From Myxococcus dinghuensis (GTDB lineage Bacteria > Myxococcota > Myxococcia > Myxococcales > Myxococcaceae), in assembly GCF_024198235.1 (NCBI RefSeq), contig NZ_JAKCFB010000017.1, forward strand, positions 62,001-126,000: a stretch of 64,000 nucleotides of DNA. The letters run 5' to 3'. Below are positions 1 through 64,000 of this stretch, one piece after another (position 1 is the first letter of the stretch; every line of letters begins with the position of its first letter). The translations under genes were made by a program, and so were the position numbers. Below the pieces are notes generated by a model. The model was not told the origin of the DNA. It saw only the letters and a list, made by a program, of their open reading frames with translations, and did not search any database.

Positions 1-145
1 GCGTGAAGTCCAGCACCACGTCGCGCCCCCGCAGCTCCTCCAGCGACGCCCGGACCTCCTGGGCCGTCCGTCCGTCCAATACCCCCTCCAGCCGCAGGGT
101 GATGCCGCCTGCGCCGTCCTCGCGGTGGATCTGCAGACCCGCCAT
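1..145 (-). CDS. STAS-domain protein (anti-sigma factor antagonist-like), 3' part outside window
   Basis: Only the first 48 codons are inside the window; the gene reads off the left edge on the minus strand. It starts at the ATG complementary to 143-145. The visible residues run from ITLRLEGVLDGRTAQEV to LRGRDVVLDFT, the early strand-helix-strand of a STAS domain as in SpoIIAA/RsbV-type antagonists, where 'L-x-G-x-L-D' precedes the first helix. The phosphorylatable serine would lie beyond the edge, so activity cannot be judged. Such proteins usually act in partner-switching control of sigma factors or in signalling scaffolds. The family call rests on this short stretch alone. Confidence 0.6.
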   Translation of the reverse strand, partial: MAGLQIHREDGAGGITLRLEGVLDGRTAQEVRASLEELRGRDVVLDFT

Positions 146-372
146 TGCCGTGTTCTCCCAGTGGATGCCGTGTGCGCGATGTCCCGAGTGCTCGGGGCAC
201 CGCGGCGACAGCAGGATCCGGGCCATTCGGGCCGCCGGAAACCCACGCGGATTCCGCGGGGTTGCGCTCGCCGGGCGCGAACACTGCCCCGGCGCCTGGA
301 AGAAGTTCAGTCGCGGCGTGGCAAACTCTGCGCGACTGTCGTGTGACGGGCGTCCCGGATGTCAGCTGGCCG

Positions 373-1110
373 TCATCCCTGGCCGCCAACCGTCTTCTGT
401 TGATCGCGCAGGGTCAGCTCGCGCTCCTGCTGCGCCTTCAGCTTGCGGAACTCCTTCACCACCTTGGCGGGGTAGCCGGACATGAACTTCGTGCGCGACT
501 CCTTCTTCGCGAGGATGCGCTTGGCCAGCCCGGGCCCCGCGTTGTACGCGACGAGCGCCTTCTCCACGGAGCCGAAGCGCTCGATGAGGTCCGCCAGGTA
601 GGCGGTGCCCAGCTCGATGTTGGTCTCCACGTCGAAGAGGTTGCTGCTGCGGCCCAGCCGCCAGCCGGCGCGGTCCGCCAGCCAGGTGCCCGTGTCCGGC
701 ATCACCTGCATCAGCCCCATGGCCCCCACGTGGGACACCGCGTAGTTGTTGAACGAGCTCTCACACCGGATGACCGCGACCACCAGGAGCGGGTCCACGT
801 TGTTGCGCTGCGCCTCGCGCACGATGCTCACCGACAGCCGGCGCTGCTGCCGCTCGGGGAGTCCGGAGGCCCTCACCAGCTCCACCACCCCCAGCCGCTC
901 GGCCTCCGCGTAGTGCGCCTCGTCCTCGTACACCTGCAGCTTCGCCAGCGCCGACCTCAGCTCCGCCTCGCGCTGCTGCAACTGCGCGCGCAACATCGCC
1001 ACCTCGGACACCTCGCCCTGGGAGTCGGCCGGCAGGTGCTGGGGGAACGCGAACGCCCCCGTCCCCGTCATCATCGCCGCCGCCGCCAACGCCATCGTCC
1101 AACCCCGCAT
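373..1110 (-). CDS. Lytic murein transglycosylase (SLT/Slt70 type, secreted)
   Basis: A 245-residue protein that should cleave the glycan strands of peptidoglycan to give 1,6-anhydro-muropeptides in the periplasm. The start at 1110 was chosen because it gives a signal peptide (MRGWTMALAAAAMM...GAFAF) preceded by a GGGAGG ribosome site; the frame stays open upstream but that part is not protein-like. Residues about 30-62 look like a short coiled coil (LRAQLQQREAELRSALAKL). The catalytic domain follows: E117 sits in IRCESSFN, followed by GAMGLMQVMP and AYNAGPG, the classical family 1 (SLT) signature motifs. The neighbour upstream is a STAS protein and the next gene is divergent. Confidence 0.9.
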   Translation of the reverse strand: MRGWTMALAAAAMMTGTGAFAFPQHLPADSQGEVSEVAMLRAQLQQREAELRSALAKLQVYEDEAHYAEAERLGVVELVRASGLPERQQRRLSVSIVREAQRNNVDPLLVVAVIRCESSFNNYAVSHVGAMGLMQVMPDTGTWLADRAGWRLGRSSNLFDVETNIELGTAYLADLIERFGSVEKALVAYNAGPGLAKRILAKKESRTKFMSGYPAKVVKEFRKLKAQQERELTLRDQQKTVGGQG

Positions 1111-1423
1111 CCCACCCTCCCAGGCGCCCCCGCGCCACCGCGCCGCCACTGCCGGCGCTCGTGCTCGACCACACGGACATTGCGCCCAAGCAGGCGGCAT
1201 GCCAGGGCCGCGAGATGCGGGGAACCGCGCGTGCTCCTCCTTTGAGATCCATTCCTCCCCTGGGTACCGCGCGGTTGTCGTCCGGGCGGATCGGCTTCTC
1301 AGGGGGCGGAAAAAATGCCCGACCAGGGAACTTCGCTTCCTGTGAAAAGCACCGGGTTGCCCGCGGGGACACCCATTCCTAGCTTGCGCCGGTCCGGGAT
1401 AGGGGACGCGGGGAGGTGCGGAA
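1111..1423. other. Divergent intergenic region
   Basis: 313 bases separate the transglycosylase start from the small membrane-protein gene. It contains no convincing reading frame. The one signal I can point to is a sigma70-like candidate near its right end (separate entry). The sequence around 1310-1345 is less GC-rich than its surroundings, as expected of promoter DNA. Confidence 0.5.
1357..1385 (+). promoter_or_regulatory. Candidate sigma70-type promoter for the 1424 gene
   Basis: TTGCCC at 1357-1362, a 17-base spacer, and TAGCTT at 1380-1385, about 39 bases ahead of the GTG at 1424. Spacing is ideal but both hexamers are only partial matches. Confidence 0.3.
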
Positions 1424-1582
1424 GTGTACTGGACGATGGGATTGATCCTCCTGGTGTTGTGGTGCCTGGGCCTGACGGCGGGCTCCACCGAGGGCTACTG
1501 GGTCCACCTGCTGCTGCTGTTCGCGCTGCTGGCCTTCGTGCTGGCCGTGGTGTCGCGAGGGCGGAGGACGGCGGTGACATGA
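1424..1582 (+). CDS. Small two-helix membrane protein (lmo0937/DUF5670-like)
   Basis: 52 residues starting at a GTG with a GGGGAGG ribosome site six to ten bases upstream. The protein is almost wholly hydrophobic: a first helix (MGLILLVLWCLGLTAG), a short polar turn (STEGYW), a second helix (VHLLLLFALLAFVLAVV) and a basic tail (SRGRRTAVT). This layout, with the 'W..G-I-L-L-V-L-W-x-L-G' opening, matches the widespread lmo0937-type small membrane proteins of unknown role. The stop overlaps the next start as ATGA (1579-1582), so the two genes are probably co-translated. Confidence 0.65.
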   Translation: MYWTMGLILLVLWCLGLTAGSTEGYWVHLLLLFALLAFVLAVVSRGRRTAVT

Positions 1583-2142
1583 GGGCGGCGATGGAGGTGG
1601 AGGGGCTGGAGCTGCCCCGGGACACCGCGGGCTTCTGTCGCCGCGAGTGCCCGTCCTGCCAGCGCCCCTTCAAGACGCGGCCGGGGCCTCACGACGCCCG
1701 GGCGCTGCTGCACAAGCTCCAGGCCTTCTTCTCGCTGGAGAACGCGCACGAGGGCGAGGAGGGGCTGCCGGAGTGGCGCTGCCCGTACTGCGGGCTGCGC
1801 GCGCAGGCGGACGCCTTCCTCACGCCCGCGCAGCAGACACATCTGGAAGCGGTGGCGCGCGCCTGGGCCAATCACGTGCGCTACGAGCAACTGGCCCATG
1901 TCTCGCGCACGCTGGCGCTCAACCCGCGGCCCACCTTCGTCGCGGTGGCGCCGGAGGCGCTGCCCGGCCCCATGGACCCGGAGCCGGACGAACTGCTGCG
2001 CGTCCTGCCGCTGCTGTGCTGTGGCGAGGACGTCAAGCTGCTCTGGGAGTGGGACCAGGCCTTCTTCTGCCCGCGGTGCGGGGCGCGCCACGGCGGGCTG
2101 AGCGGCCGGCAGCAGATCCAGGTCGAGCTGGTCTCCGAGTAG
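1579..2142 (+). CDS. Uncharacterised zinc-ribbon protein
   Basis: 187 residues, function not recognised. It has three separate Cys pairs: CPSC near residue 24, CPYC near residue 69, and CPRC near the C-terminus in a context of FFCPRCGARHGG, which looks like zinc-ribbon knuckles. No signal peptide or membrane segment is present, so it is probably cytosolic. Translation starts four bases inside the upstream small membrane-protein gene (ATGA), suggesting coupling. The protein resembles myxobacterial CXXC hypothetical proteins only in its knuckles; I cannot place it in a named family. Confidence 0.6.
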   Translation: MRAAMEVEGLELPRDTAGFCRRECPSCQRPFKTRPGPHDARALLHKLQAFFSLENAHEGEEGLPEWRCPYCGLRAQADAFLTPAQQTHLEAVARAWANHVRYEQLAHVSRTLALNPRPTFVAVAPEALPGPMDPEPDELLRVLPLLCCGEDVKLLWEWDQAFFCPRCGARHGGLSGRQQIQVELVSE

Positions 2143-2200
2143 GCGAATAGGCGTCGGGGAGGGTGGACGCGGGCCCGCCCCGGCGGCAGGCTCGCGCCCC

Positions 2201-3283
2201 ATGAAGAAGGAGCTCGTCGGCCGGGCCGTGCTGGTGGGGTTGCTGCTCACCGCGCACGTGGCCGGGGCGCATGACGCCGACATCCTCTACACCCAGGTGC
2301 GCCGCGTCGCCGCCGACTCGCCGGAGGTCCGGCAGGTGTTCACGTTGACCTCGGCCACGCTCGGCCTGCTCGTCCCCGCCGACGCGGACGGGGACGGCGC
2401 CGTGTCCCAGGCGGACCTGGACGCCCGGCACGCCGCGCTGGCCGTGGGCCTGTGGGACGCGCTGCCGCTGAGCGCGGGCGGCCAGCCGTGTGCGCGCACC
2501 GCCCAGGCCGCGGTGCTCCGCCAGACGTTCGTGGAGCTGACCGCGACGTACACCTGTCCCCCCGGGGCGCTGCGGCAGCGCTACGGCGTGCTGGCGGTGC
2601 TGCCGGAGGGCTACCGCGTCATCCTCGGCAGTTCGGTGGAGGGCGAGGCGCCCGGGGCGCTGTTCGCGGACGCGCTGCAGCCCACGCTGTCGATTCCCGG
2701 ACAGGGCGAGGCGGGGGAGGGCGCGCGGGTGTCCGGCTTCGCCGGTTGGGTGGGCTTGGGCATCCGTCACATCTTCGAGGGCATCGACCACCTGGCCTTC
2801 CTGCTGGCGGTGCTGCTGGTGGGCGGCGGCCTCAAGCGGGTGCTGCTCCTGGTGACGTCGTTCACCGTCGCGCACTCGCTCACGCTGGGGGCCACGGCGC
2901 TCGGCTGGGTGGTGCTGGACGGGGACCGGACCCGGTGGGTGGAGGCGGCCATCGCCCTGTCCATCATCTACGTGGCGGCGGAGAACCTGGTGCTGCGCCA
3001 GCACCGCCACCGCGCGCTCATCACCTTCCTCTTCGGCCTGGTGCACGGCTTCGGCTTCGCGAGCGTGCTGGCGGGCTATGGCCTGGGGGACTCGGTGGTG
3101 ACGGGGCTGTTGGGCTTCAACCTGGGCGTGGAAGTGGGGCAGGCGGTGGTGGTGGCCGTGCTCCTGCCGCCGCTGCGCATGCTCCAGCGCCGCCCGGCCC
3201 TGCACCGGGGCGCGGTCCGCTTGTTGTCGGTGGGCATCCTCATGGCTGGGGGTTTCTGGTTGTTCGAACGGGCCCTCGGTTGA
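2201..3283 (+). CDS. HupE/UreJ_2-family membrane protein with EF-hand-like loop
   Basis: 360 residues. A signal peptide (KKELVGRAVLVGLLLTAHVAGA) leads into a soluble N-terminal domain of about 170 residues. Within it is a loop DADGDGAVSQAD (around residues 61-72) that fits the Ca2+-binding EF-hand pattern D-x-D-x-D-G. The C-terminal half is a polytopic membrane domain with the HupE/UreJ_2 motifs: GIRHIFEGIDHLAFLLAV, FTVAHSLTL, GLVHGFGFA and FNLGVEVGQ. Members of this family are linked to nickel or cobalt handling or to hydrogenase maturation, but no metalloenzyme lies nearby, so substrate is unknown. Start chosen at the ATG that opens the signal peptide. Confidence 0.75.
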   Translation: MKKELVGRAVLVGLLLTAHVAGAHDADILYTQVRRVAADSPEVRQVFTLTSATLGLLVPADADGDGAVSQADLDARHAALAVGLWDALPLSAGGQPCARTAQAAVLRQTFVELTATYTCPPGALRQRYGVLAVLPEGYRVILGSSVEGEAPGALFADALQPTLSIPGQGEAGEGARVSGFAGWVGLGIRHIFEGIDHLAFLLAVLLVGGGLKRVLLLVTSFTVAHSLTLGATALGWVVLDGDRTRWVEAAIALSIIYVAAENLVLRQHRHRALITFLFGLVHGFGFASVLAGYGLGDSVVTGLLGFNLGVEVGQAVVVAVLLPPLRMLQRRPALHRGAVRLLSVGILMAGGFWLFERALG

Positions 3284-3341
3284 ACTTGGAGGAGGCCATC
3301 CCTACCTTGCGGAGGAAGAGGGTAGGGATCGGGGGACGTAG

Positions 3342-3815
3342 ATGGGTGCGAGGCATACCCGGCTGGCAGCGGCGCTGGCAGCCGCGTGGGAGGCGGAGGT
3401 CGTCTCCGCCCGACGGATGACGATGCTCGCCGAGCGCATCATGGACGCGCGGATCCGCGCGCGGCTCATGGTGCTGGCCGCGTTCTGCCGGGCGCACGCG
3501 TCGCGGCTGCTCGCGCGGCTGGCGGCGCTGGGGCGGGGGCCCCTGCCCGTGCCCCCCGAGCACATCGAACTGGACGCGGACACGCTCCTGGAGCTGCGGC
3601 GCGAGGGCGCCTTCGCCCGGGCCTCGGCCGCCCGCTACGAGACGACCGCCGAGCTGGCCCGCCAGCAGGCGGACCTGTCCTCCGCCTGGGTGTGCGAGCT
3701 CAACCGCACCGAGGAGCAGGACCGGGCCCGGGAGCTGCTGGCCCTGGCCGAGGGGGCCCTCGCCGCCAATGTCGTGACGCCCCCGCCGGCGGCCGCCGCG
3801 CCCGCGGACTCCTGA
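3342..3815 (+). CDS. Hypothetical all-helical protein
   Basis: 157 residues, no recognised family. The sequence is rich in Ala, Arg, Leu and Glu and predicts as long amphipathic helices with no membrane segment or signal peptide. The first about 65 residues (AERIMDARIRARLMVLAAFCRAHASRLL, shown as two parts in the text: AERIMDARIRAR and LMVLAAFCRAHA) have a four-helix-bundle feel, and the end is a Pro/Ala tail. Translation begins at an ATG after GGGGGACGTAG. It stands between a membrane protein and a coiled-coil protein, all on the plus strand, but with gaps of about 60 bases that give no clue to function. Confidence 0.5.
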   Translation: MGARHTRLAAALAAAWEAEVVSARRMTMLAERIMDARIRARLMVLAAFCRAHASRLLARLAALGRGPLPVPPEHIELDADTLLELRREGAFARASAARYETTAELARQQADLSSAWVCELNRTEEQDRARELLALAEGALAANVVTPPPAAAAPADS

Positions 3816-3878
3816 AAACCCCGCGAGCGCTCGCTCTCCCGGTGACAGTGCCGGCGCGTTGGGCGTAGATCTGCGCCC

Positions 3879-4649
3879 ATGGCGAAGGAGAGCTACAACG
3901 ACCTCATCTTCCAGCTCGGCGACCTCTCCCGGGACAGGCTCCCGGGCAAGCCGAACTGCCCACGCTCCATGGACCGCGTCTACCGGGCCGAGGAAGCCGT
4001 GGTGGCGCGCCGGGACGAACTGGCCGGGCTCGAGCAGGAGATGAACGACGAGGACGCGGCCTACCAGGAGTTCCTGGCCGAACAGGAGAAGGAGAAGGGC
4101 GGCCACCAGGCCATCGTCCGCAAGTGGAAGAAGGCGGTGGACGCCATCGACGGCAAGGTGAAGGACCTGCGCAAGACGCTGGCCACCCGCCGCGCGGAGC
4201 TGCGCTACGCCCAGGACGCGCTCCTCAAGCTGGAGAAGAAGATCGCCGACATGGAGCTGACGCGGCAGGACCCCGCCAAGGTGGACGTCGCGCGCACCAA
4301 CCTCAAGAAGAACCGCCTCGCCCAGATGCGCCTGGGTCGCGAGGTGGAGGACCTGGACGAGCGTCTGGCCACCGCCCTCACCCCGGAGCCCGGCCAGCCC
4401 GGCGCCCCCGGCATCCTGGCGCACAAGCGCCTGCTGGAGATGGAGGACGAGGCGGAGGCCCGGCTGGGCGAGCACGACGCGCGCATGGCGGAGATCGACC
4501 AGGCGATCGGGGGCCTGGAGGAACAGGTCAAGGCCGCCGAGGATTATCTCGATCAGGCACTTTTCCTTCTCGGGGAAGACGTGTATGCCCAGCGCATCGC
4601 GGATGCGCAGCTCGCGCCTTTCTATCCGAGGCTTGATCGCGCCGAGTGA
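3879..4649 (+). CDS. Hypothetical coiled-coil protein
   Basis: 256 residues with no family recognised. Almost the whole protein from residue 30 on is charged and heptad-like: blocks such as EEAVVARRDELAGLEQEM, VDAIDGKVKDLRKTLATRR and LGREVEDLDERLATAL. There is no signal peptide, so the protein is likely cytosolic and perhaps structural. The C-terminal about 25 residues lose the heptads. The next gene, rplC, has its own promoter, so there is no sign of co-transcription with it. Confidence 0.55.
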   Translation: MAKESYNDLIFQLGDLSRDRLPGKPNCPRSMDRVYRAEEAVVARRDELAGLEQEMNDEDAAYQEFLAEQEKEKGGHQAIVRKWKKAVDAIDGKVKDLRKTLATRRAELRYAQDALLKLEKKIADMELTRQDPAKVDVARTNLKKNRLAQMRLGREVEDLDERLATALTPEPGQPGAPGILAHKRLLEMEDEAEARLGEHDARMAEIDQAIGGLEEQVKAAEDYLDQALFLLGEDVYAQRIADAQLAPFYPRLDRAE

Positions 4650-4671
4650 CGTGCTCACCCGCCCGTAGTGC

Positions 4672-4699
4672 TTGACGTGAGGGGCGTGTCTGCTACATT
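4672..4699 (+). promoter_or_regulatory. rplC promoter, extended -10
   Basis: TTGACG at 4672-4677, a 16-base spacer and TACATT at 4694-4699, with an upstream TG (4691-4692) that makes an extended -10. Transcription would start near 4706, leaving a leader of about 90 bases before the GTG start, long enough for leader-based control. Immediately after the preceding stop, so it separates rplC from the coiled-coil gene. Confidence 0.6.
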
Positions 4700-4795
4700 G
4701 CGCCGCTTCCTGGGGACCGCAGAGATGTTCGCGGGCCAGATCATTGATTTTATTGGGTTTTTCCGCGCCACGCGCGCTGGCAGTGTGAGGACGAC

Positions 4796-5467
4796 GTGAA
4801 GGGTCTGATTGGCAAGAAGATCGGGATGACCCAGGTGTTCAACGACGAGGGCAACCTCGTCCCCGTGACGGTCATCGACGTGAGCACCTGCCAGGTCGTG
4901 GGCAAGCGTACCCCGGAGAAGGACCAGTACTCCGCGGTTACCCTGGGCTTTGGCGAGATTCGCGAGAAGATTCTCAACAAGTGCGAGCGGGGCTTCTTCA
5001 AGAAGAACAACGCCCCGTACCGCCGGCACCTGAAGGAGTTCCGCGTCACGGTGGAGGAGGCGACCTCCTTCAACGTGGGCGACGCCGTCAAGGCGGACAT
5101 GTTCTCCAAGGGCCAGCTCGTGGACGTCACGGGCGTGACCAAGGGCCGCGGCTTCTCCGGCGTCATGCGCCGCTGGAGCTTCAAGGGTTCGCAGACGAAG
5201 ACGCACGGTACGCACGAGTACCAGCGTCACCCGGGCGCCATCGGTCAGCGTAAGACGCCGGGCCGTACGTACCCCAACAAGAAGATGCCCGGTCACTACG
5301 GCGTGGAGCAGGTCACCACGCAGAACCTGACCGTCGTCGACGTGGACGTGGAGAAGGGCCTCGTGCTGGTCAAGGGCGCCGTCCCGGGCCACAACAACGC
5401 GGTCGTCTACCTGCGTTCGAGCATCAAGGTCGCCCTCCGCGAGCAGCACAAGGCCGCGCGCGGCTGA
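4796..5467 (+). CDS. rplC: 50S ribosomal protein L3
   Basis: 223 residues, normal length for bacterial L3. It opens KGLIGKKIGMTQVF and carries the central basic loop that reaches toward the peptidyl-transferase centre (KGRGFSGVMRRW, then HGTHEYQRHPGAIGQ and KKMPGHYG). The glutamine in the GAIGQ-type loop is the residue methylated by PrmB in other bacteria. The start is a GTG. The gene is alone: no rpsJ upstream and no rplD/rplW downstream, but a promoter and a strong intrinsic terminator bracket it. Codon use looks tuned for high expression (few rare codons, many AAG/CGT). Confidence 0.97.
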   Translation: MKGLIGKKIGMTQVFNDEGNLVPVTVIDVSTCQVVGKRTPEKDQYSAVTLGFGEIREKILNKCERGFFKKNNAPYRRHLKEFRVTVEEATSFNVGDAVKADMFSKGQLVDVTGVTKGRGFSGVMRRWSFKGSQTKTHGTHEYQRHPGAIGQRKTPGRTYPNKKMPGHYGVEQVTTQNLTVVDVDVEKGLVLVKGAVPGHNNAVVYLRSSIKVALREQHKAARG

Positions 5468-5495
5468 TCCGCGACGCTTCCTGAAGCAGTGCCAG

Positions 5496-5547
5496 CGCCC
5501 CGCCTCCGGGCCCGATCTTCGGGCATCCGGGCGGGGCGTTTGCTTTT
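5496..5547 (+). terminator. Intrinsic terminator of rplC
   Basis: A nine-base outer stem (CGCCCCGCC at 5496-5504 with GGCGGGGCG at 5530-5538) encloses a second hairpin (GCCCGA-tctt-CGGGC) and is followed directly by TTTGCTTTT. It lies 28 bases after the rplC stop. Confidence 0.85.
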
Positions 5548-5855
5548 GCGCGAAGCGGTCGCCCTGGCGCACCGGGTGGGGCAGGGTGTGCCCACGGTGG
5601 GTGGTGCTGGAGGGCACGCTGGGTCCTCGCGCCTCCCCGGGTGGCCCGGAAACGTTGAGAGGTGGGCGGCGCGGGGGCGCCCGGGTGAAAAGAATTCCGC
5701 CTCCTGGGCTCCGTGGCTTGTCGCGGGTGGAAGGCGTGCGCACATGGATGCCCCACGGAGGGGGCCTGGACGTCGGGTGACGCAGGCACCCCGGATGAGG
5801 GAGGCTTCCGGGCTTCCCGCACTCGTCGGCCCCGGGGAGGGGCCGGGCAGGAACC
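5548..5855. other. Intergenic region before the nfs-like operon
   Basis: About 308 bases between the rplC terminator and nfsA. No conserved reading frame is visible. It must hold the operon promoter, but I could not pick a consensus -35/-10 pair or a sigma54-type -24/-12 pair with confidence. The only low-GC patch (5685-5705, around AAAAGAATTCC) is the likeliest regulatory core. Confidence 0.4.
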
Positions 5856-6677
5856 ATGATCGCACGCACGCTTCGCGTCTTCGCTTCACTGGTGGGCTTG
5901 CTGGGGGCCTCTGTCGCCGCCGCGCAGGATGACGAGGCCGTCCTCGACAACGTGGTGGTCCGCAACCGGCTGTACGAGCCGGGCGGGCACCTCGAGGTGT
6001 CGTTGGGGGTGGGGCTTCCCCTGCAGTCGAACCTGACGGCGCACTACTTCTTCAACGCGGGCGTCGCCTACAACCTGTTCAACACCTTCGCGGTGGAGGC
6101 GCGCGCCGGCTACGCCGCCAGCCGCCACACAGGCCTGGCGCGCTCCATCTCCGAGAGCTTCCTCAACCGGGAGGACAAGCGCGTCACCGACGAGCTGAAG
6201 GACCTCTGGGAGTTGAACGTCCACGGCGTGGCGGGCGTGCGGTGGGCGCCCATCTACGGGAAGCTCAGCCTCGTGTCGGACCTGCCCGCGCACTTCCAGG
6301 CCTATCTCTGGGCCGGCGGAGGCGTGGGCAGCTTCCAGCGCAACTCCGTCATCCAGTGCGCGCGGGTGGTCGACCGGGAGCTGGGCATCTGTGACAACCG
6401 CACCGTGCCCACGGACCGGGGCTCCGCGTCGGAGAACTACTGGGTGCGCGAGACGCGCGTGGCGCCGGTGGTGTCCGCGGCGGTGGGCTTCCGCTTCTTC
6501 ATCCTCGACAAGCACGGGCTGCGGCTGGAGCTGCGCGACTGGGTGTTCCGCGACCAGTACCGCGTCAACCTGGTTCGCGACGACTGGGAGGCCGGGCGTG
6601 TGACGGGCGAGGAGGCCTCCAGTCCGGGCCTGACGCACCTGGTGCAGTTCGACCTCGGCTACACCTTCTCCTTCTAG
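5856..6677 (+). CDS. nfsA: Outer-membrane beta-barrel protein, NfsA-like
   Basis: 273 residues with a signal peptide ending near AASVAAAQ. The mature part shows alternating hydrophobic strands and ends in an aromatic residue (LGYTFSF), the hallmark of an outer-membrane barrel; it belongs to the myxobacterial paralogous barrel group (TIGR04565-like). It is the first of eight genes whose order and domain types match nfsA-H, which in Myxococcus xanthus is needed to assemble the spore coat and is paralogous to the glt gliding-motility genes. Assignment as nfsA rests on that synteny rather than on sequence memory; gltA/B-type is the alternative. Confidence 0.72.
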   Translation: MIARTLRVFASLVGLLGASVAAAQDDEAVLDNVVVRNRLYEPGGHLEVSLGVGLPLQSNLTAHYFFNAGVAYNLFNTFAVEARAGYAASRHTGLARSISESFLNREDKRVTDELKDLWELNVHGVAGVRWAPIYGKLSLVSDLPAHFQAYLWAGGGVGSFQRNSVIQCARVVDRELGICDNRTVPTDRGSASENYWVRETRVAPVVSAAVGFRFFILDKHGLRLELRDWVFRDQYRVNLVRDDWEAGRVTGEEASSPGLTHLVQFDLGYTFSF

Positions 6678-6690
6678 GGCATTGCCAACC

Positions 6691-7974
6691 ATGCGACCGA
6701 TTCTGTCCCTCGCGCTTCTCGCCGCGGCGGTGGCCCAGGCCGCGCCCCGGCTCCCCGCGTCCGGCGTCGTGCTGGCCCAGGCGCGGGAGGTGCCCTCCGT
6801 GCCCGCGCCGGGCGCGGAGACGTCCGTGCCGCCGCCACCCGCCCAGCCGGCCACGCCGCTGCCGGAGGTCCCCCGCACCAACACCGCGCGGCCGGAGCCG
6901 GTGGCGCCGCGCGAGTCGGCGCGGCCCGCGCCCTCCGTCGAGCCCGCGCTCGCGCCCATGGGCGGCGAGGACGCTCCGGGAGGCGATGCGCCCGCGATGG
7001 CCCAGGAGCCCGCGCCCCGGCCGGAGGCGCCGGTGGGGGAGGAACCCGAGGCGCCGGTGGTGCCCGGTGACGCGCCGGTGCTGGCCGCGTCCGACGAGGC
7101 GCCGCGCACCACGGACGCGCGCCAGCAGCGGTTGGTGAACGGCGCGCCGCTCTACGACCCGAACGTGTCGCTGCACATCGTGCAGAAGAAGCGCTTCGCG
7201 GACGAGGGCAAGCACGAACTGGCGCTGTATCCGGCCGTGGTGCAGGTGAACGGCAAGTACACCAACCACGCGGGCACGGCGCTGCACTACAGCTACCACC
7301 TGCAGGAGAACTTCGCGCTCCAGGTGACGGGCCAGTACAACTGGCACACCAACGAGAGCGACTTCAACCTGGAGCTCATCGACAAGGTGCGCGAGCAGGC
7401 GCAGGCGGCCTCGTCGCTCCTGCTCGTGTGGGGGCTGCAGGCGGGCGTGGAGGTGACGCCCCTGTACGGCAAGTTCGCGTTCCTGGACAACAAGCTGGCG
7501 CAGTTCAGCCTGGTGCTCAGCGGTGGGGCGGGCGTGGGCTTCACGCGCCACCTCATCCGCCCGGAAGTCGCGAACGAGGTGGACGGCCAGCGCTACGACG
7601 TGCCCGCGCGCTTCGGTGACACCGGCTCGAAGTTCCTCGGCTCGGTGGGTGGCGGCTTCCGGCTCCAGTTCGGCGAGTCCTATGCGCTGCGCCTGGAGGT
7701 CCGCGACCTCATCTACACCGCGCGCGTGGACAAGGTGGACGGCTGCAACCTGGCGGACTTCGAGGCGCTGGAGGCCGCGCGCTCCAGTGGTCAGGACTTC
7801 GCCTCGCTGCAACTGAGCGGTAGCTGCAAGTACCAGAAGTTCGACGGCATCGACCCGAAGACGAAGAAGAACTACCGCGAGGACATCATCCTCGGGCGTG
7901 ACCTGGTCGCCGAGCCGTCCTCCGACGTCCTCAACAACATCGGCTTCTACGCAGGCTTCTCGTTCCTCTTCTGA
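6691..7974 (+). CDS. nfsB: Outer-membrane beta-barrel protein with Pro-rich N-terminus, NfsB-like
   Basis: 427 residues. The signal peptide (MRPILSLALLAAAVAQA) is followed by about 130 residues of Pro/Ala/Glu-rich linker (PAPGAETSVPPPP, PRPEAPVGEEPE) that should span the periplasm or wall, and then a barrel domain closely similar in style to the upstream protein, ending GFYAGFSFLF with the terminal Phe. The start used is the ATG at 6691 rather than the in-frame TTG nine bases earlier. The gene is 13 bases after nfsA and clearly in the same operon. It is probably an outer-membrane partner of the Nfs trans-envelope complex. Confidence 0.72.
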   Translation: MRPILSLALLAAAVAQAAPRLPASGVVLAQAREVPSVPAPGAETSVPPPPAQPATPLPEVPRTNTARPEPVAPRESARPAPSVEPALAPMGGEDAPGGDAPAMAQEPAPRPEAPVGEEPEAPVVPGDAPVLAASDEAPRTTDARQQRLVNGAPLYDPNVSLHIVQKKRFADEGKHELALYPAVVQVNGKYTNHAGTALHYSYHLQENFALQVTGQYNWHTNESDFNLELIDKVREQAQAASSLLLVWGLQAGVEVTPLYGKFAFLDNKLAQFSLVLSGGAGVGFTRHLIRPEVANEVDGQRYDVPARFGDTGSKFLGSVGGGFRLQFGESYALRLEVRDLIYTARVDKVDGCNLADFEALEAARSSGQDFASLQLSGSCKYQKFDGIDPKTKKNYREDIILGRDLVAEPSSDVLNNIGFYAGFSFLF

Positions 7975-7997
7975 ACGCCATGCAGGCACTCCACGCC

Positions 7998-9539
7998 ATG
8001 AAACGACTGCTCAGCCTCCTCGTTGTCCTGGCGCCGCTCGCGGTGCCCGCCCAGCAGGACTCGGGGAGCTACAATCGCGCCCTGGCCGCCTTCAACGCCG
8101 GGGACTACAACACCGCCGCGCCCCTGTTCCTCGACGTGTCGGAGGGCGCGGGCGACGCGCAGACGCGGGGCAAGGCGGAGTACTTCCTGGCCCAGTCCTT
8201 CGCGAAGAAGGGGCTGCCGGTGGCGGCCTTCATCTCCTACGCGGCCATCGTCAACGCCGGGCCCTCGCACCCCTCGTACCTCAAGGCGGTGGAGGGGCTG
8301 GTGGACATGCAGCAGCAACTGGACGAGCAGAACCTCATCCCCAGCATCCTCAACCAGGCGTACACCGACGAGGTGCGCGACCAGTGGGTGACGCTGCCTC
8401 GCGAGGTGCTCGCGCGCATCAACTACCTGGTGGGCACGGTGAGCCAGCGCCGCATGCGCTTCGAGGAGGCGCGCTCGCTGCTGGAGGCGGTCCCCAAGGA
8501 CAGCCGCGTCTACGCCAAGTCGCGCTACCTGCTGGGCGTGGTGCTCGCCGACCCGCGCTTCCCCGGTCGTCCGGGGGAAGGCGACGCGCTGGACAAGGAG
8601 GCGCTCGCGGCCTTCGATGCGGCCCTCTCCGCGACGGAGCCGCAGGTGGAGCTGAAGGCGACGCAGCACCTGTCGCTCATCGCGCTGGGGCGGGTCCACT
8701 ACCGGAGGGGCGAGTACGCGGAGGCGTCCGCGGCGTACGAGCGGGTGCCTCGCTACACGCGGTATTGGGATCAGGCGCTCTTCGAGAACGGCTTCGCGCG
8801 CTTCCAGAACGAGGACTTCGGCGGGGCGCTCGGCAGCCTCCAGGCGCTGCACGCGCCCCAGTTCGCCGGGGCCTTCCAGCCCGAGTCGTGGATCCTCAAG
8901 GCGACCGTCTACTACTTCTCGTGCCTCTACGACGAGGTGAAGACGACGCTGGCGGCCTTCGACGAAATCTACGGCCCCATGGCGAAGCAGCTCGAGCCCT
9001 TCACCGCGGACGACCAGGACCTGGTGCTGGCCTACAACCTCGTCGCGGCGGAGAACCGGCGCCTGCCCCGCCCGGTGTACCTGTGGCTGCGCAACAACGA
9101 GCGCATCCGCGAGGTGACGCGGGTGTTGGAGCGCGTGGACGCGGAGAAGCGCGAGCTGACCAGCGGCGCGTGGCACGGCACGGCGTTGTCGCGCCAGACG
9201 GTGGCGTCGCTGGAGGACGTGCGCACCACGCTGCTGCAGGTGGGCGGCACGCTCGCCAAGAGCCGCCTGCGCGAGGCGGCGGACAACCTGCGCACCTTCT
9301 CGGACCAGGCGGAGATCATCCGCGTGCAGACGGCGCTGGACGAGAAGGACCTGTTCCAGGCGGGCGTGGACCAGAAGGCGCTGCTCACGCGCCAGTCGCT
9401 CTACCGGCCGAAGATGCCGGGCGCGGCGTGGAACTACTGGAAGTTCCAGGGTGAGTTCTGGATCGACGAGATCGGCTACTACCAGTACACGCTCAAGCGA
9501 GGCTGCCCGGCGAAGTCGCCCGAATCCCAACAGCCATGA
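7998..9539 (+). CDS. nfsC: Periplasmic TPR protein, NfsC-like
   Basis: About 513 residues. I use the ATG at 7998 because it gives a classical signal peptide (MKRLLSLLVVLAPLAVPAQQ); an in-frame ATG at 7980 would add six residues and remains possible, as neither has a strong ribosome site. Repeated helix pairs (YNRALAAFNAGDYNTAAPLF, ALGRVHYRRGEYAEASAAY, FENGFARFQNEDFGGALGSL) are tetratricopeptide repeats, which are protein-binding. The position third in the operon and the domain fit NfsC/GltC. It would act as a periplasmic adaptor between outer-membrane barrels and the inner-membrane machine. Confidence 0.72.
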   Translation: MKRLLSLLVVLAPLAVPAQQDSGSYNRALAAFNAGDYNTAAPLFLDVSEGAGDAQTRGKAEYFLAQSFAKKGLPVAAFISYAAIVNAGPSHPSYLKAVEGLVDMQQQLDEQNLIPSILNQAYTDEVRDQWVTLPREVLARINYLVGTVSQRRMRFEEARSLLEAVPKDSRVYAKSRYLLGVVLADPRFPGRPGEGDALDKEALAAFDAALSATEPQVELKATQHLSLIALGRVHYRRGEYAEASAAYERVPRYTRYWDQALFENGFARFQNEDFGGALGSLQALHAPQFAGAFQPESWILKATVYYFSCLYDEVKTTLAAFDEIYGPMAKQLEPFTADDQDLVLAYNLVAAENRRLPRPVYLWLRNNERIREVTRVLERVDAEKRELTSGAWHGTALSRQTVASLEDVRTTLLQVGGTLAKSRLREAADNLRTFSDQAEIIRVQTALDEKDLFQAGVDQKALLTRQSLYRPKMPGAAWNYWKFQGEFWIDEIGYYQYTLKRGCPAKSPESQQP

Positions 9540-9642
9540 CGCCGTGGGCCAACGTCGCCCAGGCGCCGTTCCTCGGGGGCCGCCTCCGCGCACATCAGGT
9601 GCCGGGGTGGCCCCTTCGCCGTTGTCACCCGGTGGAAGTTCG

Positions 9643-9672
9643 TCGCGACTTGCGTCGTGCAACGTGTCGCGA
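9643..9672. repeat. Inverted repeat in the nfsC-nfsD gap
   Basis: TCGCGAC (9643-9649) and GTCGCGA (9666-9672) form a perfect seven-base inverted repeat with a 16-base spacer. It lies in a 247-base gap (9540-9786), the largest gap inside the otherwise tight front of the nfs-like operon. It could be an operator for a second promoter in front of nfsD or an RNA hairpin; nothing distinguishes the two. Confidence 0.35.
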
Positions 9673-9786
9673 GCGGCGGGCCACGCCACTTCTCATTCTG
9701 GGTAGGCGCGTCTACTTTCCATCGTCCCGGGTCTCCGGGAGATGGGCTGCCTGGAGGGCGGGGGCGGCCACACGGCAGGAGCTCGC

Positions 9787-12700
9787 ATGAAGGTGGTGCT
9801 TCGTTTCGGTGCGCTGGCGGTGGGCGTGGCGCTCGCTGCCGGCGGGGTGGGAGAGGCGGCGGAAGCGCCCGCGCGCAAGGCGGTGAAGAAGCCCGCCGCG
9901 GCGTCCTCGAAGTCCACGGGGGCCTCCGAGAAGGGCGGGAGCGGGAAGGGCACCTCGGCGAAGAAGGGCGTGGCCTCGAAGTCCGAGGCGAAGGGCAAGG
10001 AGACGCCTCCGGGGGTCTCGCCCGAGGACGTGCGCCGCGGCCCCGCGCGGGTGAAGCCCGCCACGGCCAAGTTCGCGGACATCCCACGCATCGACGACGC
10101 GCGCCGGGACGCGCTCGCGGACAAGAAGCGCGACGAGGCCATCGAGGCCTTCAAGCGCCTCATCCCCAAGCTCCAGGACGGCAACCCGCAGAAGGCGGAG
10201 ATGCTCTACCGGCTGTCGGAGCTGTACTGGGAGAAGTCCAAGTACCTCTACCGGCTGGAGATGGACCGCTTCCTCGCGGCGGAGAAGCGGTACGACGCGG
10301 CCGTGGCGCGCGGCGAGAAGCTGGAGGCGCCCAAGCAGGACCACCGCGAGAGCGAGCGCTACCGCACGGAGACCATGGGCATCTACGAGGACATCCTCGC
10401 GGGATACCCGAAGTATCCGCAGCGCGACGAGGTGCTCTTCTCCATGGGCTACAACCTCTACGAGCTGGGACGCCGCGACGAGGCGGTGGCCCGCTACGAG
10501 ACGCTCATCCAGGAGTTCCCGAAGTCGCAGTTCGTGCCCGACGCGTACATCCAACTGGGCAACCACTACTTCGAGAGCAACAAGCTCAACCCCGCCAAGG
10601 CGAACTACGAGAAGGCGCGCGACTCGGGCGTGCCGAAGATCTACGCGTACGCCGTCTACAAGCTGTCCTGGTGCGACTACAACACCGGCGACTACGACAC
10701 GGGCCTCCAGAAGCTGCACGAGGTGGTGGACTACGCCGCGAAGCAGCCGGAGCTGGGCGACCTGCGCACGGAGGCGCTCAACGACCTGACCGTCTTCTAC
10801 GTGCAGTTGGATCAACCCAAGCAGGCCATCGCCTACTTCCGCGAGAAGGCCCCGCCCAAGCGCCAGGGGCGGCTCATCGCCAAGACGGCCGCGGGCCTGG
10901 TGGACGCGGGTCACTTCGACAGCGCCATCCTCCTGTACCGCACGCTCATCGACGACGAGCCCATGGGCCCCAGCGCGCCCGAGTACCAGCAGGCCGTCGT
11001 CCGCGCCTTCGAGGGCCTGCGCCAGCGTCAGCAGGTCCGCAAGGAGATGAAGCGGATGGTGGACCTGTACAGTCCGGGCGGCGAGTGGTGGAAGGCCAAC
11101 GAGAGCCAGTTGCCGGTGCTGCGCAACGCCTTCAACGTCACCGAAGAGGCGATGCGGGTGATGGTCACCGAGTACCACCAGGAGGCGCAGAAGACGCGCC
11201 AGGTGGAGACCTACCGGCTCGCGCGCGACATCTACAAGCAGTACGTGGACGCCTTCGCCTCCAGCCGCAACCCGGACTTCGTCGCCGACTCCGCCTTCAA
11301 CCTGCGCTTCTTCTACGCGGAGATCCTCTGGGCCCTGGAGGAGTGGCAGGCCGCCGCCGCCGAGTACGACGCCGTGGTGGCCTTCCAGATTCCGGATCGC
11401 GACTCGGCGCGCGAGGTCTCCAACGAGAGCTACCGCAAGAGCGCCGCGTTCAACGCCATCCTCGCCTACGACAAGCTGGTGAAGATCGAGCGCGGCCAGC
11501 TCGCCCGCAGCGACCTCAAGGACGGCGAGAAGGTCGACGAGAAGAAGGACAAGGGCGACGTCGCCCGGCAGAAGATCGTCAAGCGCGACGCGAAGACGCG
11601 CCAGGAGGAGCCGCTCACCTCGTTCGAGGGGCGGCTGGTCGCCGCGTGCGACACCTACGTGAAGCTGTACCCGGACACGCAGGATGAGATCGACCTGCGC
11701 TACCAGGCGGCCGTCATCCTCTACGACCGCAGCCACTTCGTGGACGCGGCGCGGCGCTTCGGGGAGATCATCGACAAGTTCCCGGAGGAGCGCCGCTCCC
11801 GTGACGCGGCGGACCTCACGATGTACGTGCTCGAGAGCCGCGAGGAGTGGCTGGAGCTGAGCACGCTGTCGCGCAAGTTCCTCGACAACAAGAAGCTGTC
11901 CAAGCCCGGCTCGGAGTTCGCCACGCGCGTGGCGCGCGTCGTCGAGGGCAGCCGCTACAAGTGGGTGGACGAGGTCGTCTACAAGCAGGAGAAGAACCCG
12001 CGCAAGGCGGCCGAGGAGTTCCTCGAGTTCGTCCAGGAGTTCCCCCGCTCGGAGAACGCGGACCGCGCGCTCACCTACGCGATGTCCATCGCCCAGGAGT
12101 CCGGGGAGCTGGACCGGGGCATCGAGGCCGGCCAGCGTGTGCTGGCCGAGTACCCACGGAGCCCCTTCGAGCTGCGCGCGCGCTACACCCTGGCGGGCCT
12201 TTACGAGAAGGTGGCGGACTACCGGAAGGCGGCCACGCTCGCCGAGTCCTTCGTCGCCGGCTACGACGCCGCGGTGAAGGCGCAGGACGCCGAGTCGCGC
12301 AAGTCCAAGGCCCCGAAGGCCAAGGTGGCCGCGAAGAAGAGCGAGACGCCCGGCGCCCAGGAGGACGCGGACACCCGGCGCGCGCAGGACTCCGCCGAAC
12401 GCAAGCAACTGCTCGACGAGGCGGGCGCCTGGCTCGCGGACGCGCAGTACAACGCGGGCGTGTGGTGGGAGGGCGCGGGCGAGGCCCAGAAGGCGGTGGC
12501 CGCGTATTCGGCCTACGTGTCGCGCTTCAAGGACCGCAAGGACGTGCCGCAAGTGGCCTTCTCCTCGGCCCGGGTCTGGCAGAAGGAGCGCAAGTGGAGC
12601 GAGGCCGCGCGCGCCTTCGGAGCCTTCTCCGACCAGTTCGCCCGCGACGCGCGCGCCACGCCGTCGCAGTTGTACCTGGCCCGCTACAACGAGCTGCTCT

Positions 12701-13479
12701 CGTACGAGCAGCTCAAGAACCCGCGTGAGCAGGAGCGCGTCCAGGCGGAGCTGGTCCGGGCGTGGAGCCGGCTGCCGGAGGCCACGCGCCAGGAGGACGC
12801 GGTGCTCAACGCCTATGCCCACGCCCGCTTCCTGGGCCTGGAGCCGGCGTGGAAGCGCTACACGGACATCCGCTTCTCGCGCGTGAGCACCATCCGCCGC
12901 GACCTCGCCGCCAAGCAGCGGGAGATCCAACGCGTGGAGAAGGAGTACCTCGCGGTGCTCTCCACCGGTTCGGGGGAGTGGGGCATCGCCGCCCTGACGC
13001 GCATCGGCCTGGCGTACGCGGACTTCGCGCGCAACATCATGGATTCGCCGGACCCCACGGGCCTCGACGAGGACCAGATCGCCATGTACCGCTCGGAGCT
13101 GGAGAACCTGGCGCTGCCGCTGGAGGACAAGGCCAACGAGGCGCTGGAGAAGGCGCTGGAGAAGGCCTACGAGCTGGGCGTCTACAGCCCGTGGACGCTG
13201 GCCGCGCAGGACCAGGTGAACCGCTTCCACCCGGGCGCCTACGCGCAGGTGCGTCAGGTGGGCTACCGCGCCAGCGACACGCTCGCGGCGTCGGAGCTGG
13301 CGCGTGAGCCCGGCGCGGCGGGCGCCACGGCCACGCCCGCGCCCATGCCCCAGCAGGGCACTCCCTCCGAGCCCGCCTCGCCCGAACCGCCACGGGGAGG
13401 CGATGGGGCGGGACAGCCGCCCCGCTCCGAGGACACCACGCAGGCGCCCACCGCGGCGCTGGAGGAGGTGCGCCCATGA
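9787..13479 (+). CDS. nfsD: Giant periplasmic TPR protein, NfsD-like (GltD/AgmU homologue)
   Basis: 1,230 residues, in line with the about 1,220-residue NfsD and GltD/AgmU proteins. The ATG at 9787 opens a signal peptide (KVVLRFGALAVGVALAAGG); a Lys/Ala/Ser-rich linker follows (residues about 30-90), then many tetratricopeptide-like helix pairs through residue about 1,100 (e.g. LSELYWEKSKYLYRLEMDRF, VFYVQLDQPKQAIAYFREK, AEEFLEFVQEFPRSENADRA). The C-terminal about 70 residues are Pro/Ala-rich. A charged spacer rich in Lys (around residues 835-870) splits the repeats. The likely role is the long periplasmic scaffold of the spore-coat complex. Its stop overlaps the next start (ATGA at 13476-13479). 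Confidence 0.78.
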   Translation: MKVVLRFGALAVGVALAAGGVGEAAEAPARKAVKKPAAASSKSTGASEKGGSGKGTSAKKGVASKSEAKGKETPPGVSPEDVRRGPARVKPATAKFADIPRIDDARRDALADKKRDEAIEAFKRLIPKLQDGNPQKAEMLYRLSELYWEKSKYLYRLEMDRFLAAEKRYDAAVARGEKLEAPKQDHRESERYRTETMGIYEDILAGYPKYPQRDEVLFSMGYNLYELGRRDEAVARYETLIQEFPKSQFVPDAYIQLGNHYFESNKLNPAKANYEKARDSGVPKIYAYAVYKLSWCDYNTGDYDTGLQKLHEVVDYAAKQPELGDLRTEALNDLTVFYVQLDQPKQAIAYFREKAPPKRQGRLIAKTAAGLVDAGHFDSAILLYRTLIDDEPMGPSAPEYQQAVVRAFEGLRQRQQVRKEMKRMVDLYSPGGEWWKANESQLPVLRNAFNVTEEAMRVMVTEYHQEAQKTRQVETYRLARDIYKQYVDAFASSRNPDFVADSAFNLRFFYAEILWALEEWQAAAAEYDAVVAFQIPDRDSAREVSNESYRKSAAFNAILAYDKLVKIERGQLARSDLKDGEKVDEKKDKGDVARQKIVKRDAKTRQEEPLTSFEGRLVAACDTYVKLYPDTQDEIDLRYQAAVILYDRSHFVDAARRFGEIIDKFPEERRSRDAADLTMYVLESREEWLELSTLSRKFLDNKKLSKPGSEFATRVARVVEGSRYKWVDEVVYKQEKNPRKAAEEFLEFVQEFPRSENADRALTYAMSIAQESGELDRGIEAGQRVLAEYPRSPFELRARYTLAGLYEKVADYRKAATLAESFVAGYDAAVKAQDAESRKSKAPKAKVAAKKSETPGAQEDADTRRAQDSAERKQLLDEAGAWLADAQYNAGVWWEGAGEAQKAVAAYSAYVSRFKDRKDVPQVAFSSARVWQKERKWSEAARAFGAFSDQFARDARATPSQLYLARYNELLSYEQLKNPREQERVQAELVRAWSRLPEATRQEDAVLNAYAHARFLGLEPAWKRYTDIRFSRVSTIRRDLAAKQREIQRVEKEYLAVLSTGSGEWGIAALTRIGLAYADFARNIMDSPDPTGLDEDQIAMYRSELENLALPLEDKANEALEKALEKAYELGVYSPWTLAAQDQVNRFHPGAYAQVRQVGYRASDTLAASELAREPGAAGATATPAPMPQQGTPSEPASPEPPRGGDGAGQPPRSEDTTQAPTAALEEVRP

Positions 13480-14873
13480 GCCGCTCCCACACCGCTGTCG
13501 CGAAGACGGGGATGCCGCAGACGAACTGGTTCCGCTCGCTGCTGACCGGCGCGCTGGCCTTCACGGCCGCCTGCGCCTCGGGCCCGCAGAAGCCCTCCGC
13601 GCTGCCGGAGACGGAGAAGACCGCCGCACGCGAGGCACCTGCTCCCTCCGCGCCCGTCGCGCCGCGGGAGACGAGCGCCGCGGATGACTTCTCCACCGCG
13701 CTCCGGGCCTACGAGGCGGGTGACCTGGACGCCGCGCGCCAGGGCTTCGAGAAGACGCTGGCGAAGTCGCCGCAGAGCCTCAACGCCCAGTACAACCTGG
13801 GGGTCATCGCGGAGCGCCAGGGGCACGTGGACGCCGCCCGCGAGGCCTACGAGAAGGTGCTCCAGCTCGAGCCCGCCCACACGCGCGCGGTCATCAACCT
13901 CGCGGGGCTCTACCGGCAGCAGGAGCGCGGGGACGACGCCGTCGCGCTCTTCGACAAGGCCCTGAAGGTGCCCGGCCGCGAGTTCGACGCGACGCTGCTC
14001 AACGGCCTGTCCACCACGTACCGGTTGCTGGGCCGGCTCGACGAGTCGGAGGCCACCGCGCGCCGGGTGCTGGCGCGCAACAAAGACAACGCGGGGGCAT
14101 ACAAGAACCTGGCCCAGGTGGCCTTCGCGCGGGAGAAGTACTCCGTCGCGGAGCTGTTCGCCGGCACCGCGCGCAAGTACGCGGAGAAGGACCCCAGCCT
14201 CTACAACCTGCTGGGGATGATCTACCTGAAGCAGGAGGACCGCGGCCGCGCGCTCGCGCAGTTCCAGAAGGCCGTGCAGCTCGACGAGAAGTTCGTCCCC
14301 GGCTACCTCAACCTGGGCGCGCTGGCGCTCAGCTACCGCGACTACGCGGGCGCCGAGCGGGCCTTCACCCGCGCCACCGAGCTGGAGCCAGGCTCCCCCG
14401 AGGCGCGGCTGTACCTGGCCTGGGCGCTGGACGGACAGAAGGGGCGCGACCCCAAGAAGGGCCTCGCGGCGGGCGAGGCGTTCGAGAAGGTGCTCGCCGC
14501 GCGCGCGGACCTGCCGGAGGCCGTGTGCGGCGCGGGCTGGGCCTACGCCGCGGACCGCGCGGGCTACGAGAAGGCGATCGCCTTCCTCGACCGCTGCAAG
14601 TCCCTGTCGTCCTCCAGTGAACAGGACCGGCAGATGATCACCGCCAAGGTCCAGGGCCTGCAGAACATGCTCAAGGCCCCGCCGCCGCAGCAGCCCGCGG
14701 CCGCGGAGGCGGAGGGCGAGAAGAAGGACACGGCCACCGGGGGCGCGGGCTCCATGCTCAACCAGTTGCCCCAGGACGCGAACGCGCCCGCGAGCGAGGA
14801 CCCCGCCACGCCGGAGGAGGCTCCCGCGGCGGAGGGCGAGCCCGCTCCTGTTCACCAGGGACGGGAGTTGTGA
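13476..14873 (+). CDS. nfsE: TPR outer-membrane lipoprotein, NfsE-like
   Basis: 465 residues. A hydrophobic stretch ending GALAFTAAC gives a lipobox with the lipidated Cys near residue 33; an internal ATG (codon 13) would make a more usual 20-residue signal and may be the real start. A Pro/Ala linker leads into at least eight canonical TPRs (ALRAYEAGDLDAARQGFEK, YNLGVIAERQGHVDAAREAY, INLAGLYRQQERGDDAVALF). The C-terminus is disordered, rich in Pro, Ala and Glu. GltE/AglT, the motility paralogue, is an outer-membrane TPR lipoprotein that stabilises the barrels; the same role is inferred here. Coupled to nfsD by a four-base overlap. Confidence 0.75.
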   Translation: MSRSHTAVAKTGMPQTNWFRSLLTGALAFTAACASGPQKPSALPETEKTAAREAPAPSAPVAPRETSAADDFSTALRAYEAGDLDAARQGFEKTLAKSPQSLNAQYNLGVIAERQGHVDAAREAYEKVLQLEPAHTRAVINLAGLYRQQERGDDAVALFDKALKVPGREFDATLLNGLSTTYRLLGRLDESEATARRVLARNKDNAGAYKNLAQVAFAREKYSVAELFAGTARKYAEKDPSLYNLLGMIYLKQEDRGRALAQFQKAVQLDEKFVPGYLNLGALALSYRDYAGAERAFTRATELEPGSPEARLYLAWALDGQKGRDPKKGLAAGEAFEKVLAARADLPEAVCGAGWAYAADRAGYEKAIAFLDRCKSLSSSSEQDRQMITAKVQGLQNMLKAPPPQQPAAAEAEGEKKDTATGGAGSMLNQLPQDANAPASEDPATPEEAPAAEGEPAPVHQGREL

Positions 14874-14998
14874 CGGGGTCGGAGGAGAAGATTTTTCCAC
14901 GCGCCAGGACCCCGCGTGGAAGCCAGCAGGCGAGTTCCATAGGATTCAGGGACTTGGCTTTGGATCGCGCCCTGCAAGGAAACGACAGGAGGCTGAGG

Positions 14999-15289
14999 AT
15001 GAGACGACTGGCAGCGACGGTGGCGATGGTGGGCCTCTGCGGTGCGCCGGCGGCGATGGCGCAGGACCCGGGCTCGACGAAGGACTCGGTGAAGGTCATC
15101 CAGGAAGAGGACCGGACCGTCTTCCGCAAGAAGACGGTGATCGACTTCACGGATGTGGCGGTGGAGGGCGAGCTGACGAAGCCGGAGGGCTCGTACGTGC
15201 TCCACCGCAAGAAGACCGACTTCCAGAGCCTCATCAAGGTTCGGGAGGACTTCGATCCGGAGCTCCAGAAGTCGGTCGACAACCTCTAG
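14999..15289 (+). CDS. nfsF: Small periplasmic protein, NfsF/GltF-like
   Basis: 96 residues. The start at 14999 has an AGGAGG ribosome site and gives a clean signal peptide (RRLAATVAMVGLCGAPAAMAQ); the frame is open upstream to 14870 but that part is not protein-like. The mature 75 residues are highly charged and have no recognised domain (motifs VIQEEDRTVFRKKTVIDF and YVLHRKKTDFQSL). Size and operon position, between the TPR lipoprotein and the FHA/TonB protein, fit NfsF. A 125-base leader separates it from nfsE. Confidence 0.65.
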   Translation: MRRLAATVAMVGLCGAPAAMAQDPGSTKDSVKVIQEEDRTVFRKKTVIDFTDVAVEGELTKPEGSYVLHRKKTDFQSLIKVREDFDPELQKSVDNL

Positions 15290-15341
15290 GGGCGGCGGTC
15301 AGGCGTTTTTCGGGTGCGGAAGGGAAGAAGGAAGAATCCTC

Positions 15342-17384
15342 ATGGCGGCGGCGAAGAACAACGGCTTGACCCTTCGAATCACGGGGCCGGATGGCTCCAC
15401 GGTGGAGACCGTCTCGGAGGCGGAGAGCGTTATCGTGGGGTCGGGCGCCCAGGCGGCGGTGAAGATTCAGGACCCTCGGGTCTCCAATCTCCACGTGATG
15501 CTCAAGGTGGACAAGGATGGCTCGGTGACGGCCATCGACCTCGGCAGCGAGGCCGGTACGGAGGTGAGCGGGCAGAAGCTCGTCATCCCCACGGCGCTCA
15601 AGCCGGGAGACGTGCTGCGCGTGGGCGGCACGCGTGTGGAGGTGCTCTTCGGTGAGCCCTCACCCGAACGTCAGGCCCCCGCGGGCGCGAAGGTCGCGGG
15701 GCCGCGCTTCCAGGGCTCCGTGACCCAGCAGCAGCGCCCGCCGCCTCCGCCCATGGCCATGCCCCAGGTCGTCACGCCGCCGTCCGCGGCGGGCGGCACG
15801 CGCGGGGGCTTCGTCTTCTCGACGCCTCACGCGGAGGCGGGGGCCGGGGGCTCGCTGCGCACCGAGCGCGTGACCCCCGCCGCCATCAACCGCATCGAGC
15901 CGCCCCCTCCGGTGCCGGTGGAGCCTCCGGCGCGGGCCGCGGCGTCCGCGGGGCTGAAGGTCGAGCGCAAGCCCACGGTGCTGCCGCACCTGCGCGATCC
16001 GCTGCCGCCGGAGGCGATGCCGACGGCCCAGGAGCGGGTGCTCCAGGTGGCGATGCTCTGGGGCGACACGCTGCTCCACGTCCAGCACTTCAAGGACGGC
16101 GTGCCCGTCACCATCGGAGAAGGGAAGAAGAACGCCTTCCACCTCCATGCGCCGGAGGTGGGGCGTCAGTACGTGCTGGCCATCAGCCACGCGGACAAGC
16201 TGGAGGTGCACGTCCCGTCGGGCGCGGGGGCCTTCGTCACCGAGCGCGGCGACGTGAAGACCAAGGACGCGCTGCGCGCGGCGGGCAAGCTCGCCGGGAC
16301 GCCGGACGCGCAGGTCTTCTCGCTCGGCCTGCATGACCGCGTGGAGGTGTCGCTCGGCACGGTGTCCTTCGTGGCGCGGTACGTGAAGCCGTCGCCGGCC
16401 ATCGCGGCCACCTCGCTGGCGGAGGCGGACTACACGTTCTTCAAGATCACCAGCATCTGCCTGCTCGCGGGCCTGGCCGTGGTGGTGGCCATGGTGCTGA
16501 CGCCGCGCTCGGAGCTGCCGCCGAACGACGACATCTTCGAGTCGCAGCAGCGCGTGGCGAAGTTCCTCATCACCCCGGAGAAGAAGCTCGAGCAGAAGAA
16601 GCTCCAGCTCAACGGGGTGGAGGAGGGCGTCAAGGCGAAGGACGAGGAGGGCAAGTTCGGCAAGGAGGACGCCAAGCAGCAGGAGGCCGCGCCGTCCAAG
16701 CCGGGCACGCCGGTGGTGGACAAGGACAAGAAGGAGAAGGACCGGCAGGTGGTGGGCAAGGTGGGCCTGCTCGGCGCCTTCAAGGGCATGAAGGGTGGGG
16801 CGTCGGACGTGTTCGGTCCCGGCGGCTTCGGCACGGGCCTCAACAACGCGCTCGGTGGCCTCAAGGGCGGCGCGGCCATGGGTGACGCGCAGGGCGTGGG
16901 CGGCCTGGGCTCGCGCGGCACCGGCACGGGCGGCGGCGGCACCGCGCTGGGCATCGGCGGTCTGGGCACCAAGGGCGAGGGCCGGGGCGCGGGTGGCTCC
17001 GGAGGCATCGACCTGGGGGGCCGCGGCAAGTCCGTCACCAAGGTGATTCCGGGCAAGACGACGGTGGTGGGCGGCCTCGACAAGGACGTCATCGCCAAGG
17101 TCATCCGGCGCCACCAGGGGGAGATCAAGTACTGCTACGAGTCGGAGCTGAACAAGGACCCGAGCCTGGCGGGCAAGGTGGCGGTGGCGTTCACCATCGA
17201 CCCGACGGGCGCGGTCTCCGACGCCACCGTCTCCGAGACGACGCTGAACAACTCCCGCGCGGAGCAGTGCATGCTGTCGCGCATCCGACGCTGGAAGTTC
17301 CCGGAGCCCAAGGGCGGCGGCGTGGTGGCGGTGACGTACCCGTGGCTCTTCTCGCCCGCGGGCGCGGAGGGCGGCGAGGGCTAG
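15342..17384 (+). CDS. nfsG: FHA-domain inner-membrane protein with TonB-like C-terminus, NfsG-like
   Basis: 680 residues. Residues about 8-95 form a forkhead-associated domain (VIVGSGAQAAVKIQDPRVSN with LHVMLKV), a cytosolic phosphopeptide reader. A Pro-rich linker and a second compact region (about 220-345) follow. One transmembrane helix lies near residues 368-387 (ICLLAGLAVVVAMVL). The periplasmic side has a Lys/Glu spacer, a long Gly-rich stretch (about 475-570) and a C-terminal TonB/AgmX-type domain with KYCYESEL and CMLSRIRRWKFPEP. This exact architecture is that of GltG/NfsG, thought to link a cytosolic signal and the proton-driven AglRQS motor to the periplasm. Confidence 0.8.
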   Translation: MAAAKNNGLTLRITGPDGSTVETVSEAESVIVGSGAQAAVKIQDPRVSNLHVMLKVDKDGSVTAIDLGSEAGTEVSGQKLVIPTALKPGDVLRVGGTRVEVLFGEPSPERQAPAGAKVAGPRFQGSVTQQQRPPPPPMAMPQVVTPPSAAGGTRGGFVFSTPHAEAGAGGSLRTERVTPAAINRIEPPPPVPVEPPARAAASAGLKVERKPTVLPHLRDPLPPEAMPTAQERVLQVAMLWGDTLLHVQHFKDGVPVTIGEGKKNAFHLHAPEVGRQYVLAISHADKLEVHVPSGAGAFVTERGDVKTKDALRAAGKLAGTPDAQVFSLGLHDRVEVSLGTVSFVARYVKPSPAIAATSLAEADYTFFKITSICLLAGLAVVVAMVLTPRSELPPNDDIFESQQRVAKFLITPEKKLEQKKLQLNGVEEGVKAKDEEGKFGKEDAKQQEAAPSKPGTPVVDKDKKEKDRQVVGKVGLLGAFKGMKGGASDVFGPGGFGTGLNNALGGLKGGAAMGDAQGVGGLGSRGTGTGGGGTALGIGGLGTKGEGRGAGGSGGIDLGGRGKSVTKVIPGKTTVVGGLDKDVIAKVIRRHQGEIKYCYESELNKDPSLAGKVAVAFTIDPTGAVSDATVSETTLNNSRAEQCMLSRIRRWKFPEPKGGGVVAVTYPWLFSPAGAEGGEG

Positions 17385-17562
17385 TCGTCGCGGCGAGCCC
17401 GTCGTCCGGGGACGGCCCCTGGCCTCCCCACGAGTGGCGTGGACGTGACGGTCCACGCCCTTTTCGTCCAGGCCCCGCGTTGCCGAGTCGGCGGGGGCGT
17501 CATTAACGTGCCGGGCTGCTCCTGGCCCCAGCCAGGAGGGCGTCCGCGTACCCGGAGGACCC

Positions 17563-18165
17563 GTGAAGAAGTCCAAGCTGGCTGCCGCGCTCGCGCTGTT
17601 GTCGTCCCCGGCCCTCGCGGCCACGCCCCCGGAGGGTGTGGCCTTCGAACCGCGCCGGGGCTTCTACACCGACACCAACATCGGCGTGTTCTTCACCGTG
17701 GGCGGGGAGAACGCCTATTCCAACGCGCAGACGTACCTGCAACTGGGGATCGGCTACGACCTGACGGAGCGGCTGTCCCTGGGCGCGCACTTCGGGCTCG
17801 GCTCGTCCGCGCAGAACTGCTTCGCGGGGTACCTGCCGGGCACGGAGACGTGCGCGCTCTCCGACAACTTCACCATGAGCTTCCTGGACGTCTCCGCCGC
17901 GTACCACGTGCGGTTGATGGACCGGCTGTACCTGACGCCGAAGCTGGTGGCGGGCTACACGCGGTTGGATCCCGCCCCCGTGGACCCGGACGAGAACGAC
18001 CCGAGCAAGGCCGTCAGCGCGCCCAACGCGGGCGTGGGCGTGGGCCTGGAGTACGCCACGGGCATGGACCACTTCTCCGTGGGCGCGGACCTGCTGGCCC
18101 GCTACGTCATCGGCCCGAACATCACCGCCTTCGCGTTCTTCCCGAAGGTGAAGTACACGTTCTAG
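17563..18165 (+). CDS. nfsH: Outer-membrane beta-barrel protein, NfsH-like
   Basis: 200 residues from a GTG with a GGAGG site. Signal peptide KKSKLAAALALLSSPALA, then amphipathic strands (DTNIGVFFTVGG, YLQLGIGYDLTERLSLGAHF) ending FAFFPKVKYTF with a terminal Phe, so a small eight-strand-type barrel. It closes the eight-gene set in the order expected for nfsH. A 178-base gap from nfsG could hold a minor promoter. A hairpin follows its stop. Confidence 0.7.
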   Translation: MKKSKLAAALALLSSPALAATPPEGVAFEPRRGFYTDTNIGVFFTVGGENAYSNAQTYLQLGIGYDLTERLSLGAHFGLGSSAQNCFAGYLPGTETCALSDNFTMSFLDVSAAYHVRLMDRLYLTPKLVAGYTRLDPAPVDPDENDPSKAVSAPNAGVGVGLEYATGMDHFSVGADLLARYVIGPNITAFAFFPKVKYTF

Positions 18166-18182
18166 CCACCCGGAAACGCGAA

Positions 18183-18218
18183 ACGGGAGCGGGCCGCGCA
18201 CTCCGGCCACGCTCCCGT
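18183..18218. terminator. Bidirectional terminator hairpin between convergent genes
   Basis: ACGGGAGCG (18183-18191) pairs with CGCTCCCGT (18210-18218), extended inward by GGCC/GGCC. On the minus strand the stem is followed by TTTCGCGTTT, giving a passable U-rich tail for the 18251 gene; on the plus strand the tail is poor, but the hairpin sits 17 bases after the nfsH stop. Confidence 0.55.
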
Positions 18219-18250
18219 CGTCGTTCCGGGGCCGCGCGCGGCCCGCGGGC

Positions 18251-19771
18251 TCAGGCGGCCTTCTTGATGCCGCCGCCGCCGAACTGGCCCTGCTCCGTGT
18301 AGTCGCGCTGGTTGGCCTTGCCGGACACCTCGACGCCCAGGCCGCCCGTCTTCAGGTCCACGCCCAGGTTCAGGTCCTTGTCCTTGAAGGTGCCCCAGCT
18401 GCCCTTGGCCTGGACGGACACGCCGTCGAAGGCGTTGCCGAAGTCGCCCTTCACGAGCTTGCCGACCACGGACTGGGCCTCCTGGCCGCTCAGGCCGCCG
18501 ACCTCGAAGTCGCCCTTGACGCCCACCGCGCCCGCGTCACCCGTCAGCTCGCCCTTGAGCGAGGTCTGCGCGGGGCCCGCGAAGGCCGCGGTGGTGGGGC
18601 TGGCCATGAAGGCCGCCAGGTCGCCGACCTTCGCCGCGTCGAGGGGAATCTTCGACTCGACGGTGAGCTTGCCGGTCACCTCGCCCTCGACGCCGTTGAA
18701 CGCCTTGAACGCGTCGTCGCCGCCGCCCATGTTCTTGAAGAGGCTCGCCGTCACGCCCGCCTTGCCGCCCACCTCCACGGCCGTCGTGCGCACCAGGTTC
18801 TTCGGCTGGCCGTTCTCGAACTCGACCTTGTAGCCGGCGGTGCCCGCGATGCTCGCGGACGCGCCCGCCTTGACGCCGGCCGGGCCCGCCTCCGCGCCGA
18901 AGGACGCGTCCACGCTGGCGTCCACGCCGCCCTTTACCTCGATGGAGGAGAGGTTCTTCTGGAGGAAGGCCAGCTCGTCCGGACGGGGCGCCAGCGCCGG
19001 CGCCAGCACGGGCGAGGCCGCGGAGGCCCCCGCGCCCGCCAGGATGAGCGCGCCCTTCTTGGCGTCCTCGGCGTTGGCGAACTTGTACTCCACCTTGCCG
19101 CCCGCGGTGACGTGCGCGTTGGCGCCCGCGCCCAGGCCCACGCCCGCGCCGCCCTCGGCGGAGACCACGTAGCTGCCGTCCTTGTCGCGGCGCACGCCCA
19201 CCTCGCCCTTGAGGTCGACGTCCAGCTCCAGCGCCAGGCCCACCTTGCCGCTGACCTTCATGCTGTCGCCGGGGCCCAGGTCCTTGATCTTCTGGTCCAG
19301 CCCCAGGCCCTGGTCGATGCCGCTCAGCGACGCGTCGTGGACCTTCTGCTGCAGCTTGTCGCCCAGCGCCAGGCCCTCCTTCGCCGCGAACTTCACCGCG
19401 TCGAAGGCCGCCTTGCCGCCGTCCGCCACCGTGTCCGCGACCAGGTCCACCGTCTTCTTCTGCGCGTCGATGGCCACCTCGGCCGCGCCCAGCAGGAACT
19501 TGCCGCCCTGCTTCACCGCCGCCTTCGCCGTGTCCGCCCCGGCCTGGAGCAGGTCCACCTGCGCCTGGATGCCCTTGCCCGTGAGGTCGATGGCCGTCTT
19601 GCCCACGTCCTTTGCCACCTCGAAGCCGTCCTTCGCGACCCCCACGCCCTTCTTGGCCACGTCCTTGGCCGCGTCCACGCCCTTGTCGACGACCTTCTCG
19701 GCCACCTTCACGGGGTTGGGGATCTTCGGCAGCTTGATCTCGGGGAGCTTCAGCTTCGGCAGCAGGCCCAT
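18251..19771 (-). CDS. Hypothetical LEA-like repeat protein
   Basis: 506 residues, no recognised family. After a Pro/Leu/Lys start (KLKLPEIKLPKIPNP) residues about 20-150 are amphipathic Lys/Ala/Val/Asp helices with roughly 11-residue periodicity (VDKGVDAAKDVAKKG, GVAKDGFEVAKDVGKT, AAFDAVKFAAKEGLALG), resembling late-embryogenesis-abundant or apolipoprotein-like repeats. The remainder alternates Gly, Ala, Val and charged residues (VGLGAGANAHVTAGGKVEYKF) and looks beta-rich and low in complexity. There is no signal peptide and no Cys. The start at 19771 was chosen because upstream codons are not protein-like. Convergent with nfsH; a spore or desiccation role is only a guess. Confidence 0.6.
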   Translation of the reverse strand: MGLLPKLKLPEIKLPKIPNPVKVAEKVVDKGVDAAKDVAKKGVGVAKDGFEVAKDVGKTAIDLTGKGIQAQVDLLQAGADTAKAAVKQGGKFLLGAAEVAIDAQKKTVDLVADTVADGGKAAFDAVKFAAKEGLALGDKLQQKVHDASLSGIDQGLGLDQKIKDLGPGDSMKVSGKVGLALELDVDLKGEVGVRRDKDGSYVVSAEGGAGVGLGAGANAHVTAGGKVEYKFANAEDAKKGALILAGAGASAASPVLAPALAPRPDELAFLQKNLSSIEVKGGVDASVDASFGAEAGPAGVKAGASASIAGTAGYKVEFENGQPKNLVRTTAVEVGGKAGVTASLFKNMGGGDDAFKAFNGVEGEVTGKLTVESKIPLDAAKVGDLAAFMASPTTAAFAGPAQTSLKGELTGDAGAVGVKGDFEVGGLSGQEAQSVVGKLVKGDFGNAFDGVSVQAKGSWGTFKDKDLNLGVDLKTGGLGVEVSGKANQRDYTEQGQFGGGGIKKAA

Positions 19772-19884
19772 GTCGTGGCTCCGACTTCTCGGGGGAGGAG
19801 TGGGGGTTCCGGCCCCGGATTGCGGGCCGCACTCCATCGAATGACAGGGTTATCGCGACTCCCGGTGAACAGTTGCGTCGCCCG

Positions 19885-19898
19885 GCGAGAATTCTCGC
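19885..19898. promoter_or_regulatory. Perfect 14-bp palindrome, candidate operator
   Basis: GCGAGAATTCTCGC is a perfect palindrome 114 bases upstream of the minus-strand start at 19771, in a local low-GC patch. Position and symmetry suit a homodimeric regulator site. I do not recognise it as a known operator. Confidence 0.4.
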
Positions 19899-19959
19899 AG
19901 CCTGAGACTCGCCCCGGGGCACCCAGGAGTCCTTCCAGGGTGGGGTGGACCTGACTCCG

Positions 19960-20000
19960 GAAACACGAAGGGCCCGCCCCCGGGTGTGGGAACGGGCCCT
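19960..20000 (-). terminator. Terminator of typA
   Basis: AGGGCCCG (19969-19976) pairs with CGGGCCCT (19993-20000). Read on the minus strand it lies about 30 bases after the typA stop and is followed by CGTGTTT. Confidence 0.55.
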
Positions 20001-20031
20001 CGTGCTGGTTCGCGTCAGGGACGCGGGGGGA

Positions 20032-21879
20032 CTACTCGCCGTCCGCGGCGCGCTCCTCGCGCTTGCGGTCGCGCTCGGCGCGGTAGCGCTCGCCCACGGA
20101 CAGGGACTTCTTGCGCATGCGCACGGACTTCGGGGTCACCTCGACCAGCTCGTCGTCGGCGATCCACTCCAGGGCCTTCTCCAGGCCCATCTCGCGCGGC
20201 GGGGTGAGGATGACGTTCTCGTCGCGGCCGGCGGCGCGGATGTTGGTGAGCTTCTTCTCGCGGCAGCAGTTGACGTTGAGCTCGGAGGGGTGGGCGTGCT
20301 CGCCGATGATCATGCCCTCGTAGACGGTGATGCCCGCGCCCACGAACAGGTAGCCGCGCTCCTGGATGCTGAACAGCGCGTAGGGCACGGTGTCGCCCAG
20401 GCGGTCGGAGACGATGGCGCCGTTCTGGCGCTTCGGGATGTAGCCGAACCACGGCTCGAAGCCGTCGAACTGGCTGCTCATGATGCCCTCACCGCGGGTG
20501 ATGGTGAGGAACTCCGAGCGGAAGCCGATGAGGCCGCGGGCGGGGATGCGGAACTGGAGGCGGGTGCGGCCCGAGCCCAGGCTCGCCATGTCCGTCATGC
20601 GGCCCTTGCGGGGCCCCAGGCGCTCCGTCACGGCGCCCACGCTGGTCTCCGGCACGTCGCAGAAGAGCAGCTCCATGGGCTCGTGCAGCACGCCGTCGAT
20701 GGTCTTGGTGATCGGCTCCGGGTTGGAGGCGGTCAGCTCGTAGCCCTCGCGGCGCATGTTCTCGATGATGACCGCCAGCGCCAGTTCACCACGGCCGACG
20801 ACGCGGAACGCGTCCGGCGTCTCCGTGTCCTCCACGCGCACGGCCACGTTGCGGTAGGCCTCGCGGTACAGGCGCTCACGCAGGTTGCGGGAGGTGACGA
20901 ACTTGCCCTCCTTGCCCGCCAGCGGCCCGTCGTTGACCTTGAAGATCATCATCATCGTGGGCTCGTCCACGGTGATGCGCGGCAGCGCCAGCGGCTTCTC
21001 CGGGTCGCTGAACGTGTCGCCGATGGACACGTCCTCGATGCCGGCGATGGAGACGATCTCCCCGGGGCCCGCGTCCTGGATCTCCACGCGCTTCAGGCCG
21101 GAGAAGCCGTACAGCTTGACGATCTTCCCCTGCTCGATCTTGCCGCCCTCGCGCACCACGCCCACGGGCATGTTCGGCGTGAAGCGGCCGGACTGCACGC
21201 GCCCCACCGCCAGCCGGCCGACGTAGTCGTCGTAGTCCAGGTTGGCGACGAGCAGCTGCGGCGTCGTCTCGTCGGAGGCGGGCGGCGGCGGGATGTGGTT
21301 GATGATGGCGTCGTACAGCGGCTCGAGCGTCTTGCCCGGCACGTCCAGCTTCGTCGACGCCTGGCCCTGGCGCGCGATGGTGTAGAGGACGGGCATCTCC
21401 AGCTGCTTGTCGTCCGCGCCCAGGTCGATGTACAGCGAGTAGACCTGATCGAGCACCTCGGGGGCGCGCGCGTCCTGACGGTCGATCTTGTTGATGACCA
21501 GCACCGTCTTCAGGCCCATGGCCAGGGCCTTGCTGAGCACGAAGCGCGTCTGGGGCAGGGGACCTTCGGCGGCGTCCACCAGCAGGATGACGCCGTCGAC
21601 GAGGCGCAGACCCCGCTCCACCTCACCACCGAAGTCGGCGTGACCCGGGGTGTCGATGATGTTGATCTGCATGCCCTTGTAGTTGACCGCGGTGTTCTTC
21701 GCGAGAATGGTGATGCCCTTCTCGCGCTCGAGGTCGTTCGAGTCCATCACCCGTTCGGCGACGTGCTCGTTGCTACGGAAGGTGCCCGCCTGCCGCAGCA
21801 GGTGATCGACGAGCGTGGTCTTGCCATGGTCGACGTGGGCGACGATGGCGACGTTACGGATGTTTTGACGAGGAATCAT
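20032..21879 (-). CDS. typA: Translational GTPase TypA/BipA
   Basis: 615 residues, full length for the family. GTP-binding motifs are intact: AHVDHGKTT near the N-terminus (G1), [12 protein letters not shown] (G3) and NKIDRQDA (G4). EF-G-like domains follow, and the BipA-specific C-terminal domain is present ([23 protein letters not shown]). TypA binds the ribosome under stress and aids 50S assembly. The start [12 protein letters not shown] was chosen; upstream residues in the same frame are not conserved-looking. It has its own promoter and terminator. Confidence 0.95.
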
Positions 21880-21963
21880 ACGAACCGAACTAGATGAGAA
21901 GGCGGGGGGATGCCCCGTCGTGGACAGGTCTCCCGAACCCCACCGGAACCCGGAAGGCGGGGG

Positions 21964-21992
21964 CTTATATGCCGTGAGTGCGTCCCCTGCAA
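21964..21992 (-). promoter_or_regulatory. typA promoter
   Basis: On the minus strand TTGCAG (complement of 21987-21992), a 17-base spacer and TATAAG (complement of 21964-21969). Transcription would begin near 21957, giving a leader of about 78 bases. Confidence 0.6.
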
Positions 21993-22086
21993 TGAGCGCG
22001 GACGCCCTCCATGCGGGCGAGAGGGGGGACCCACCCCGCCCGACAAGGGTCTTCGTCACGCTCCGTCACCCCCAGGTCACGAGGAC

Positions 22087-23024
22087 TCAGGCTCCGGGTG
22101 TCCCCGCGGCCGTCCGGGCGGGGGGCGTCCCGTGGGAGGTGGCGACGCCCAGCCGCTCCCTCAGGAAGCGCTCGACCCGCAGCTCCACCAGGCCAGGGGC
22201 CTCCAGCGGGGCGGTGTGGGTGCCGTCCGGGATGAGGAGCAGCTCCGAGTCCGGGATCCGGGCGGCCATCTTCCGGGACAGCCAGCCGGGGGTGAACTTG
22301 TCGCGCTCGCCCGCCACCACCAGGGTGGGGACGTCCACGTGGAGCAGGTGGTCGAAGGCGGTGTGCTCGGCCAGCGAGTCCAGGGTCCTGACGAAGACCA
22401 CCGGGTCCATTCGCGCCAGGTGCTCGAAGTAGGGGGCCAGGTCGTTGCGCGCGATGCGCTCGCGGTTCATCTCCAGGGAGATGGCCAGTTGCACGGCCAG
22501 CTCCGTGCGCAGCGCGGTGTGGATGAGCTGGGCGGACTGCTCCGGGAAGCGCTCCACCACGCGGCGGATGGTGGGGAACAGCCGCTTGAGCAGGGTGGAG
22601 TCGTGGAAGGTGTCGAGCGGGTTGCCGTAGCTGCCGCACAGCAGGACGAGCCCCCGCACCCGGTCCGCGTGGCGGCGGTGGAACTCCAGCGCCACCTGCA
22701 CGCCCATGGAGTGGCCGAAGAGCACGGCCTGGTCCAGCCCCGCGGCGTCCATGACGCGCTGGAGGTCGTCGCAGGTATAGAGCATCCCGATGCGGGCGCG
22801 GTCGTCGGGGATGCCCGAGCGGCCGTGGCCCCGGTAGTGCCAGCGCAGCACGCGGTGGTGCCGGGACAGGTAGGGCGCCAGGTACTTCCACGCGAAGCCG
22901 TCGCAGCCCAGGCCGTCGCACAGCACCATGCCCGGCTCGCCGTCGCCGGTGACCTGGTAGTACAGGTCGGCGCCGTCCGGCACGCGTAGGGTGTCCTGGT
23001 GGAAGTAGACGGCCTCCGGGCTGC

Positions 23025-23028
<4 letters not shown>
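22087..23028 (-). CDS. Alpha/beta-fold hydrolase
   Basis: 313 residues with a normal alpha/beta-hydrolase plan: oxyanion region near DGLGCDGFAWKY, nucleophile elbow GHSMG (Ser near residue 110), an acid in VAGERDKFTPG and the catalytic His in PDGTHTAPLEAPG. A lid domain of about 80 residues sits between. The family covers esterases, lactonases and haloperoxidase-like enzymes; the substrate is not evident. Its ATG overlaps the stop of the sigma54 activator gene (23025-23028), so the two are co-translated and probably function in one response. No signal peptide, so cytosolic. Confidence 0.8.
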
Positions 23029-24608
<1,580 letters not shown>

Positions 24609-24613
24609 CCACA

Positions 24614-24636
24614 CCTCCGGCCCCGAGCACCGGAGG
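24614..24636. promoter_or_regulatory. Inverted repeat over the activator's ribosome site
   Basis: CCTCCGG (24614-24620) and CCGGAGG (24630-24636) with a nine-base spacer. The proximal arm contains the GGAGG Shine-Dalgarno of the activator gene, so the RNA hairpin could mask it; equally it could be an operator in the 107-base divergent gap with the cation transporter gene. Confidence 0.4.
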
Positions 24637-24715
24637 GGGGAGACCGGGCCGGCGGAAACGCGTTTTCTCGCTTCTCATACCTCATGACCGGGCCCTATCC
24701 GCACCTATCTCTCCC

Positions 24716-25714
24716 GTGACTACTCATACTCACACTCGCGGCGGAGGCGGACACGGACACGAGCATGGGCACGACCACGACCATGACCATCACCACGGCC
24801 ATGGGCACGCCCACCACCACGCTCCCCGCCGGGGCGGGTTGGCGGAGGAGCGCCAGAAGGACCGCCGTCGCCTGATTTTCGCGTTGGTCCTGACCGCGAC
24901 CATCGCCCTGGCGGAGGCGGTGGGTGGGTGGCTCACCCACTCCCTGGCCCTGATGTCGGACGCGGGCCACATGTTGACGGACGTGTCCGCGCTGGCGCTG
25001 AGCCTGGTGGCGCTGTGGTTCGCGACGAAGCCGGCGGACGTGAAGAAGACGTACGGCTACTACCGGATGGAGATCCTCAGCGCGCTGCTCAACGGCGTGC
25101 TGCTCCTGGGCATCACCGTCTTCATCCTCTACGAGGCCTGGGAGCGGTTCCAGACGCCACAGCCGGTGGTCCTGGGCCCCATGGCGGTGGTCGCCGGCGT
25201 GGGCCTGGTGGCGAACCTGGGGGCCCTGGCCTTCCTGCACCAGACGCACTCCATGAACGTGCGCGGCGCGTTCCTCCACGTGCTGGGGGACACGCTGTCG
25301 TCGGTGGGCGTGTTGATCGGCGCGGGCATCATGGCGCTCACCGGGTGGTTCGTGGTGGACGCCATCATCTCCGCGGTCATCTCCGTGGTCATCGTGGTGG
25401 GCGCGGTGCGGCTGGTGCGCGACGCGGTGGACGTGTTGATGGAGGCGGTGCCGTCGCACGTGGACATGCCGCAGGTGCGCGAGCTGCTGCTGCGCGTGCC
25501 CGGGGTGACGGCGGTGCACGACCTGCACGTGTGGACCATCTCCAGCGGCGTGTACGCGCTGTCGGCGCACCTGGTGGTGCTCGACCCCATGGTCTGCAAC
25601 AACGACGAGATCCTCTCGGCGGTGAAGCACGACCTGTTCGACCGCTTCGGCATCGACCACACCACCATCCAGATCGAGAGCGAGACGTACGCCCACCTGG
25701 GCGAGGTCCACTGA
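24716..25714 (+). CDS. Cation diffusion facilitator (CzcD/ZitB type)
   Basis: 332 residues, starting at a GTG. The first 35 residues are extremely His/Asp/Gly-rich (HGHEHGHDHDHDHHHGHGH), a cytosolic metal-collecting tail. Six transmembrane helices follow. The transport-site motif DAGHMLTD is in helix 2 and HVLGDTLSS in helix 5. The C-terminal about 80 residues form the cytosolic metal-sensing domain (VPGVTAVHDLHVWTISSG). It should export Zn2+ or a similar divalent metal in exchange for protons. It diverges from the sigma54 activator, but no functional link is evident. Confidence 0.93.
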   Translation: MTTHTHTRGGGGHGHEHGHDHDHDHHHGHGHAHHHAPRRGGLAEERQKDRRRLIFALVLTATIALAEAVGGWLTHSLALMSDAGHMLTDVSALALSLVALWFATKPADVKKTYGYYRMEILSALLNGVLLLGITVFILYEAWERFQTPQPVVLGPMAVVAGVGLVANLGALAFLHQTHSMNVRGAFLHVLGDTLSSVGVLIGAGIMALTGWFVVDAIISAVISVVIVVGAVRLVRDAVDVLMEAVPSHVDMPQVRELLLRVPGVTAVHDLHVWTISSGVYALSAHLVVLDPMVCNNDEILSAVKHDLFDRFGIDHTTIQIESETYAHLGEVH

Positions 25715-25826
25715 GCGGGCGCCCGGGCGACCCCGTCCCCGGGGGAGGGGCGCGCGTGGCGCAACGGACGCTCCGTGCAGCTTCGCCTTGCGCTGGCCCG
25801 CGTGGGCGGACGATTCTCGCCGGCCC

Positions 25827-26864
25827 ATGAGCGTGCTGGACAAGGTGCTGTCATTGCGACCGGGCAACACGGTGGCCCGGGTCGGCCCCGGTTCCCGGGT
25901 ACCGCTGCTCAACCCCCGCGAGCTGCTGCGCGCGCTGGAGCGCGCCCCGGCGGCGTTGCCCTGCCTGCCCGTGCAGTCGAAGGCGGCGCTGCCCGGCCTC
26001 TTGCGCGCGGCGCGCTCCGAGGACGCGGTGCTGGGGCTCGCATGTGCCCACCCCATGGCGGACCGGGGCGCGGCCGAGCGCTTCGTCGAGGCCGTCCACG
26101 CGGCCGCCGCCGAGGCCGAGCACTCGCGGCCGCTGTTCCTCCAGGCGGGGCCCGTGCGGGTGCCCCGGGCGGACGAGGAGACGCTGGCGCCCCTGCGCGA
26201 GGGCCTGTTCCGCATGGTGGACGCGGGCTTCGCGCTGGTGTCGCTGGACCTGTCGCGGCTGGACTCGTACGCGGCGGTGGAGGCCGTCAACGCGCTGGCG
26301 GCGCCGGTGACGGAGCGCGAGCTGTCGCTGGAGCTGAGCCCCCCGCTGCCCGCGCAGGGCGGCCTGCTGGGCGCCTGCCGCACGCTGCTGGAGGGCCTGC
26401 GCCAGTGGAAGGTGCCGGTGCGCTTCCTGCGGGTGGGGGAGCGGGAGCTGGGCGAGGGCGACCCGGACGTGGGGCTCTTGCGCTCGGTCGTGGACCTGGC
26501 CTCGGAGTTCGAGGTCTGCGTGACGGTGGGGGACGTCCGGGGCGGCTTCCCGCGCATGCTGCCCACGTACGTCGCGGCGGGGGCCCGGAAGGTGGACTGC
26601 GTGGGGCCCTTCGAGCGACTCGCCCTGGGCGCCTGGCCCTCGGACACGCGCGCGGACGTGGAGCGCAGGTCGGCGGCCTCGGGGGTGCCCCCCGGGGAGC
26701 TCTTGAGCGTGATGGAGGACGGGCTGCCCGCGCTGGAGTCGGGCGCGCGCGAGCGGCTGGAGGCGCTGTCCTTCGCGGAGACGACGGACGCGCTCGCGGC
26801 CCTGGGGGCGGTGGGGCGGGCCCAGTCCGTCATGCGCTTCCTCGCCGCGAATCGAGGCGACTGA
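25827..26864 (+). CDS. Hypothetical protein, possible TIM-barrel
   Basis: 345 residues, not confidently recognised. The pattern of alternating hydrophobic strands and amphipathic helices ([76 protein letters not shown]) suggests a TIM-barrel enzyme such as a bisphosphate aldolase relative, though no catalytic Lys or metal-His set stands out. There is no signal peptide. The gene ends 26 bases before rsmD, so it may share a transcript with rsmD and coaD. Confidence 0.5.
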
Positions 26865-26890
26865 CGGCCCGCGCGGTGTAGAAGGGCGCC

Positions 26891-27448
26891 ATGCGAATCG
26901 TCGCTGGCTCCGCCAAGGGGCGGGCCCTGGCCGGCCCCAAGCCCACCTCCCGTCACATCCGTCCCACCGCGGACCGCGTCCGCGAGACGCTCTTCAACGT
27001 GCTGGGGCAGTTCCTCGACGGCCAGCGGGTGCTGGACCTCTACGCCGGCACCGGCGCACTCGGCCTGGAGGCCCTGTCCCGGGGCGCCGGCGGCGTGGTG
27101 CTGGTGGACCAGGACCGCGAGGCCCAGGCGCTGTGCCGCCAGAACATCCAGGCCCTGGGGTTCTCCACGCAGGTGGAGCTCCTGGCGCAGCCGGTGGACC
27201 GGGCGCTCCCGGCGCTGGGCAAGCGCGGCGAGCGCTTCGAGCTCGTCTTCGCGGACCCACCCTACGCCGCCCGCGTGGTGGAGACGGTGCTGGAGGGCGT
27301 GGTGGGGGCGGGGCTGCTGGCGCCCGGCGGCATGCTCGTGGTGGAGCACGACAAGCGCGAGGCGGCGCCGGAGACCCACGTGGGGCTCGCCCGCGAGGAC
27401 CAGCGTCGCTTCGGGGACACCCTGGTGAGCTTCTACCGCGCGCCCTGA
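26891..27448 (+). CDS. rsmD: 16S rRNA (guanine-966-N2)-methyltransferase RsmD
   Basis: 185 residues, typical length. The N-terminus [11 protein letters not shown] and the block [13 protein letters not shown] are the RsmD signature; SAM-binding motif I is [19 protein letters not shown] and the catalytic motif IV is DPPY. It methylates G966 of 16S rRNA during 30S assembly. The gene lies just upstream of coaD, an arrangement common to many bacteria (rsmD-coaD), which supports both calls. Confidence 0.95.
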
Positions 27449-27501
27449 GGGGGCGCCCATTGCTTGACCGGCATCCGACGCCGGCCGAGACTTCGGGGCA
27501 C

Positions 27502-27984
27502 ATGCCGGTCGCCATCTACCCTGGTTCGTTCGATCCGCTCACCAACGGCCACCTGAGCCTCATCCAGCGGAGCCTGAAGATGTTCGACAGGCTCATCGTG
27601 GCCATCGCGGTGAACCCGAAGAAGACGCCCCTGTTCTCCGAGGACGAGCGGCGCGACCTCATCCGCGACGCGGTGAAGGACCCCCGGGTGGAGGTGGACG
27701 CCTTCCACGGCCTGCTCGTGGACTACGTGAAGCGCCGGGGCGTGAGCGTCATCGTCCGGGGGCTCCGGGCGGTGTCGGACTTCGAGTACGAATTCCAGCT
27801 CGCGAACATGAACCGCAAGCTGGCGCCGACGGTGGAGACCGTCTTCATGATGACGGGCGAGGACTACTTCTACATCTCCTCCCAACTGGTCCGGGAGGTG
27901 GCCTCCTTCGGGGGCGACGTCACCGGCCTGGTTCCCCCGAATGTCAACGACCGCCTGAAGCAGAGGTTCGCTCCCAAGCCGTAG
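27502..27984 (+). CDS. coaD: Pantetheine-phosphate adenylyltransferase
   Basis: 160 residues, standard length. It joins AMP to 4'-phosphopantetheine to form dephospho-CoA, the penultimate step of CoA synthesis. Nucleotidyltransferase motifs are complete: [11 protein letters not shown] with the T/HxGH site, [14 protein letters not shown], and ISSQLVREV (the ISSxxxR motif with Gln where Thr is usual). Located 53 bases after rsmD in the usual pairing. Confidence 0.96.
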
Positions 27985-28034
27985 GCGGCGTGTGACCCTT
28001 GTCGCGCCTGCCGCGGCGCGCTACGCATCGGGTC

Positions 28035-29225
28035 ATGAAACTTGCCCGGCGGCTCCAGGCCATCAAGCCCTCTCCGACGCTTGCTCTCAACTCCCGCGCC
28101 AAGGCCCTCGCGGCCCAGGGCGTGGACGTGGTGGTGCTGGCTGCGGGTGAACCGGACTTCGACACGCCGGACTACGTGAAGCAGGCGGCGGTGGACGCGC
28201 TGCGCGCCGGCTTCACCAAGTACACGCCCACGGTGGGCATCCCGGAGCTGCGCGAGGCCATCTGCCGCAAGCTGGAGAAGGACAACGGGCTGCGCTTCAC
28301 GCCCGAGCAGGTGCTCGTCACCGCGGGCGGCAAGCAGGCGCTCTACAACTTCTGCCAGGCCGTGCTGGACGAGGGCGACGAGGTCATCGTCTTCGCGCCC
28401 TTCTGGGTGAGCTATCCGGACATGGTGCGGCTGGCGGGGGCCACGCCCGTCATCGTCAACACGCGCGAGGAGGACGGCTTCGCGCCGGACCCGGACGCCA
28501 TCCGCCGCGCGCTCACCCCGCGCACCCGCGCCGTCATCATCAACAGCCCGGGCAACCCCACCGGCGCCGTCTACTCGCGTGCCGCGCTCCAGGGCATCGC
28601 GGACGCGGTGCGGGGCCACGACTGCCTCATCGTCACGGACGACATCTACGAGAAGCTGCTCTACACGGGCGAGCGCCTGGGCATCAGCGACGTGGCCCCG
28701 GACCTGGTGCCCCGGCTGGTGGTCGTCAACGGCATGAGCAAGGCGTACTCCATGACGGGCTGGCGCATGGGCTACGCCGCCGGCCCGCGCCCGGTCATCA
28801 ACGGCATGCAGCTGGTGCAGGACCAGTCCACGTCCAACGCGTCCTCCATCGCCCAGAAGGCGGCGCTCGCCGCGCTCAACGGGCCCACGGACACCATCGC
28901 CACCATGGTGGTGGAGTACCGCGCGCGCAGGGACCTGTTCGTCAACGGCCTCAACGCGCTGGACGGCATCCGCTGCCGCATGCCGGAGGGCGCCTTCTAC
29001 GCGTTCGCGGACGTGCGGGGGCTCTACGGCCGCTCGTACAAGGGCAAGGCCATCACCGGCTCCATGCAACTGTCGGAGATCCTCCTGGACGACTTCCGCG
29101 TCGCGGGCGTGCCGGGGGATCCGTTCGGCGCCGAGGGCTACATCCGCTTCAGCTTCGTCACCTCGCGTGAGGTGCTGGGCAAGGGGCTGGGGCGCCTGAA
29201 CGACCTGGTCCAGGCGCTGCGCTGA
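28035..29225 (+). CDS. Class I/II pyridoxal-phosphate aminotransferase (AspC-like, group I-gamma)
   Basis: 396 residues. Hallmarks are the N-terminal LNSRAKAL and GEPDFDTP, the PLP ring-stacking and phosphate residues, NSPGNPTGAVYSR, the catalytic Lys in NGMSKAYSMTGWRMGY and the substrate-carboxylate Arg in GYIRFSF. This combination is that of the thermophile-type aspartate/prephenate aminotransferases. It probably transaminates aspartate with 2-oxoglutarate; activity on prephenate cannot be excluded. The start MKLARRLQAIKPSPTLALN was chosen over a longer open frame from 27999. Confidence 0.9.
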   Translation: MKLARRLQAIKPSPTLALNSRAKALAAQGVDVVVLAAGEPDFDTPDYVKQAAVDALRAGFTKYTPTVGIPELREAICRKLEKDNGLRFTPEQVLVTAGGKQALYNFCQAVLDEGDEVIVFAPFWVSYPDMVRLAGATPVIVNTREEDGFAPDPDAIRRALTPRTRAVIINSPGNPTGAVYSRAALQGIADAVRGHDCLIVTDDIYEKLLYTGERLGISDVAPDLVPRLVVVNGMSKAYSMTGWRMGYAAGPRPVINGMQLVQDQSTSNASSIAQKAALAALNGPTDTIATMVVEYRARRDLFVNGLNALDGIRCRMPEGAFYAFADVRGLYGRSYKGKAITGSMQLSEILLDDFRVAGVPGDPFGAEGYIRFSFVTSREVLGKGLGRLNDLVQALR

Positions 29226-29238
29226 TGCCCCGCCCGCC

Positions 29239-29261
29239 GCCCCCGGCCTCCAGCCGGGGGC
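29239..29261. terminator. Hairpin between convergent genes
   Basis: A perfect nine-base stem, GCCCCCGGC with GCCGGGGGC, and a five-base loop, between the aminotransferase stop and the stop of the convergent gene at 29275. There is no T-run on either side, so termination strength is uncertain. Confidence 0.5.
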
Positions 29262-29274
29262 CTTCCCCGCGCCG

Positions 29275-30006
29275 TCAGTCCGTGTAGGCGAAGGCGCGGT
29301 ACTCGCCGCCGTAGGGCCGGTAGACGAAGACGCCCGCGTGGCCGGAGAGGTTGCCCACCGCGACCCACAGGTCCTTCTGGCCGCGCAGGTCCAGCGCGAG
29401 CCGGGCGGGAGCCTTGCCGTACTTCTTCTCCATCTCCTCCAGCGTCAGGACCTCGATGTCGTAGAGGTTCACCAGGTCCGTGCGCTTCAGGCGCAGTTGC
29501 TTCACCCACGAGCCCACCAGCTCCTCGGGCGTGGCGTAGCGCTTCTCCTCGAGCTGGAACGGATAGAACAGCTCGTTCGCCGCGTTGCGGACATCTCCCG
29601 ACAGCAGACACTGGAAGAGGTAGCGGGCGCTGATGCGGATGTCCTCCTTCGCAATCTCGGCGGCGGAGAGCGGCGGGGGCGGAGCGGCGGCGGCCTCCGC
29701 CGGCGTGGGGGTGGCGGTGGGCACGCTGGCGGTGGCGGGCTTGGAGGGGGGCGGCGGGGCCGCGGGCTTGGGTGCCTGCTCCGGGGGCGGCGTGGGCGCC
29801 GCGACGGGCTTGGGCTGCTCGGCCTTCGGGGCCGCGGGCTTGGGTGCCTCGGCCTTGGGTGCCTCGGTCTTGGGTGCCTCAGTCTTGGGCGCGTCGGCGG
29901 GCGGTGGCGTGGGCGCCGGGGCGGACTCGGTGGGAGGTGAGGCCGGGTCCTGGGCCAGGGCGGGGGCTGAGACGGAGAGGATGAGGGCCAGGGACCAGCG
30001 ACGCAT
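29275..30006 (-). CDS. Secreted hypothetical protein with Pro/Ala/Lys repeats
   Basis: 243 residues. A signal peptide (MRRWSLALILSVSAPALAQ) precedes about 105 residues of near-repeats based on PK(A/T)EAPK and PKPAAP, which look like a wall-spanning or periplasm-spanning linker. The C-terminal about 115 residues form a compact domain (LSAAEIAKEDIRISARYLFQ, then KRTDLVNLYDIEVLTLEEME) of unknown function. The repeat DNA is prone to slippage, so repeat number may vary between strains. It faces carB divergently. Confidence 0.6.
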   Translation of the reverse strand: MRRWSLALILSVSAPALAQDPASPPTESAPAPTPPPADAPKTEAPKTEAPKAEAPKPAAPKAEQPKPVAAPTPPPEQAPKPAAPPPPSKPATASVPTATPTPAEAAAAPPPPLSAAEIAKEDIRISARYLFQCLLSGDVRNAANELFYPFQLEEKRYATPEELVGSWVKQLRLKRTDLVNLYDIEVLTLEEMEKKYGKAPARLALDLRGQKDLWVAVGNLSGHAGVFVYRPYGGEYRAFAYTD

Positions 30007-30157
30007 GCGACCTCCAGCGGGGAACGGGGGAGCGTAGCAGACGCGGGGGCCGGGGGGCGCCCGGCTGTCACGGCGACGGCACGGGGGCCCGCTCGGGAGG
30101 ACGCTCCTCTACAACATCCGTGCATGTGGAGTCGGACGTTGGTATGGGGGCGCCCCG

Positions 30158-33412
<3,255 letters not shown>

Positions 33413-33437
33413 CCCCCGTCCGTTGATTCCTCACACG

Positions 33438-33477
33438 CGGCCCCGTTCCCCGTCCGGGAGCGGGGCCGTGGTGTTTC
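33438..33477 (+). terminator. Terminator of carB
   Basis: CGGCCCCG (33438-33445) pairs with CGGGGCCG (33461-33468); an inner loop is partly paired and TGGTGTTT follows. It starts 26 bases after the carB stop. Confidence 0.7.
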
Positions 33478-33548
33478 CGGGGACCCCCACGATAGGCTTT
33501 GCGTGGAATCCAAGGCTCGCGTGAGTCGCGAGTTGAAAGGGAGTCTGC

Positions 33549-34355
33549 GTGAAACTCATATCGAACAGCGCCATCGTGACGGGAGCGGGGCAGGGGATTG
33601 GCCGTGGAATCGCCGAGCGGCTGATGCGGGACGGGGCCAATGTGCTTGTCTTTGGACGGACGCAGGCGAAGGTGGAGGAGGCCGCCAGCGACCTCAACCG
33701 GTTGTTCGAGGGGCGCGCCCGGGCCGTGCCTTGCGCGGGTGACGTGAGCCGGGCGGAGGATGTCGCTCGGGCCATGGACGTCGCCACGCGTGAGCTGGGG
33801 CTGCCTGGCATCCTGGTGAACAACGCGGGGACGGCGACGCTGGCGCCCATGCTCGAGCTCCCGGACGCGGACTTCGACCACGTGCTGGCCGTCAACCTGA
33901 GGGGGCCGTTCCTCTTCATGAAGGCCTTCGCGCGGGCGCTGGTCCAGGCACAGAAGCCCGGGGTGGTGGTCAACATCTCCTCGCTGAACCAGCTCTCGGT
34001 GACGGACGGCCTGGCACACTACTGCGCCTCCAAGGCGGGCCTGGCGAACCTCTCGAAGGTCGCCGCCGCGGAGCTCGGTCGCCATGGCATCCGGGTGAAC
34101 GTGGTGGCGCCCGGGGTCATCGATACGCCGCTGGCGGAGAGCGTCGGGCTCATCGAGATCATGGGCGGGGAGTTCCTGGCGCGGACGCCGCTGGGCAAGC
34201 CCTGCGGCAAGCCGGCGGACGTCGCGGGCGTCGTGTCCTTCCTCTGCGGCGAGGACGCGGCGTGGATTACCGGGGAGACCATCTCCGTCGATGGTGGCAA
34301 TCACATCCGTGGCCTGCACAGCTACTGGGACACGATGCGCGCCGCCGCGAAATAG
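33549..34355 (+). CDS. Short-chain dehydrogenase/reductase
   Basis: 268 residues from a GTG with GAAAGGGAG ahead of it. Classical SDR: TGAGQGIG cofactor motif, NNAG at the end of strand 4, catalytic Ser in VVNISSLNQLS, YCASK (Tyr-x-x-x-Lys) and GVIDTPLAES. The Arg after strand 2 (FGRTQAKV) hints at NADP(H) preference. The substrate is not evident. It sits just before the RiPP-associated region but a 349-base gap follows, so membership of that locus is doubtful. Confidence 0.85.
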   Translation: MKLISNSAIVTGAGQGIGRGIAERLMRDGANVLVFGRTQAKVEEAASDLNRLFEGRARAVPCAGDVSRAEDVARAMDVATRELGLPGILVNNAGTATLAPMLELPDADFDHVLAVNLRGPFLFMKAFARALVQAQKPGVVVNISSLNQLSVTDGLAHYCASKAGLANLSKVAAAELGRHGIRVNVVAPGVIDTPLAESVGLIEIMGGEFLARTPLGKPCGKPADVAGVVSFLCGEDAAWITGETISVDGGNHIRGLHSYWDTMRAAAK

Positions 34356-34704
34356 CGCAGGGCGACCTCGACCCTCCCCACTTCCTCGCCATGTCGCATG
34401 CGCCGGGGTGCCCACGCGGTCCGTGGGCGCTCCAGCGCCGGGTCCGACCCACGGGGGCGTTACCTGGTGAGTCATCACTCCATGCCTGACCCAATGCCTC
34501 TCATTTCTGGGGGGGTGGTGATGTCTGGGTGGTGTGGGTGCGTGGGTTTGAGGGTGCGAGACGCCGCGCGGAGCGGTGTGATTCGTCCGATTCTTAGCTG
34601 AACCCAGTCGTGGTCCGCATCGGGGACGGGTGAGGCCGAGGTAGCCTCGATTCAAACACAATTCGTTTCGCTGCCTTTGGACCCTCTCCCCGTGAGTCCG
34701 ACGC
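34356..34704. other. Intergenic region before the RiPP-associated genes
   Basis: 349 bases without a convincing gene. GC falls around 34595-34680 (CAAACACAATTCG), which should contain the promoter of the ABC exporter, but no clear -35/-10 pair is seen. A T/G-rich run at 34500-34560 translates to a Gly/Cys-containing peptide that I do not believe is expressed (no ribosome site). Confidence 0.45.
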
Positions 34705-36744
34705 ATGCCGAGTCCTTCCTCCTCCGCGGTCTCACGGATGCGATTGTGTTCGAGCATCCCCGGACGCGAGCGCTGGGAGGTGGAGGCGCTGGCTGACGCT
34801 CCGGAGCTGGCCGCGGCGCTGGAGACGTCGCTCCTGTCTCACGACGGTGTCGTCAAGGTGCGCGCGAGCGCCGTCTCGGGGCGGGTCCTGGTCTTCTTCT
34901 CGCCAACCACCCTCGTGGAGTCGGTGGAGACGTTGCTGCGGGAGGTGTTGCGGCGGCTGCTCTCCAGGAAGAACCCCGGGGCCGAGGCCGGCGTGGACTC
35001 CGGCGTTGCTTCCTCCCGTGCGCTGAGGGAGTTGCTCCCGGAGCGGGCGCGGCTCGTGCGGCCGCTCGTGTTGTCCGTGGTGAGTCACGGGTTGAGCATC
35101 TCCCAGGGGTTGCTCGTCGTCGCCACGTTGAACGCCGCCCTCGCGAAGCGCTCCGGGCTCTTGCGAGGAGCGGCGGACTCGCGCTTCGGGCTCGTGAGCG
35201 GCTTGCTCATGCTCTTCACGGGGGTGAACCAGTATGTCCAGCACGCGCGCAAGCGGGCCTGGAGGCAGCTCGCGCGCAATCACGAGCATGCGCTGCGCGC
35301 GCGGCTGCTGGCGGCCATCGAGGCGCAAGACCTGGCCACCCTGGACGCGCAGGGAACGGGGCGGCTCCTGAGCCTCGTGACGAAGGATGCGGCCCGGCTC
35401 GCCTCGTTCCTGGAGCGGGACGTGGACGACGCCGTCAACAACGCCCTGGTCATCCTCGTCTCAGGCACCTTGTTGCTCACGACCTCACCGCTGCTCGTGC
35501 TCGTCGCCTGTCTGCCCGTTCCCTTCATGGTGCCGCTCCTGCGCAAGCTGGGCCGGAAGACGGCCGCTGCCCGGATGCACCAGAACGAGGAGGTGGATCG
35601 CTTCACCCAGCACCTGGAGAACAGCTTCGCCGGCATCGTCGACATCAAGAGCTTCACCGCGGAGCGAGAGGATGTCCGACGGCTGTCGGAGTCCGCCCGG
35701 CGCCTCGCCGACGCGGAGCTGGACGCGGCGGAGTCCGCTTCGCTCGAGGCGCACCTCATGCAGGGCGCCTTCGCCACCGGGTTCGTGGTGATGACCCTCT
35801 ACGGTGGCTGGAAGGCCCGCAAGGGCCTGCTCTCCAGCGAGGTCTTCGCGAGGACGATGTACCTGTTCCCGCAGGTCCTGGGGGCGCTCGGGGGCGTGGG
35901 CGGGGCGCTGGGGAGCTATCACTCCGCGGTCAGCTCCGCGGCGCGCCTCCAGGACATGCTCGCCTCGCGTCCGGGCATCCAAGGGGGGCCCGTTCGCCTG
36001 CCCAAGGCCCGGGTTCGCGGCGAGGTCCGCTTCGACGACGTCTCCTTCGGCTACGAGCCCTCCACGACGGTCCTCCATGGCGTCTCCCTGCACCTGCGCC
36101 CCGGGGAGACGCTCGCCATCGTCGGACCGACCGGGTCCGGGAAGAGCACGCTCCTGAAATTGCTGCTGCGCTTCCACGACGTGCGGTCCGGGAGCCTCCA
36201 GGTGGATGGCCACGAACTCCGGTCGCTGGACCTCGAGGACCTCCGCGCCGCCATCGGTATCGTGGGGCAGGAGCCCTTCCTGTTCGAGGGGACGGTGAAG
36301 GACAACGTGCTCCTCGGCGAGCCGGGCGCGTCGGACGCGGAGGTCGCGGAGGCCCTCGACCACGCGGGGGCGTTGCAGTTCGTCCAGGCCCTTCCGGACC
36401 GGATGGATGCCCAGGTGGGCGAGCGTGGCCGGAAGCTGTCGGGAGGGCAGCGGCAGCGCATCGCCATCGCGCGTGCGCTCCTGAAGAAGGCCCCCATCCT
36501 CGCGCTCGACGAGGCGACCTCCCACCTCGACTACGAGACGGAGGCCGCCATCCAGCGGTCGGTCCGCAACGCCTCCACCCGGATGAGCATGATCGTCGTG
36601 GCGCACCGCCTCTCCACCATCCGCCATGCGGACCAGATCCTGGTGCTCGACCAGGGGCGGGTCCGGGAGCAGGGGCGTCATGAGGCGCTGCTCGCGCGAG
36701 GTGGGCTCTACGCCTTCCTGTGGAGCCTTCAGCAGGGTGAATGA
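34705..36744 (+). CDS. ABC exporter half-transporter with HMA2-like N-terminal extension
   Basis: 679 residues. Residues about 8-90 (LCSSIPGRERWEVEALAD to LVFFSPTTLVESVETLL) resemble an HMA_2-type ferredoxin-like domain lacking the CxxC metal site. A six-helix type I exporter domain follows (about 115-400), then the nucleotide-binding domain: GPTGSGKST (residue about 473), LSGGQRQR (about 578), ILALDEATSHLD and AHRLSTIRHAD. It should work as a homodimer and pump a hydrophobic or peptide cargo outward. It lacks the C39 peptidase domain of LanT-type exporters, so it would not cleave a leader. It is the only transporter next to the RiPP locus and the natural export candidate; that link is inference. 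Confidence 0.82.
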   Translation: MPSPSSSAVSRMRLCSSIPGRERWEVEALADAPELAAALETSLLSHDGVVKVRASAVSGRVLVFFSPTTLVESVETLLREVLRRLLSRKNPGAEAGVDSGVASSRALRELLPERARLVRPLVLSVVSHGLSISQGLLVVATLNAALAKRSGLLRGAADSRFGLVSGLLMLFTGVNQYVQHARKRAWRQLARNHEHALRARLLAAIEAQDLATLDAQGTGRLLSLVTKDAARLASFLERDVDDAVNNALVILVSGTLLLTTSPLLVLVACLPVPFMVPLLRKLGRKTAAARMHQNEEVDRFTQHLENSFAGIVDIKSFTAEREDVRRLSESARRLADAELDAAESASLEAHLMQGAFATGFVVMTLYGGWKARKGLLSSEVFARTMYLFPQVLGALGGVGGALGSYHSAVSSAARLQDMLASRPGIQGGPVRLPKARVRGEVRFDDVSFGYEPSTTVLHGVSLHLRPGETLAIVGPTGSGKSTLLKLLLRFHDVRSGSLQVDGHELRSLDLEDLRAAIGIVGQEPFLFEGTVKDNVLLGEPGASDAEVAEALDHAGALQFVQALPDRMDAQVGERGRKLSGGQRQRIAIARALLKKAPILALDEATSHLDYETEAAIQRSVRNASTRMSMIVVAHRLSTIRHADQILVLDQGRVREQGRHEALLARGGLYAFLWSLQQGE

Positions 36745-36766
36745 CTTTCCGAACCGGGAGGCCGTG

Positions 36767-38392
36767 ATGGATGCCGTGCAGCGAGAGCAGATCGACAGCC
36801 TGTTCAGCTCCTGGAGTGACTCGGAGGGCCCCGGGGGGGCGCTGGGCATCTATCGAGAGGGGGAGCTCATCCACGCGCGGGGATATGGCGCCGCGAACCT
36901 GGAGAGCGCGGTCCCCATCACCCCGTCCACCGTGTTCCACGTGGCCTCGCTCTCCAAGCAGTTCACCGCCGTGGTGGTGGGGCTCCTGGCGCGAGAGGGG
37001 CGCATCTGCCTCGACGACGACATCCGGCGTCACGTGCCGGAGCTGCCCGAGGGGCCGCCCATCACCTTCCGGCACATCATCCACCACACCAGCGGCCTGA
37101 GAGACCAGTGGGACCTGCTGCGGTTGGCGGGCTGGCGCGCCGCGGACCTCAAGACGACGGGCGACATCCTGTGGCTGGCCTCGCGCCAGAAGGCGTTGAA
37201 CTTCCCGACCGGCACCCGGTACCAGTACATCAACACCGGCTACACCTTGATGGCCATCGCGGTCGAGCGCATCACCGGCCGCTCCCTGCAAGCCCACGCG
37301 GAGGAGCACCTCTTCGCGCCGCTCGGGATGCACCACACGTGCTTCCAGGACGACCACCGGAAGCTCGTCCGGAATCGCGCCCTGGCCTACTCGCGCGAAG
37401 CGGGCGGCCCGTGGAAGCTCAACGTCCCCGCCTACGAGACCATCGGCCCCACGGGGCTGCTCTCGACGGTCGAGGACTTCGCCCGCTGGGAGCGCAACTT
37501 CCACTCTCCGACCGTGGGAGACGTGGACTTCATCCGGCAGCTCTCGCAACCGGGGGCCTTCGACGACGGGCGACCGCTCGGCTACGGCTTCGGCCTCATC
37601 CTGGGCCGATACCGGGGACTGCCCGTCGCGGAGCACGCGGGGGGCGACGCGGGCTTCGCGTCCTACTTCCTTCGCTTCCCCGCGCAGCGCCTGTCGGTCG
37701 CCATCTTCTGCAACGCCGCGGAGCTGCGGCCGGGGCCGCTGACCCGGCGGATCGCCGACATCCTCCTGGCGGACCACTTCGAGGAAGGGTCGGCAGGGGA
37801 CCGCCAGCTCCCCTCATGGGCGGGCCGGGCCGCGGGCGCCACCGACGCCGCCTCGGACACGTTCGAGGCCCTGACCGGCCTCTACCGGGACACCTGGAGC
37901 GGGACGACGCTCGGGCTCGAGGCCCGGGGAGGAAAGCTCTTCCTCGTGCCGAGCACCGGTGGAACGTATGAGCTGCTGCCGGCCGGCCCCGGCTGCTGGC
38001 GGTTTCCGGAGGTGGATGCGCAATGCCAGTTCACGCCCGCGCAAGGGGATGCTCCCGCTCGGATGAAGGTGACCCACGCGGGGCAGACCACCGCGCTCTG
38101 TGAGCGCGTCGAGGTGCCGCCCCGGGGGCCCGAGTCGCTGGCCGAGTACGCCGGCACCTACCGGAGCGAGGAGCTGGGGGTTCACTACACCTTCGCTGTC
38201 TCGGGTGAGGCCCTCGTCCTGCGGCGGGAGAAGTTCGCGGAGGCCCGCGTCCAGTTCACCTCGGAGGACGATGGCTCGACTCGCAGCGGGGATGGGCTCC
38301 ACCTGCGCTTCGTCCGGGATTCACGTGGCCAGGTCAGCGGCCTGCTCGTGAGCGCCGAGCGGGCCTGGAACATCCACTTCGCTCGCGCATGA
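36767..38392 (+). CDS. Serine hydrolase of the class C beta-lactamase/PBP4* fold
   Basis: 541 residues, starting 22 bases after the ABC gene. The catalytic set is present: SLSK (Ser61, Lys64), YIN (Tyr154-Asn156) and HAGG (from His290). There is no signal peptide, unusual for penicillin-binding relatives, so it is presumably cytosolic. The last about 200 residues (LTGLYRDTWSGTTLGLEA and YAGTYRSEELGVHYTF) are two lipocalin-like beta domains common in this family. Members include esterases, D-aminopeptidases and amidases; as neighbour of an exporter and a RiPP operon it may hydrolyse or resist a product, but this is unproven. Confidence 0.8.
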   Translation: MDAVQREQIDSLFSSWSDSEGPGGALGIYREGELIHARGYGAANLESAVPITPSTVFHVASLSKQFTAVVVGLLAREGRICLDDDIRRHVPELPEGPPITFRHIIHHTSGLRDQWDLLRLAGWRAADLKTTGDILWLASRQKALNFPTGTRYQYINTGYTLMAIAVERITGRSLQAHAEEHLFAPLGMHHTCFQDDHRKLVRNRALAYSREAGGPWKLNVPAYETIGPTGLLSTVEDFARWERNFHSPTVGDVDFIRQLSQPGAFDDGRPLGYGFGLILGRYRGLPVAEHAGGDAGFASYFLRFPAQRLSVAIFCNAAELRPGPLTRRIADILLADHFEEGSAGDRQLPSWAGRAAGATDAASDTFEALTGLYRDTWSGTTLGLEARGGKLFLVPSTGGTYELLPAGPGCWRFPEVDAQCQFTPAQGDAPARMKVTHAGQTTALCERVEVPPRGPESLAEYAGTYRSEELGVHYTFAVSGEALVLRREKFAEARVQFTSEDDGSTRSGDGLHLRFVRDSRGQVSGLLVSAERAWNIHFARA

Positions 38393-38407
38393 GCCGCCAC
38401 GGGTCCA

Positions 38408-38680
38408 TCAGGCGGAGGACGGGGAGTCCGGGCCGGAGGCGTCCTCTCCGGGGGGGGCGCTTGCAGTCTCCTGTTCGGCCATCATCTCCGCGACCAGGTC
38501 TTCGAGATCCTCGACGAACCGGGCCGCCTGCCGTCGAAGCTCGGCCCCCACCGCCTTGCCATTCTTCAGGGCGCTCTCCGCCAGGGGCCGGAGCTTCTTG
38601 CGCAGCTCCTCGCGGTCGAGCTGGGCGCCCACGATGGCACCCAGGGCGAACGAGGTGAGGGCAATGAATGGACGATTCAT
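38408..38680 (-). CDS. Small DUF5132-like protein
   Basis: 90 residues on the opposite strand to its neighbours. The start MNRPFIALTSFALGAIVGAQL gives one hydrophobic helix, followed by an amphipathic region with LRPLAESALKNGKAVGAEL and FVEDLEDLVAEMMAEQ, matching the plan of DUF5132 proteins, then a Pro/Ser/Asp tail. Relatives often sit near HMA2-domain and metal-ATPase genes, which is notable because the exporter 1.7 kb away has an HMA2-like extension. Function unknown. A start nine codons earlier is open but lacks a ribosome site. Confidence 0.55.
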   Translation of the reverse strand: MNRPFIALTSFALGAIVGAQLDREELRKKLRPLAESALKNGKAVGAELRRQAARFVEDLEDLVAEMMAEQETASAPPGEDASGPDSPSSA

Positions 38681-38757
38681 ATGACAGGTTCTACGTGACC
38701 CTTTCATGAAGGGTCAAGCAATGGGCTTCGCGGTGTGAAGTGTCATGGGGGAAGACA

Positions 38758-39804
38758 ATGTCATCCAATGCAATATCAGTCGCGACACCCGGTCTGGAGA
38801 CTTCGGCGGACGCCGTGAGGCTCCTGGAATCCTCGTGCAGACCGCCGTTCTACTCACGGCGGAGTCTCCAGGAACTCATGGAGACGGCGGAGACGCTGCC
38901 CACCCTCCTCTCGTTGAGCCACATGTTCGAGCGCCCCATGCGCGGGGGGGAGCACCCGGTCGATTTCTTCCTCTGGCTTTCGGCGAAGGGGCGGCGAGAC
39001 GTGCTGGCGGGGACCCACGCGGGCCTTCCCGCCACGTTCCATGACCAGGAGTCCTGGAAGCGGATTCGCGACTTCGCCCGAGGCTGGGTGGACGAGACCT
39101 CTCCCCTGCACGAGGTCTGCTCCGTCTGGCTCGAGTTCGACGTCCGCGGCCGGCCGACGGGGGTTCCCACGCCGCTGATCTTCTTCACCGTCGAACCCCA
39201 TGTCTCCCCGGGGCCCGCGCTGGAGCTGCTCCAGCCCCGGTCCTTTGCCTCTCCGGAGTTGGCGAACCTGCGCCGCTGCTGGGATGCCATTCCCGCGACC
39301 TGCCGCTACCGCACGGTCGGCGTCCTCTACTCGCGGCCCACGGAGGCCCTGCGCCTCATCCTGATACTGCGGCCGGACGAGGCGTTCTCCTACCTGGAGC
39401 GGATCGGCTGGCCGGGCTCGCCGGCGAAGCTGCACCAGCGGATGGCGCGGTTCCTGCGTTTCCACTCGGAGATCGCGCTGCACGTCGATGTCCACCCCGA
39501 CGGTGTGCAACCCCAGGTGGGGATGGAGATCTACGTAGACGAGGACGCGATGTATCGAGGACGGGGAGGGGACTGCAGGCCCCTGCTCGACCTCACCGTC
39601 GAGGAGTCGCTGTGCACGCCAGGCATCCGCGACGCGCTCGCCGTGTGGCCCGGCACCGACACCGTGGGTCTGTCCGATGGGAGCGTGGTGCGGGTGGAGC
39701 GCATGTTCCACCACGTGAAGGTCGTGAGCCAGTTGGACCTGAGCCTTCAGGCCAAAGCGTATACCACCGCGGAGTACGAGGTGAGCCCGCCATGGAACCG
39801 GTAG
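38758..39804 (+). CDS. Conserved unknown, paralogue A of the RiPP locus
   Basis: 348 residues with the ATG at 38758, preceded by GGGGAAG. No recognised family, but it is clearly homologous to the protein at 41883-42929, also 348 residues. Shared blocks are WLEFD, RPTEALRL with PDEAFSYLERIGWPG, HVDVHPDGVQPQVGMEIY, ESLCTPGIRDALAVWPG and HHVKVV...QAKAY. The alternation of strands and helices is compatible with an ABBA-type (aromatic prenyltransferase) barrel, which would fit a locus with its own prenyl diphosphate synthase, but I see no diagnostic motif. The stop lies 13 bases inside the oxygenase gene, so the two are translationally coupled. Confidence 0.6.
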   Translation: MSSNAISVATPGLETSADAVRLLESSCRPPFYSRRSLQELMETAETLPTLLSLSHMFERPMRGGEHPVDFFLWLSAKGRRDVLAGTHAGLPATFHDQESWKRIRDFARGWVDETSPLHEVCSVWLEFDVRGRPTGVPTPLIFFTVEPHVSPGPALELLQPRSFASPELANLRRCWDAIPATCRYRTVGVLYSRPTEALRLILILRPDEAFSYLERIGWPGSPAKLHQRMARFLRFHSEIALHVDVHPDGVQPQVGMEIYVDEDAMYRGRGGDCRPLLDLTVEESLCTPGIRDALAVWPGTDTVGLSDGSVVRVERMFHHVKVVSQLDLSLQAKAYTTAEYEVSPPWNR

Positions 39805-40643
39805 CCCGAGCAGATTGGTTCAAGTTCCGCTCCGTCGACTTCACGCAGCTCGACGCCCTGGAGGACTGCCTGGACGCGTTCACGGCGCGGACCCTCGATG
39901 GCGTGGTGATTCGACGGGTCTATCCCGAGGAGTACATGCGGGAGATCAGCGCACGCATCGAGCGACACGAGCCGCCGTTCCATGTCTTTCCTCGGGTGGC
40001 CGACCCCCTCAGGGCCCGCCAGGGGAAACACCTGTATGGCATCACCCTGGTGGCCGCCCCCCGTGACCTGTCGGAGTACTTCCGCGTGGCGGAGGGCTTT
40101 CGCTCCCATTGCCGGGAGCTCTTCCTGGATGGCGCCGACTATGAGGCGCGTCTGAAGTCCATCTTCGAGGTGCTCGGGGGGGGCCGCCCGGTCGAACTCC
40201 CGCGCAATCCGGATGGGCAGGGGTACATGCCCGCCACCATCCGGATCCTCCCCGCGGGCGCCGCCATCGACCTCCATTGTGACAACAACCTCAGTCACCA
40301 TCCCTCCTACACGCACCTGAAGACGGTCTGTGACGTGAACGACCAGCTCAGCTTCTTCCTGACGCTCAACGCACCGGGTAGTGGTGGCGAGCTGGTTGTC
40401 TATTCGCGCCGCTGGTCGGACTCGGACGACGTGGAGACCCAGTACGTCGTGAGCAAGGACGCGTCCATGGTCGAAGGCTGCGAGTCGCTCGCCCTCAAGC
40501 CTGGGCCCGGGGACCTCATCCTCTTCGCGGGCGGGCGCATCTACCACCGCGTCGCTCCGACGGAAGGAAATCGTCCGCGCTATACCATCGGTGGGTTCCT
40601 GGCCCGGGCGAATGAGGGCCGGGCGCTCTACTACTGGAGCTGA
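39792..40643 (+). CDS. 2-oxoglutarate/Fe(II) oxygenase (prolyl-hydroxylase-like)
   Basis: 283 residues. The double-stranded beta-helix core carries the iron triad: HCD (His162, Asp164) in IDLHCDNN and His252 in RIYHRVAPTEG, followed by an Arg in RPRYTIGGFLA that would bind the 2-oxoglutarate carboxylate. GSGGELVVYSRRW is typical of the prolyl 4-hydroxylase-like branch. It overlaps paralogue A by 13 bases and lies 1 kb upstream of the precursor gene. Probable job: hydroxylation or desaturation of a residue in the RiPP core, as inferred from location only. Confidence 0.82.
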   Translation: MEPVARADWFKFRSVDFTQLDALEDCLDAFTARTLDGVVIRRVYPEEYMREISARIERHEPPFHVFPRVADPLRARQGKHLYGITLVAAPRDLSEYFRVAEGFRSHCRELFLDGADYEARLKSIFEVLGGGRPVELPRNPDGQGYMPATIRILPAGAAIDLHCDNNLSHHPSYTHLKTVCDVNDQLSFFLTLNAPGSGGELVVYSRRWSDSDDVETQYVVSKDASMVEGCESLALKPGPGDLILFAGGRIYHRVAPTEGNRPRYTIGGFLARANEGRALYYWS

Positions 40644-40833
40644 GGGCGTCGCGACTGCCTCTGGCGGTGTGTGTGAATGCGGAAAGGGAATGACTCACGA
40701 GGTTGAGCAGGCATACACGGAACGAGTGAGTTGTGCTGTTCAGTTTCGTCGCGGACGTCCGACCCGAGGGCAGGCAGGAACTCCTCCCGAGTTGTGTGAG
40801 TATGCATTGCGTCAGGAATGGTTGTGATTGATG

Positions 40834-40891
40834 CCCGTTCCTGAGTCAGCCTTCAGTGCGTCTGTCTGGGTTCCTGCGAAGAAGGAACGGG
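40834..40891 (+). promoter_or_regulatory. Leader hairpin covering the ribosome site of the DUF697-like gene
   Basis: CCCGTTCCT (40834-40842) and AGGAACGGG (40883-40891) are perfectly complementary nine-base arms with a 40-base loop. The downstream arm is the Shine-Dalgarno region of the ATG at 40902, so folding would hide it. The 258-base gap (40644-40901) is of lower GC and otherwise holds no gene. Confidence 0.45.
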
Positions 40892-40901
40892 AGCGATTGC
40901 C

Positions 40902-41405
40902 ATGGAAGAGACGGCGAAGCTGGAGGCTCGAGAGGTTCAGGCGCGCGATATCGTCAAGAAGTACTCCCTGTGGGCGATGGGCGCGGGCGCGCTCCCCGTC
41001 CCGGGGCTGGACATCGCGACGTTCACGCTCATCCAACTGGGGATGATGCGTGAGCTGGCGGAGCTCCATGCCGTGCCATTCCACGAGCAGCGTGCCAAGG
41101 GGGTGATCGCGGCGTTGATCGGCGCGTCCTCGGCCACGCTGCTGGGGCGTCCGCTGGTGTTCAGCCTGTTGAAGGGGGTTCCGGTCATCGGTTCCACGGC
41201 GGGCGTCCTGTCCGGTGCCGTGTCGATGGCGGCGCTCTCCCGCGCCATCGGTCGCCTCTTCATCCAGCATTTCGAGACAGGGGGCACCCTGCTCTCGTTC
41301 GATGCGAAGGCCATGCGCGCTCACTTCGTGCGTGAGTTCGAGAAGAACGAGGGCGCGCGGGGGAGGGCCTCCACGCCTCCTCCCGTCCAGGATTCATCCG
41401 TGTGA
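40902..41405 (+). CDS. DUF697-like membrane-associated protein
   Basis: 167 residues. The N-terminal helix (AREVQARDIVKKYSLWAMGAG) leads to two hydrophobic, Gly-rich segments (ALPVPGLDIATFTLIQLGMM and VIGSTAGVLSGAVSMAALS), the pattern of DUF697 proteins, which are found near GTPases or as stand-alone membrane proteins of unknown role. The C-terminus is polar. It lies between the 2OG oxygenase and the RiPP precursor on the same strand but is followed by two hairpins, so it may be a separate unit. A role in self-protection is conceivable; there is no direct sign of it. Confidence 0.65.
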   Translation: MEETAKLEAREVQARDIVKKYSLWAMGAGALPVPGLDIATFTLIQLGMMRELAELHAVPFHEQRAKGVIAALIGASSATLLGRPLVFSLLKGVPVIGSTAGVLSGAVSMAALSRAIGRLFIQHFETGGTLLSFDAKAMRAHFVREFEKNEGARGRASTPPPVQDSSV

Positions 41406-41415
41406 AGCAATCACT

Positions 41416-41455
41416 GGCGGCGGACGACGCCGCCGGGCCGTGAAGGACGCGGCCC
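41416..41455 (+). terminator. Two tandem hairpins between the DUF697-like gene and the precursor
   Basis: GGCGGCG-gacga-CGCCGCC (41416-41434) is a perfect seven-base stem, directly followed by GGGCCG...CGGCCC (41435-41455). They start 11 bases after the stop codon. No T-run follows, so these may act with Rho or as a leader structure. Confidence 0.4.
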
Positions 41456-41606
41456 GAGAGTCTTGTGTCTGGCGGAGCGACACCGGGGGCCCTGCGCCCC
41501 GGACGCCGTCTGTCTTCTCGAGACGGCTCCACGTCGCGTGTCACCTGGTCCCCGCCGGGCACTATCGGCGCAGTACCCGCGGTACGTGCTGCTGCACGAA
41601 CCAAAC

Positions 41607-41614
41607 AGGAGGAG
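41607..41614 (+). promoter_or_regulatory. Strong ribosome-binding site of the precursor gene
   Basis: AGGAGGAG ends seven bases before the ATG at 41622. It is the best Shine-Dalgarno in the locus and fixes the precursor start, ruling out the longer in-frame reading that begins at 41463. Confidence 0.8.
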
Positions 41615-41621
41615 TACGGAC

Positions 41622-41750
41622 ATGGAGAACAACCACGAGACGCAGCAGGTCGACGTGAACACCCAGCCGGCCGATCAGGAGCTGACCGACGAGCAGCTCC
41701 TGCAGATGGCCGAGGGTTCCTGCACCTGGGGAGCCAACTGCGGCAAGTAG
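41622..41750 (+). CDS. RiPP precursor peptide (lanthipeptide-type)
   Basis: 42 residues. The leader is acidic and Gln/Asn-rich and ends in ELTDEQLLQMAEGS, which matches the amphipathic 'L-[ST]-[DE]-E-x-L...G-[GAS]' end of class II and Nif11-type leaders. The likely core is CTWGANCGK (residues 34-42), or SCTWGANCGK if cleavage follows Gly32. It has only Ser33 and Thr35 as dehydratable residues, Cys34 and Cys40 as nucleophiles, and one Trp. A Thr35-Cys40 methyllanthionine ring (TWGANC) is the simplest product. It is the first gene of the operon that holds LanM and has the strongest ribosome site. Confidence 0.85.
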   Translation: MENNHETQQVDVNTQPADQELTDEQLLQMAEGSCTWGANCGK

Positions 41751-41763
41751 CCACCGGGCCGCA
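41739..41763 (+). terminator. Weak hairpin at the precursor stop codon
   Basis: TGCGGC (41739-41744) pairs with GCCGCA (41758-41763), straddling the TAG. It could partly stop transcription or protect the 3' end so that precursor mRNA exceeds enzyme mRNA, a common RiPP design. No T-run follows. Confidence 0.35.
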
Positions 41764-41882
41764 ATAGAACCCCGAACACAGGAGATGGGACGGCGACATT
41801 CCGCGGGAGCAGGCCCCGAGAAGTGCGTCATGGGGCTGTCGTTGGCGGTGGCTCCTGTTCGTTGACGTCCTTCACCGGCGCC

Positions 41883-42929
41883 ATGGAACCTTCGTTGGAT
41901 TCATCGTTGGAACGAGTGGAGTCTCTGCTCCCTTCGTTGCTCATGTCGCCGGTGAGCTTCTCCCGTATCAGGGGAGTCGCGCGGCTGTTGCCCCGGTCCA
42001 TGGCGGACTTCCTGGGCTTCGAGTGCCGCTTGGGAGAGGGGAATTCACAGACGGACTGCGCCATCAACCTCACGGCGGACGGCGCCCGCTTCCTGGCCGG
42101 ACACCATGACCAGCAGGTTCCGGACGCGCTGCGGACGGAGAGCTGGCGGCGCGTGCAACGCTTCTATCGCGCCTGGGGAGAGACTCGGGAGCCCGCCTAC
42201 GTGGACGCGGGCGCGACGTGGTTGGAGTTCGACTCCACCTCGGACGAGCCCAGGCCCAACCTCCTCTTCGGGTACTGGCCTGGGAAGAAGGACATCCGCC
42301 GGCCGCTCCCCTGGCTCGTGGAGTCCATCATCCCCATGTTGCTGGGCACTCCCGTCACCCAGGCGTTCCAGTCCCACCTGCTGCGCTGCTTCGACGCGTG
42401 TCCACCCGGTACGGATGACTTCCAGGTCGGGCTGATGATCGCCCGCCCCATCCAGGCCGTGCGGTTGTGTGTGTTCGACATCGCGCCAGACGCGGCGCCG
42501 GCCTACCTCGAGCGGATCGGTTGGAAGGGGCCGCTGGACGAGGTCCGCCACCTCCTCGAGGTGCTCGCGCCGCACGCGGACTTAATGGGGTTGCACCTGG
42601 ACGTGGGCGAGCAGCTCTACCCTCAACTGGGACTCGAGCCGGGGTTCGTCGCCGGCCCCTGGGCGCGCCAGCCGCACCTCGAGCCCCGCTGGCATCGCCA
42701 GTTCGAGCAGCTCGTGCGCCTGGGGCTGTGTACGCCCGCCAAGCGCGAGGCCTTGATGCGCTGGGTGGGCCATCAGCGGGCGCCGGTGGGGTCGAGGGAC
42801 GAGGACCTCGTGCTGCTGCGCGGGTTGAGTCACATGAAGGTCGTCCTGCGCGCGGGCGCTCCTTCCCAGGCGAAGGCCTACTTCGGCATCGCGCACCGGC
42901 CGCTCATGGCCGTGGATGGGGCGGTGTGA
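41883..42929 (+). CDS. Conserved unknown, paralogue B of the RiPP locus
   Basis: 348 residues from the ATG at 41883, though no good ribosome site precedes it and a GTG at 41823 is an alternative. Homologous to the 38758-39804 protein: WLEFD, ARPIQAVRL with PDAAPAYLERIGWKG, LHLDVGEQLYPQLGLE, RLGLCTPAKREALMRWVG and SHMKVV...SQAKAYF. No signal peptide or membrane helix. Having two diverged copies flanking the precursor suggests two related but distinct functions, for example enzyme and partner or two substrates. An ABBA-fold prenyltransferase is a hypothesis only. Confidence 0.6.
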   Translation: MEPSLDSSLERVESLLPSLLMSPVSFSRIRGVARLLPRSMADFLGFECRLGEGNSQTDCAINLTADGARFLAGHHDQQVPDALRTESWRRVQRFYRAWGETREPAYVDAGATWLEFDSTSDEPRPNLLFGYWPGKKDIRRPLPWLVESIIPMLLGTPVTQAFQSHLLRCFDACPPGTDDFQVGLMIARPIQAVRLCVFDIAPDAAPAYLERIGWKGPLDEVRHLLEVLAPHADLMGLHLDVGEQLYPQLGLEPGFVAGPWARQPHLEPRWHRQFEQLVRLGLCTPAKREALMRWVGHQRAPVGSRDEDLVLLRGLSHMKVVLRAGAPSQAKAYFGIAHRPLMAVDGAV

Positions 42930-42932
42930 GCC

Positions 42933-44042
42933 ATGGCGACCTCGGACCCGCGCACCCTGGAGGCCAGCGCCGAGGCGGCGCTCGGCTTCTTGTTGGAAGC
43001 CCAGGACGCGAGGGGGGCGTGGACGGACTTCATGCTCCCGGCCACCCAGAGCGATGTCTGGGTCAGCGGCTTCGTGGGCACGGTGCTCGCGGGCCTGGTC
43101 GAACCCGCCGCGCGCAGGGCCGCGGAGGCCGCCTGGCGGTATCTCGAGGGCGTGGACGGGCAGGGCGGTGGCTGGAGCTACAACGCCTGGGTCCCAGGAG
43201 ATGCCGACAGCACGCTCTGGGGATTGAGGCTGGCGGAGGCGTTGGGGACGGGTGACTCGGCGCGGGCCCGGCTCGCGGGGGACTTCCTGGCGCGGCACCT
43301 GCGCGAGGACGGCGGCCTGGCGACGTATGCCTCGGACGAGGACGTGCGGGACTACATCGGGTTGCCGCCGGAGGTCTCCTTCCAGGGCTGGACGCACTCG
43401 CATGTCTGCGTGAGCGCCGCGGGGGCCAACCTCTCCACCCACCGCGCGAGGCTGGGCGCGTTCCTGCTGCGGACCCAGGATGCGCGGGGACACTGGCCCG
43501 CGTACTGGTGGTTCGACGAGGAGTACTCCACCGCGGAGGCGGTGGCGGCGCTGACGGGGGTGGCGGACGCGGTGGCGTCTCCCTCGGAGCGGGCCGCCCG
43601 GCTCGAGCGCGCCGCCGCGTGGGCTCTGGAGCGCGTGGCGCGCCACGTGGAGTTCGAGGGCCCGCGCCCCCCGTCGTTCGCGTTGGCCCAGGCGCTGCGC
43701 GTGGTCGCGCGCGCCCGTCCGTCACCTCGGCGATTGGAGGCCCTCCTCGGAGGGGTCTCCCGACTCTGTGCGTGGCAGACGCCCCGAGGGTGCTGGTCTC
43801 CCTCCGCCCGTCTGCGGGTGCCTCGCCCGGATGTGGTGGTGCCGGAGCCCTCCGCGCCGTGGACGCTCTGGAGGGGCGCGCCGCCCGACATCTCCTCGGT
43901 GGAGGACATCCTCCGGCACACCTTCACCAACTACTCCCTGGACCTCCACGCCGTCTTCACGACGGCGACCGTGCTCCGTGCCTTGAACGAGGTGCGCGCG
44001 CTGCTCCTGGGTCCAGGCTCGCCATGGACGAGGACCTCATGA
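42933..44042 (+). CDS. Squalene-cyclase/prenyltransferase-repeat protein (terpene-cyclase-like)
   Basis: 369 residues, three bases after paralogue B. Repeated QW-like motifs (LLEAQDARGAWTDF, RTQDARGHWPAYWW, AWQTPRGCWSPSA) mark the alpha/alpha-barrel of squalene-hopene cyclase and protein prenyltransferase beta subunits. A DADST motif (Asp90, Asp92) replaces the DxDDT acid motif of class II cyclases, keeping the first two Asp but with Ser for the third. At 369 residues it has one barrel rather than the two of full cyclases. It might cyclise an isoprenoid, bind one, or have become a scaffold. Its stop overlaps the PhyH start. Confidence 0.72.
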   Translation: MATSDPRTLEASAEAALGFLLEAQDARGAWTDFMLPATQSDVWVSGFVGTVLAGLVEPAARRAAEAAWRYLEGVDGQGGGWSYNAWVPGDADSTLWGLRLAEALGTGDSARARLAGDFLARHLREDGGLATYASDEDVRDYIGLPPEVSFQGWTHSHVCVSAAGANLSTHRARLGAFLLRTQDARGHWPAYWWFDEEYSTAEAVAALTGVADAVASPSERAARLERAAAWALERVARHVEFEGPRPPSFALAQALRVVARARPSPRRLEALLGGVSRLCAWQTPRGCWSPSARLRVPRPDVVVPEPSAPWTLWRGAPPDISSVEDILRHTFTNYSLDLHAVFTTATVLRALNEVRALLLGPGSPWTRTS

Positions 44043-44848
44043 CCGGACTGCCGGAACTCCACCCGCGGCGGGCGTCGACCGAGGCGGAGGCGGAGGTGTT
44101 GCGCGCCACGGGCCATGTCCTGCTCCGGGACGTCTTCTCCCCGGAGGAGATCGCCGCCTACCGCCCCGCGCTGCGGGACTACATCCTGGACAAGCGGGAG
44201 CGGCTCACCGAGGGCGAGCGCAACCTGGGCGCGAGCCCGGAGAACACCCTCTTCAGCCTGGGGGACGCTCCACGGTCCGTGGCCGACTTCGTGACCGCGC
44301 CGCGGCTGGGGGCCATCGCGGCCCGGCTGCTCGGCGTCGACGCCGTGCGAATCCTCCACTTCTGCGGCTTCTTCAAGCCGGGCGGCGGGCCGCCCACGCC
44401 GTGGCATCAAGACCTGACCTTCATCCCGTTGGACAGCGATCGCGCGCTCTCCGCCTGGATACCGTTGATGGACGTCACCTCGGAGATGGGGGGACTGGTC
44501 TTCGCGGAGGGCTCGCATCACCAGGGCCATCAAGAGTCGTCGGCGGCGAGCCGCTTCCGGTTGGCGCGGAACGGGCCGATGAAGGCCGGAGACCTGTCGC
44601 TGCACATGGGGTGGACCCTGCATGCCGCCGGGGGCAACACGAGCACGGTGATGCGCGAGGCCGTCGCCGTGTGCCTCTACGCGGATGGGGCCCGGGTGAC
44701 GAGCGGGGACGGGCTCCCGTTCCGCCGCAGCCTCATGACGTCCTACTTCGCCGGGCTCCGCCCGGGAGACGTGGCCGCAGGGCCCATGAACCCCGTCGTC
44801 TTCCGGCGAAGCGGCCCGCCGGCCGACACGGAAGGAGCGCGCCGGTGA
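44039..44848 (+). CDS. PhyH-family Fe(II)/2-oxoglutarate dioxygenase 1
   Basis: 269 residues. I chose ATG 44039 (ATGA overlap with the previous stop, GAGG five bases ahead) over ATG 44024. The phytanoyl-CoA dioxygenase fold shows HxD in PTPWHQDLTF (His123, Asp125), the distal His195 in GWTLHAAGGN and an Arg in VMREAVAVCLY for 2-oxoglutarate. Bacterial relatives hydroxylate or chlorinate small molecules and peptides. With Asp rather than Gly/Ala at the second ligand it should be a hydroxylase, not a halogenase. It is paired with a second PhyH protein. Confidence 0.88.
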   Translation: MTGLPELHPRRASTEAEAEVLRATGHVLLRDVFSPEEIAAYRPALRDYILDKRERLTEGERNLGASPENTLFSLGDAPRSVADFVTAPRLGAIAARLLGVDAVRILHFCGFFKPGGGPPTPWHQDLTFIPLDSDRALSAWIPLMDVTSEMGGLVFAEGSHHQGHQESSAASRFRLARNGPMKAGDLSLHMGWTLHAAGGNTSTVMREAVAVCLYADGARVTSGDGLPFRRSLMTSYFAGLRPGDVAAGPMNPVVFRRSGPPADTEGARR

Positions 44849-45777
44849 ACGCACCCGTCATCCCCGAGGACCGTGGCCTCTCTCCTGGAGTCCGCTCCCT
44901 CGGGCTCCCCTCGCTCGAGGAGCCGCACACGCTGACACAGGCGTCGATCGAGACCTTCCGCCGCGACGGGCACGTCAAGCTGCCCGGGGTCCTGACCGCC
45001 GCGGAGATCGACGCCTACCGCCCGCACCTGAAGCGGGTGGTGGAGGTGCACAGCGCGGAGTCGCACGCCATGGAGCGCAAGGTGGCGGGCAGCGGGAAGA
45101 ACTGGATGTTCGTCAACAACCTGTGGACGCGGGACGACCTGGCCCGTCACTTCATCCAGAACCCGCGTCTGGCCCGGCTCGCGGCGGAGCTGCTGGGCGT
45201 GGAGGCGGTGCGGCTGTTCCGGGACCAGTCGTATTTCAAGAGCCCGGGCGGCTCCAACACGCCCTGGCATCAGGACTCCCGCTTCATGCCGCTCGACACG
45301 GACAAGATCGTCACCTTCTGGGTGCCGCTCACCGCCATCACCCCGGAGATGGCTCCGATGGGGTACGTGACGGGCTCCCATCAGGCCGGCTACCTGGGCA
45401 CCTCGAACGGCGACGACGAGTCGATGGACCGCTTCGAGGCGGAGCTGCGCGGCAAGGGCTTCCAGCTCGCCAACTACGGCTTCTTCGACGTGGGCGACGT
45501 CGCGGCGCACTGGGCCAGCACGCTGCACTCGTCCCGGACCAACGACGCGTCCATCCTTCGGGAGATCGTCGTCATCGTCTACTTCGCGGACGGGGCGCGG
45601 GTCGCTCCGGAGAAGCCCCTGGCGAAGACGGCCCATCCGTCCGAGTTCTACGCCAACGTCATCCAGCGCGAGAACCGGGCCACGTCGCTGCCGGGGTTGA
45701 AGCCGGGAGAGCTGGCCGCCGGACCGATGACGCCGCTGGTCTACAGCCGTTCGTGGGACGCGCCGCGTGCCCGCTGA
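44845..45777 (+). CDS. PhyH-family Fe(II)/2-oxoglutarate dioxygenase 2
   Basis: 310 residues from a GTG that overlaps the upstream stop (GTGA). Iron ligands are His142 and Asp144 in NTPWHQDSRF and His228 in ASTLHSSRTN, with LREIVVIVYF carrying the co-substrate Arg. It resembles its upstream neighbour (DGHV..PGV...EI.AYRP; G..AAGPM.P.V at the C-terminus) and arose by duplication, but has about 40 extra residues, partly an N-terminal extension. Same uncertainty over substrate. Confidence 0.88.
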   Translation: MNAPVIPEDRGLSPGVRSLGLPSLEEPHTLTQASIETFRRDGHVKLPGVLTAAEIDAYRPHLKRVVEVHSAESHAMERKVAGSGKNWMFVNNLWTRDDLARHFIQNPRLARLAAELLGVEAVRLFRDQSYFKSPGGSNTPWHQDSRFMPLDTDKIVTFWVPLTAITPEMAPMGYVTGSHQAGYLGTSNGDDESMDRFEAELRGKGFQLANYGFFDVGDVAAHWASTLHSSRTNDASILREIVVIVYFADGARVAPEKPLAKTAHPSEFYANVIQRENRATSLPGLKPGELAAGPMTPLVYSRSWDAPRAR

Positions 45778-45808
45778 GCCTGGACTCGAGGGGAAGGGAC
45801 CCAACGCG

Positions 45809-47041
45809 ATGATGGCAATGGACGACCGCGACGCCGGGCCACGAGGCGGTGAGACGGTGCGCGTGGAAGCGCTGGGGTTCGAGTCGCTGCTGGCCCCGCT
45901 CACGCCGGAGGTGTTCTTCCGCGAGCACTGGGAGCAGCGGCCCCTGGTGACGCGGGGACGCGCGCGCGACTGCTTCGCGCCCTTGTTCTCCATCCGCGAC
46001 GTGGACCGGGTGATTCGCTACCAGAAGCCCGGCCCTGGACGCCTGGACCTGGTGACGGCGGGAGGGTTCGTCCGCGACAACTTCCTCAACCTCGACAACA
46101 CCGCCAACATCAACCTGGTCTACGAGAACTACCTGAAGGGGAGCACGCTCGTCCTCAGCGGGCTCGAGGAGACGTGGGAGCCGCTGGAGGTGTTCTGCCG
46201 GAAGCTGGAGGGGCAGCTCAGCCACCCGGTCGCCGTGGCGGTCTACCTGACGCCCCCGGGGCACCACGGCGTGCAGCCCCACTTCGACACCCAGGAGAAC
46301 TTCATCCTCCAGGTCGAGGGGGTGAAGCACTGGAAGGTGTACGGCGCCGGTCAGGCGCTGCCCCGGGTCGAGGGCTCCTATACGCCAGTGGCGCGCGAGC
46401 GGCTCCCCGAGCTGCTCCTGGAGACGGACCTCCACCCGGGAGACATGCTCTACGTGCCCCGCGGCTTCGTGCACGAGGCCGAGGCGCGGGAGCAGGCCTC
46501 CCTGCACATCACCGTGGACGTCCATGTCCGCACGTGGCGTGACTTCCTCGAGGACGCGCTCGCGGCCATGGCGGAGCGTGACCCCCGGTTCCGCAGGTCC
46601 CTTCCGCCCGGCCTCTTGCGAGACCCCGGCGCGGTGACCTCGCTGGAGGCGGGGTTCCGGGAGCTGGTGGCGAGCTTCCACCGGGACGTCCGGGTGTCGG
46701 ACGCGCTGGCGAAGCACGCCGAGAAGCTCATCGTGGCGAGGCCACCGCCGCCGGACGGTCACTTCGCGATGTTGCACGCGGACATCGGCCTGGACACGCC
46801 ATTGAAGAAGCGGACCGCGGTGCTGACCCGCCGCTTCCAGGAGGCGGCGGTGGCGGGCATCCAGTTCTCGGGGAACCAGCTCCTGGGGCCCGCGAAGATC
46901 GCCGAGGCGCTGCGCTACATCGACGAGACGGACCGTGTCGTCGCGTCCCGGCTGCCGGGGGGACTCGGTGACAACGAGAAGCTGGTGCTCGTCCGGCGCC
47001 TGGTCCGGGTGGGGTTGCTGACGCACGCCTCGGAGGAATAG
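45809..47041 (+). CDS. JmjC/cupin_4-type oxygenase 1
   Basis: 410 residues from the ATG at 45809, which has GGGGAAGGGA upstream; a GTG at 45767 would overlap the previous gene and cannot be excluded. The JmjC core has HFD in VQPHFDTQENF (His158, Asp160) and His222 in YVPRGFVHEAEA, as in the ribosomal oxygenases YcfD/NO66/MINA, which hydroxylate protein Arg or His. The C-terminal about 150 residues resemble the dimerisation and winged-helix parts of that family. It probably hydroxylates a residue of the peptide. Its neighbour is a paralogue. Confidence 0.85.
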   Translation: MMAMDDRDAGPRGGETVRVEALGFESLLAPLTPEVFFREHWEQRPLVTRGRARDCFAPLFSIRDVDRVIRYQKPGPGRLDLVTAGGFVRDNFLNLDNTANINLVYENYLKGSTLVLSGLEETWEPLEVFCRKLEGQLSHPVAVAVYLTPPGHHGVQPHFDTQENFILQVEGVKHWKVYGAGQALPRVEGSYTPVARERLPELLLETDLHPGDMLYVPRGFVHEAEAREQASLHITVDVHVRTWRDFLEDALAAMAERDPRFRRSLPPGLLRDPGAVTSLEAGFRELVASFHRDVRVSDALAKHAEKLIVARPPPPDGHFAMLHADIGLDTPLKKRTAVLTRRFQEAAVAGIQFSGNQLLGPAKIAEALRYIDETDRVVASRLPGGLGDNEKLVLVRRLVRVGLLTHASEE

Positions 47042-47044
47042 GGC

Positions 47045-48196
47045 ATGGGCCTGGCGAGACTGCTCCATCCCCTCGCGCCGACGGTCTTCTTCGCGGAGAC
47101 CTGGGAGCGCAATCCCTTGGTGCTCCCGGGAGCGCCCGAGCGTTGGTCGGACCTCTTCGCGTCGCGCGACCTCGGGCGCCTGTTGGCCTACCGCCCACCC
47201 CGGTCCATCGAGGACATGTCGCTCGTCAAGGAAGGGCGCCATCGGGATGAGAACTGGGTGGCGCCGGACGGCTCGCCACGGCTGGAGCAGGTGCAGGCCG
47301 CGTGGCGCGAGGGCTTCACGATCATCATCAACAGGTTGGGGCGGTTCTGGGAGCCCGTGGGCCGCTTCTGCGCCGCCGTGGAGGAGGAGCTGCACCACCC
47401 CGTGGGCGCCAACCTCTACATGACACCCGCTGGAGCGCAGGGCTTCAGGGCCCACTTCGACGTCATGGACGCCTTCGTCCTGCAACTCGAAGGCTCCAAG
47501 GTGTGGCAGGTGCGAGGACCGCAGCGCGTCCTCCCACTCCCCGACGAACACACCCCCGAGCTGTCCTCGCCCCTGCCACCCGTGCTCCTGGAGCACGAGC
47601 TGAAGCGCGGGGAGGTGCTCTACATCCCTCGGGGCTTCATCCACGAGGCCCGTGCGGCGCGGACCCAGTCGGTGCACCTGACGCTCGGCCTCCAGGCCAT
47701 CACCTGGGAGGAGCTCGTCAGGGCGGCCATCTCCGTCGCCCGGCGCGACGAGCGGTTCCGCAGGGGGCTGCCCCCCGGGTTCCTGGCGGGGTCCACGACG
47801 ATGGAGCAGACCTTCCAGGCGCTCCTCGCGGAGCTGCCTCGGAAGCTCGAGCTGGACTCCGCCCTCACCCAGCTCGCGGAGCGGCTCGTCGTCCAGAAGC
47901 CACCGCCCCCCACGGAGGACCTCCTCGAGGAGCCCGCGGCCTTGGCCATCAGCGCCGTGCTCACGCGGCGTCCGGGCCTGGTGCTGCGGGTCATGGAGGG
48001 CCCCGGGTATGCGGGCCTCCAATACTCCGGGGGCAAGCTCGTGGGGCCGGCGAAGATCGCCCCGGCCTTGCGCCACATCCTCCTCGCTTCGGACATCGTC
48101 GTCCGGGACCTCCCGGGCCTGAGCGAGAAGGAGCAGCTCGTCCTCGCGGGGCGGCTGGTTCGTGGAGGGGTGCTCCGCGTGAGGGAGGACCCGTGA
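47045..48196 (+). CDS. JmjC/cupin_4-type oxygenase 2
   Basis: 383 residues, three bases after its paralogue. HFD in FRAHFDVMDAF (His137, Asp139) and His200 in YIPRGFIHEARA give the iron triad. Blocks shared with the upstream protein include P.VFF.E.WE..PLV at the start, FWEPVGRFCAAVE and G.KLVGPAKIA..LR near the end. The two clearly duplicated and may act on different positions. Stop overlaps the LanM start (GTGA). Confidence 0.85.
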   Translation: MGLARLLHPLAPTVFFAETWERNPLVLPGAPERWSDLFASRDLGRLLAYRPPRSIEDMSLVKEGRHRDENWVAPDGSPRLEQVQAAWREGFTIIINRLGRFWEPVGRFCAAVEEELHHPVGANLYMTPAGAQGFRAHFDVMDAFVLQLEGSKVWQVRGPQRVLPLPDEHTPELSSPLPPVLLEHELKRGEVLYIPRGFIHEARAARTQSVHLTLGLQAITWEELVRAAISVARRDERFRRGLPPGFLAGSTTMEQTFQALLAELPRKLELDSALTQLAERLVVQKPPPPTEDLLEEPAALAISAVLTRRPGLVLRVMEGPGYAGLQYSGGKLVGPAKIAPALRHILLASDIVVRDLPGLSEKEQLVLAGRLVRGGVLRVREDP

Positions 48197-51100
48197 GCGA
48201 GGCGCGCGAGGAGGAGGCCGTGGTGCGTCGGATCGCGGCGCGCGCCTCGACGCTCTGGGAGCGCATGGAGGGCGCCTTCGTCCCCGACGACGGACCGGAG
48301 AGTGTCCGGCTGGCGAGCGAGCGCCTCGGGCGGTGGCGCGACAAGGCGGCGGGCGGGGACGCGCGGCTGTTCCAGCAGCGGCTCGACTGGCTCGGCACCA
48401 CACCCAGGCAGGTGTTGCCCTGGCTGGGCGAGGTCCGGCTCGAGGGGGCGCTGCCCCCGTGGACGCGGACGTTCCGGCGGGCCATGGCGCTGCGACGGAC
48501 GGTGGGGAAGCGGACGCAGGGCAGCGCGCTTCCCTTCGTCGAGCTGCTGCGCCCCTTCGCGGAGGTCGCCAGGGAGCTGCTCGACCTCGAGTGCCATGCC
48601 CTGCTCACGGAAGCGGCCTTCGACGACCTGGTGGAGGACCTGCTCCACGAGTTGAGTCATGTCGCGGCGCCCGCCTTGCTCGCGGAGTTCGTGGCCTTCC
48701 GTTCGAGCCGGGGAGGGCGCGCGGAGCCCTCTTCCCGTGTGCTGTACGAGGCCTTCACCGCGCAGCAGCTCGGAGAGGGCCTGTGGACGTTCTTCACCGA
48801 CTACGCCGTGCTCGCGCGCCTGCTCTCGCGAGTCACCGAGCAGTGGGCGGCGCAGGTCGGTGAACTCGCCCGCGCCGTGAAGGCGGACCGCTGGGGGCTG
48901 CAGCGCCTCTTCACGCATGGGGCTCCGCTGGGACGCATCGCCTCCGTCCAATCCTCGCTCTCGGATCGACACCTGGGAGGCCGCACGGTCGCCCGCGTCA
49001 CGTTCGAAGGAGGGGCGCGCCTCTACTTCAAGCCTCGGGGCCTGGGCGTCGAGGTGGCCTGGTACGAGCTGCTCGAGGCGCTGAATGCGCGCGGGGGAGA
49101 CTTCCACCTCCTGCGGGTGCTCGACCGCGGCGCGTGGGGCTGGGTGGAGCCCGCGGTGCCCGCGCCCTGCGCGGATGCGGGAGAGCTTCGACGGTTCTAT
49201 GTCCGCTCGGGGATGTTGCTGGGCCTCCTCTACGTGCTCGAGGCCTCGGACTGCTTCTACGAGAACGTCGTCGCCGCGGGCGCCTTCCCCGTCCTCATCG
49301 ACACGGAGATGTTGATGCACCACGTCCCCCACCAGCGCCGGGACGGTGGGGCGGACGAAGCGCTCGCGCGGGACCTCGTCGTCGATTCCGTCTGTCGCGC
49401 GGGCTTCCTCCCCGCGTGGGACGTGGGGCCTCGGGGGGAGCGTGTCGACATCAGCGGGCTGGGGGCCACCGCGGGACAGGTGACCGGCTACCTGCGGAGG
49501 CAGTGGCATCACATCAACACCGATGCCATGGGATTGGAGCAGGTGCCCATCCGCTTGGAGGCGGAGGACCACCTGCCTCGACTCGGTGACGAGCGTCCGC
49601 GGGTCTCCGCGCACGCTGAAGCGCTCGTCGAGGGCTTCACCCGGATGTACCGGCAGCTCCGCGAGCATCGAAGGGAGCTGAGCCAGCCGGGCTCGCCGCT
49701 CGCGCGCCTGGCCTCCCAGGAGATTCGGTTCGTCTTCCATGCCTCGCGCATCTACGGGCTGTTGCTGAAGCGGCTCGGCGCGCCGAAGCACCTGCGCGTC
49801 GGCGTGGAGCGAAGCCTCGAGACGGACATCCTCAGCCGCTTCTACGTGGAATCGCCCGAGAAGGCCCGGTACTGGCCGCTGCTCGCGGCGGAGCTGGAGT
49901 CCCTCGAGCAGTTGGACCTTCCCTGCTTCAGGGCACGCGCGGACAGCCATTCGCTCACCCTCCCCACGGGGTACGTCCTGCCCGAGGCGTTCCTGGAGAG
50001 TGGCCGCGAGCGCGTGTGGCGCAAGCTCTCGCTCCTGGACGAGGCGGACCTGGCGTCCCAGGTGCGCTTCATCCACGCGGCGCTGAGCATGGGCGGCGCC
50101 TCCCGGGACCCCGCGTCCGCCTCGCGGTCCGGGCAGGAACCTCCTCGTTGCGACGAAGCGCCCCTGTCTCGCGAGGCGCTCGTCGCGGAGGCCGCCTCCA
50201 TCGCCGCCGGGCTGCGCGCGCGGTCCATCCCCGCGGCCGATGGTGGGGCCACGTGGCTCGCGCCTCGGCTGGCGCCCCACTCGGGGCAGCATCCCCTGAG
50301 CCCGCTGCGCCTGGACCTGTACGACGGCCTGGGAGGCATCGCGCTGTTCCACGCGGCGCTGGAGCACGTCTCCGGTACGGGCCGCGAGATGGCGCTCGCG
50401 GCCTTGTCCTCGTTGCGGCGGTTCGTGGCGTCGGCCACCCCGGAGCTCGCGGCGCAGGAGGGGTATCCCCTGGGCGCGGCCTCGGGCATCGGCTCCTTCC
50501 TCTACGTGCTGTGCCGGACCTCTTCGTTGTTGGGGGAACCCGCGCTCCTGGACGACGCCTCCCGGGCCGCGAGCCTCATCACCCCGGAGGTCATCGCGGC
50601 GGACGACCAGTTCGATACCGTGTCGGGCGCGGCGGGAGCCCTCCTGGGGTTGTTGGTCTTGCATCAGGCGACGGGGTTGGAGACGGCGTTGGAGCGGGCC
50701 CGTCGATGTGGCGCGCACCTGCTCGAACACCAGCGCCCCTGTGAGCCGGCGGGCGCGGCATGGTTCGCGAGGAAGGGACGACCACTGACGGGGATCGCTC
50801 ACGGCGCCGCGGGGATTGCCCTCGCGCTGCTGCGGCTGCACGCCGTGGTGGGGGACTCACGGCTGCGAGTCGCGGCGGAGCGAGCGTTGGCGTTCGAGGA
50901 TTCCGTCTTCGTCCCCTCGGAGGCAGGCTGGCCAGACTTCCGGCATGTCCGGGGGGGCGCGCCCTCGTTCACGAACACCTGGTGTCATGGGGCAGCTGGC
51001 GTGGGGCTCGCGCGCCTGTCGGGGCGGGCCGTCCTCGACTCCGTGGCGGTGCGGCGCGACATCGACGCCGCCGTCTCCCGCGTGAGGAAGCAGGGCTTGG

Positions 51101-51375
51101 GGGACCGGGACGGGGTGTGTTGTGGCCAGGCGGGTGTCATCGAGCTGCTCTTCTCGGCGGCACGCTCGAGTGCTGACGAGGGGCTCGAAGCGCTGGCGCT
51201 CCGCCAGGCCTCCGCGGTGGTGCGGCGGGCTCGGACGGGAGGCTACCGGTTCGCCGGGGTCGAGCAGGGCGGCTTCCTCGAGCCGGCGTTCTTCCAGGGG
51301 CTCTCGGGCATCGGCTACCAACTGCTGCGGCTCGCCTTCCCGGGCCGTCTTCCCTCGGTGCTCGTCTGGGAATGA
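48193..51375 (+). CDS. lanM: Class II lanthipeptide synthetase (LanM), CCG type
   Basis: 1,060 residues from a GTG overlapping the previous stop. The N-terminal kinase-like dehydratase (about 1-640) has KPR (Lys280-Arg282), an SDCFYEN catalytic loop (Asp353-Asn358) and IDTE (Asp370, Glu372). The loop's His, normally D-x-H-x-E-N, is Phe355. The elimination region reads RFVFHAS with Arg512 kept and Ser518 at the usual Thr. The C-terminal LanC-like cyclase (about 690-1060) has GIAHGAAG (His870), WCHG (Cys931) and CCG (Cys976, Cys977), so zinc would be bound by three Cys as in ProcM-clade enzymes. It should dehydrate Ser/Thr and add Cys in the precursor core. If the kinase loop is impaired, it might act mainly as a cyclase. 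Confidence 0.92.
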   Translation: MSEAREEEAVVRRIAARASTLWERMEGAFVPDDGPESVRLASERLGRWRDKAAGGDARLFQQRLDWLGTTPRQVLPWLGEVRLEGALPPWTRTFRRAMALRRTVGKRTQGSALPFVELLRPFAEVARELLDLECHALLTEAAFDDLVEDLLHELSHVAAPALLAEFVAFRSSRGGRAEPSSRVLYEAFTAQQLGEGLWTFFTDYAVLARLLSRVTEQWAAQVGELARAVKADRWGLQRLFTHGAPLGRIASVQSSLSDRHLGGRTVARVTFEGGARLYFKPRGLGVEVAWYELLEALNARGGDFHLLRVLDRGAWGWVEPAVPAPCADAGELRRFYVRSGMLLGLLYVLEASDCFYENVVAAGAFPVLIDTEMLMHHVPHQRRDGGADEALARDLVVDSVCRAGFLPAWDVGPRGERVDISGLGATAGQVTGYLRRQWHHINTDAMGLEQVPIRLEAEDHLPRLGDERPRVSAHAEALVEGFTRMYRQLREHRRELSQPGSPLARLASQEIRFVFHASRIYGLLLKRLGAPKHLRVGVERSLETDILSRFYVESPEKARYWPLLAAELESLEQLDLPCFRARADSHSLTLPTGYVLPEAFLESGRERVWRKLSLLDEADLASQVRFIHAALSMGGASRDPASASRSGQEPPRCDEAPLSREALVAEAASIAAGLRARSIPAADGGATWLAPRLAPHSGQHPLSPLRLDLYDGLGGIALFHAALEHVSGTGREMALAALSSLRRFVASATPELAAQEGYPLGAASGIGSFLYVLCRTSSLLGEPALLDDASRAASLITPEVIAADDQFDTVSGAAGALLGLLVLHQATGLETALERARRCGAHLLEHQRPCEPAGAAWFARKGRPLTGIAHGAAGIALALLRLHAVVGDSRLRVAAERALAFEDSVFVPSEAGWPDFRHVRGGAPSFTNTWCHGAAGVGLARLSGRAVLDSVAVRRDIDAAVSRVRKQGLGDRDGVCCGQAGVIELLFSAARSSADEGLEALALRQASAVVRRARTGGYRFAGVEQGGFLEPAFFQGLSGIGYQLLRLAFPGRLPSVLVWE

Positions 51376-51385
51376 GGGACGGCCC

Positions 51386-52840
51386 ATGGAGCGGAACGGC
51401 ATGATGGAGCGGCTCACTTCCTTCCTGGCCCGCACGCGGGGCCCGGTGTCCGGCGGCGACGAGGTCGTCGCGCAGGCCCGCGAGTTGCTGGAGCAGGCCT
51501 ATGTCCACCTGCCCGACGACGCGCTCACGGAGGTGGCGCCCCTGGGACGGCTGGAGGCGCTCCAACGCGCGCTGCCCTCGGAGCGGAGCCAGCTCCACCG
51601 GGAGCTGCTCGCGGTCTTCGCGCGACTGGGAGACCGCCACACCCACTGCGCCCTGCCCGAACCCTTCGCGAGCCACGTCGCGTTCCTGCCCTTCCTGGTG
51701 GGGGAGTTCCTGGAGGGGGAGTTCCCGCGCGTCACGGTGCTCGACTCCGCCGTGGAGGCGCTGGAGCGCGGAGACATCCTCGTCTCGTGGAATGGCGCCG
51801 CCCTGGCCGAGGTCCTCGGACGTCACCGGGCGTGGCAACACGGCGCCCATCCCGAGGCCCGCCACGCGAAGGCGGTGCAGACGCTGACCTTCCGACCCCT
51901 GTCGATGCTGCCTCCGCCCGATGAAGAGGCGGTCGTCCTGGAGTGCGTGTCCGCGCGCGGGATGCACAAGGAGGTCCGGCTGGTGTGGCAGGTGGCGGAC
52001 GCCGCGTGGCTCGCGCGGCACTTCGCCTCCTCCCTGAGCGGAGCCTCCGAGGTCCGCCTCGAGAACGAAGGCGCGCTTCTCGCGCGCCGGGTGGACACCT
52101 CGCGGGGGACGTTCGGCTACATCCGGGTGGACTCGTTCGCGGGGCGCCCCGAGGTCGTCCTGGAGCAGTTCACGCGGGCACTGACTGACATGCCCCACCA
52201 GGGCGTCATCCTGGACCTGCGGCGCTGCGAAGACGGAATCGTGCGGAGTGGGGAGCGGCTGCTCCAGCTCTTCACCTCGCGGAGGATCCAACCCCAGCCC
52301 TTCCAGTTCCGACTGACGCCGTTGACCACCTCGCTCGTCCGTTCGGTGCCAGCGCTCGCGGAGTGGCGAGGCGCCGTCGAGCGCGCTGCGGCGCAGGGGC
52401 GGACCTTCTCGGAGGCCTTGCCGCTGACGCCCGTGGCGGAGGCGAATGGACTGGGACGGAAGTACACGGGCGCGGTCGTGCTCCTCACGAGCGCGCTGAC
52501 GTACAGCACCGCGGAGATGTTCGCGGCGGGATTCCAGGACCACGGGATAGGGCGGGTGGTGGGGACGGCCGCGCGCACGGGTGGGGGCGGCGCGTCGCCA
52601 TGGCCGCAGAGCACGCTCTTCAAGCTCTCCGGCAGTGACGCCTTCCGCCCCCTGCCCGAGGGGCCGCGCTTTCGCGTCGCCGTCCGGAGGTGTCAGCGCG
52701 TGCATGCGCGGGCGGGCCTTCCGCTCGAGCGCGAGGGGGTGGTCCCCGACGTGCTCCACGCGCCGACGCGGGCGGATCTCCTCCACGGGGAGCGGGACCT
52801 GCTGGAGGTGGCCGGAGAGGTGCTGACAGGGATGCGGTAG
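51386..52840 (+). CDS. S41-family (C-terminal processing protease-like) peptidase
   Basis: 484 residues. The tail-specific-protease domain shows GTFGYIRVDSF, GVILDLRRCEDG and the nucleophile region LLTSALTYSTAEMF with Ser around residue 374; the usual Lys four residues later is not obvious, so the catalytic dyad is uncertain. A short PDZ-like segment (about 100-150: LERGDILVSWNGAAL) precedes it. No signal peptide, so it would act in the cytosol. In the absence of a C39 peptidase it is the best candidate in the window for removing the RiPP leader, by location only. Confidence 0.78.
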   Translation: MERNGMMERLTSFLARTRGPVSGGDEVVAQARELLEQAYVHLPDDALTEVAPLGRLEALQRALPSERSQLHRELLAVFARLGDRHTHCALPEPFASHVAFLPFLVGEFLEGEFPRVTVLDSAVEALERGDILVSWNGAALAEVLGRHRAWQHGAHPEARHAKAVQTLTFRPLSMLPPPDEEAVVLECVSARGMHKEVRLVWQVADAAWLARHFASSLSGASEVRLENEGALLARRVDTSRGTFGYIRVDSFAGRPEVVLEQFTRALTDMPHQGVILDLRRCEDGIVRSGERLLQLFTSRRIQPQPFQFRLTPLTTSLVRSVPALAEWRGAVERAAAQGRTFSEALPLTPVAEANGLGRKYTGAVVLLTSALTYSTAEMFAAGFQDHGIGRVVGTAARTGGGGASPWPQSTLFKLSGSDAFRPLPEGPRFRVAVRRCQRVHARAGLPLEREGVVPDVLHAPTRADLLHGERDLLEVAGEVLTGMR

Positions 52841-52869
52841 TCGCGACAACGAAAGGAAGGGGAGCGGGA

Positions 52870-53802
52870 ATGTCCGAAGCGAACTTGGCGGCGAGGGCGC
52901 ACGAGGTCTCGTCCAGCATCGACTTCCGGCGGCGGCTGCGCGAGCGGCAACAGCTCGTGACGCGGGCGCTGGACCAGCAGTTTCCTCCTGGCTCGGGCCC
53001 CCTGACGGCCGCCATCCGAGAGGCCCTCCTGGCGGATGGAAAGCGCCTGCGGCCCATCCTCTGCCTGGAGGCCTGTGAGTTCGTGGGGGGGAGCCTGGAG
53101 GCGGCGCTGCCCGCGGCCTGCGCCATCGAGATGATCCACAAGATGACGCTGGTGCACGACGACCTGCCGGCCATGGACGACGCGGAGACGCGCAACGGCC
53201 GACCCGCGCTGCACAAGGTGCATGGAGAGGCGCTCGCCATCCTCGCGGGGGATGCGATGCTGGTGCATGCGTTCGGCTTGCTGGCGTCCATCCGGGCGGT
53301 GCCCGCGGAGCGGGTGACGGAGGCCATCTCCCGTCTCTGCCAGGCGTTGGGCACCGCGGGGCTGGCGGGAGGACAGGCCCTGGACGTGCTCTCGCAGGCC
53401 GAGGACGTGACGCCCGAGAAGCTCGACCACGTCCATACCTGGAAGACGGCGAGCTTCTTCGAGGCGGCCATGGTCATCGGCGCGGAGGTGGGCGGCGCGG
53501 ACGCGTCCCAGGTCGAGGCGCTCGCCCGGTACGGGAAGCTGCTCGGCAGGGCGTTCCAGATCTCCGACGACCTCCTGGACGCCGGGGACGCGCGGACGGT
53601 GGGCAAGGGGGAGGTGACGAACTACGTCCAGCTCCACGGGGTGGAGCTCGCCCGGCGCAGGCTGCGCGAGCTGCTGGACCAGGCCGTCAAGGCGCTCGCC
53701 TCGTGCAAGGGGGGCACGCTCCCGCTGCTCGCGGGGCTCACGGAGCTCGTGTGGGAGCGCTCCTGGCGTCCGGCGGAGGGGCCTCATGGCAACGACACCT
53801 GA
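52870..53802 (+). CDS. Polyprenyl diphosphate synthase (IspA/FPP-GGPP type)
   Basis: 310 residues from the ATG at 52870. The first Asp-rich motif is DDLPAMDD (Asp97-Asp104, the four-residue-spaced bacterial IspA form) and the second is SDDLLDAGD (Asp233-Asp237). GKRLRP, a Gln in GGQALDVL and KTASFFEAA are also intact, so it should be an active C15/C20 prenyl diphosphate synthase rather than a ComQ-like degenerate one. Within a RiPP operon it would supply an isoprenyl donor. It overlaps the radical SAM gene by 17 bases. Confidence 0.9.
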   Translation: MSEANLAARAHEVSSSIDFRRRLRERQQLVTRALDQQFPPGSGPLTAAIREALLADGKRLRPILCLEACEFVGGSLEAALPAACAIEMIHKMTLVHDDLPAMDDAETRNGRPALHKVHGEALAILAGDAMLVHAFGLLASIRAVPAERVTEAISRLCQALGTAGLAGGQALDVLSQAEDVTPEKLDHVHTWKTASFFEAAMVIGAEVGGADASQVEALARYGKLLGRAFQISDDLLDAGDARTVGKGEVTNYVQLHGVELARRRLRELLDQAVKALASCKGGTLPLLAGLTELVWERSWRPAEGPHGNDT

Positions 53803-55816
53803 TGTGGCGTCGTACCGGTATGACGTCTGCCTGCTGTCGATGCCGTTCCCGGTGCTGAACCAGCCCTCGATGGCCTTGGGGTTGTTGAAGCCCGCCCTGA
53901 TACGCGCCGGGCTGACGGCGAAGACGTTCTACCCCTGCCTGTGGTTCGCGGAGGAGGTGGGGCTCGACGCCTACGTCGCCATCTGTGACAGCAAGCAGGA
54001 GTTCCTGGTGGGGGAGTGGATCTTCGCGGAGGCCGCCTTCCCCGGCTTCCATCCGGAGAGCGACGACTACCTGGAGCGCGTGCTGTCCGCGCCGGTGTCC
54101 CGTGGCCTCTTGAGCAAGAGCCGCTTCAGTGGCGACCCGCGCGCGGCGCTGCTCGCGGCGCGAAAGGCGGCCGGGGGCTTCGTCGAGCGGGTCGCCGCCC
54201 GGGTCGTGGCGACGCGGCCGCGCATCGTCGGATGTACCTCCACGTTCACCCAGCACTGTGCCTCGTTGGCGGTGCTCCGGAAGGTCCGCGAGCTGGCGCC
54301 GGACGTCATCACCGTCATGGGGGGCGCCAACTGCGAGGGGGACATGGGGGTGAGCGCGCGGCGCCATTTCCCCTGGGTGGACTTCGTCGTCTCCGGAGAA
54401 GGGGACGCGCTCTTCCCCGCGTTGTGTCAACGCATCCTGGAGCATGGGCGGGACATCCCGGCGCGGCTGTTGCCGGTGGGGGTCATCGGCGAGGCACACC
54501 TGCGCCTCCCCGAAGGTTCCCCGGCGCCGAGGGCCTCCGTGTCACGCATGGACACGACGCCCGTGCCGGACTTCGACGACTACTTCGAGGCGCTCGAGGC
54601 CTCGCCGCTGGCGCCCTTCATCTTCCCGGGGCTCGCGATGGAGACGTCGCGGGGGTGTTGGTGGGGCAAGAAGCACCACTGCACGTTCTGTGGACTGAAC
54701 GGCGGCAACATGGACTTCCGCTCCAAGAGCGCCAGTCGGGTCCTGGGGGAGCTGGCGGAGCTGTCCACGCGCTACGGCATCCGCAAGTTCAACATCGTCG
54801 ACAACATCATGGACCTCGCCTACATCCAGGAGCTGGCGCCGCACCTCGCCACGGAGACGCCCTACACGCTCTTCTTCGAGACGAAGGTCAACCTGAAGCG
54901 CTCGCAGCTGGAGCGGCTCGCCGCGGCGGGGATCCGCCGCCTCCAGCCGGGTGTCGAGAGCATGCACGACGAGATCCTCCGACGGGTGGACAAGGGGACC
55001 ACGGCGCTGCAGAACGTCCAACTGCTCAAGTGGGCGCGCGAGCTGGGCATCTTCATCACGTGGAACTTCCTGTGGGACGTGCCCGGGGAGCAGGACGCCT
55101 GGTACGGCGAGATGGCCGAGTGGTTGCCCTGGGTGACCCATCTCCAGCCTCCGGGCGTGGATCGCATCCAATTCCATCGCTTCAGTCCCTATCACCAGCG
55201 GCCCGCCAGCTTCGGGCTCGAACTGGAGCCGTACCCGCTCTACGCCCATGTCTATCCGCTCGCTCGCGAGGCGTTGGGGGAGCTGGCGTACTACTTCCAT
55301 GACGCCCGTCGGAGATCCGCGAAGGAGGAGCTGGAGCGGCGGCCCTTCCTGAAGCAGGTGATGCGGGAGATCGGCCGGTGGAACAAGCTGTGGAACCGCG
55401 GAGGTGGTGGTGGCACGGCGGAGGCGCCGGTGCTGCGGATGTTCGACGAGGGCGAGCGGCTGCTCCTGGTGGATACGCGGCCCTGTGCCCAGGCGCGCGA
55501 ACAGTTCCTCACCGGGCTCGCGAGGCAGATCTACCTCCAGTGTGATGGGATCCAGACCTCGAAGAGCCTGCATGAGGGGCTCGCGAGGCTTGGAGGCGAA
55601 GAGGTGCCGCGAGAGGAGGTGCAGGCCCTCCTGGACGACCTCGTGAGGCGCAAGCTGCTGCTGCGACAAGCGGATCGCTTCATCGCCCTGGCCTTGCGCG
55701 CGGTGTCGCGGATTCCAGACTCGGACGAGGACTTCCCCGGGGGCTACACGGACGTGGACCGTTGGCGCGAGAGCCTCGAGGAGGACGAAGGCGCGAGGTG
55801 GTCCCGGGCGTCATAG
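53786..55816 (+). CDS. RiPP-maturation radical SAM protein (TIGR03975-like)
   Basis: 676 residues. The N-terminal about 240 residues have a cobalamin-binding-like Rossmann region (VCLLSMPFPVLNQPSMALG, VTVMGGANCEGD-like segment). The radical SAM motif is C-x7-C-x2-C (Cys291, Cys299, Cys302) in CWWGKKHHCTFCGLNG, the form seen in RiPP-maturation radical SAM protein 1, followed by the SAM-binding barrel (KFNIVDNIMD, GIRRLQPGVESMH). The C-terminal about 180 residues may recognise the leader. Relatives work on Nif11-type precursors, which agrees with this leader. The reaction is unknown. Confidence 0.88.
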   Translation: MATTPDVASYRYDVCLLSMPFPVLNQPSMALGLLKPALIRAGLTAKTFYPCLWFAEEVGLDAYVAICDSKQEFLVGEWIFAEAAFPGFHPESDDYLERVLSAPVSRGLLSKSRFSGDPRAALLAARKAAGGFVERVAARVVATRPRIVGCTSTFTQHCASLAVLRKVRELAPDVITVMGGANCEGDMGVSARRHFPWVDFVVSGEGDALFPALCQRILEHGRDIPARLLPVGVIGEAHLRLPEGSPAPRASVSRMDTTPVPDFDDYFEALEASPLAPFIFPGLAMETSRGCWWGKKHHCTFCGLNGGNMDFRSKSASRVLGELAELSTRYGIRKFNIVDNIMDLAYIQELAPHLATETPYTLFFETKVNLKRSQLERLAAAGIRRLQPGVESMHDEILRRVDKGTTALQNVQLLKWARELGIFITWNFLWDVPGEQDAWYGEMAEWLPWVTHLQPPGVDRIQFHRFSPYHQRPASFGLELEPYPLYAHVYPLAREALGELAYYFHDARRRSAKEELERRPFLKQVMREIGRWNKLWNRGGGGGTAEAPVLRMFDEGERLLLVDTRPCAQAREQFLTGLARQIYLQCDGIQTSKSLHEGLARLGGEEVPREEVQALLDDLVRRKLLLRQADRFIALALRAVSRIPDSDEDFPGGYTDVDRWRESLEEDEGARWSRAS

Positions 55817-55839
55817 TGGTGGGAGTGACCTCCCTGGGG

Positions 55840-56568
55840 TCATCCGGGCGAAGCGATGTCGGTCTGTCTCTTGGCCCCTCGTGGGCCGCTCACATCGAGC
55901 GCGACGATGTCGGACTCCTCGAGCTGTCGCTCGAGCCGCTCAACGACGCGCTCACTGACTACCACCACCGTCGCGGTTGCTCGAGCAAAGTCGGTCGATG
56001 GTGGCGCTGCAAGACGCCACCTCGCTGGCGGAGGGAGGACCCAGCTCGATCGTCCACACGTCTCGCATGGCTTGTGGCGGTCCTCGCCAACCAGCCTGCC
56101 GCCCGGCATCACCTGCAACTCGAGCAGCTGGCCATCGCTCTTGACGCGCCGGAACGCCGCGGGGACCGCCACCGCGCCCGTGAGCCCATCGAGAAGCCGC
56201 ATGACGTCCGGCCGGACCAGTAGCGTCCAGGGCATGTGGACACTGATTGGGCCGAACTGGCCCCGTGCTCTCCCGGTCAATGGGCCAAAGCCCGAGCCTG
56301 GTGTCACCACCGCGCCCTGCGGCACCAACGGCAATACGCTGTCACGCAATGCGGCGAACTCTGCCCAGGGAACATTTCGCGGACGCTCGAGCAGCTTCGC
56401 TACCTGCCCGAGCCCCGACAAGTCCACTGCCGGGTAGTCGTATCCTCCTCCTCCCCACTGCGCGGAGCACATGGGGCACGAGACGCCGGGCAGGGCCCAG
56501 CGCCGGCCCATGTCGTAGCCGCCACTCCACCGCACCTTCTCGCGTTCCTGCAGCGTGTAGTAGCGCAT
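55840..56568 (-). CDS. SitI-like immunity protein with double CXXCG motif
   Basis: 242 residues with two Cys pairs, CPMC near residue 31 and CETCG near residue 170, the plan of the myxobacterial double-CXXCG paralogues used as immunity partners of SitA toxins. The first pair ends CPMCS rather than CxxCG, a small deviation. It lacks a signal peptide, so it is cytosolic. It starts one base after the toxin gene ends, so both are on one transcript with toxin first. This would protect the cell and its kin from the lipoprotein toxin. Confidence 0.78.
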   Translation of the reverse strand: MRYYTLQEREKVRWSGGYDMGRRWALPGVSCPMCSAQWGGGGYDYPAVDLSGLGQVAKLLERPRNVPWAEFAALRDSVLPLVPQGAVVTPGSGFGPLTGRARGQFGPISVHMPWTLLVRPDVMRLLDGLTGAVAVPAAFRRVKSDGQLLELQVMPGGRLVGEDRHKPCETCGRSSWVLPPPARWRLAAPPSTDFARATATVVVVSERVVERLERQLEESDIVALDVSGPRGAKRQTDIASPG

Positions 56569-56569
56569 C

Positions 56570-57265
56570 TCATTCTCCGGTGGAGTACAGCCGCAGGGTC
56601 TCCCAATACGTCATGGGCATGCCGAGTAGCCCATACTTCGCGATCATCCGTCCTCCTTGTTTGAAGTGGTCGTCGCGGGTCGCCGAAATCCTGTTTGCTT
56701 CAATCCACTTCCTCCAGTCGCGATTCCAGGGACCTCCCTTTCCGCCCGCGTGGACTCGCTGGTGCTCCTCGACAGCGACCAGCAGGGTGTACTGATGGAT
56801 GTCGATGCCTACGAACTCGAAGTAGCCCGCGAAGGCGCGCGGAAAGATGTGGTGCCGCTCCTTCGGCCGCTTCGTCCACTCGGCGATGGCCTTCCTTGCC
56901 GCCTTGACGCTCGGCAACTCGTCGCGCCGGTACCACGGAATGATGAAGACGGGAATCCGCCCAGGCAACGGCATTGCGCCGCCCCAGTACCTCTGGATGC
57001 GGGCTGTCGCACCGCCGGTTTGCGCTGGTGGGAACCGCAGCGCGAGTGGGGGCGAGGCAAGATCCTCACAGCGAAATAGCCCACATTCCTCCTCGCTACA
57101 GGCGGGCGCATAGCACCCGGTTTCCTCCCCGGAGGCCGCTGACCTCGCGCACTCCTCTGCGGAGTCGTCCACGCCACTGTCGAGCAGTTCGTCGCCGACG
57201 GGGTCTGGCATCGATGCGCATGCGGTCACCAGGACCGCACACCACAACAGCACCGCAAGTCTCAT
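56570..57265 (-). CDS. SitA-like polymorphic lipoprotein toxin
   Basis: 231 residues. The signal ends LVTAC, giving a lipidated Cys16, as in the SitA lipoproteins passed between sibling myxobacteria by TraA/B-mediated outer-membrane exchange. A Cys-rich stretch (ETGCYAPACSEEECGLFRC, about 49-66) follows. The C-terminal about 110 residues hold ERHHIFPRAFAGYFEFVGID and HQRVHAGGKGGPWN, an AHH/HNH-type nuclease arrangement; the histidines are likely catalytic. This is inferred from family resemblance. A downstream immunity gene supports the toxin call. Confidence 0.75.
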   Translation of the reverse strand: MRLAVLLWCAVLVTACASMPDPVGDELLDSGVDDSAEECARSAASGEETGCYAPACSEEECGLFRCEDLASPPLALRFPPAQTGGATARIQRYWGGAMPLPGRIPVFIIPWYRRDELPSVKAARKAIAEWTKRPKERHHIFPRAFAGYFEFVGIDIHQYTLLVAVEEHQRVHAGGKGGPWNRDWRKWIEANRISATRDDHFKQGGRMIAKYGLLGMPMTYWETLRLYSTGE

Positions 57266-57449
57266 GGACTCCCCCGCGCTGCCTCGAGGCCGCGCTCCCG
57301 TAGACGAGCTGCACCCGCTTGCGGACCAACATCCGAGCTCACGCCGAGTCCGTTCGCCCCTCGACGCTCCTCGTTGTGGTGCCCCTCCCCAGTCGTTGAA
57401 CGCTGGGGGCCTGGTGAAGGTAGATCGTCCGAGAAGTGAGCTCGGTCGT

Positions 57450-58670
57450 TCAGACTACGGAGGAGCCTTCGGGAGAAGGGTTGGATTCTGTCGGAGCGCT
57501 GTTCTGCCGGCGGGCTTCTTCCTCAAAAGCGACGAGGACGAGCGCTCGGAGCTTCTCGATGTCACTCGATGCGTTGAAGTACACGCGGCTCCGTCCGATT
57601 CCATCTGGTGCCGTCTCGACCTCGAATCCTGGCGCAAGCATCGCGGCTTGCTCCGCGGGCAGTCTCGTGACCAAGGACTTCTTCTTGCCGTTCGTGAAAG
57701 CCCTCAGGAACCACGACGTCACTTTGCCCAGATTGATGCCAAAGTAGGTCGTCGAGTCCTTGTAGCTGATGGCTTGTTTGAGTGCGGACTCGGCGCACAG
57801 CTTCTGGACGATTCGGAAGATCTCCAGTTCGAGTTCCGTCGTCTCGACCTGCGCGCTGGTCGCCGTGTCGCCTGCCTCGACCGTTCGCTGGAGCGCTTCG
57901 ACGGGAGATGTCACGACGGCAGGTGCAGGTGCTGGGATGTTGGGTTGGGCGATCTCCTGCTGGATCGACTTGGTCATCATGTCCAGCAGCGTGGTCTGGA
58001 TGGACTTCTTGACGATGGGGATGAACCGCTCGACGACACTGCGGGTCACGCGCCCGGAGACCAGCTCGACCTCCGCCAGGAGGAATCGCACGAAGCTCTC
58101 CGACGGGTTGCGCAGCAACTCGTTGATGAGAGTCGTGACCTTCCCTACGAAGATGATTTCCTCGGCGTGTCCCTGTATCGATGCCGCGTCGAAGAACTCT
58201 TTGGTGAATGGGCGGAGGAGTTCGACGTCACGGTCCGTGAATGTGAGGATGTTGAACTCCATGAACGGCGTTGCATCCATCACATTGAGGGATTGGAGGT
58301 CGGTGAAGAACCGATAGCGGGTTCCATTGGTCACGACACCAATGCGGACGGATTGCGTGGCGTTGAAGTAGCGAGCCAACTGCCCGTCATGATCCTCCGG
58401 GGTGGTGTCGGCGGCCTTGCATTCGATGAACAGGGCGGGTTGTCCCCGGAGATGCAGGGCATAGTCGACCTTCTCCATCACCCCGCCGCGCTTCTTTGCG
58501 AAGTCTGCGACGTACTCGGGTTGGGTCTCGGTCGGGTCATAGATGTCGTAGCCGAGTGCTTGGATGAACGGGAGGATGAGGGCCTGCTTCGTGGCCTCTT
58601 CCCCCTTGATGAAAGCCTGCCTCTTTCGAACCTGCTCCGAGAGCAGCTTCAAATCCTCACCAAGACCCAT
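57450..58670 (-). CDS. Stand-alone type I restriction HsdR-N-like protein
   Basis: 406 residues. The N-terminal about 150 residues carry a PD-(D/E)xK-type core: KVDYALHLRG followed by ALFIECKAAD, then VTNGTRYRFFTDL, the HSDR_N pattern. The rest (about 150-400) lacks helicase motifs, so it is not a full HsdR. No methylase or specificity gene is adjacent. The C-terminal half (LEIFRIVQKLCAESA, VETAPDGIGRSRVYF) is like domains found in orphan nuclease-like proteins near mobile regions. Codon use and GC are lower than the neighbours, indicating recent acquisition. A defence role is plausible but unproven. Confidence 0.7.
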   Translation of the reverse strand: MGLGEDLKLLSEQVRKRQAFIKGEEATKQALILPFIQALGYDIYDPTETQPEYVADFAKKRGGVMEKVDYALHLRGQPALFIECKAADTTPEDHDGQLARYFNATQSVRIGVVTNGTRYRFFTDLQSLNVMDATPFMEFNILTFTDRDVELLRPFTKEFFDAASIQGHAEEIIFVGKVTTLINELLRNPSESFVRFLLAEVELVSGRVTRSVVERFIPIVKKSIQTTLLDMMTKSIQQEIAQPNIPAPAPAVVTSPVEALQRTVEAGDTATSAQVETTELELEIFRIVQKLCAESALKQAISYKDSTTYFGINLGKVTSWFLRAFTNGKKKSLVTRLPAEQAAMLAPGFEVETAPDGIGRSRVYFNASSDIEKLRALVLVAFEEEARRQNSAPTESNPSPEGSSVV

Positions 58671-58942
58671 GTCATTCCCTCGTGTTCAGGAACATCAATC
58701 CGTGGTGTGGTTTACGCTAACGCAAGGCCTGCGCTTGCCTCAAACGTCAATCGAATGAGTGCAGAGCAAGGTCTGGTTTGACACCGCGAAAGTCATTGAC
58801 CCAGCCAGAATCGGTGAAGCCAGGGTTGAGCAAGGAGGTGGGCAGGGCAGGGGGGCTTTCCAGAATCGCTTCCCGTCGTCCCGTGGGTGCGGCTACCGTT
58901 GACGCGCTGTTCCGTCCCTGGCTCGTCCGAGGTACTTCCCGC

Positions 58943-60100
58943 ATGTCGTCGCCCGTCGCCCCTGAGTTCGACCTCGCGTCCGTGGATTCGGAGGGCTTCC
59001 ACCGTGAGCTGAAGGCGCTGCGGGCGGAGCTGGACGCGGGGCTCGGAGCGGCGGACGAAAAGCACCTCCGGAAGATCGAGTGGTGGGGGCGCGTGGGCAC
59101 GCTGCTGGGCGTCGCCACCTGCTGGCTGGCCCCCAACCCCTTCAGCGCCGCCGCGCTCAGCGTGGGCCGCTCCACGCGGTGGCTGCTCATGCACCACGTG
59201 GGACACCGGGGCTACGACCGGGTCCCAGGCATCCCGCACTCCCGCACGGGCAAGGGCTTCGCCAAGGGCGCGCGCCGCTATCTCGACTGGCTGGACTGGA
59301 TGCTGCCGGATGCCTGGGTGTTCGAGCACAACGTGCTCCACCACTCGTACACCGGCGAGGAGGCCGACCCGGACCTGCTGGAGCGCAACGCGGAGGGCAC
59401 GCTGCGCAACCCCGACCGCCCGCTCGCGCTCCGCTACCTCCAACTCGTGCTGCTGGCCCTCACGTGGCGCGCCTCCTACTACGCCCCTGAGACGCTCAGC
59501 GCCCTGCGCCGCAAGGGGCGCCGTGACGGCGGGGCGCTCACGCGCGCGGAGTGGAAGGAGCTGCTGCTGAGCTGCTACCTGCCGTACGCCGCCGTCCAGT
59601 TCGTCCTCTTCCCGGCGCTGTTCCTCGTCATCGGGCCGTGGGCGGTGTTCAGCGCGTTCTGCAACTCGCTGCTCGCGGACGTCCTCACCAGCGTCCACAC
59701 CTTCCTCGTCGTCGGCCCGAACCACACCGGCGAGGACCTCTACCGGTTCGACGCATCCCCGGCCAACAAGGGCGTCCGCTACGTCCAGCAGGTGATCGGC
59801 AGCGCGAACTACCGCACGGGTGGCGACCTGAACGACTTCGCGCACCTGTGGCTGAACTACCAGATCGAACACCACATCTGGCCAGACCTGCCCATGCTCA
59901 AGTACCGCGAGGCGCAGCCGAAGGTCCGCGCCCTCTGCGAGAAGTACGGCATCCCCTACGTGCAGGAGAGCGTGTGGACCCGCGTCCGGAAGATGGTGGA
60001 CGTGGTCGTCGGCAAGCGCTCCATGCGCAGGCTCACGCCGGTGGACAAGGCGGAGGTTCCACTCCCCGCAACGGACGGCATCCCGGCCACCGCGGCCTGA
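58943..60100 (+). CDS. Fatty acid desaturase (front-end-type His boxes)
   Basis: 385 residues if started at ATG 58943; a TTG at 58778 would add 55 doubtful residues. Membrane di-iron histidine boxes are HHVGH, HNVLHH and QIEHH. Gln in place of the first His of box three is typical of acyl-lipid front-end (delta-5/delta-6-type) desaturases, but there is no cytochrome b5 domain. Several hydrophobic segments lie between. It inserts a double bond into membrane fatty acids. It is next to the accessory island but its GC resembles the backbone. Confidence 0.88.
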   Translation: MSSPVAPEFDLASVDSEGFHRELKALRAELDAGLGAADEKHLRKIEWWGRVGTLLGVATCWLAPNPFSAAALSVGRSTRWLLMHHVGHRGYDRVPGIPHSRTGKGFAKGARRYLDWLDWMLPDAWVFEHNVLHHSYTGEEADPDLLERNAEGTLRNPDRPLALRYLQLVLLALTWRASYYAPETLSALRRKGRRDGGALTRAEWKELLLSCYLPYAAVQFVLFPALFLVIGPWAVFSAFCNSLLADVLTSVHTFLVVGPNHTGEDLYRFDASPANKGVRYVQQVIGSANYRTGGDLNDFAHLWLNYQIEHHIWPDLPMLKYREAQPKVRALCEKYGIPYVQESVWTRVRKMVDVVVGKRSMRRLTPVDKAEVPLPATDGIPATAA

Positions 60101-60113
60101 GCCGGACGCGCCC

Positions 60114-60611
60114 TCAGGCGGGAGAGGCTCGGCGCGGTCCCTGGGGCCGCGTGAGGGTCTTCGCGGTAGAGGGGGCTTCGGGCTCCTCCCGGCGGAGGAC
60201 CTCGACGTCCACGACCCTCGCGCCGTCGACGGAGGCGGGAGGCCCGAGCGTCACCACGAGCAGCCGATAGGCCTCCTCGAGCCGCTTGTGCAGCTTGACG
60301 AAGTTGACCTGCGCCGTGCCGGGCATGTCCTCGGTGTACGTGAAGTACCACCGCATCTCGTCCAGGCTGCTGTAGTAGCGGTCCACCACAGCCTGCTCCT
60401 GTTCGGAGAGGTGGACGAGCTGCTCGAAGGCGCTGTCGGCGTAGCGCGAGTCGATGGTCTCGAGCAGCGGCTCCCGGCTGCGCAACCGGGAGAAGAGGTT
60501 GAACATCTCGTCACGTCGCGCTTCGAGTCTGCGCATGATGCCGTTGGCGTCCATCGCAATCAGGTTGCGGACGCGGGCGGCCATCTCATCGGCCTTCTTG
60601 CGGCGAGCCAT
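60114..60611 (-). CDS. Hypothetical helical protein
   Basis: 165 residues, not recognised. It starts MARRKKADEMAARVRN and is rich in long helices (RRLEARRDEMFNLFSRL, HLSEQEQAVVDRYYSSL), with a disordered basic Pro tail. No signal or membrane segment. It converges with the desaturase gene across 13 bases. No functional clue beyond a possible role as a small cytosolic coiled protein. Confidence 0.5.
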   Translation of the reverse strand: MARRKKADEMAARVRNLIAMDANGIMRRLEARRDEMFNLFSRLRSREPLLETIDSRYADSAFEQLVHLSEQEQAVVDRYYSSLDEMRWYFTYTEDMPGTAQVNFVKLHKRLEEAYRLLVVTLGPPASVDGARVVDVEVLRREEPEAPSTAKTLTRPQGPRRASPA

Positions 60612-60666
60612 GGTGTCCCAGCCTAGCGCTCGGCCGTGGGTGGGGCCAATGGGGGCCCGTCGTGCA

Positions 60667-62010
60667 TCAGTAGACGCGCAGCAGGCGGGCCTGGCACACG
60701 AAGCGGGGGTTGCTGAAGTCGACGACCTCGAGCTCCCCCGTCGTCTCCTCGAAGCGCCCCGCGAGGATCCCCGCCGCCGCCATCGCGGCCATGGTGAGCG
60801 AGTCCCGCCCTCTCACGTCCTTGAGCTTCCGGAAGTAGACGACGCGGCCCTCCACCGCCCAGAGCGTGTGGATGCCCTCGGGGCGGACACCGCGGGCGTC
60901 GGGCGGTGGGGGCGCGAGCTTCACGAGCGAGCCCGGCACGGCGCCGAGGACGAAGGCGTCATAGGCCGGGTTGCCGCTGAGGCTGACGAGCTTCGCGTCG
61001 CGCAGCGAGCCGTCGGGGCCCTGGTGCAGCTCCAGGGTGACGATGAGCTTCGCGCCGCCTCCCCGCGCGAGGTTCAGGACCTCGTCCCCGACCTGGCTCC
61101 GGGCCCGGAGTCCCTCCGCGTCGACGTCGCCGCGTTCGAGCTCCCGGTCCTTGAGCTGCTCGGCGATGGTGGGCGCGTTGGGGACGGAGGCGCTGGGAGT
61201 GCCGGTCGCGCCGTAGTTCTTCAACTGGGTCCCCCAGGCGGTCGCCGCCTGACGCAGGACGCTGGTGCCGGAGAAGACCGGGGCATCCTCGAACCCATCC
61301 TCGAGCGCCTCGCGCAGCCGGCTGAAGTAGGGGTCGATCAACCCGTTGGCCACGCGGATGGCGGCCTGTTGGTCGTCGATGAAGCCCTGCACGCGTTCGC
61401 CGACACGGGCGCGCTCCTCGCGCGCGAGGGCCTCCGGAGAGGGACCCGGGTCACCCGGGCGGACCGTCTTCCCACTCTGGATCGGCCCCCCTGGCAGGGA
61501 CGGCGATGGCTTCCCGGGCGAGAGGTGGGAGGGGAGTGAGAGCGGAGCGCCGCCCCGAGGCGGTGGCGCGCGCAGTGGGCTGTCCGCGAGGGCAGGGGGC
61601 GGGGGGGTGGGTGCTGGGGGCGGACCCGAGGGCACGACCTCACTGGGTGCCTCGGGGCTGGAGGTCCGCGGCGGCGCTCCGGTCTCCCGAGGTCCAGGGG
61701 CCTCCACGGGCGCGAGGACAATCGGAGTCTCGGGAGCGCTCGGGGGGGAGGAGGGCGCCGCGCCGGGAGCCGGCTTGCGCGTGGGGGGGCGTCCGGTCGG
61801 TGGGGCGAGAGGAGCGCTCGCCACGGGCGCGGCGGGCGCCGATGGCTGGGTGACGACCTCGACGAAGAGCGGTTCGGGGGCTGGAGGGCGGGGCGCCGGG
61901 GGCACGCGGTGCGGCGTGTTCCAGAGGAGCGCCAGCACGAGGGCGTGGAGTGCCAACGAGGCCAGGCCCGCCCATGCGAGGCGTCGATACCGCCGCATCA
62001 CGACTCCCAC
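60667..62010 (-). CDS. TonB-like energy-transducer-family protein
   Basis: 447 residues (four fewer if the ATG at 61998 is used). One N-terminal transmembrane helix (LAWAGLASLALHALVLALLW) is followed by about 170 residues of Pro-rich linker (PPAPRPPAPEPLFVEV, PPPPALADSPLRAPPP) and a C-terminal domain of about 110 residues (AKLIVTLELHQGPDGSLRDA) with a TonB_C/TolA-like beta-alpha pattern. Such a protein spans the periplasm and may transmit energy or serve as a structural link. It lacks ExbB/ExbD neighbours. Myxobacteria have many such orphan TonB-like genes. Confidence 0.65.
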   Translation of the reverse strand: MGVVMRRYRRLAWAGLASLALHALVLALLWNTPHRVPPAPRPPAPEPLFVEVVTQPSAPAAPVASAPLAPPTGRPPTRKPAPGAAPSSPPSAPETPIVLAPVEAPGPRETGAPPRTSSPEAPSEVVPSGPPPAPTPPPPALADSPLRAPPPRGGAPLSLPSHLSPGKPSPSLPGGPIQSGKTVRPGDPGPSPEALAREERARVGERVQGFIDDQQAAIRVANGLIDPYFSRLREALEDGFEDAPVFSGTSVLRQAATAWGTQLKNYGATGTPSASVPNAPTIAEQLKDRELERGDVDAEGLRARSQVGDEVLNLARGGGAKLIVTLELHQGPDGSLRDAKLVSLSGNPAYDAFVLGAVPGSLVKLAPPPPDARGVRPEGIHTLWAVEGRVVYFRKLKDVRGRDSLTMAAMAAAGILAGRFEETTGELEVVDFSNPRFVCQARLLRVY

Positions 62011-62161
62011 ATCCCCTGGCGCCCGGAGGGGCGCTCCATGCCGGCCCGCGTGGAGGGTTCCAGCCTAGTTCTTTCCACCCCGCCGCGCTCCTCGGGCGAT
62101 GGCCGGGAGGTGTGCGTCGTTGGACGCGAGGCCCGCCCTGCATGCCTGCTAACCTCGGGGC

Positions 62162-62773
62162 ATGGTGCTCAAGATCGTCCAGGCAGGAGAGCCGGTCCTG
62201 CGTCAGAAAGCCCGAGACCTGACGCCCGAGGAGATTGGAAGCCCCGAGGTGCAGCGCCTCATCGTGCTGATGCGGGACACGATGCGGGATGCGCCGGGGG
62301 TCGGACTGGCCGCGCCGCAGGTGGGCGTGGGGGTGCGACTCGTGGTCGTCGAGGACCGCGCCGAGTACCAGGCCGGCGTGCCTCCCGCGGACCTCGCGGC
62401 GCGCGAGCGGTCGCCGGTTCCCTTCCACGTCCTCATCAACCCGCGCCTCGTCGTGGAGGACGCCACTCCGGCCGAGTTCCACGAGGGCTGCCTCAGTGTC
62501 ACGGGCTTCACGGCGCTGGTGGCGCGGGCTCGGAGCGTGAGGGTGGAGGCGCTGGACGAGAGGGGACAGCCCGTGACGGTGCGCGGAACGGGCTGGTACG
62601 CGCGCATCCTCCAGCACGAGCTGGACCACCTGGACGGCACGCTCTACCTGGACCGGATGGAGACGCGCAGCTTCGCGACGCTGGAGAACCACCGTCGCTA
62701 CTGGGCGGGGCGCTCCACGGCCGACGTGCGGGAGGCGCTGGGGCTGGCCACGTCCCCCGGGACGAAACGCTGA
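62162..62773 (+). CDS. def: Peptide deformylase
   Basis: 203 residues. The three metal-binding motifs are complete: [13 protein letters not shown] and QHELDHLDG, with the catalytic Glu in the last. It removes the formyl group from nascent proteins. An internal insertion (residues about 65-90, [16 protein letters not shown]) makes it a little longer than the 170-residue norm and of type I-like character. It is single, with no fmt neighbour, so it may be a second deformylase of the genome. Confidence 0.95.
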
Positions 62774-62808
62774 CGCGTTCCGGAGCCGCCCACCCATCGC
62801 GTTCCGGA
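62774..62808. repeat. 11-bp direct repeat before the Old Yellow Enzyme gene
   Basis: CGCGTTCCGGA occurs at 62774-62784 and 62798-62808, 24 bases apart, a bit over two helical turns. It lies directly after the def stop and 126 bases before the next ATG, so it may be a regulator-binding pair or chance in GC-rich DNA. Confidence 0.3.
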
Positions 62809-62814
62809 CAGGAC

Positions 62815-62828
62815 GCGCCCCTGGGCGC
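62815..62828. terminator. Short hairpin after def
   Basis: GCGCCC-ct-GGGCGC, 42 bases after the def stop. There is no T-run, so a weak or Rho-assisted terminator at best. Confidence 0.3.
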
Positions 62829-62888
62829 GCGCACCATCTGACAGTGGTGGTGACTTCGCGCGACGTCGCCTGGAGGCCGCCCGCATGA

Positions 62889-64000
<1,112 letters not shown>

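Follow-up and report, generated by a model that had tools for sequence, protein, structure and literature searches.

A mobile RiPP cassette in Myxococcus dinghuensis that probably makes a tryptophan-terpenylated, heavily oxidised lanthipeptide

What product could require a lanthipeptide synthetase, terpene enzymes and five putative oxygenases to be encoded around a single small peptide? The window, a stretch of 64,000 nucleotides of Myxococcus dinghuensis DNA, raises this question with one set of genes, described in an earlier note as a RiPP locus uniting lanthipeptide, isoprenoid and multi-oxygenase chemistry. The answer proposed here is that the set is a mobile RiPP cassette that probably makes a Trp-terpenylated, heavily oxidised lanthipeptide. 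Its 16 conserved genes occupy 21 kb of the + strand, from 34576 to 55816.

34705 to 36744, + strand: ABC transporter, probable exporter (PF00005, PF00664; weak N-terminal HMA_2 match below cut-off), inside the conserved block
36767 to 38392, + strand: beta-lactamase-fold serine hydrolase, D-aminopeptidase-like (PF00144, 186.3 bits)
38758 to 39804, + strand: paralogue A, ABBA-fold prenyltransferase candidate (model pLDDT 75.5, pTM 0.77)
39792 to 40643, + strand: WelO5-family 2OG/Fe(II) oxygenase (PF22814, 265.2 bits; WelO5 in the PDB, E 2.1e-56)
40902 to 41405, + strand: small DUF697 protein (PF05128, E 1.7e-10), conserved at 83% and 67%
41622 to 41750, + strand: precursor peptide with core SCTWGANCGK behind a leader that ends in ELTDEQLLQMAEG (presumed cleavage point)
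41883 to 42929, + strand: paralogue B, ABBA-fold prenyltransferase candidate (model pLDDT 74.2, pTM 0.79)
42933 to 44042, + strand: MstE-like monodomain class II terpene cyclase (MstE 6sbb, E 2.8e-55; prenylcyclase 6ij1, E 1.2e-45)
44024 to 44848, + strand: PhyH-family oxygenase 1 (PF05721, E 8.2e-26; WHQD conserved)
44845 to 45777, + strand: PhyH-family oxygenase 2 (PF05721, E 6.6e-22; WHQD conserved)
45809 to 47041, + strand: JmjC_2 hydroxylase 1 (PF08007, E 1.5e-25; NO66, E 3e-35; HFD conserved)
47045 to 48196, + strand: JmjC_2 hydroxylase 2 (PF08007, E 1.3e-25; HFD conserved)
48193 to 51375, + strand: LanM, a class II lanthipeptide synthetase whose active site diverges (TIGR03897, 754.8 bits, cut-off 304)
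51386 to 52840, + strand: S41 peptidase that may cleave the leader or the core (PF03572, 57.1 bits, cut-off 24)
52870 to 53802, + strand: trans-isoprenyl diphosphate synthase (IDS) homologue (PF00348, 155.8 bits)
53786 to 55816, + strand: B12-binding radical SAM RiPP C-methyltransferase (TIGR03975, 790.9 bits, cut-off 281.85; CX7CXXC conserved)

The cassette is present in three species of two genera. The segment 34576-55816 is collinear with G059:C1:1563475-1584685 at a DNA match of 88-89%, and 34694-55771 is collinear with G038:C1:5003663-5027806 at about 79-80%; protein identity for every gene of the set is 83-94% in the former genome and 67-85% in the latter. The 12-14 kb flanking each side have no match among the three genomes and differ in all of them, and the carB and desaturase genes that neighbour the cassette occur without it in all four relatives compared. 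Because the block is collinear at three unrelated chromosomal sites it appears to move as a unit, and, as judged from these alignments, the cassette is one horizontally mobile unit. The earlier note's central claim of a single cassette is thereby supported: every gene it named (precursor, LanM, radical SAM protein, five oxygenases, synthase homologue, cyclase-like protein, S41 peptidase and paralogues A and B) lies on the + strand, and the co-occurrence of the set with LanM and precursor that it expected in related genomes is found in both. Its starting point of 38758 falls short, since the conserved block begins at about 34576 and adds the ABC transporter and the beta-lactamase-fold hydrolase. 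From 41883 to 55816, junctions range from a 19 nt overlap to a 31 nt gap.

As read from the sequence, the 42-residue precursor is real and corresponds to the tiny LanM substrate noted previously. Its last 24 residues, core included, are identical in the three species, while the N-terminal leader (32 residues if cut after EG) varies. The invariant core SCTWGANCGK holds two Cys, one Ser, one Thr and a single Trp, which would serve as the prenyl acceptor.

Paralogues A and B, previously a duplicated unknown, are 32% identical to each other and match no Pfam or NCBIfam family at E 0.1. Models built on three sequences, with pLDDT around 75, nonetheless place them among known folds. All 50 listed Foldseek matches of paralogue A in the PDB are aromatic or peptide prenyltransferases, the best being CymD (E 8e-6), as are the first 44 of paralogue B, with TM-scores of only about 0.36-0.55 and rmsd of 7-10. 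A structure comparison of paralogue B with CymD gives Z 16.6 and rmsd 4.0 over 297 aligned residues. No sequence profile linking the family to known ABBA enzymes was found. The two proteins are thus predicted to represent an unnamed sequence family with the ABBA aromatic-prenyltransferase fold. Because of this predicted fold, and because the squalene-cyclase-like protein is MstE-like, the terpene-derived group that the earlier note held possible becomes likely.

The key support for Trp prenylation comes from the precursors that accompany this family elsewhere. Among its 45 matches, 24 lie in loci inspected for a precursor and 21 outside them. LanM loci with and without the family were compared using precursors picked by a rule blind to Trp. 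A precursor was found at 11 of the 12 loci with the family, and all 11 cores contain Trp; at the 20 loci without it, 11 precursors were found and two contain Trp, one such locus (L071) having the very similar core SCGWSSC. Collapsed to core types, the contrast is 4/4 versus 2/5 and is not significant (p 0.17). The family also lies, with a cyclase and without LanM, beside Cys-free precursors ending TQAW[EQ] at three loci, and at another three it is fused to a further domain, with four precursor peptides ending DGW[IF]. All 17 core entries counted contain one Trp and no more, so that lanthipeptide, Cys-free and radical-SAM contexts alike pair the family with one core Trp per precursor. No precursor was recognised at the inspected loci L052, L053, L054 and Amycolatopsis L034.

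The source of the prenyl group is where the strongest alternative arises. The IDS homologue may be a prenyl donor synthase or a trans-IDS-like Trp prenyltransferase. In the second case it would be a third peptide prenyltransferase, of the Trp-specific type of ComQ, PalQ and the ChrPC P domain; the ABBA enzyme or enzymes would act on another site or be kept for leader binding, and housekeeping synthases would provide the donor. The enzyme is not the intact IspA-type synthase first described. In all three orthologues RNG replaces the RRG expected after the FARM, and no basic residue directly precedes the Thr in a shortened loop after the SARM. The genome's four IDS paralogues, by comparison, keep RR and have a basic residue at or one before that position, where the alignment is gapped, and RRG is present in the five aligned solved FPP/GGPP synthase chains (apparently three enzymes). 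Those four other polyprenyl synthases could make donors, and trans-IDS-like enzymes with a cyclase domain are described as modifying RiPP Trp (PMC13290415, section 9). The cassette shares with ComQ and PalQ an isoprenoid synthase family member beside a Trp-containing precursor and altered diphosphate-site residues. Against this reading, the homologue keeps the FARM (DDLPAMD) and SARM (DDLLD) in three orthologues, as well as the KT and GKRLRP motifs. PalQ likewise keeps both SARM Asp, but ComQ does not (PMC10853753). Unlike ComQ and PalQ, the cassette homologue has as its best NCBIfam models CrtE-type GGPPS (259.3 bits, cut-off 460) and FPPS (239 bits, cut-off 275), both below cut-off; none of its 16 matches is a ComQ-type model, although the library may contain none, and its Gln near the SARM is found in canonical enzymes too. 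We regard this role as possible but, on balance, unlikely.

LanM raises a second doubt, namely that its role is confined to phosphorylation, to dehydration with no ring closure or to leader binding, leaving a prenylated peptide devoid of lanthionine. Both the dehydratase (PF13575) and LanC-like (PF05147) domains score above cut-off, and LicM2 aligns at E 1.7e-64. The active site is nevertheless divergent: DCFYEN replaces DxHxEN, a change of CylM His349 to Phe by alignment whose loss of His is common to all three orthologues; the RPT motif of the window's LanM is HAS, with Thr512 aligned to Ser; and CCG replaces CHG, giving an all-Cys zinc motif. By the LicM2 alignment and motifs, most of K274, D347, H349, N352, D364, D252, H254, R506 and T512 are kept, H349 being Phe and T512 Ser (CylM numbering, positions mapped by spacing, roles as given in PMC4550811). 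The alignment thus retains the zinc Cys together with the other dehydratase positions, CylM H349A still reaches almost full modification after 10 h (PMC4550811), and the core's pair of Cys, its Ser and its Thr do not vary. Loss of lanthionine formation is therefore improbable.

A third alternative leaves the added chain linear, with the MstE-like protein cyclising it only partly or acting as a structural partner. The cyclase activity is putative, and the DxDTT of MstE reads DxDST here (residues 90-94), with one Thr changed to Ser. However, DxDST is kept in five homologues, two of them distant, the match to MstE is strong, and an ABBA-family gene adjoins the cyclase homologue at nine of the ten loci found in 96 family genomes. 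A linear chain thus seems quite improbable. Least credible, and very improbable, are two neighbouring pathways with no shared product, one for a small lanthipeptide and the other for a terpenoid. The gaps of 132 and 216 nt around the precursor gene could fit separate promoters, but the gene order interleaves the two chemistries with overlaps (ABBA, cyclase, PhyH, JmjC, LanM, S41, IDS, radical SAM), the block moves as one, and the ABBA family's Trp association spans three precursor types.

All five putative Fe(II) oxygenases of the earlier note are present (one WelO5-like, two PhyH and two JmjC_2), and its 2OG oxygenase is more exactly a WelO5 homologue. In WelO5 halogenase, an HxG iron-binding motif makes room for chloride. 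The cassette enzyme belongs to the same PF22814 family but has the hydroxylase-type HxD, as HCD, in three orthologues, in none of which HxG was found; the aligned WelO5-type PDB chains 8aut and 5iqu have HVG and HVD, respectively. The WelO5 family is one of hapalindole-type indole-terpenoid tailoring. PhyH oxygenase 1 matches SnoK (E 5.5e-12) and 1-deoxypentalenic acid 11-beta hydroxylase (E 1.3e-5). The Pfam matches of the ABC transporter include no C39 peptidase domain. Among 27 genus genomes the beta-lactamase-fold hydrolase has an 89% orthologue only in G059, the next by score being 41% identical, with short partial matches reaching 48%. The DUF697 protein also lies inside the conserved block.

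Gene content, conservation of the block and of the precursor, the predicted ABBA fold, the MstE homology and the Trp association are what the analysis shows. From them we infer a model for a Trp-terpenylated lanthipeptide, including each reaction, the sequence of steps, the length of the chain and the atom that accepts it. LanM would form a thioether ring in the core, and the single Trp would receive a C15-C20 prenyl chain from one or both ABBA-fold candidates, with the IDS homologue providing the donor. The MstE-like cyclase would fold the chain on Trp into rings. Oxidation of the terpene or the indole would fall to the PhyH and WelO5-like enzymes, whereas peptide residues would be the targets of the two JmjC proteins and of the B12 radical-SAM methylase. 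Finally, the leader would be cut off by the S41 peptidase, the beta-lactamase-fold hydrolase or both, and the product would leave the cell through the ABC transporter.

The earlier note knew of no characterised RiPP pathway with all these enzyme types and so suggested that nothing comparable is known, but RiPPs with a cyclised geranylgeranyl group (PMC13290415, section 8) and prenylated lanthipeptides (PMC12715784) have been published; the cassette would be a variant of these that lacks the fusion and is much more elaborate. The NctPC and ChrPC pathways yield RiPPs with polycyclic isoprenoid groups (Hubrich et al. 2024, Chem, as cited in PMC13290415 and PMC12715784), and in NctPC, for which a C20 donor is reported, geranylgeranyl is moved to Trp and cyclised (PMC13290415, section 8). 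As in the proposed pathway, an ABBA-fold or trans-IDS-like prenyltransferase and a cyclase, MstE-like in NctPC, act on a peptide Trp. There, however, prenyltransferase and cyclase are fused, whereas the cassette has two separate ABBA candidates, a free cyclase (the adjacent 41883-42929 and 42933-44042 being distinct genes) and a separate IDS homologue, and adds LanM, five oxygenases and the B12 radical-SAM methylase. The mpp pathway of Moorena producens (MppE/MppM/MppC) likewise combines a class II LanM with an ABBA prenyltransferase: MppC geranylates the core Trp of a cyanobacterial lanthipeptide, prefers the ring-closed substrate and needs the leader (PMC12715784). That pathway has a long Nif11 leader and a geranyl group, and no terpene cyclase is mentioned for it; the cassette has a 32-residue leader (if cut after EG), a terpene cyclase and many oxygenases. 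The cassette cyclase, although similar to MstE in sequence and DxD[ST]T motif, differs in that its proposed substrate is a peptide-borne chain. Among the papers searched, none combines WelO5, RiPP and lanthipeptide.

We tentatively suggest that the cassette may do on a ribosomal peptide what the pathways to indole-terpenoid alkaloids do without one. Within a thioether ring, the Trp indole of a decapeptide would be prenylated, perhaps doubly, by the two ABBA enzymes together with a trans-IDS-like enzyme put to new use; a separate MstE-type cyclase would then close the rings, the WelO5 homologue and both PhyH enzymes would add oxidations, and C-methylation would follow. On this view a broad, unnamed ABBA family would act in three unrelated RiPP classes, each time by way of one Trp in the core. 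Hybrid natural products of this kind are so far described in just a few cases, all of them simpler. If true, lanthionine rings, class II terpene cyclisation and multiple non-haem iron oxygenations, which are usually separate, would be joined on a template of ten residues. Its exact sequence is known, which opens the mass and structure of the product to direct testing. The alignment of the unnamed ABBA family would serve as a sequence handle for predicting RiPPs with a prenylated Trp. Because the family occurs beside LanM, beside a cyclase and in fused form, nature would already have set up an experiment on the ways in which different peptides are coupled to prenylation and terpene cyclisation.

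The cassette, a conserved RiPP block of 16 genes at about 34576-55816, is on present sequence a unit that moves. Searching 96 family genomes with its LanM gives close relatives in G059 (84%) and G038 (72%), while the best-scoring of the rest has 38% identity. Both genomes carry the whole gene set in the same order as the window, so the conserved co-occurrence with LanM and precursor to which the earlier note looked holds for every gene. DNA matches to the window span 34576-55816 in G059 and 34694-55771 in G038, and the flanks, fetched for about 12-14 kb per side, give no DNA match and differ among all three genomes. In the window, the cassette sits between carB and a desaturase gene, both of which are found in 27/27 genus genomes. 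In contig coordinates, nearly 3 Mb separates the G059 copy from the carB of that genome, and the G038 copy, on a reading of the translated flank, lies in a translation-gene neighbourhood. Matches to the window in four compared neighbourhoods (G070, G059, G055 and G071) end by 34357 and restart at 58863 or later; therefore about 24.5 kb is unshared with them. In a search of 195 phylum genomes with JmjC 1, one of the cassette oxygenases, relatives that reach E 1e-60 or better are confined to the three genomes bearing the cassette.

The start first proposed for the operon, 38758, was too late, as the conserved block takes in an ABC transporter and a beta-lactamase-fold hydrolase (36767-38392). 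These are very probably part of the cassette because the DNA match starts at about 34576 and because, across 27 genus genomes, the close orthologue of the hydrolase (89%) is restricted to one other genome, which bears the cassette; the second-best match by score has 41%.

Directly 3' of the cassette is a SitA6/SitI6-family toxin-immunity pair (TIGR02269, TIGR02264) on the minus strand at 55840-57265. It lies within the stretch missing from the four compared relatives, and nothing in the flanks retrieved around the G059 and G038 copies matches it. The two families suggest a myxobacterial source for the DNA. In the G038 copy (locus L017, about 1050-4310), the WelO5-like and DUF697 genes are set apart by approximately 3 kb of extra, unmatched sequence, in which the GC3 filter let through no more than three ORFs, all minus-strand and 78-112 aa long. 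A tRNA as integration site is ruled out, the window having none; the repeat families listed, 20 direct and 18 inverted, include none that joins the two boundaries, and the precursor has no match in the PLSDB plasmid collection.

All the genes listed in the earlier note are found on the + strand of the window, which belongs to a 10.4 Mb genome. Its account of tight packing from 41883 to 55816 is likewise sound, since neighbouring genes, from paralogue B through to the radical SAM gene, overlap by up to 19 nt or stand up to 31 nt apart. Wider gaps of 132-365 nt lie upstream of paralogue A, DUF697, the precursor and paralogue B. Between 34400 and 43000, no sigma-70-like promoters were found, and four terminator-like sites were observed against 2.6 expected. 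Functions throughout the cassette are assigned from sequence and predicted fold, and the order in which the enzymes act is a proposed one. The predicted substrate is the following feature:

41622-41750, + strand: precursor, reading MENNHETQQVDVNTQPADQELTDEQLLQMAEGSCTWGANCGK

Between the window and G059, the precursor codons show seven synonymous and seven non-synonymous differences, the latter all at leader positions 3-17. Its last 24 residues are the same in all three species although synonymous changes occur within them, a pattern that bears out the tiny LanM substrate of the earlier note and marks the predicted precursor as a genuine gene.

LanM is genuine by its score (754.8 bits), yet its motifs are unusual: of the 22 distinct ones listed, only those of the three cassette LanMs have DCF[YF]EN for DxHxEN and CCG for CHG. 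Three-Cys zinc sites occur in ProcM-like enzymes. In CylM, a His-to-Ala change is described as slowing dehydration, not abolishing it (PMC4550811). For the 2OG enzyme, homology is to WelO5 (PF22814, 265.2 bits; PDB match E 2.1e-56); since its motif is HCD (HxD) in place of HxG, halogenation is rejected as a reading and the enzyme is expected to act as a hydroxylase. PhyH 1 resembles SnoK and, more weakly, 1-deoxypentalenic acid 11-beta-hydroxylase, a terpenoid hydroxylase, and JmjC 1 shows likeness to the histidyl hydroxylases NO66/MINA. The radical SAM protein scores almost threefold above the TIGR03975 C-methyltransferase cut-off.

Paralogues A (38758-39804) and B (41883-42929) match no Pfam or NCBIfam model. 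Searched against Pfam, 25 members of their family give only scattered single-member matches (best E 0.0042), and a PDB search with the family profile gives no credible match (best E 0.66). AlphaFold2 models built from three sequences reach pLDDT 74.2 and pTM 0.79 for paralogue B and 75.5 and 0.77 for paralogue A. With paralogue A, all 50 Foldseek matches listed are aromatic/peptide prenyltransferases (best CymD, E 8e-6); with paralogue B, the first 44 of 50 listed are such enzymes (best E 1.7e-4), and the remaining six, with E 0.32 or worse, are unrelated. VIA-align of paralogue B lists 50/50 aromatic/peptide prenyltransferases, with CymD at Z 16.6 and rmsd 4.0 over 297 residues. Models and scores are moderate (Foldseek TM about 0.36-0.55) and the match lists uniform, making both paralogues candidate prenyltransferases of the ABBA fold, that of the matched enzymes; only the predicted fold settles the assignment. 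Nineteen columns are invariant over 25 family members, K331 and Y333 among them; a KxY pair is typical of diphosphate binding in the ABBA fold.

A reading of the fused N-terminal domains of loci L038, L048, L049 and L031 as MstE-like cyclases gained no clear support (phmmer best 0.0036, hhalign probability 6.7%; no PDB match for L038), and these genes are not treated as prenyltransferase-cyclase fusions. L038 is alone among them in having a sub-threshold squalene-hopene cyclase match.

The protein at 42933-44042, earlier called squalene-cyclase-like, has a full-length match to the terpene cyclase MstE (E 2.8e-55); it also matches the prenylcyclase 6ij1. Its D-x-D-S-T motif is retained in both orthologues and in two distant homologues. 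Cyclase homologues occur at ten loci in 96 family genomes, nine of them adjoining an ABBA-family gene, with the one in G063 as the exception.

The IDS homologue (52870-53802) may be the donor synthase or a trans-IDS-like Trp prenyltransferase. Its FARM, SARM and KT motifs are present, and its best models are CrtE-type GGPPS (259.3 bits, cut-off 460) and then FPPS (239, cut-off 275), both under cut-off. Methionine stands five positions before FARM, a site that is typically aromatic in FPP synthases of bacteria. RNG replaces the RRG present in 5/5 aligned solved chains, and the shortened loop after SARM, where the alignment is gapped, is without the basic residue found in the genome's four other synthases; the IspA-type enzyme is thus not the intact one first described. 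The balance leans to a donor synthase.

Trp-prenylating, chain-cyclising RiPP enzymes and lanthipeptide Trp geranylation are already known, and the cassette differs in its combination. NctPC and ChrPC are reported to prenylate Trp with long chains and to cyclise these (PMC13290415), while MppC performs leader-dependent geranylation of a lanthipeptide Trp (PMC12715784). Compared with these by description, the cassette has separate genes and a doubled ABBA enzyme, and it adds the IDS homologue, five oxygenases and a methylase beside LanM. No description of this gene set was found among the titles and abstract openings listed from the open-access literature; one may exist elsewhere.

A scan of genome contigs with alignment A1 gave one locus only, L034 of the actinomycete Amycolatopsis vastitatis, where an ABBA-family gene stands immediately before a LanM-like gene (9755-13972). 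The pairing therefore extends beyond the window's family. A precursor was looked for at L034 and not found. At the edges of L039, L040 and L041, JmjC-family matches lie several kb from these ABBA-LanM loci.

A precursor rule blind to Trp (leader motif, at least two Cys after it, ribosome-binding-like site) was applied to 12 LanM loci with the ABBA family and 20 without. It found a precursor at 11/12 of the former (none at L034), with a core Trp in 11/11, and at 11/20 of the latter, with Trp in 2/11; the nine remaining controls and L034, lacking a rule-found precursor, are left out of the count. This contrast has p 0.0002 with many loci related, and collapses to 4/4 against 2/5 (p 0.17) by core type, a grouping by the author. 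Outside the 11/11 are a second Trp precursor at L045, unlisted by the rule, and L051, found apart from it, with core SSCGWDSCN. The control L071 (G033) encodes at 9527-9721 a core, SCGWSSC, resembling prenyltransferase-linked cores, with no ABBA gene within its 16 kb; an ABBA gene and a cyclase lie about 120 kb away on its contig.

The window's own genome has two further RiPP-like loci with the ABBA family: L037 (contig C114), with LanM and a precursor ending SCDWCSC, and L038 (contig C45), a radical-SAM locus with a precursor ending SDGWI.

Other precursor kinds also carry the residue. In L038, L048 and L049 a single fused gene encodes the ABBA domain together with another domain, and the peptides there end in DGWI or DGWF; they come immediately after the fused gene in the first two and about 6 kb off in L049; radical SAM neighbours are confirmed at L038 and L049. 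L046, L047 and L050 pair an MstE-like cyclase with an ABBA gene, have no LanM match, and encode between the two a Cys-free peptide ending SGGAQELSATQAWE or similar. Precursors beyond the rule were chosen by eye among leader-like ORFs or by mutual similarity, Trp not being a criterion; inspection covered 24 of the 45 family matches, and no precursor was recognised at L052, L053 or L054. The tally has 17 core entries, every one with exactly one Trp. A Trp thus appears common to ABBA-family precursors, its occurrence with other precursor kinds being more telling than the contrast among LanM loci. L046, L047 and L050 are minimal loci, attractive as small test systems.
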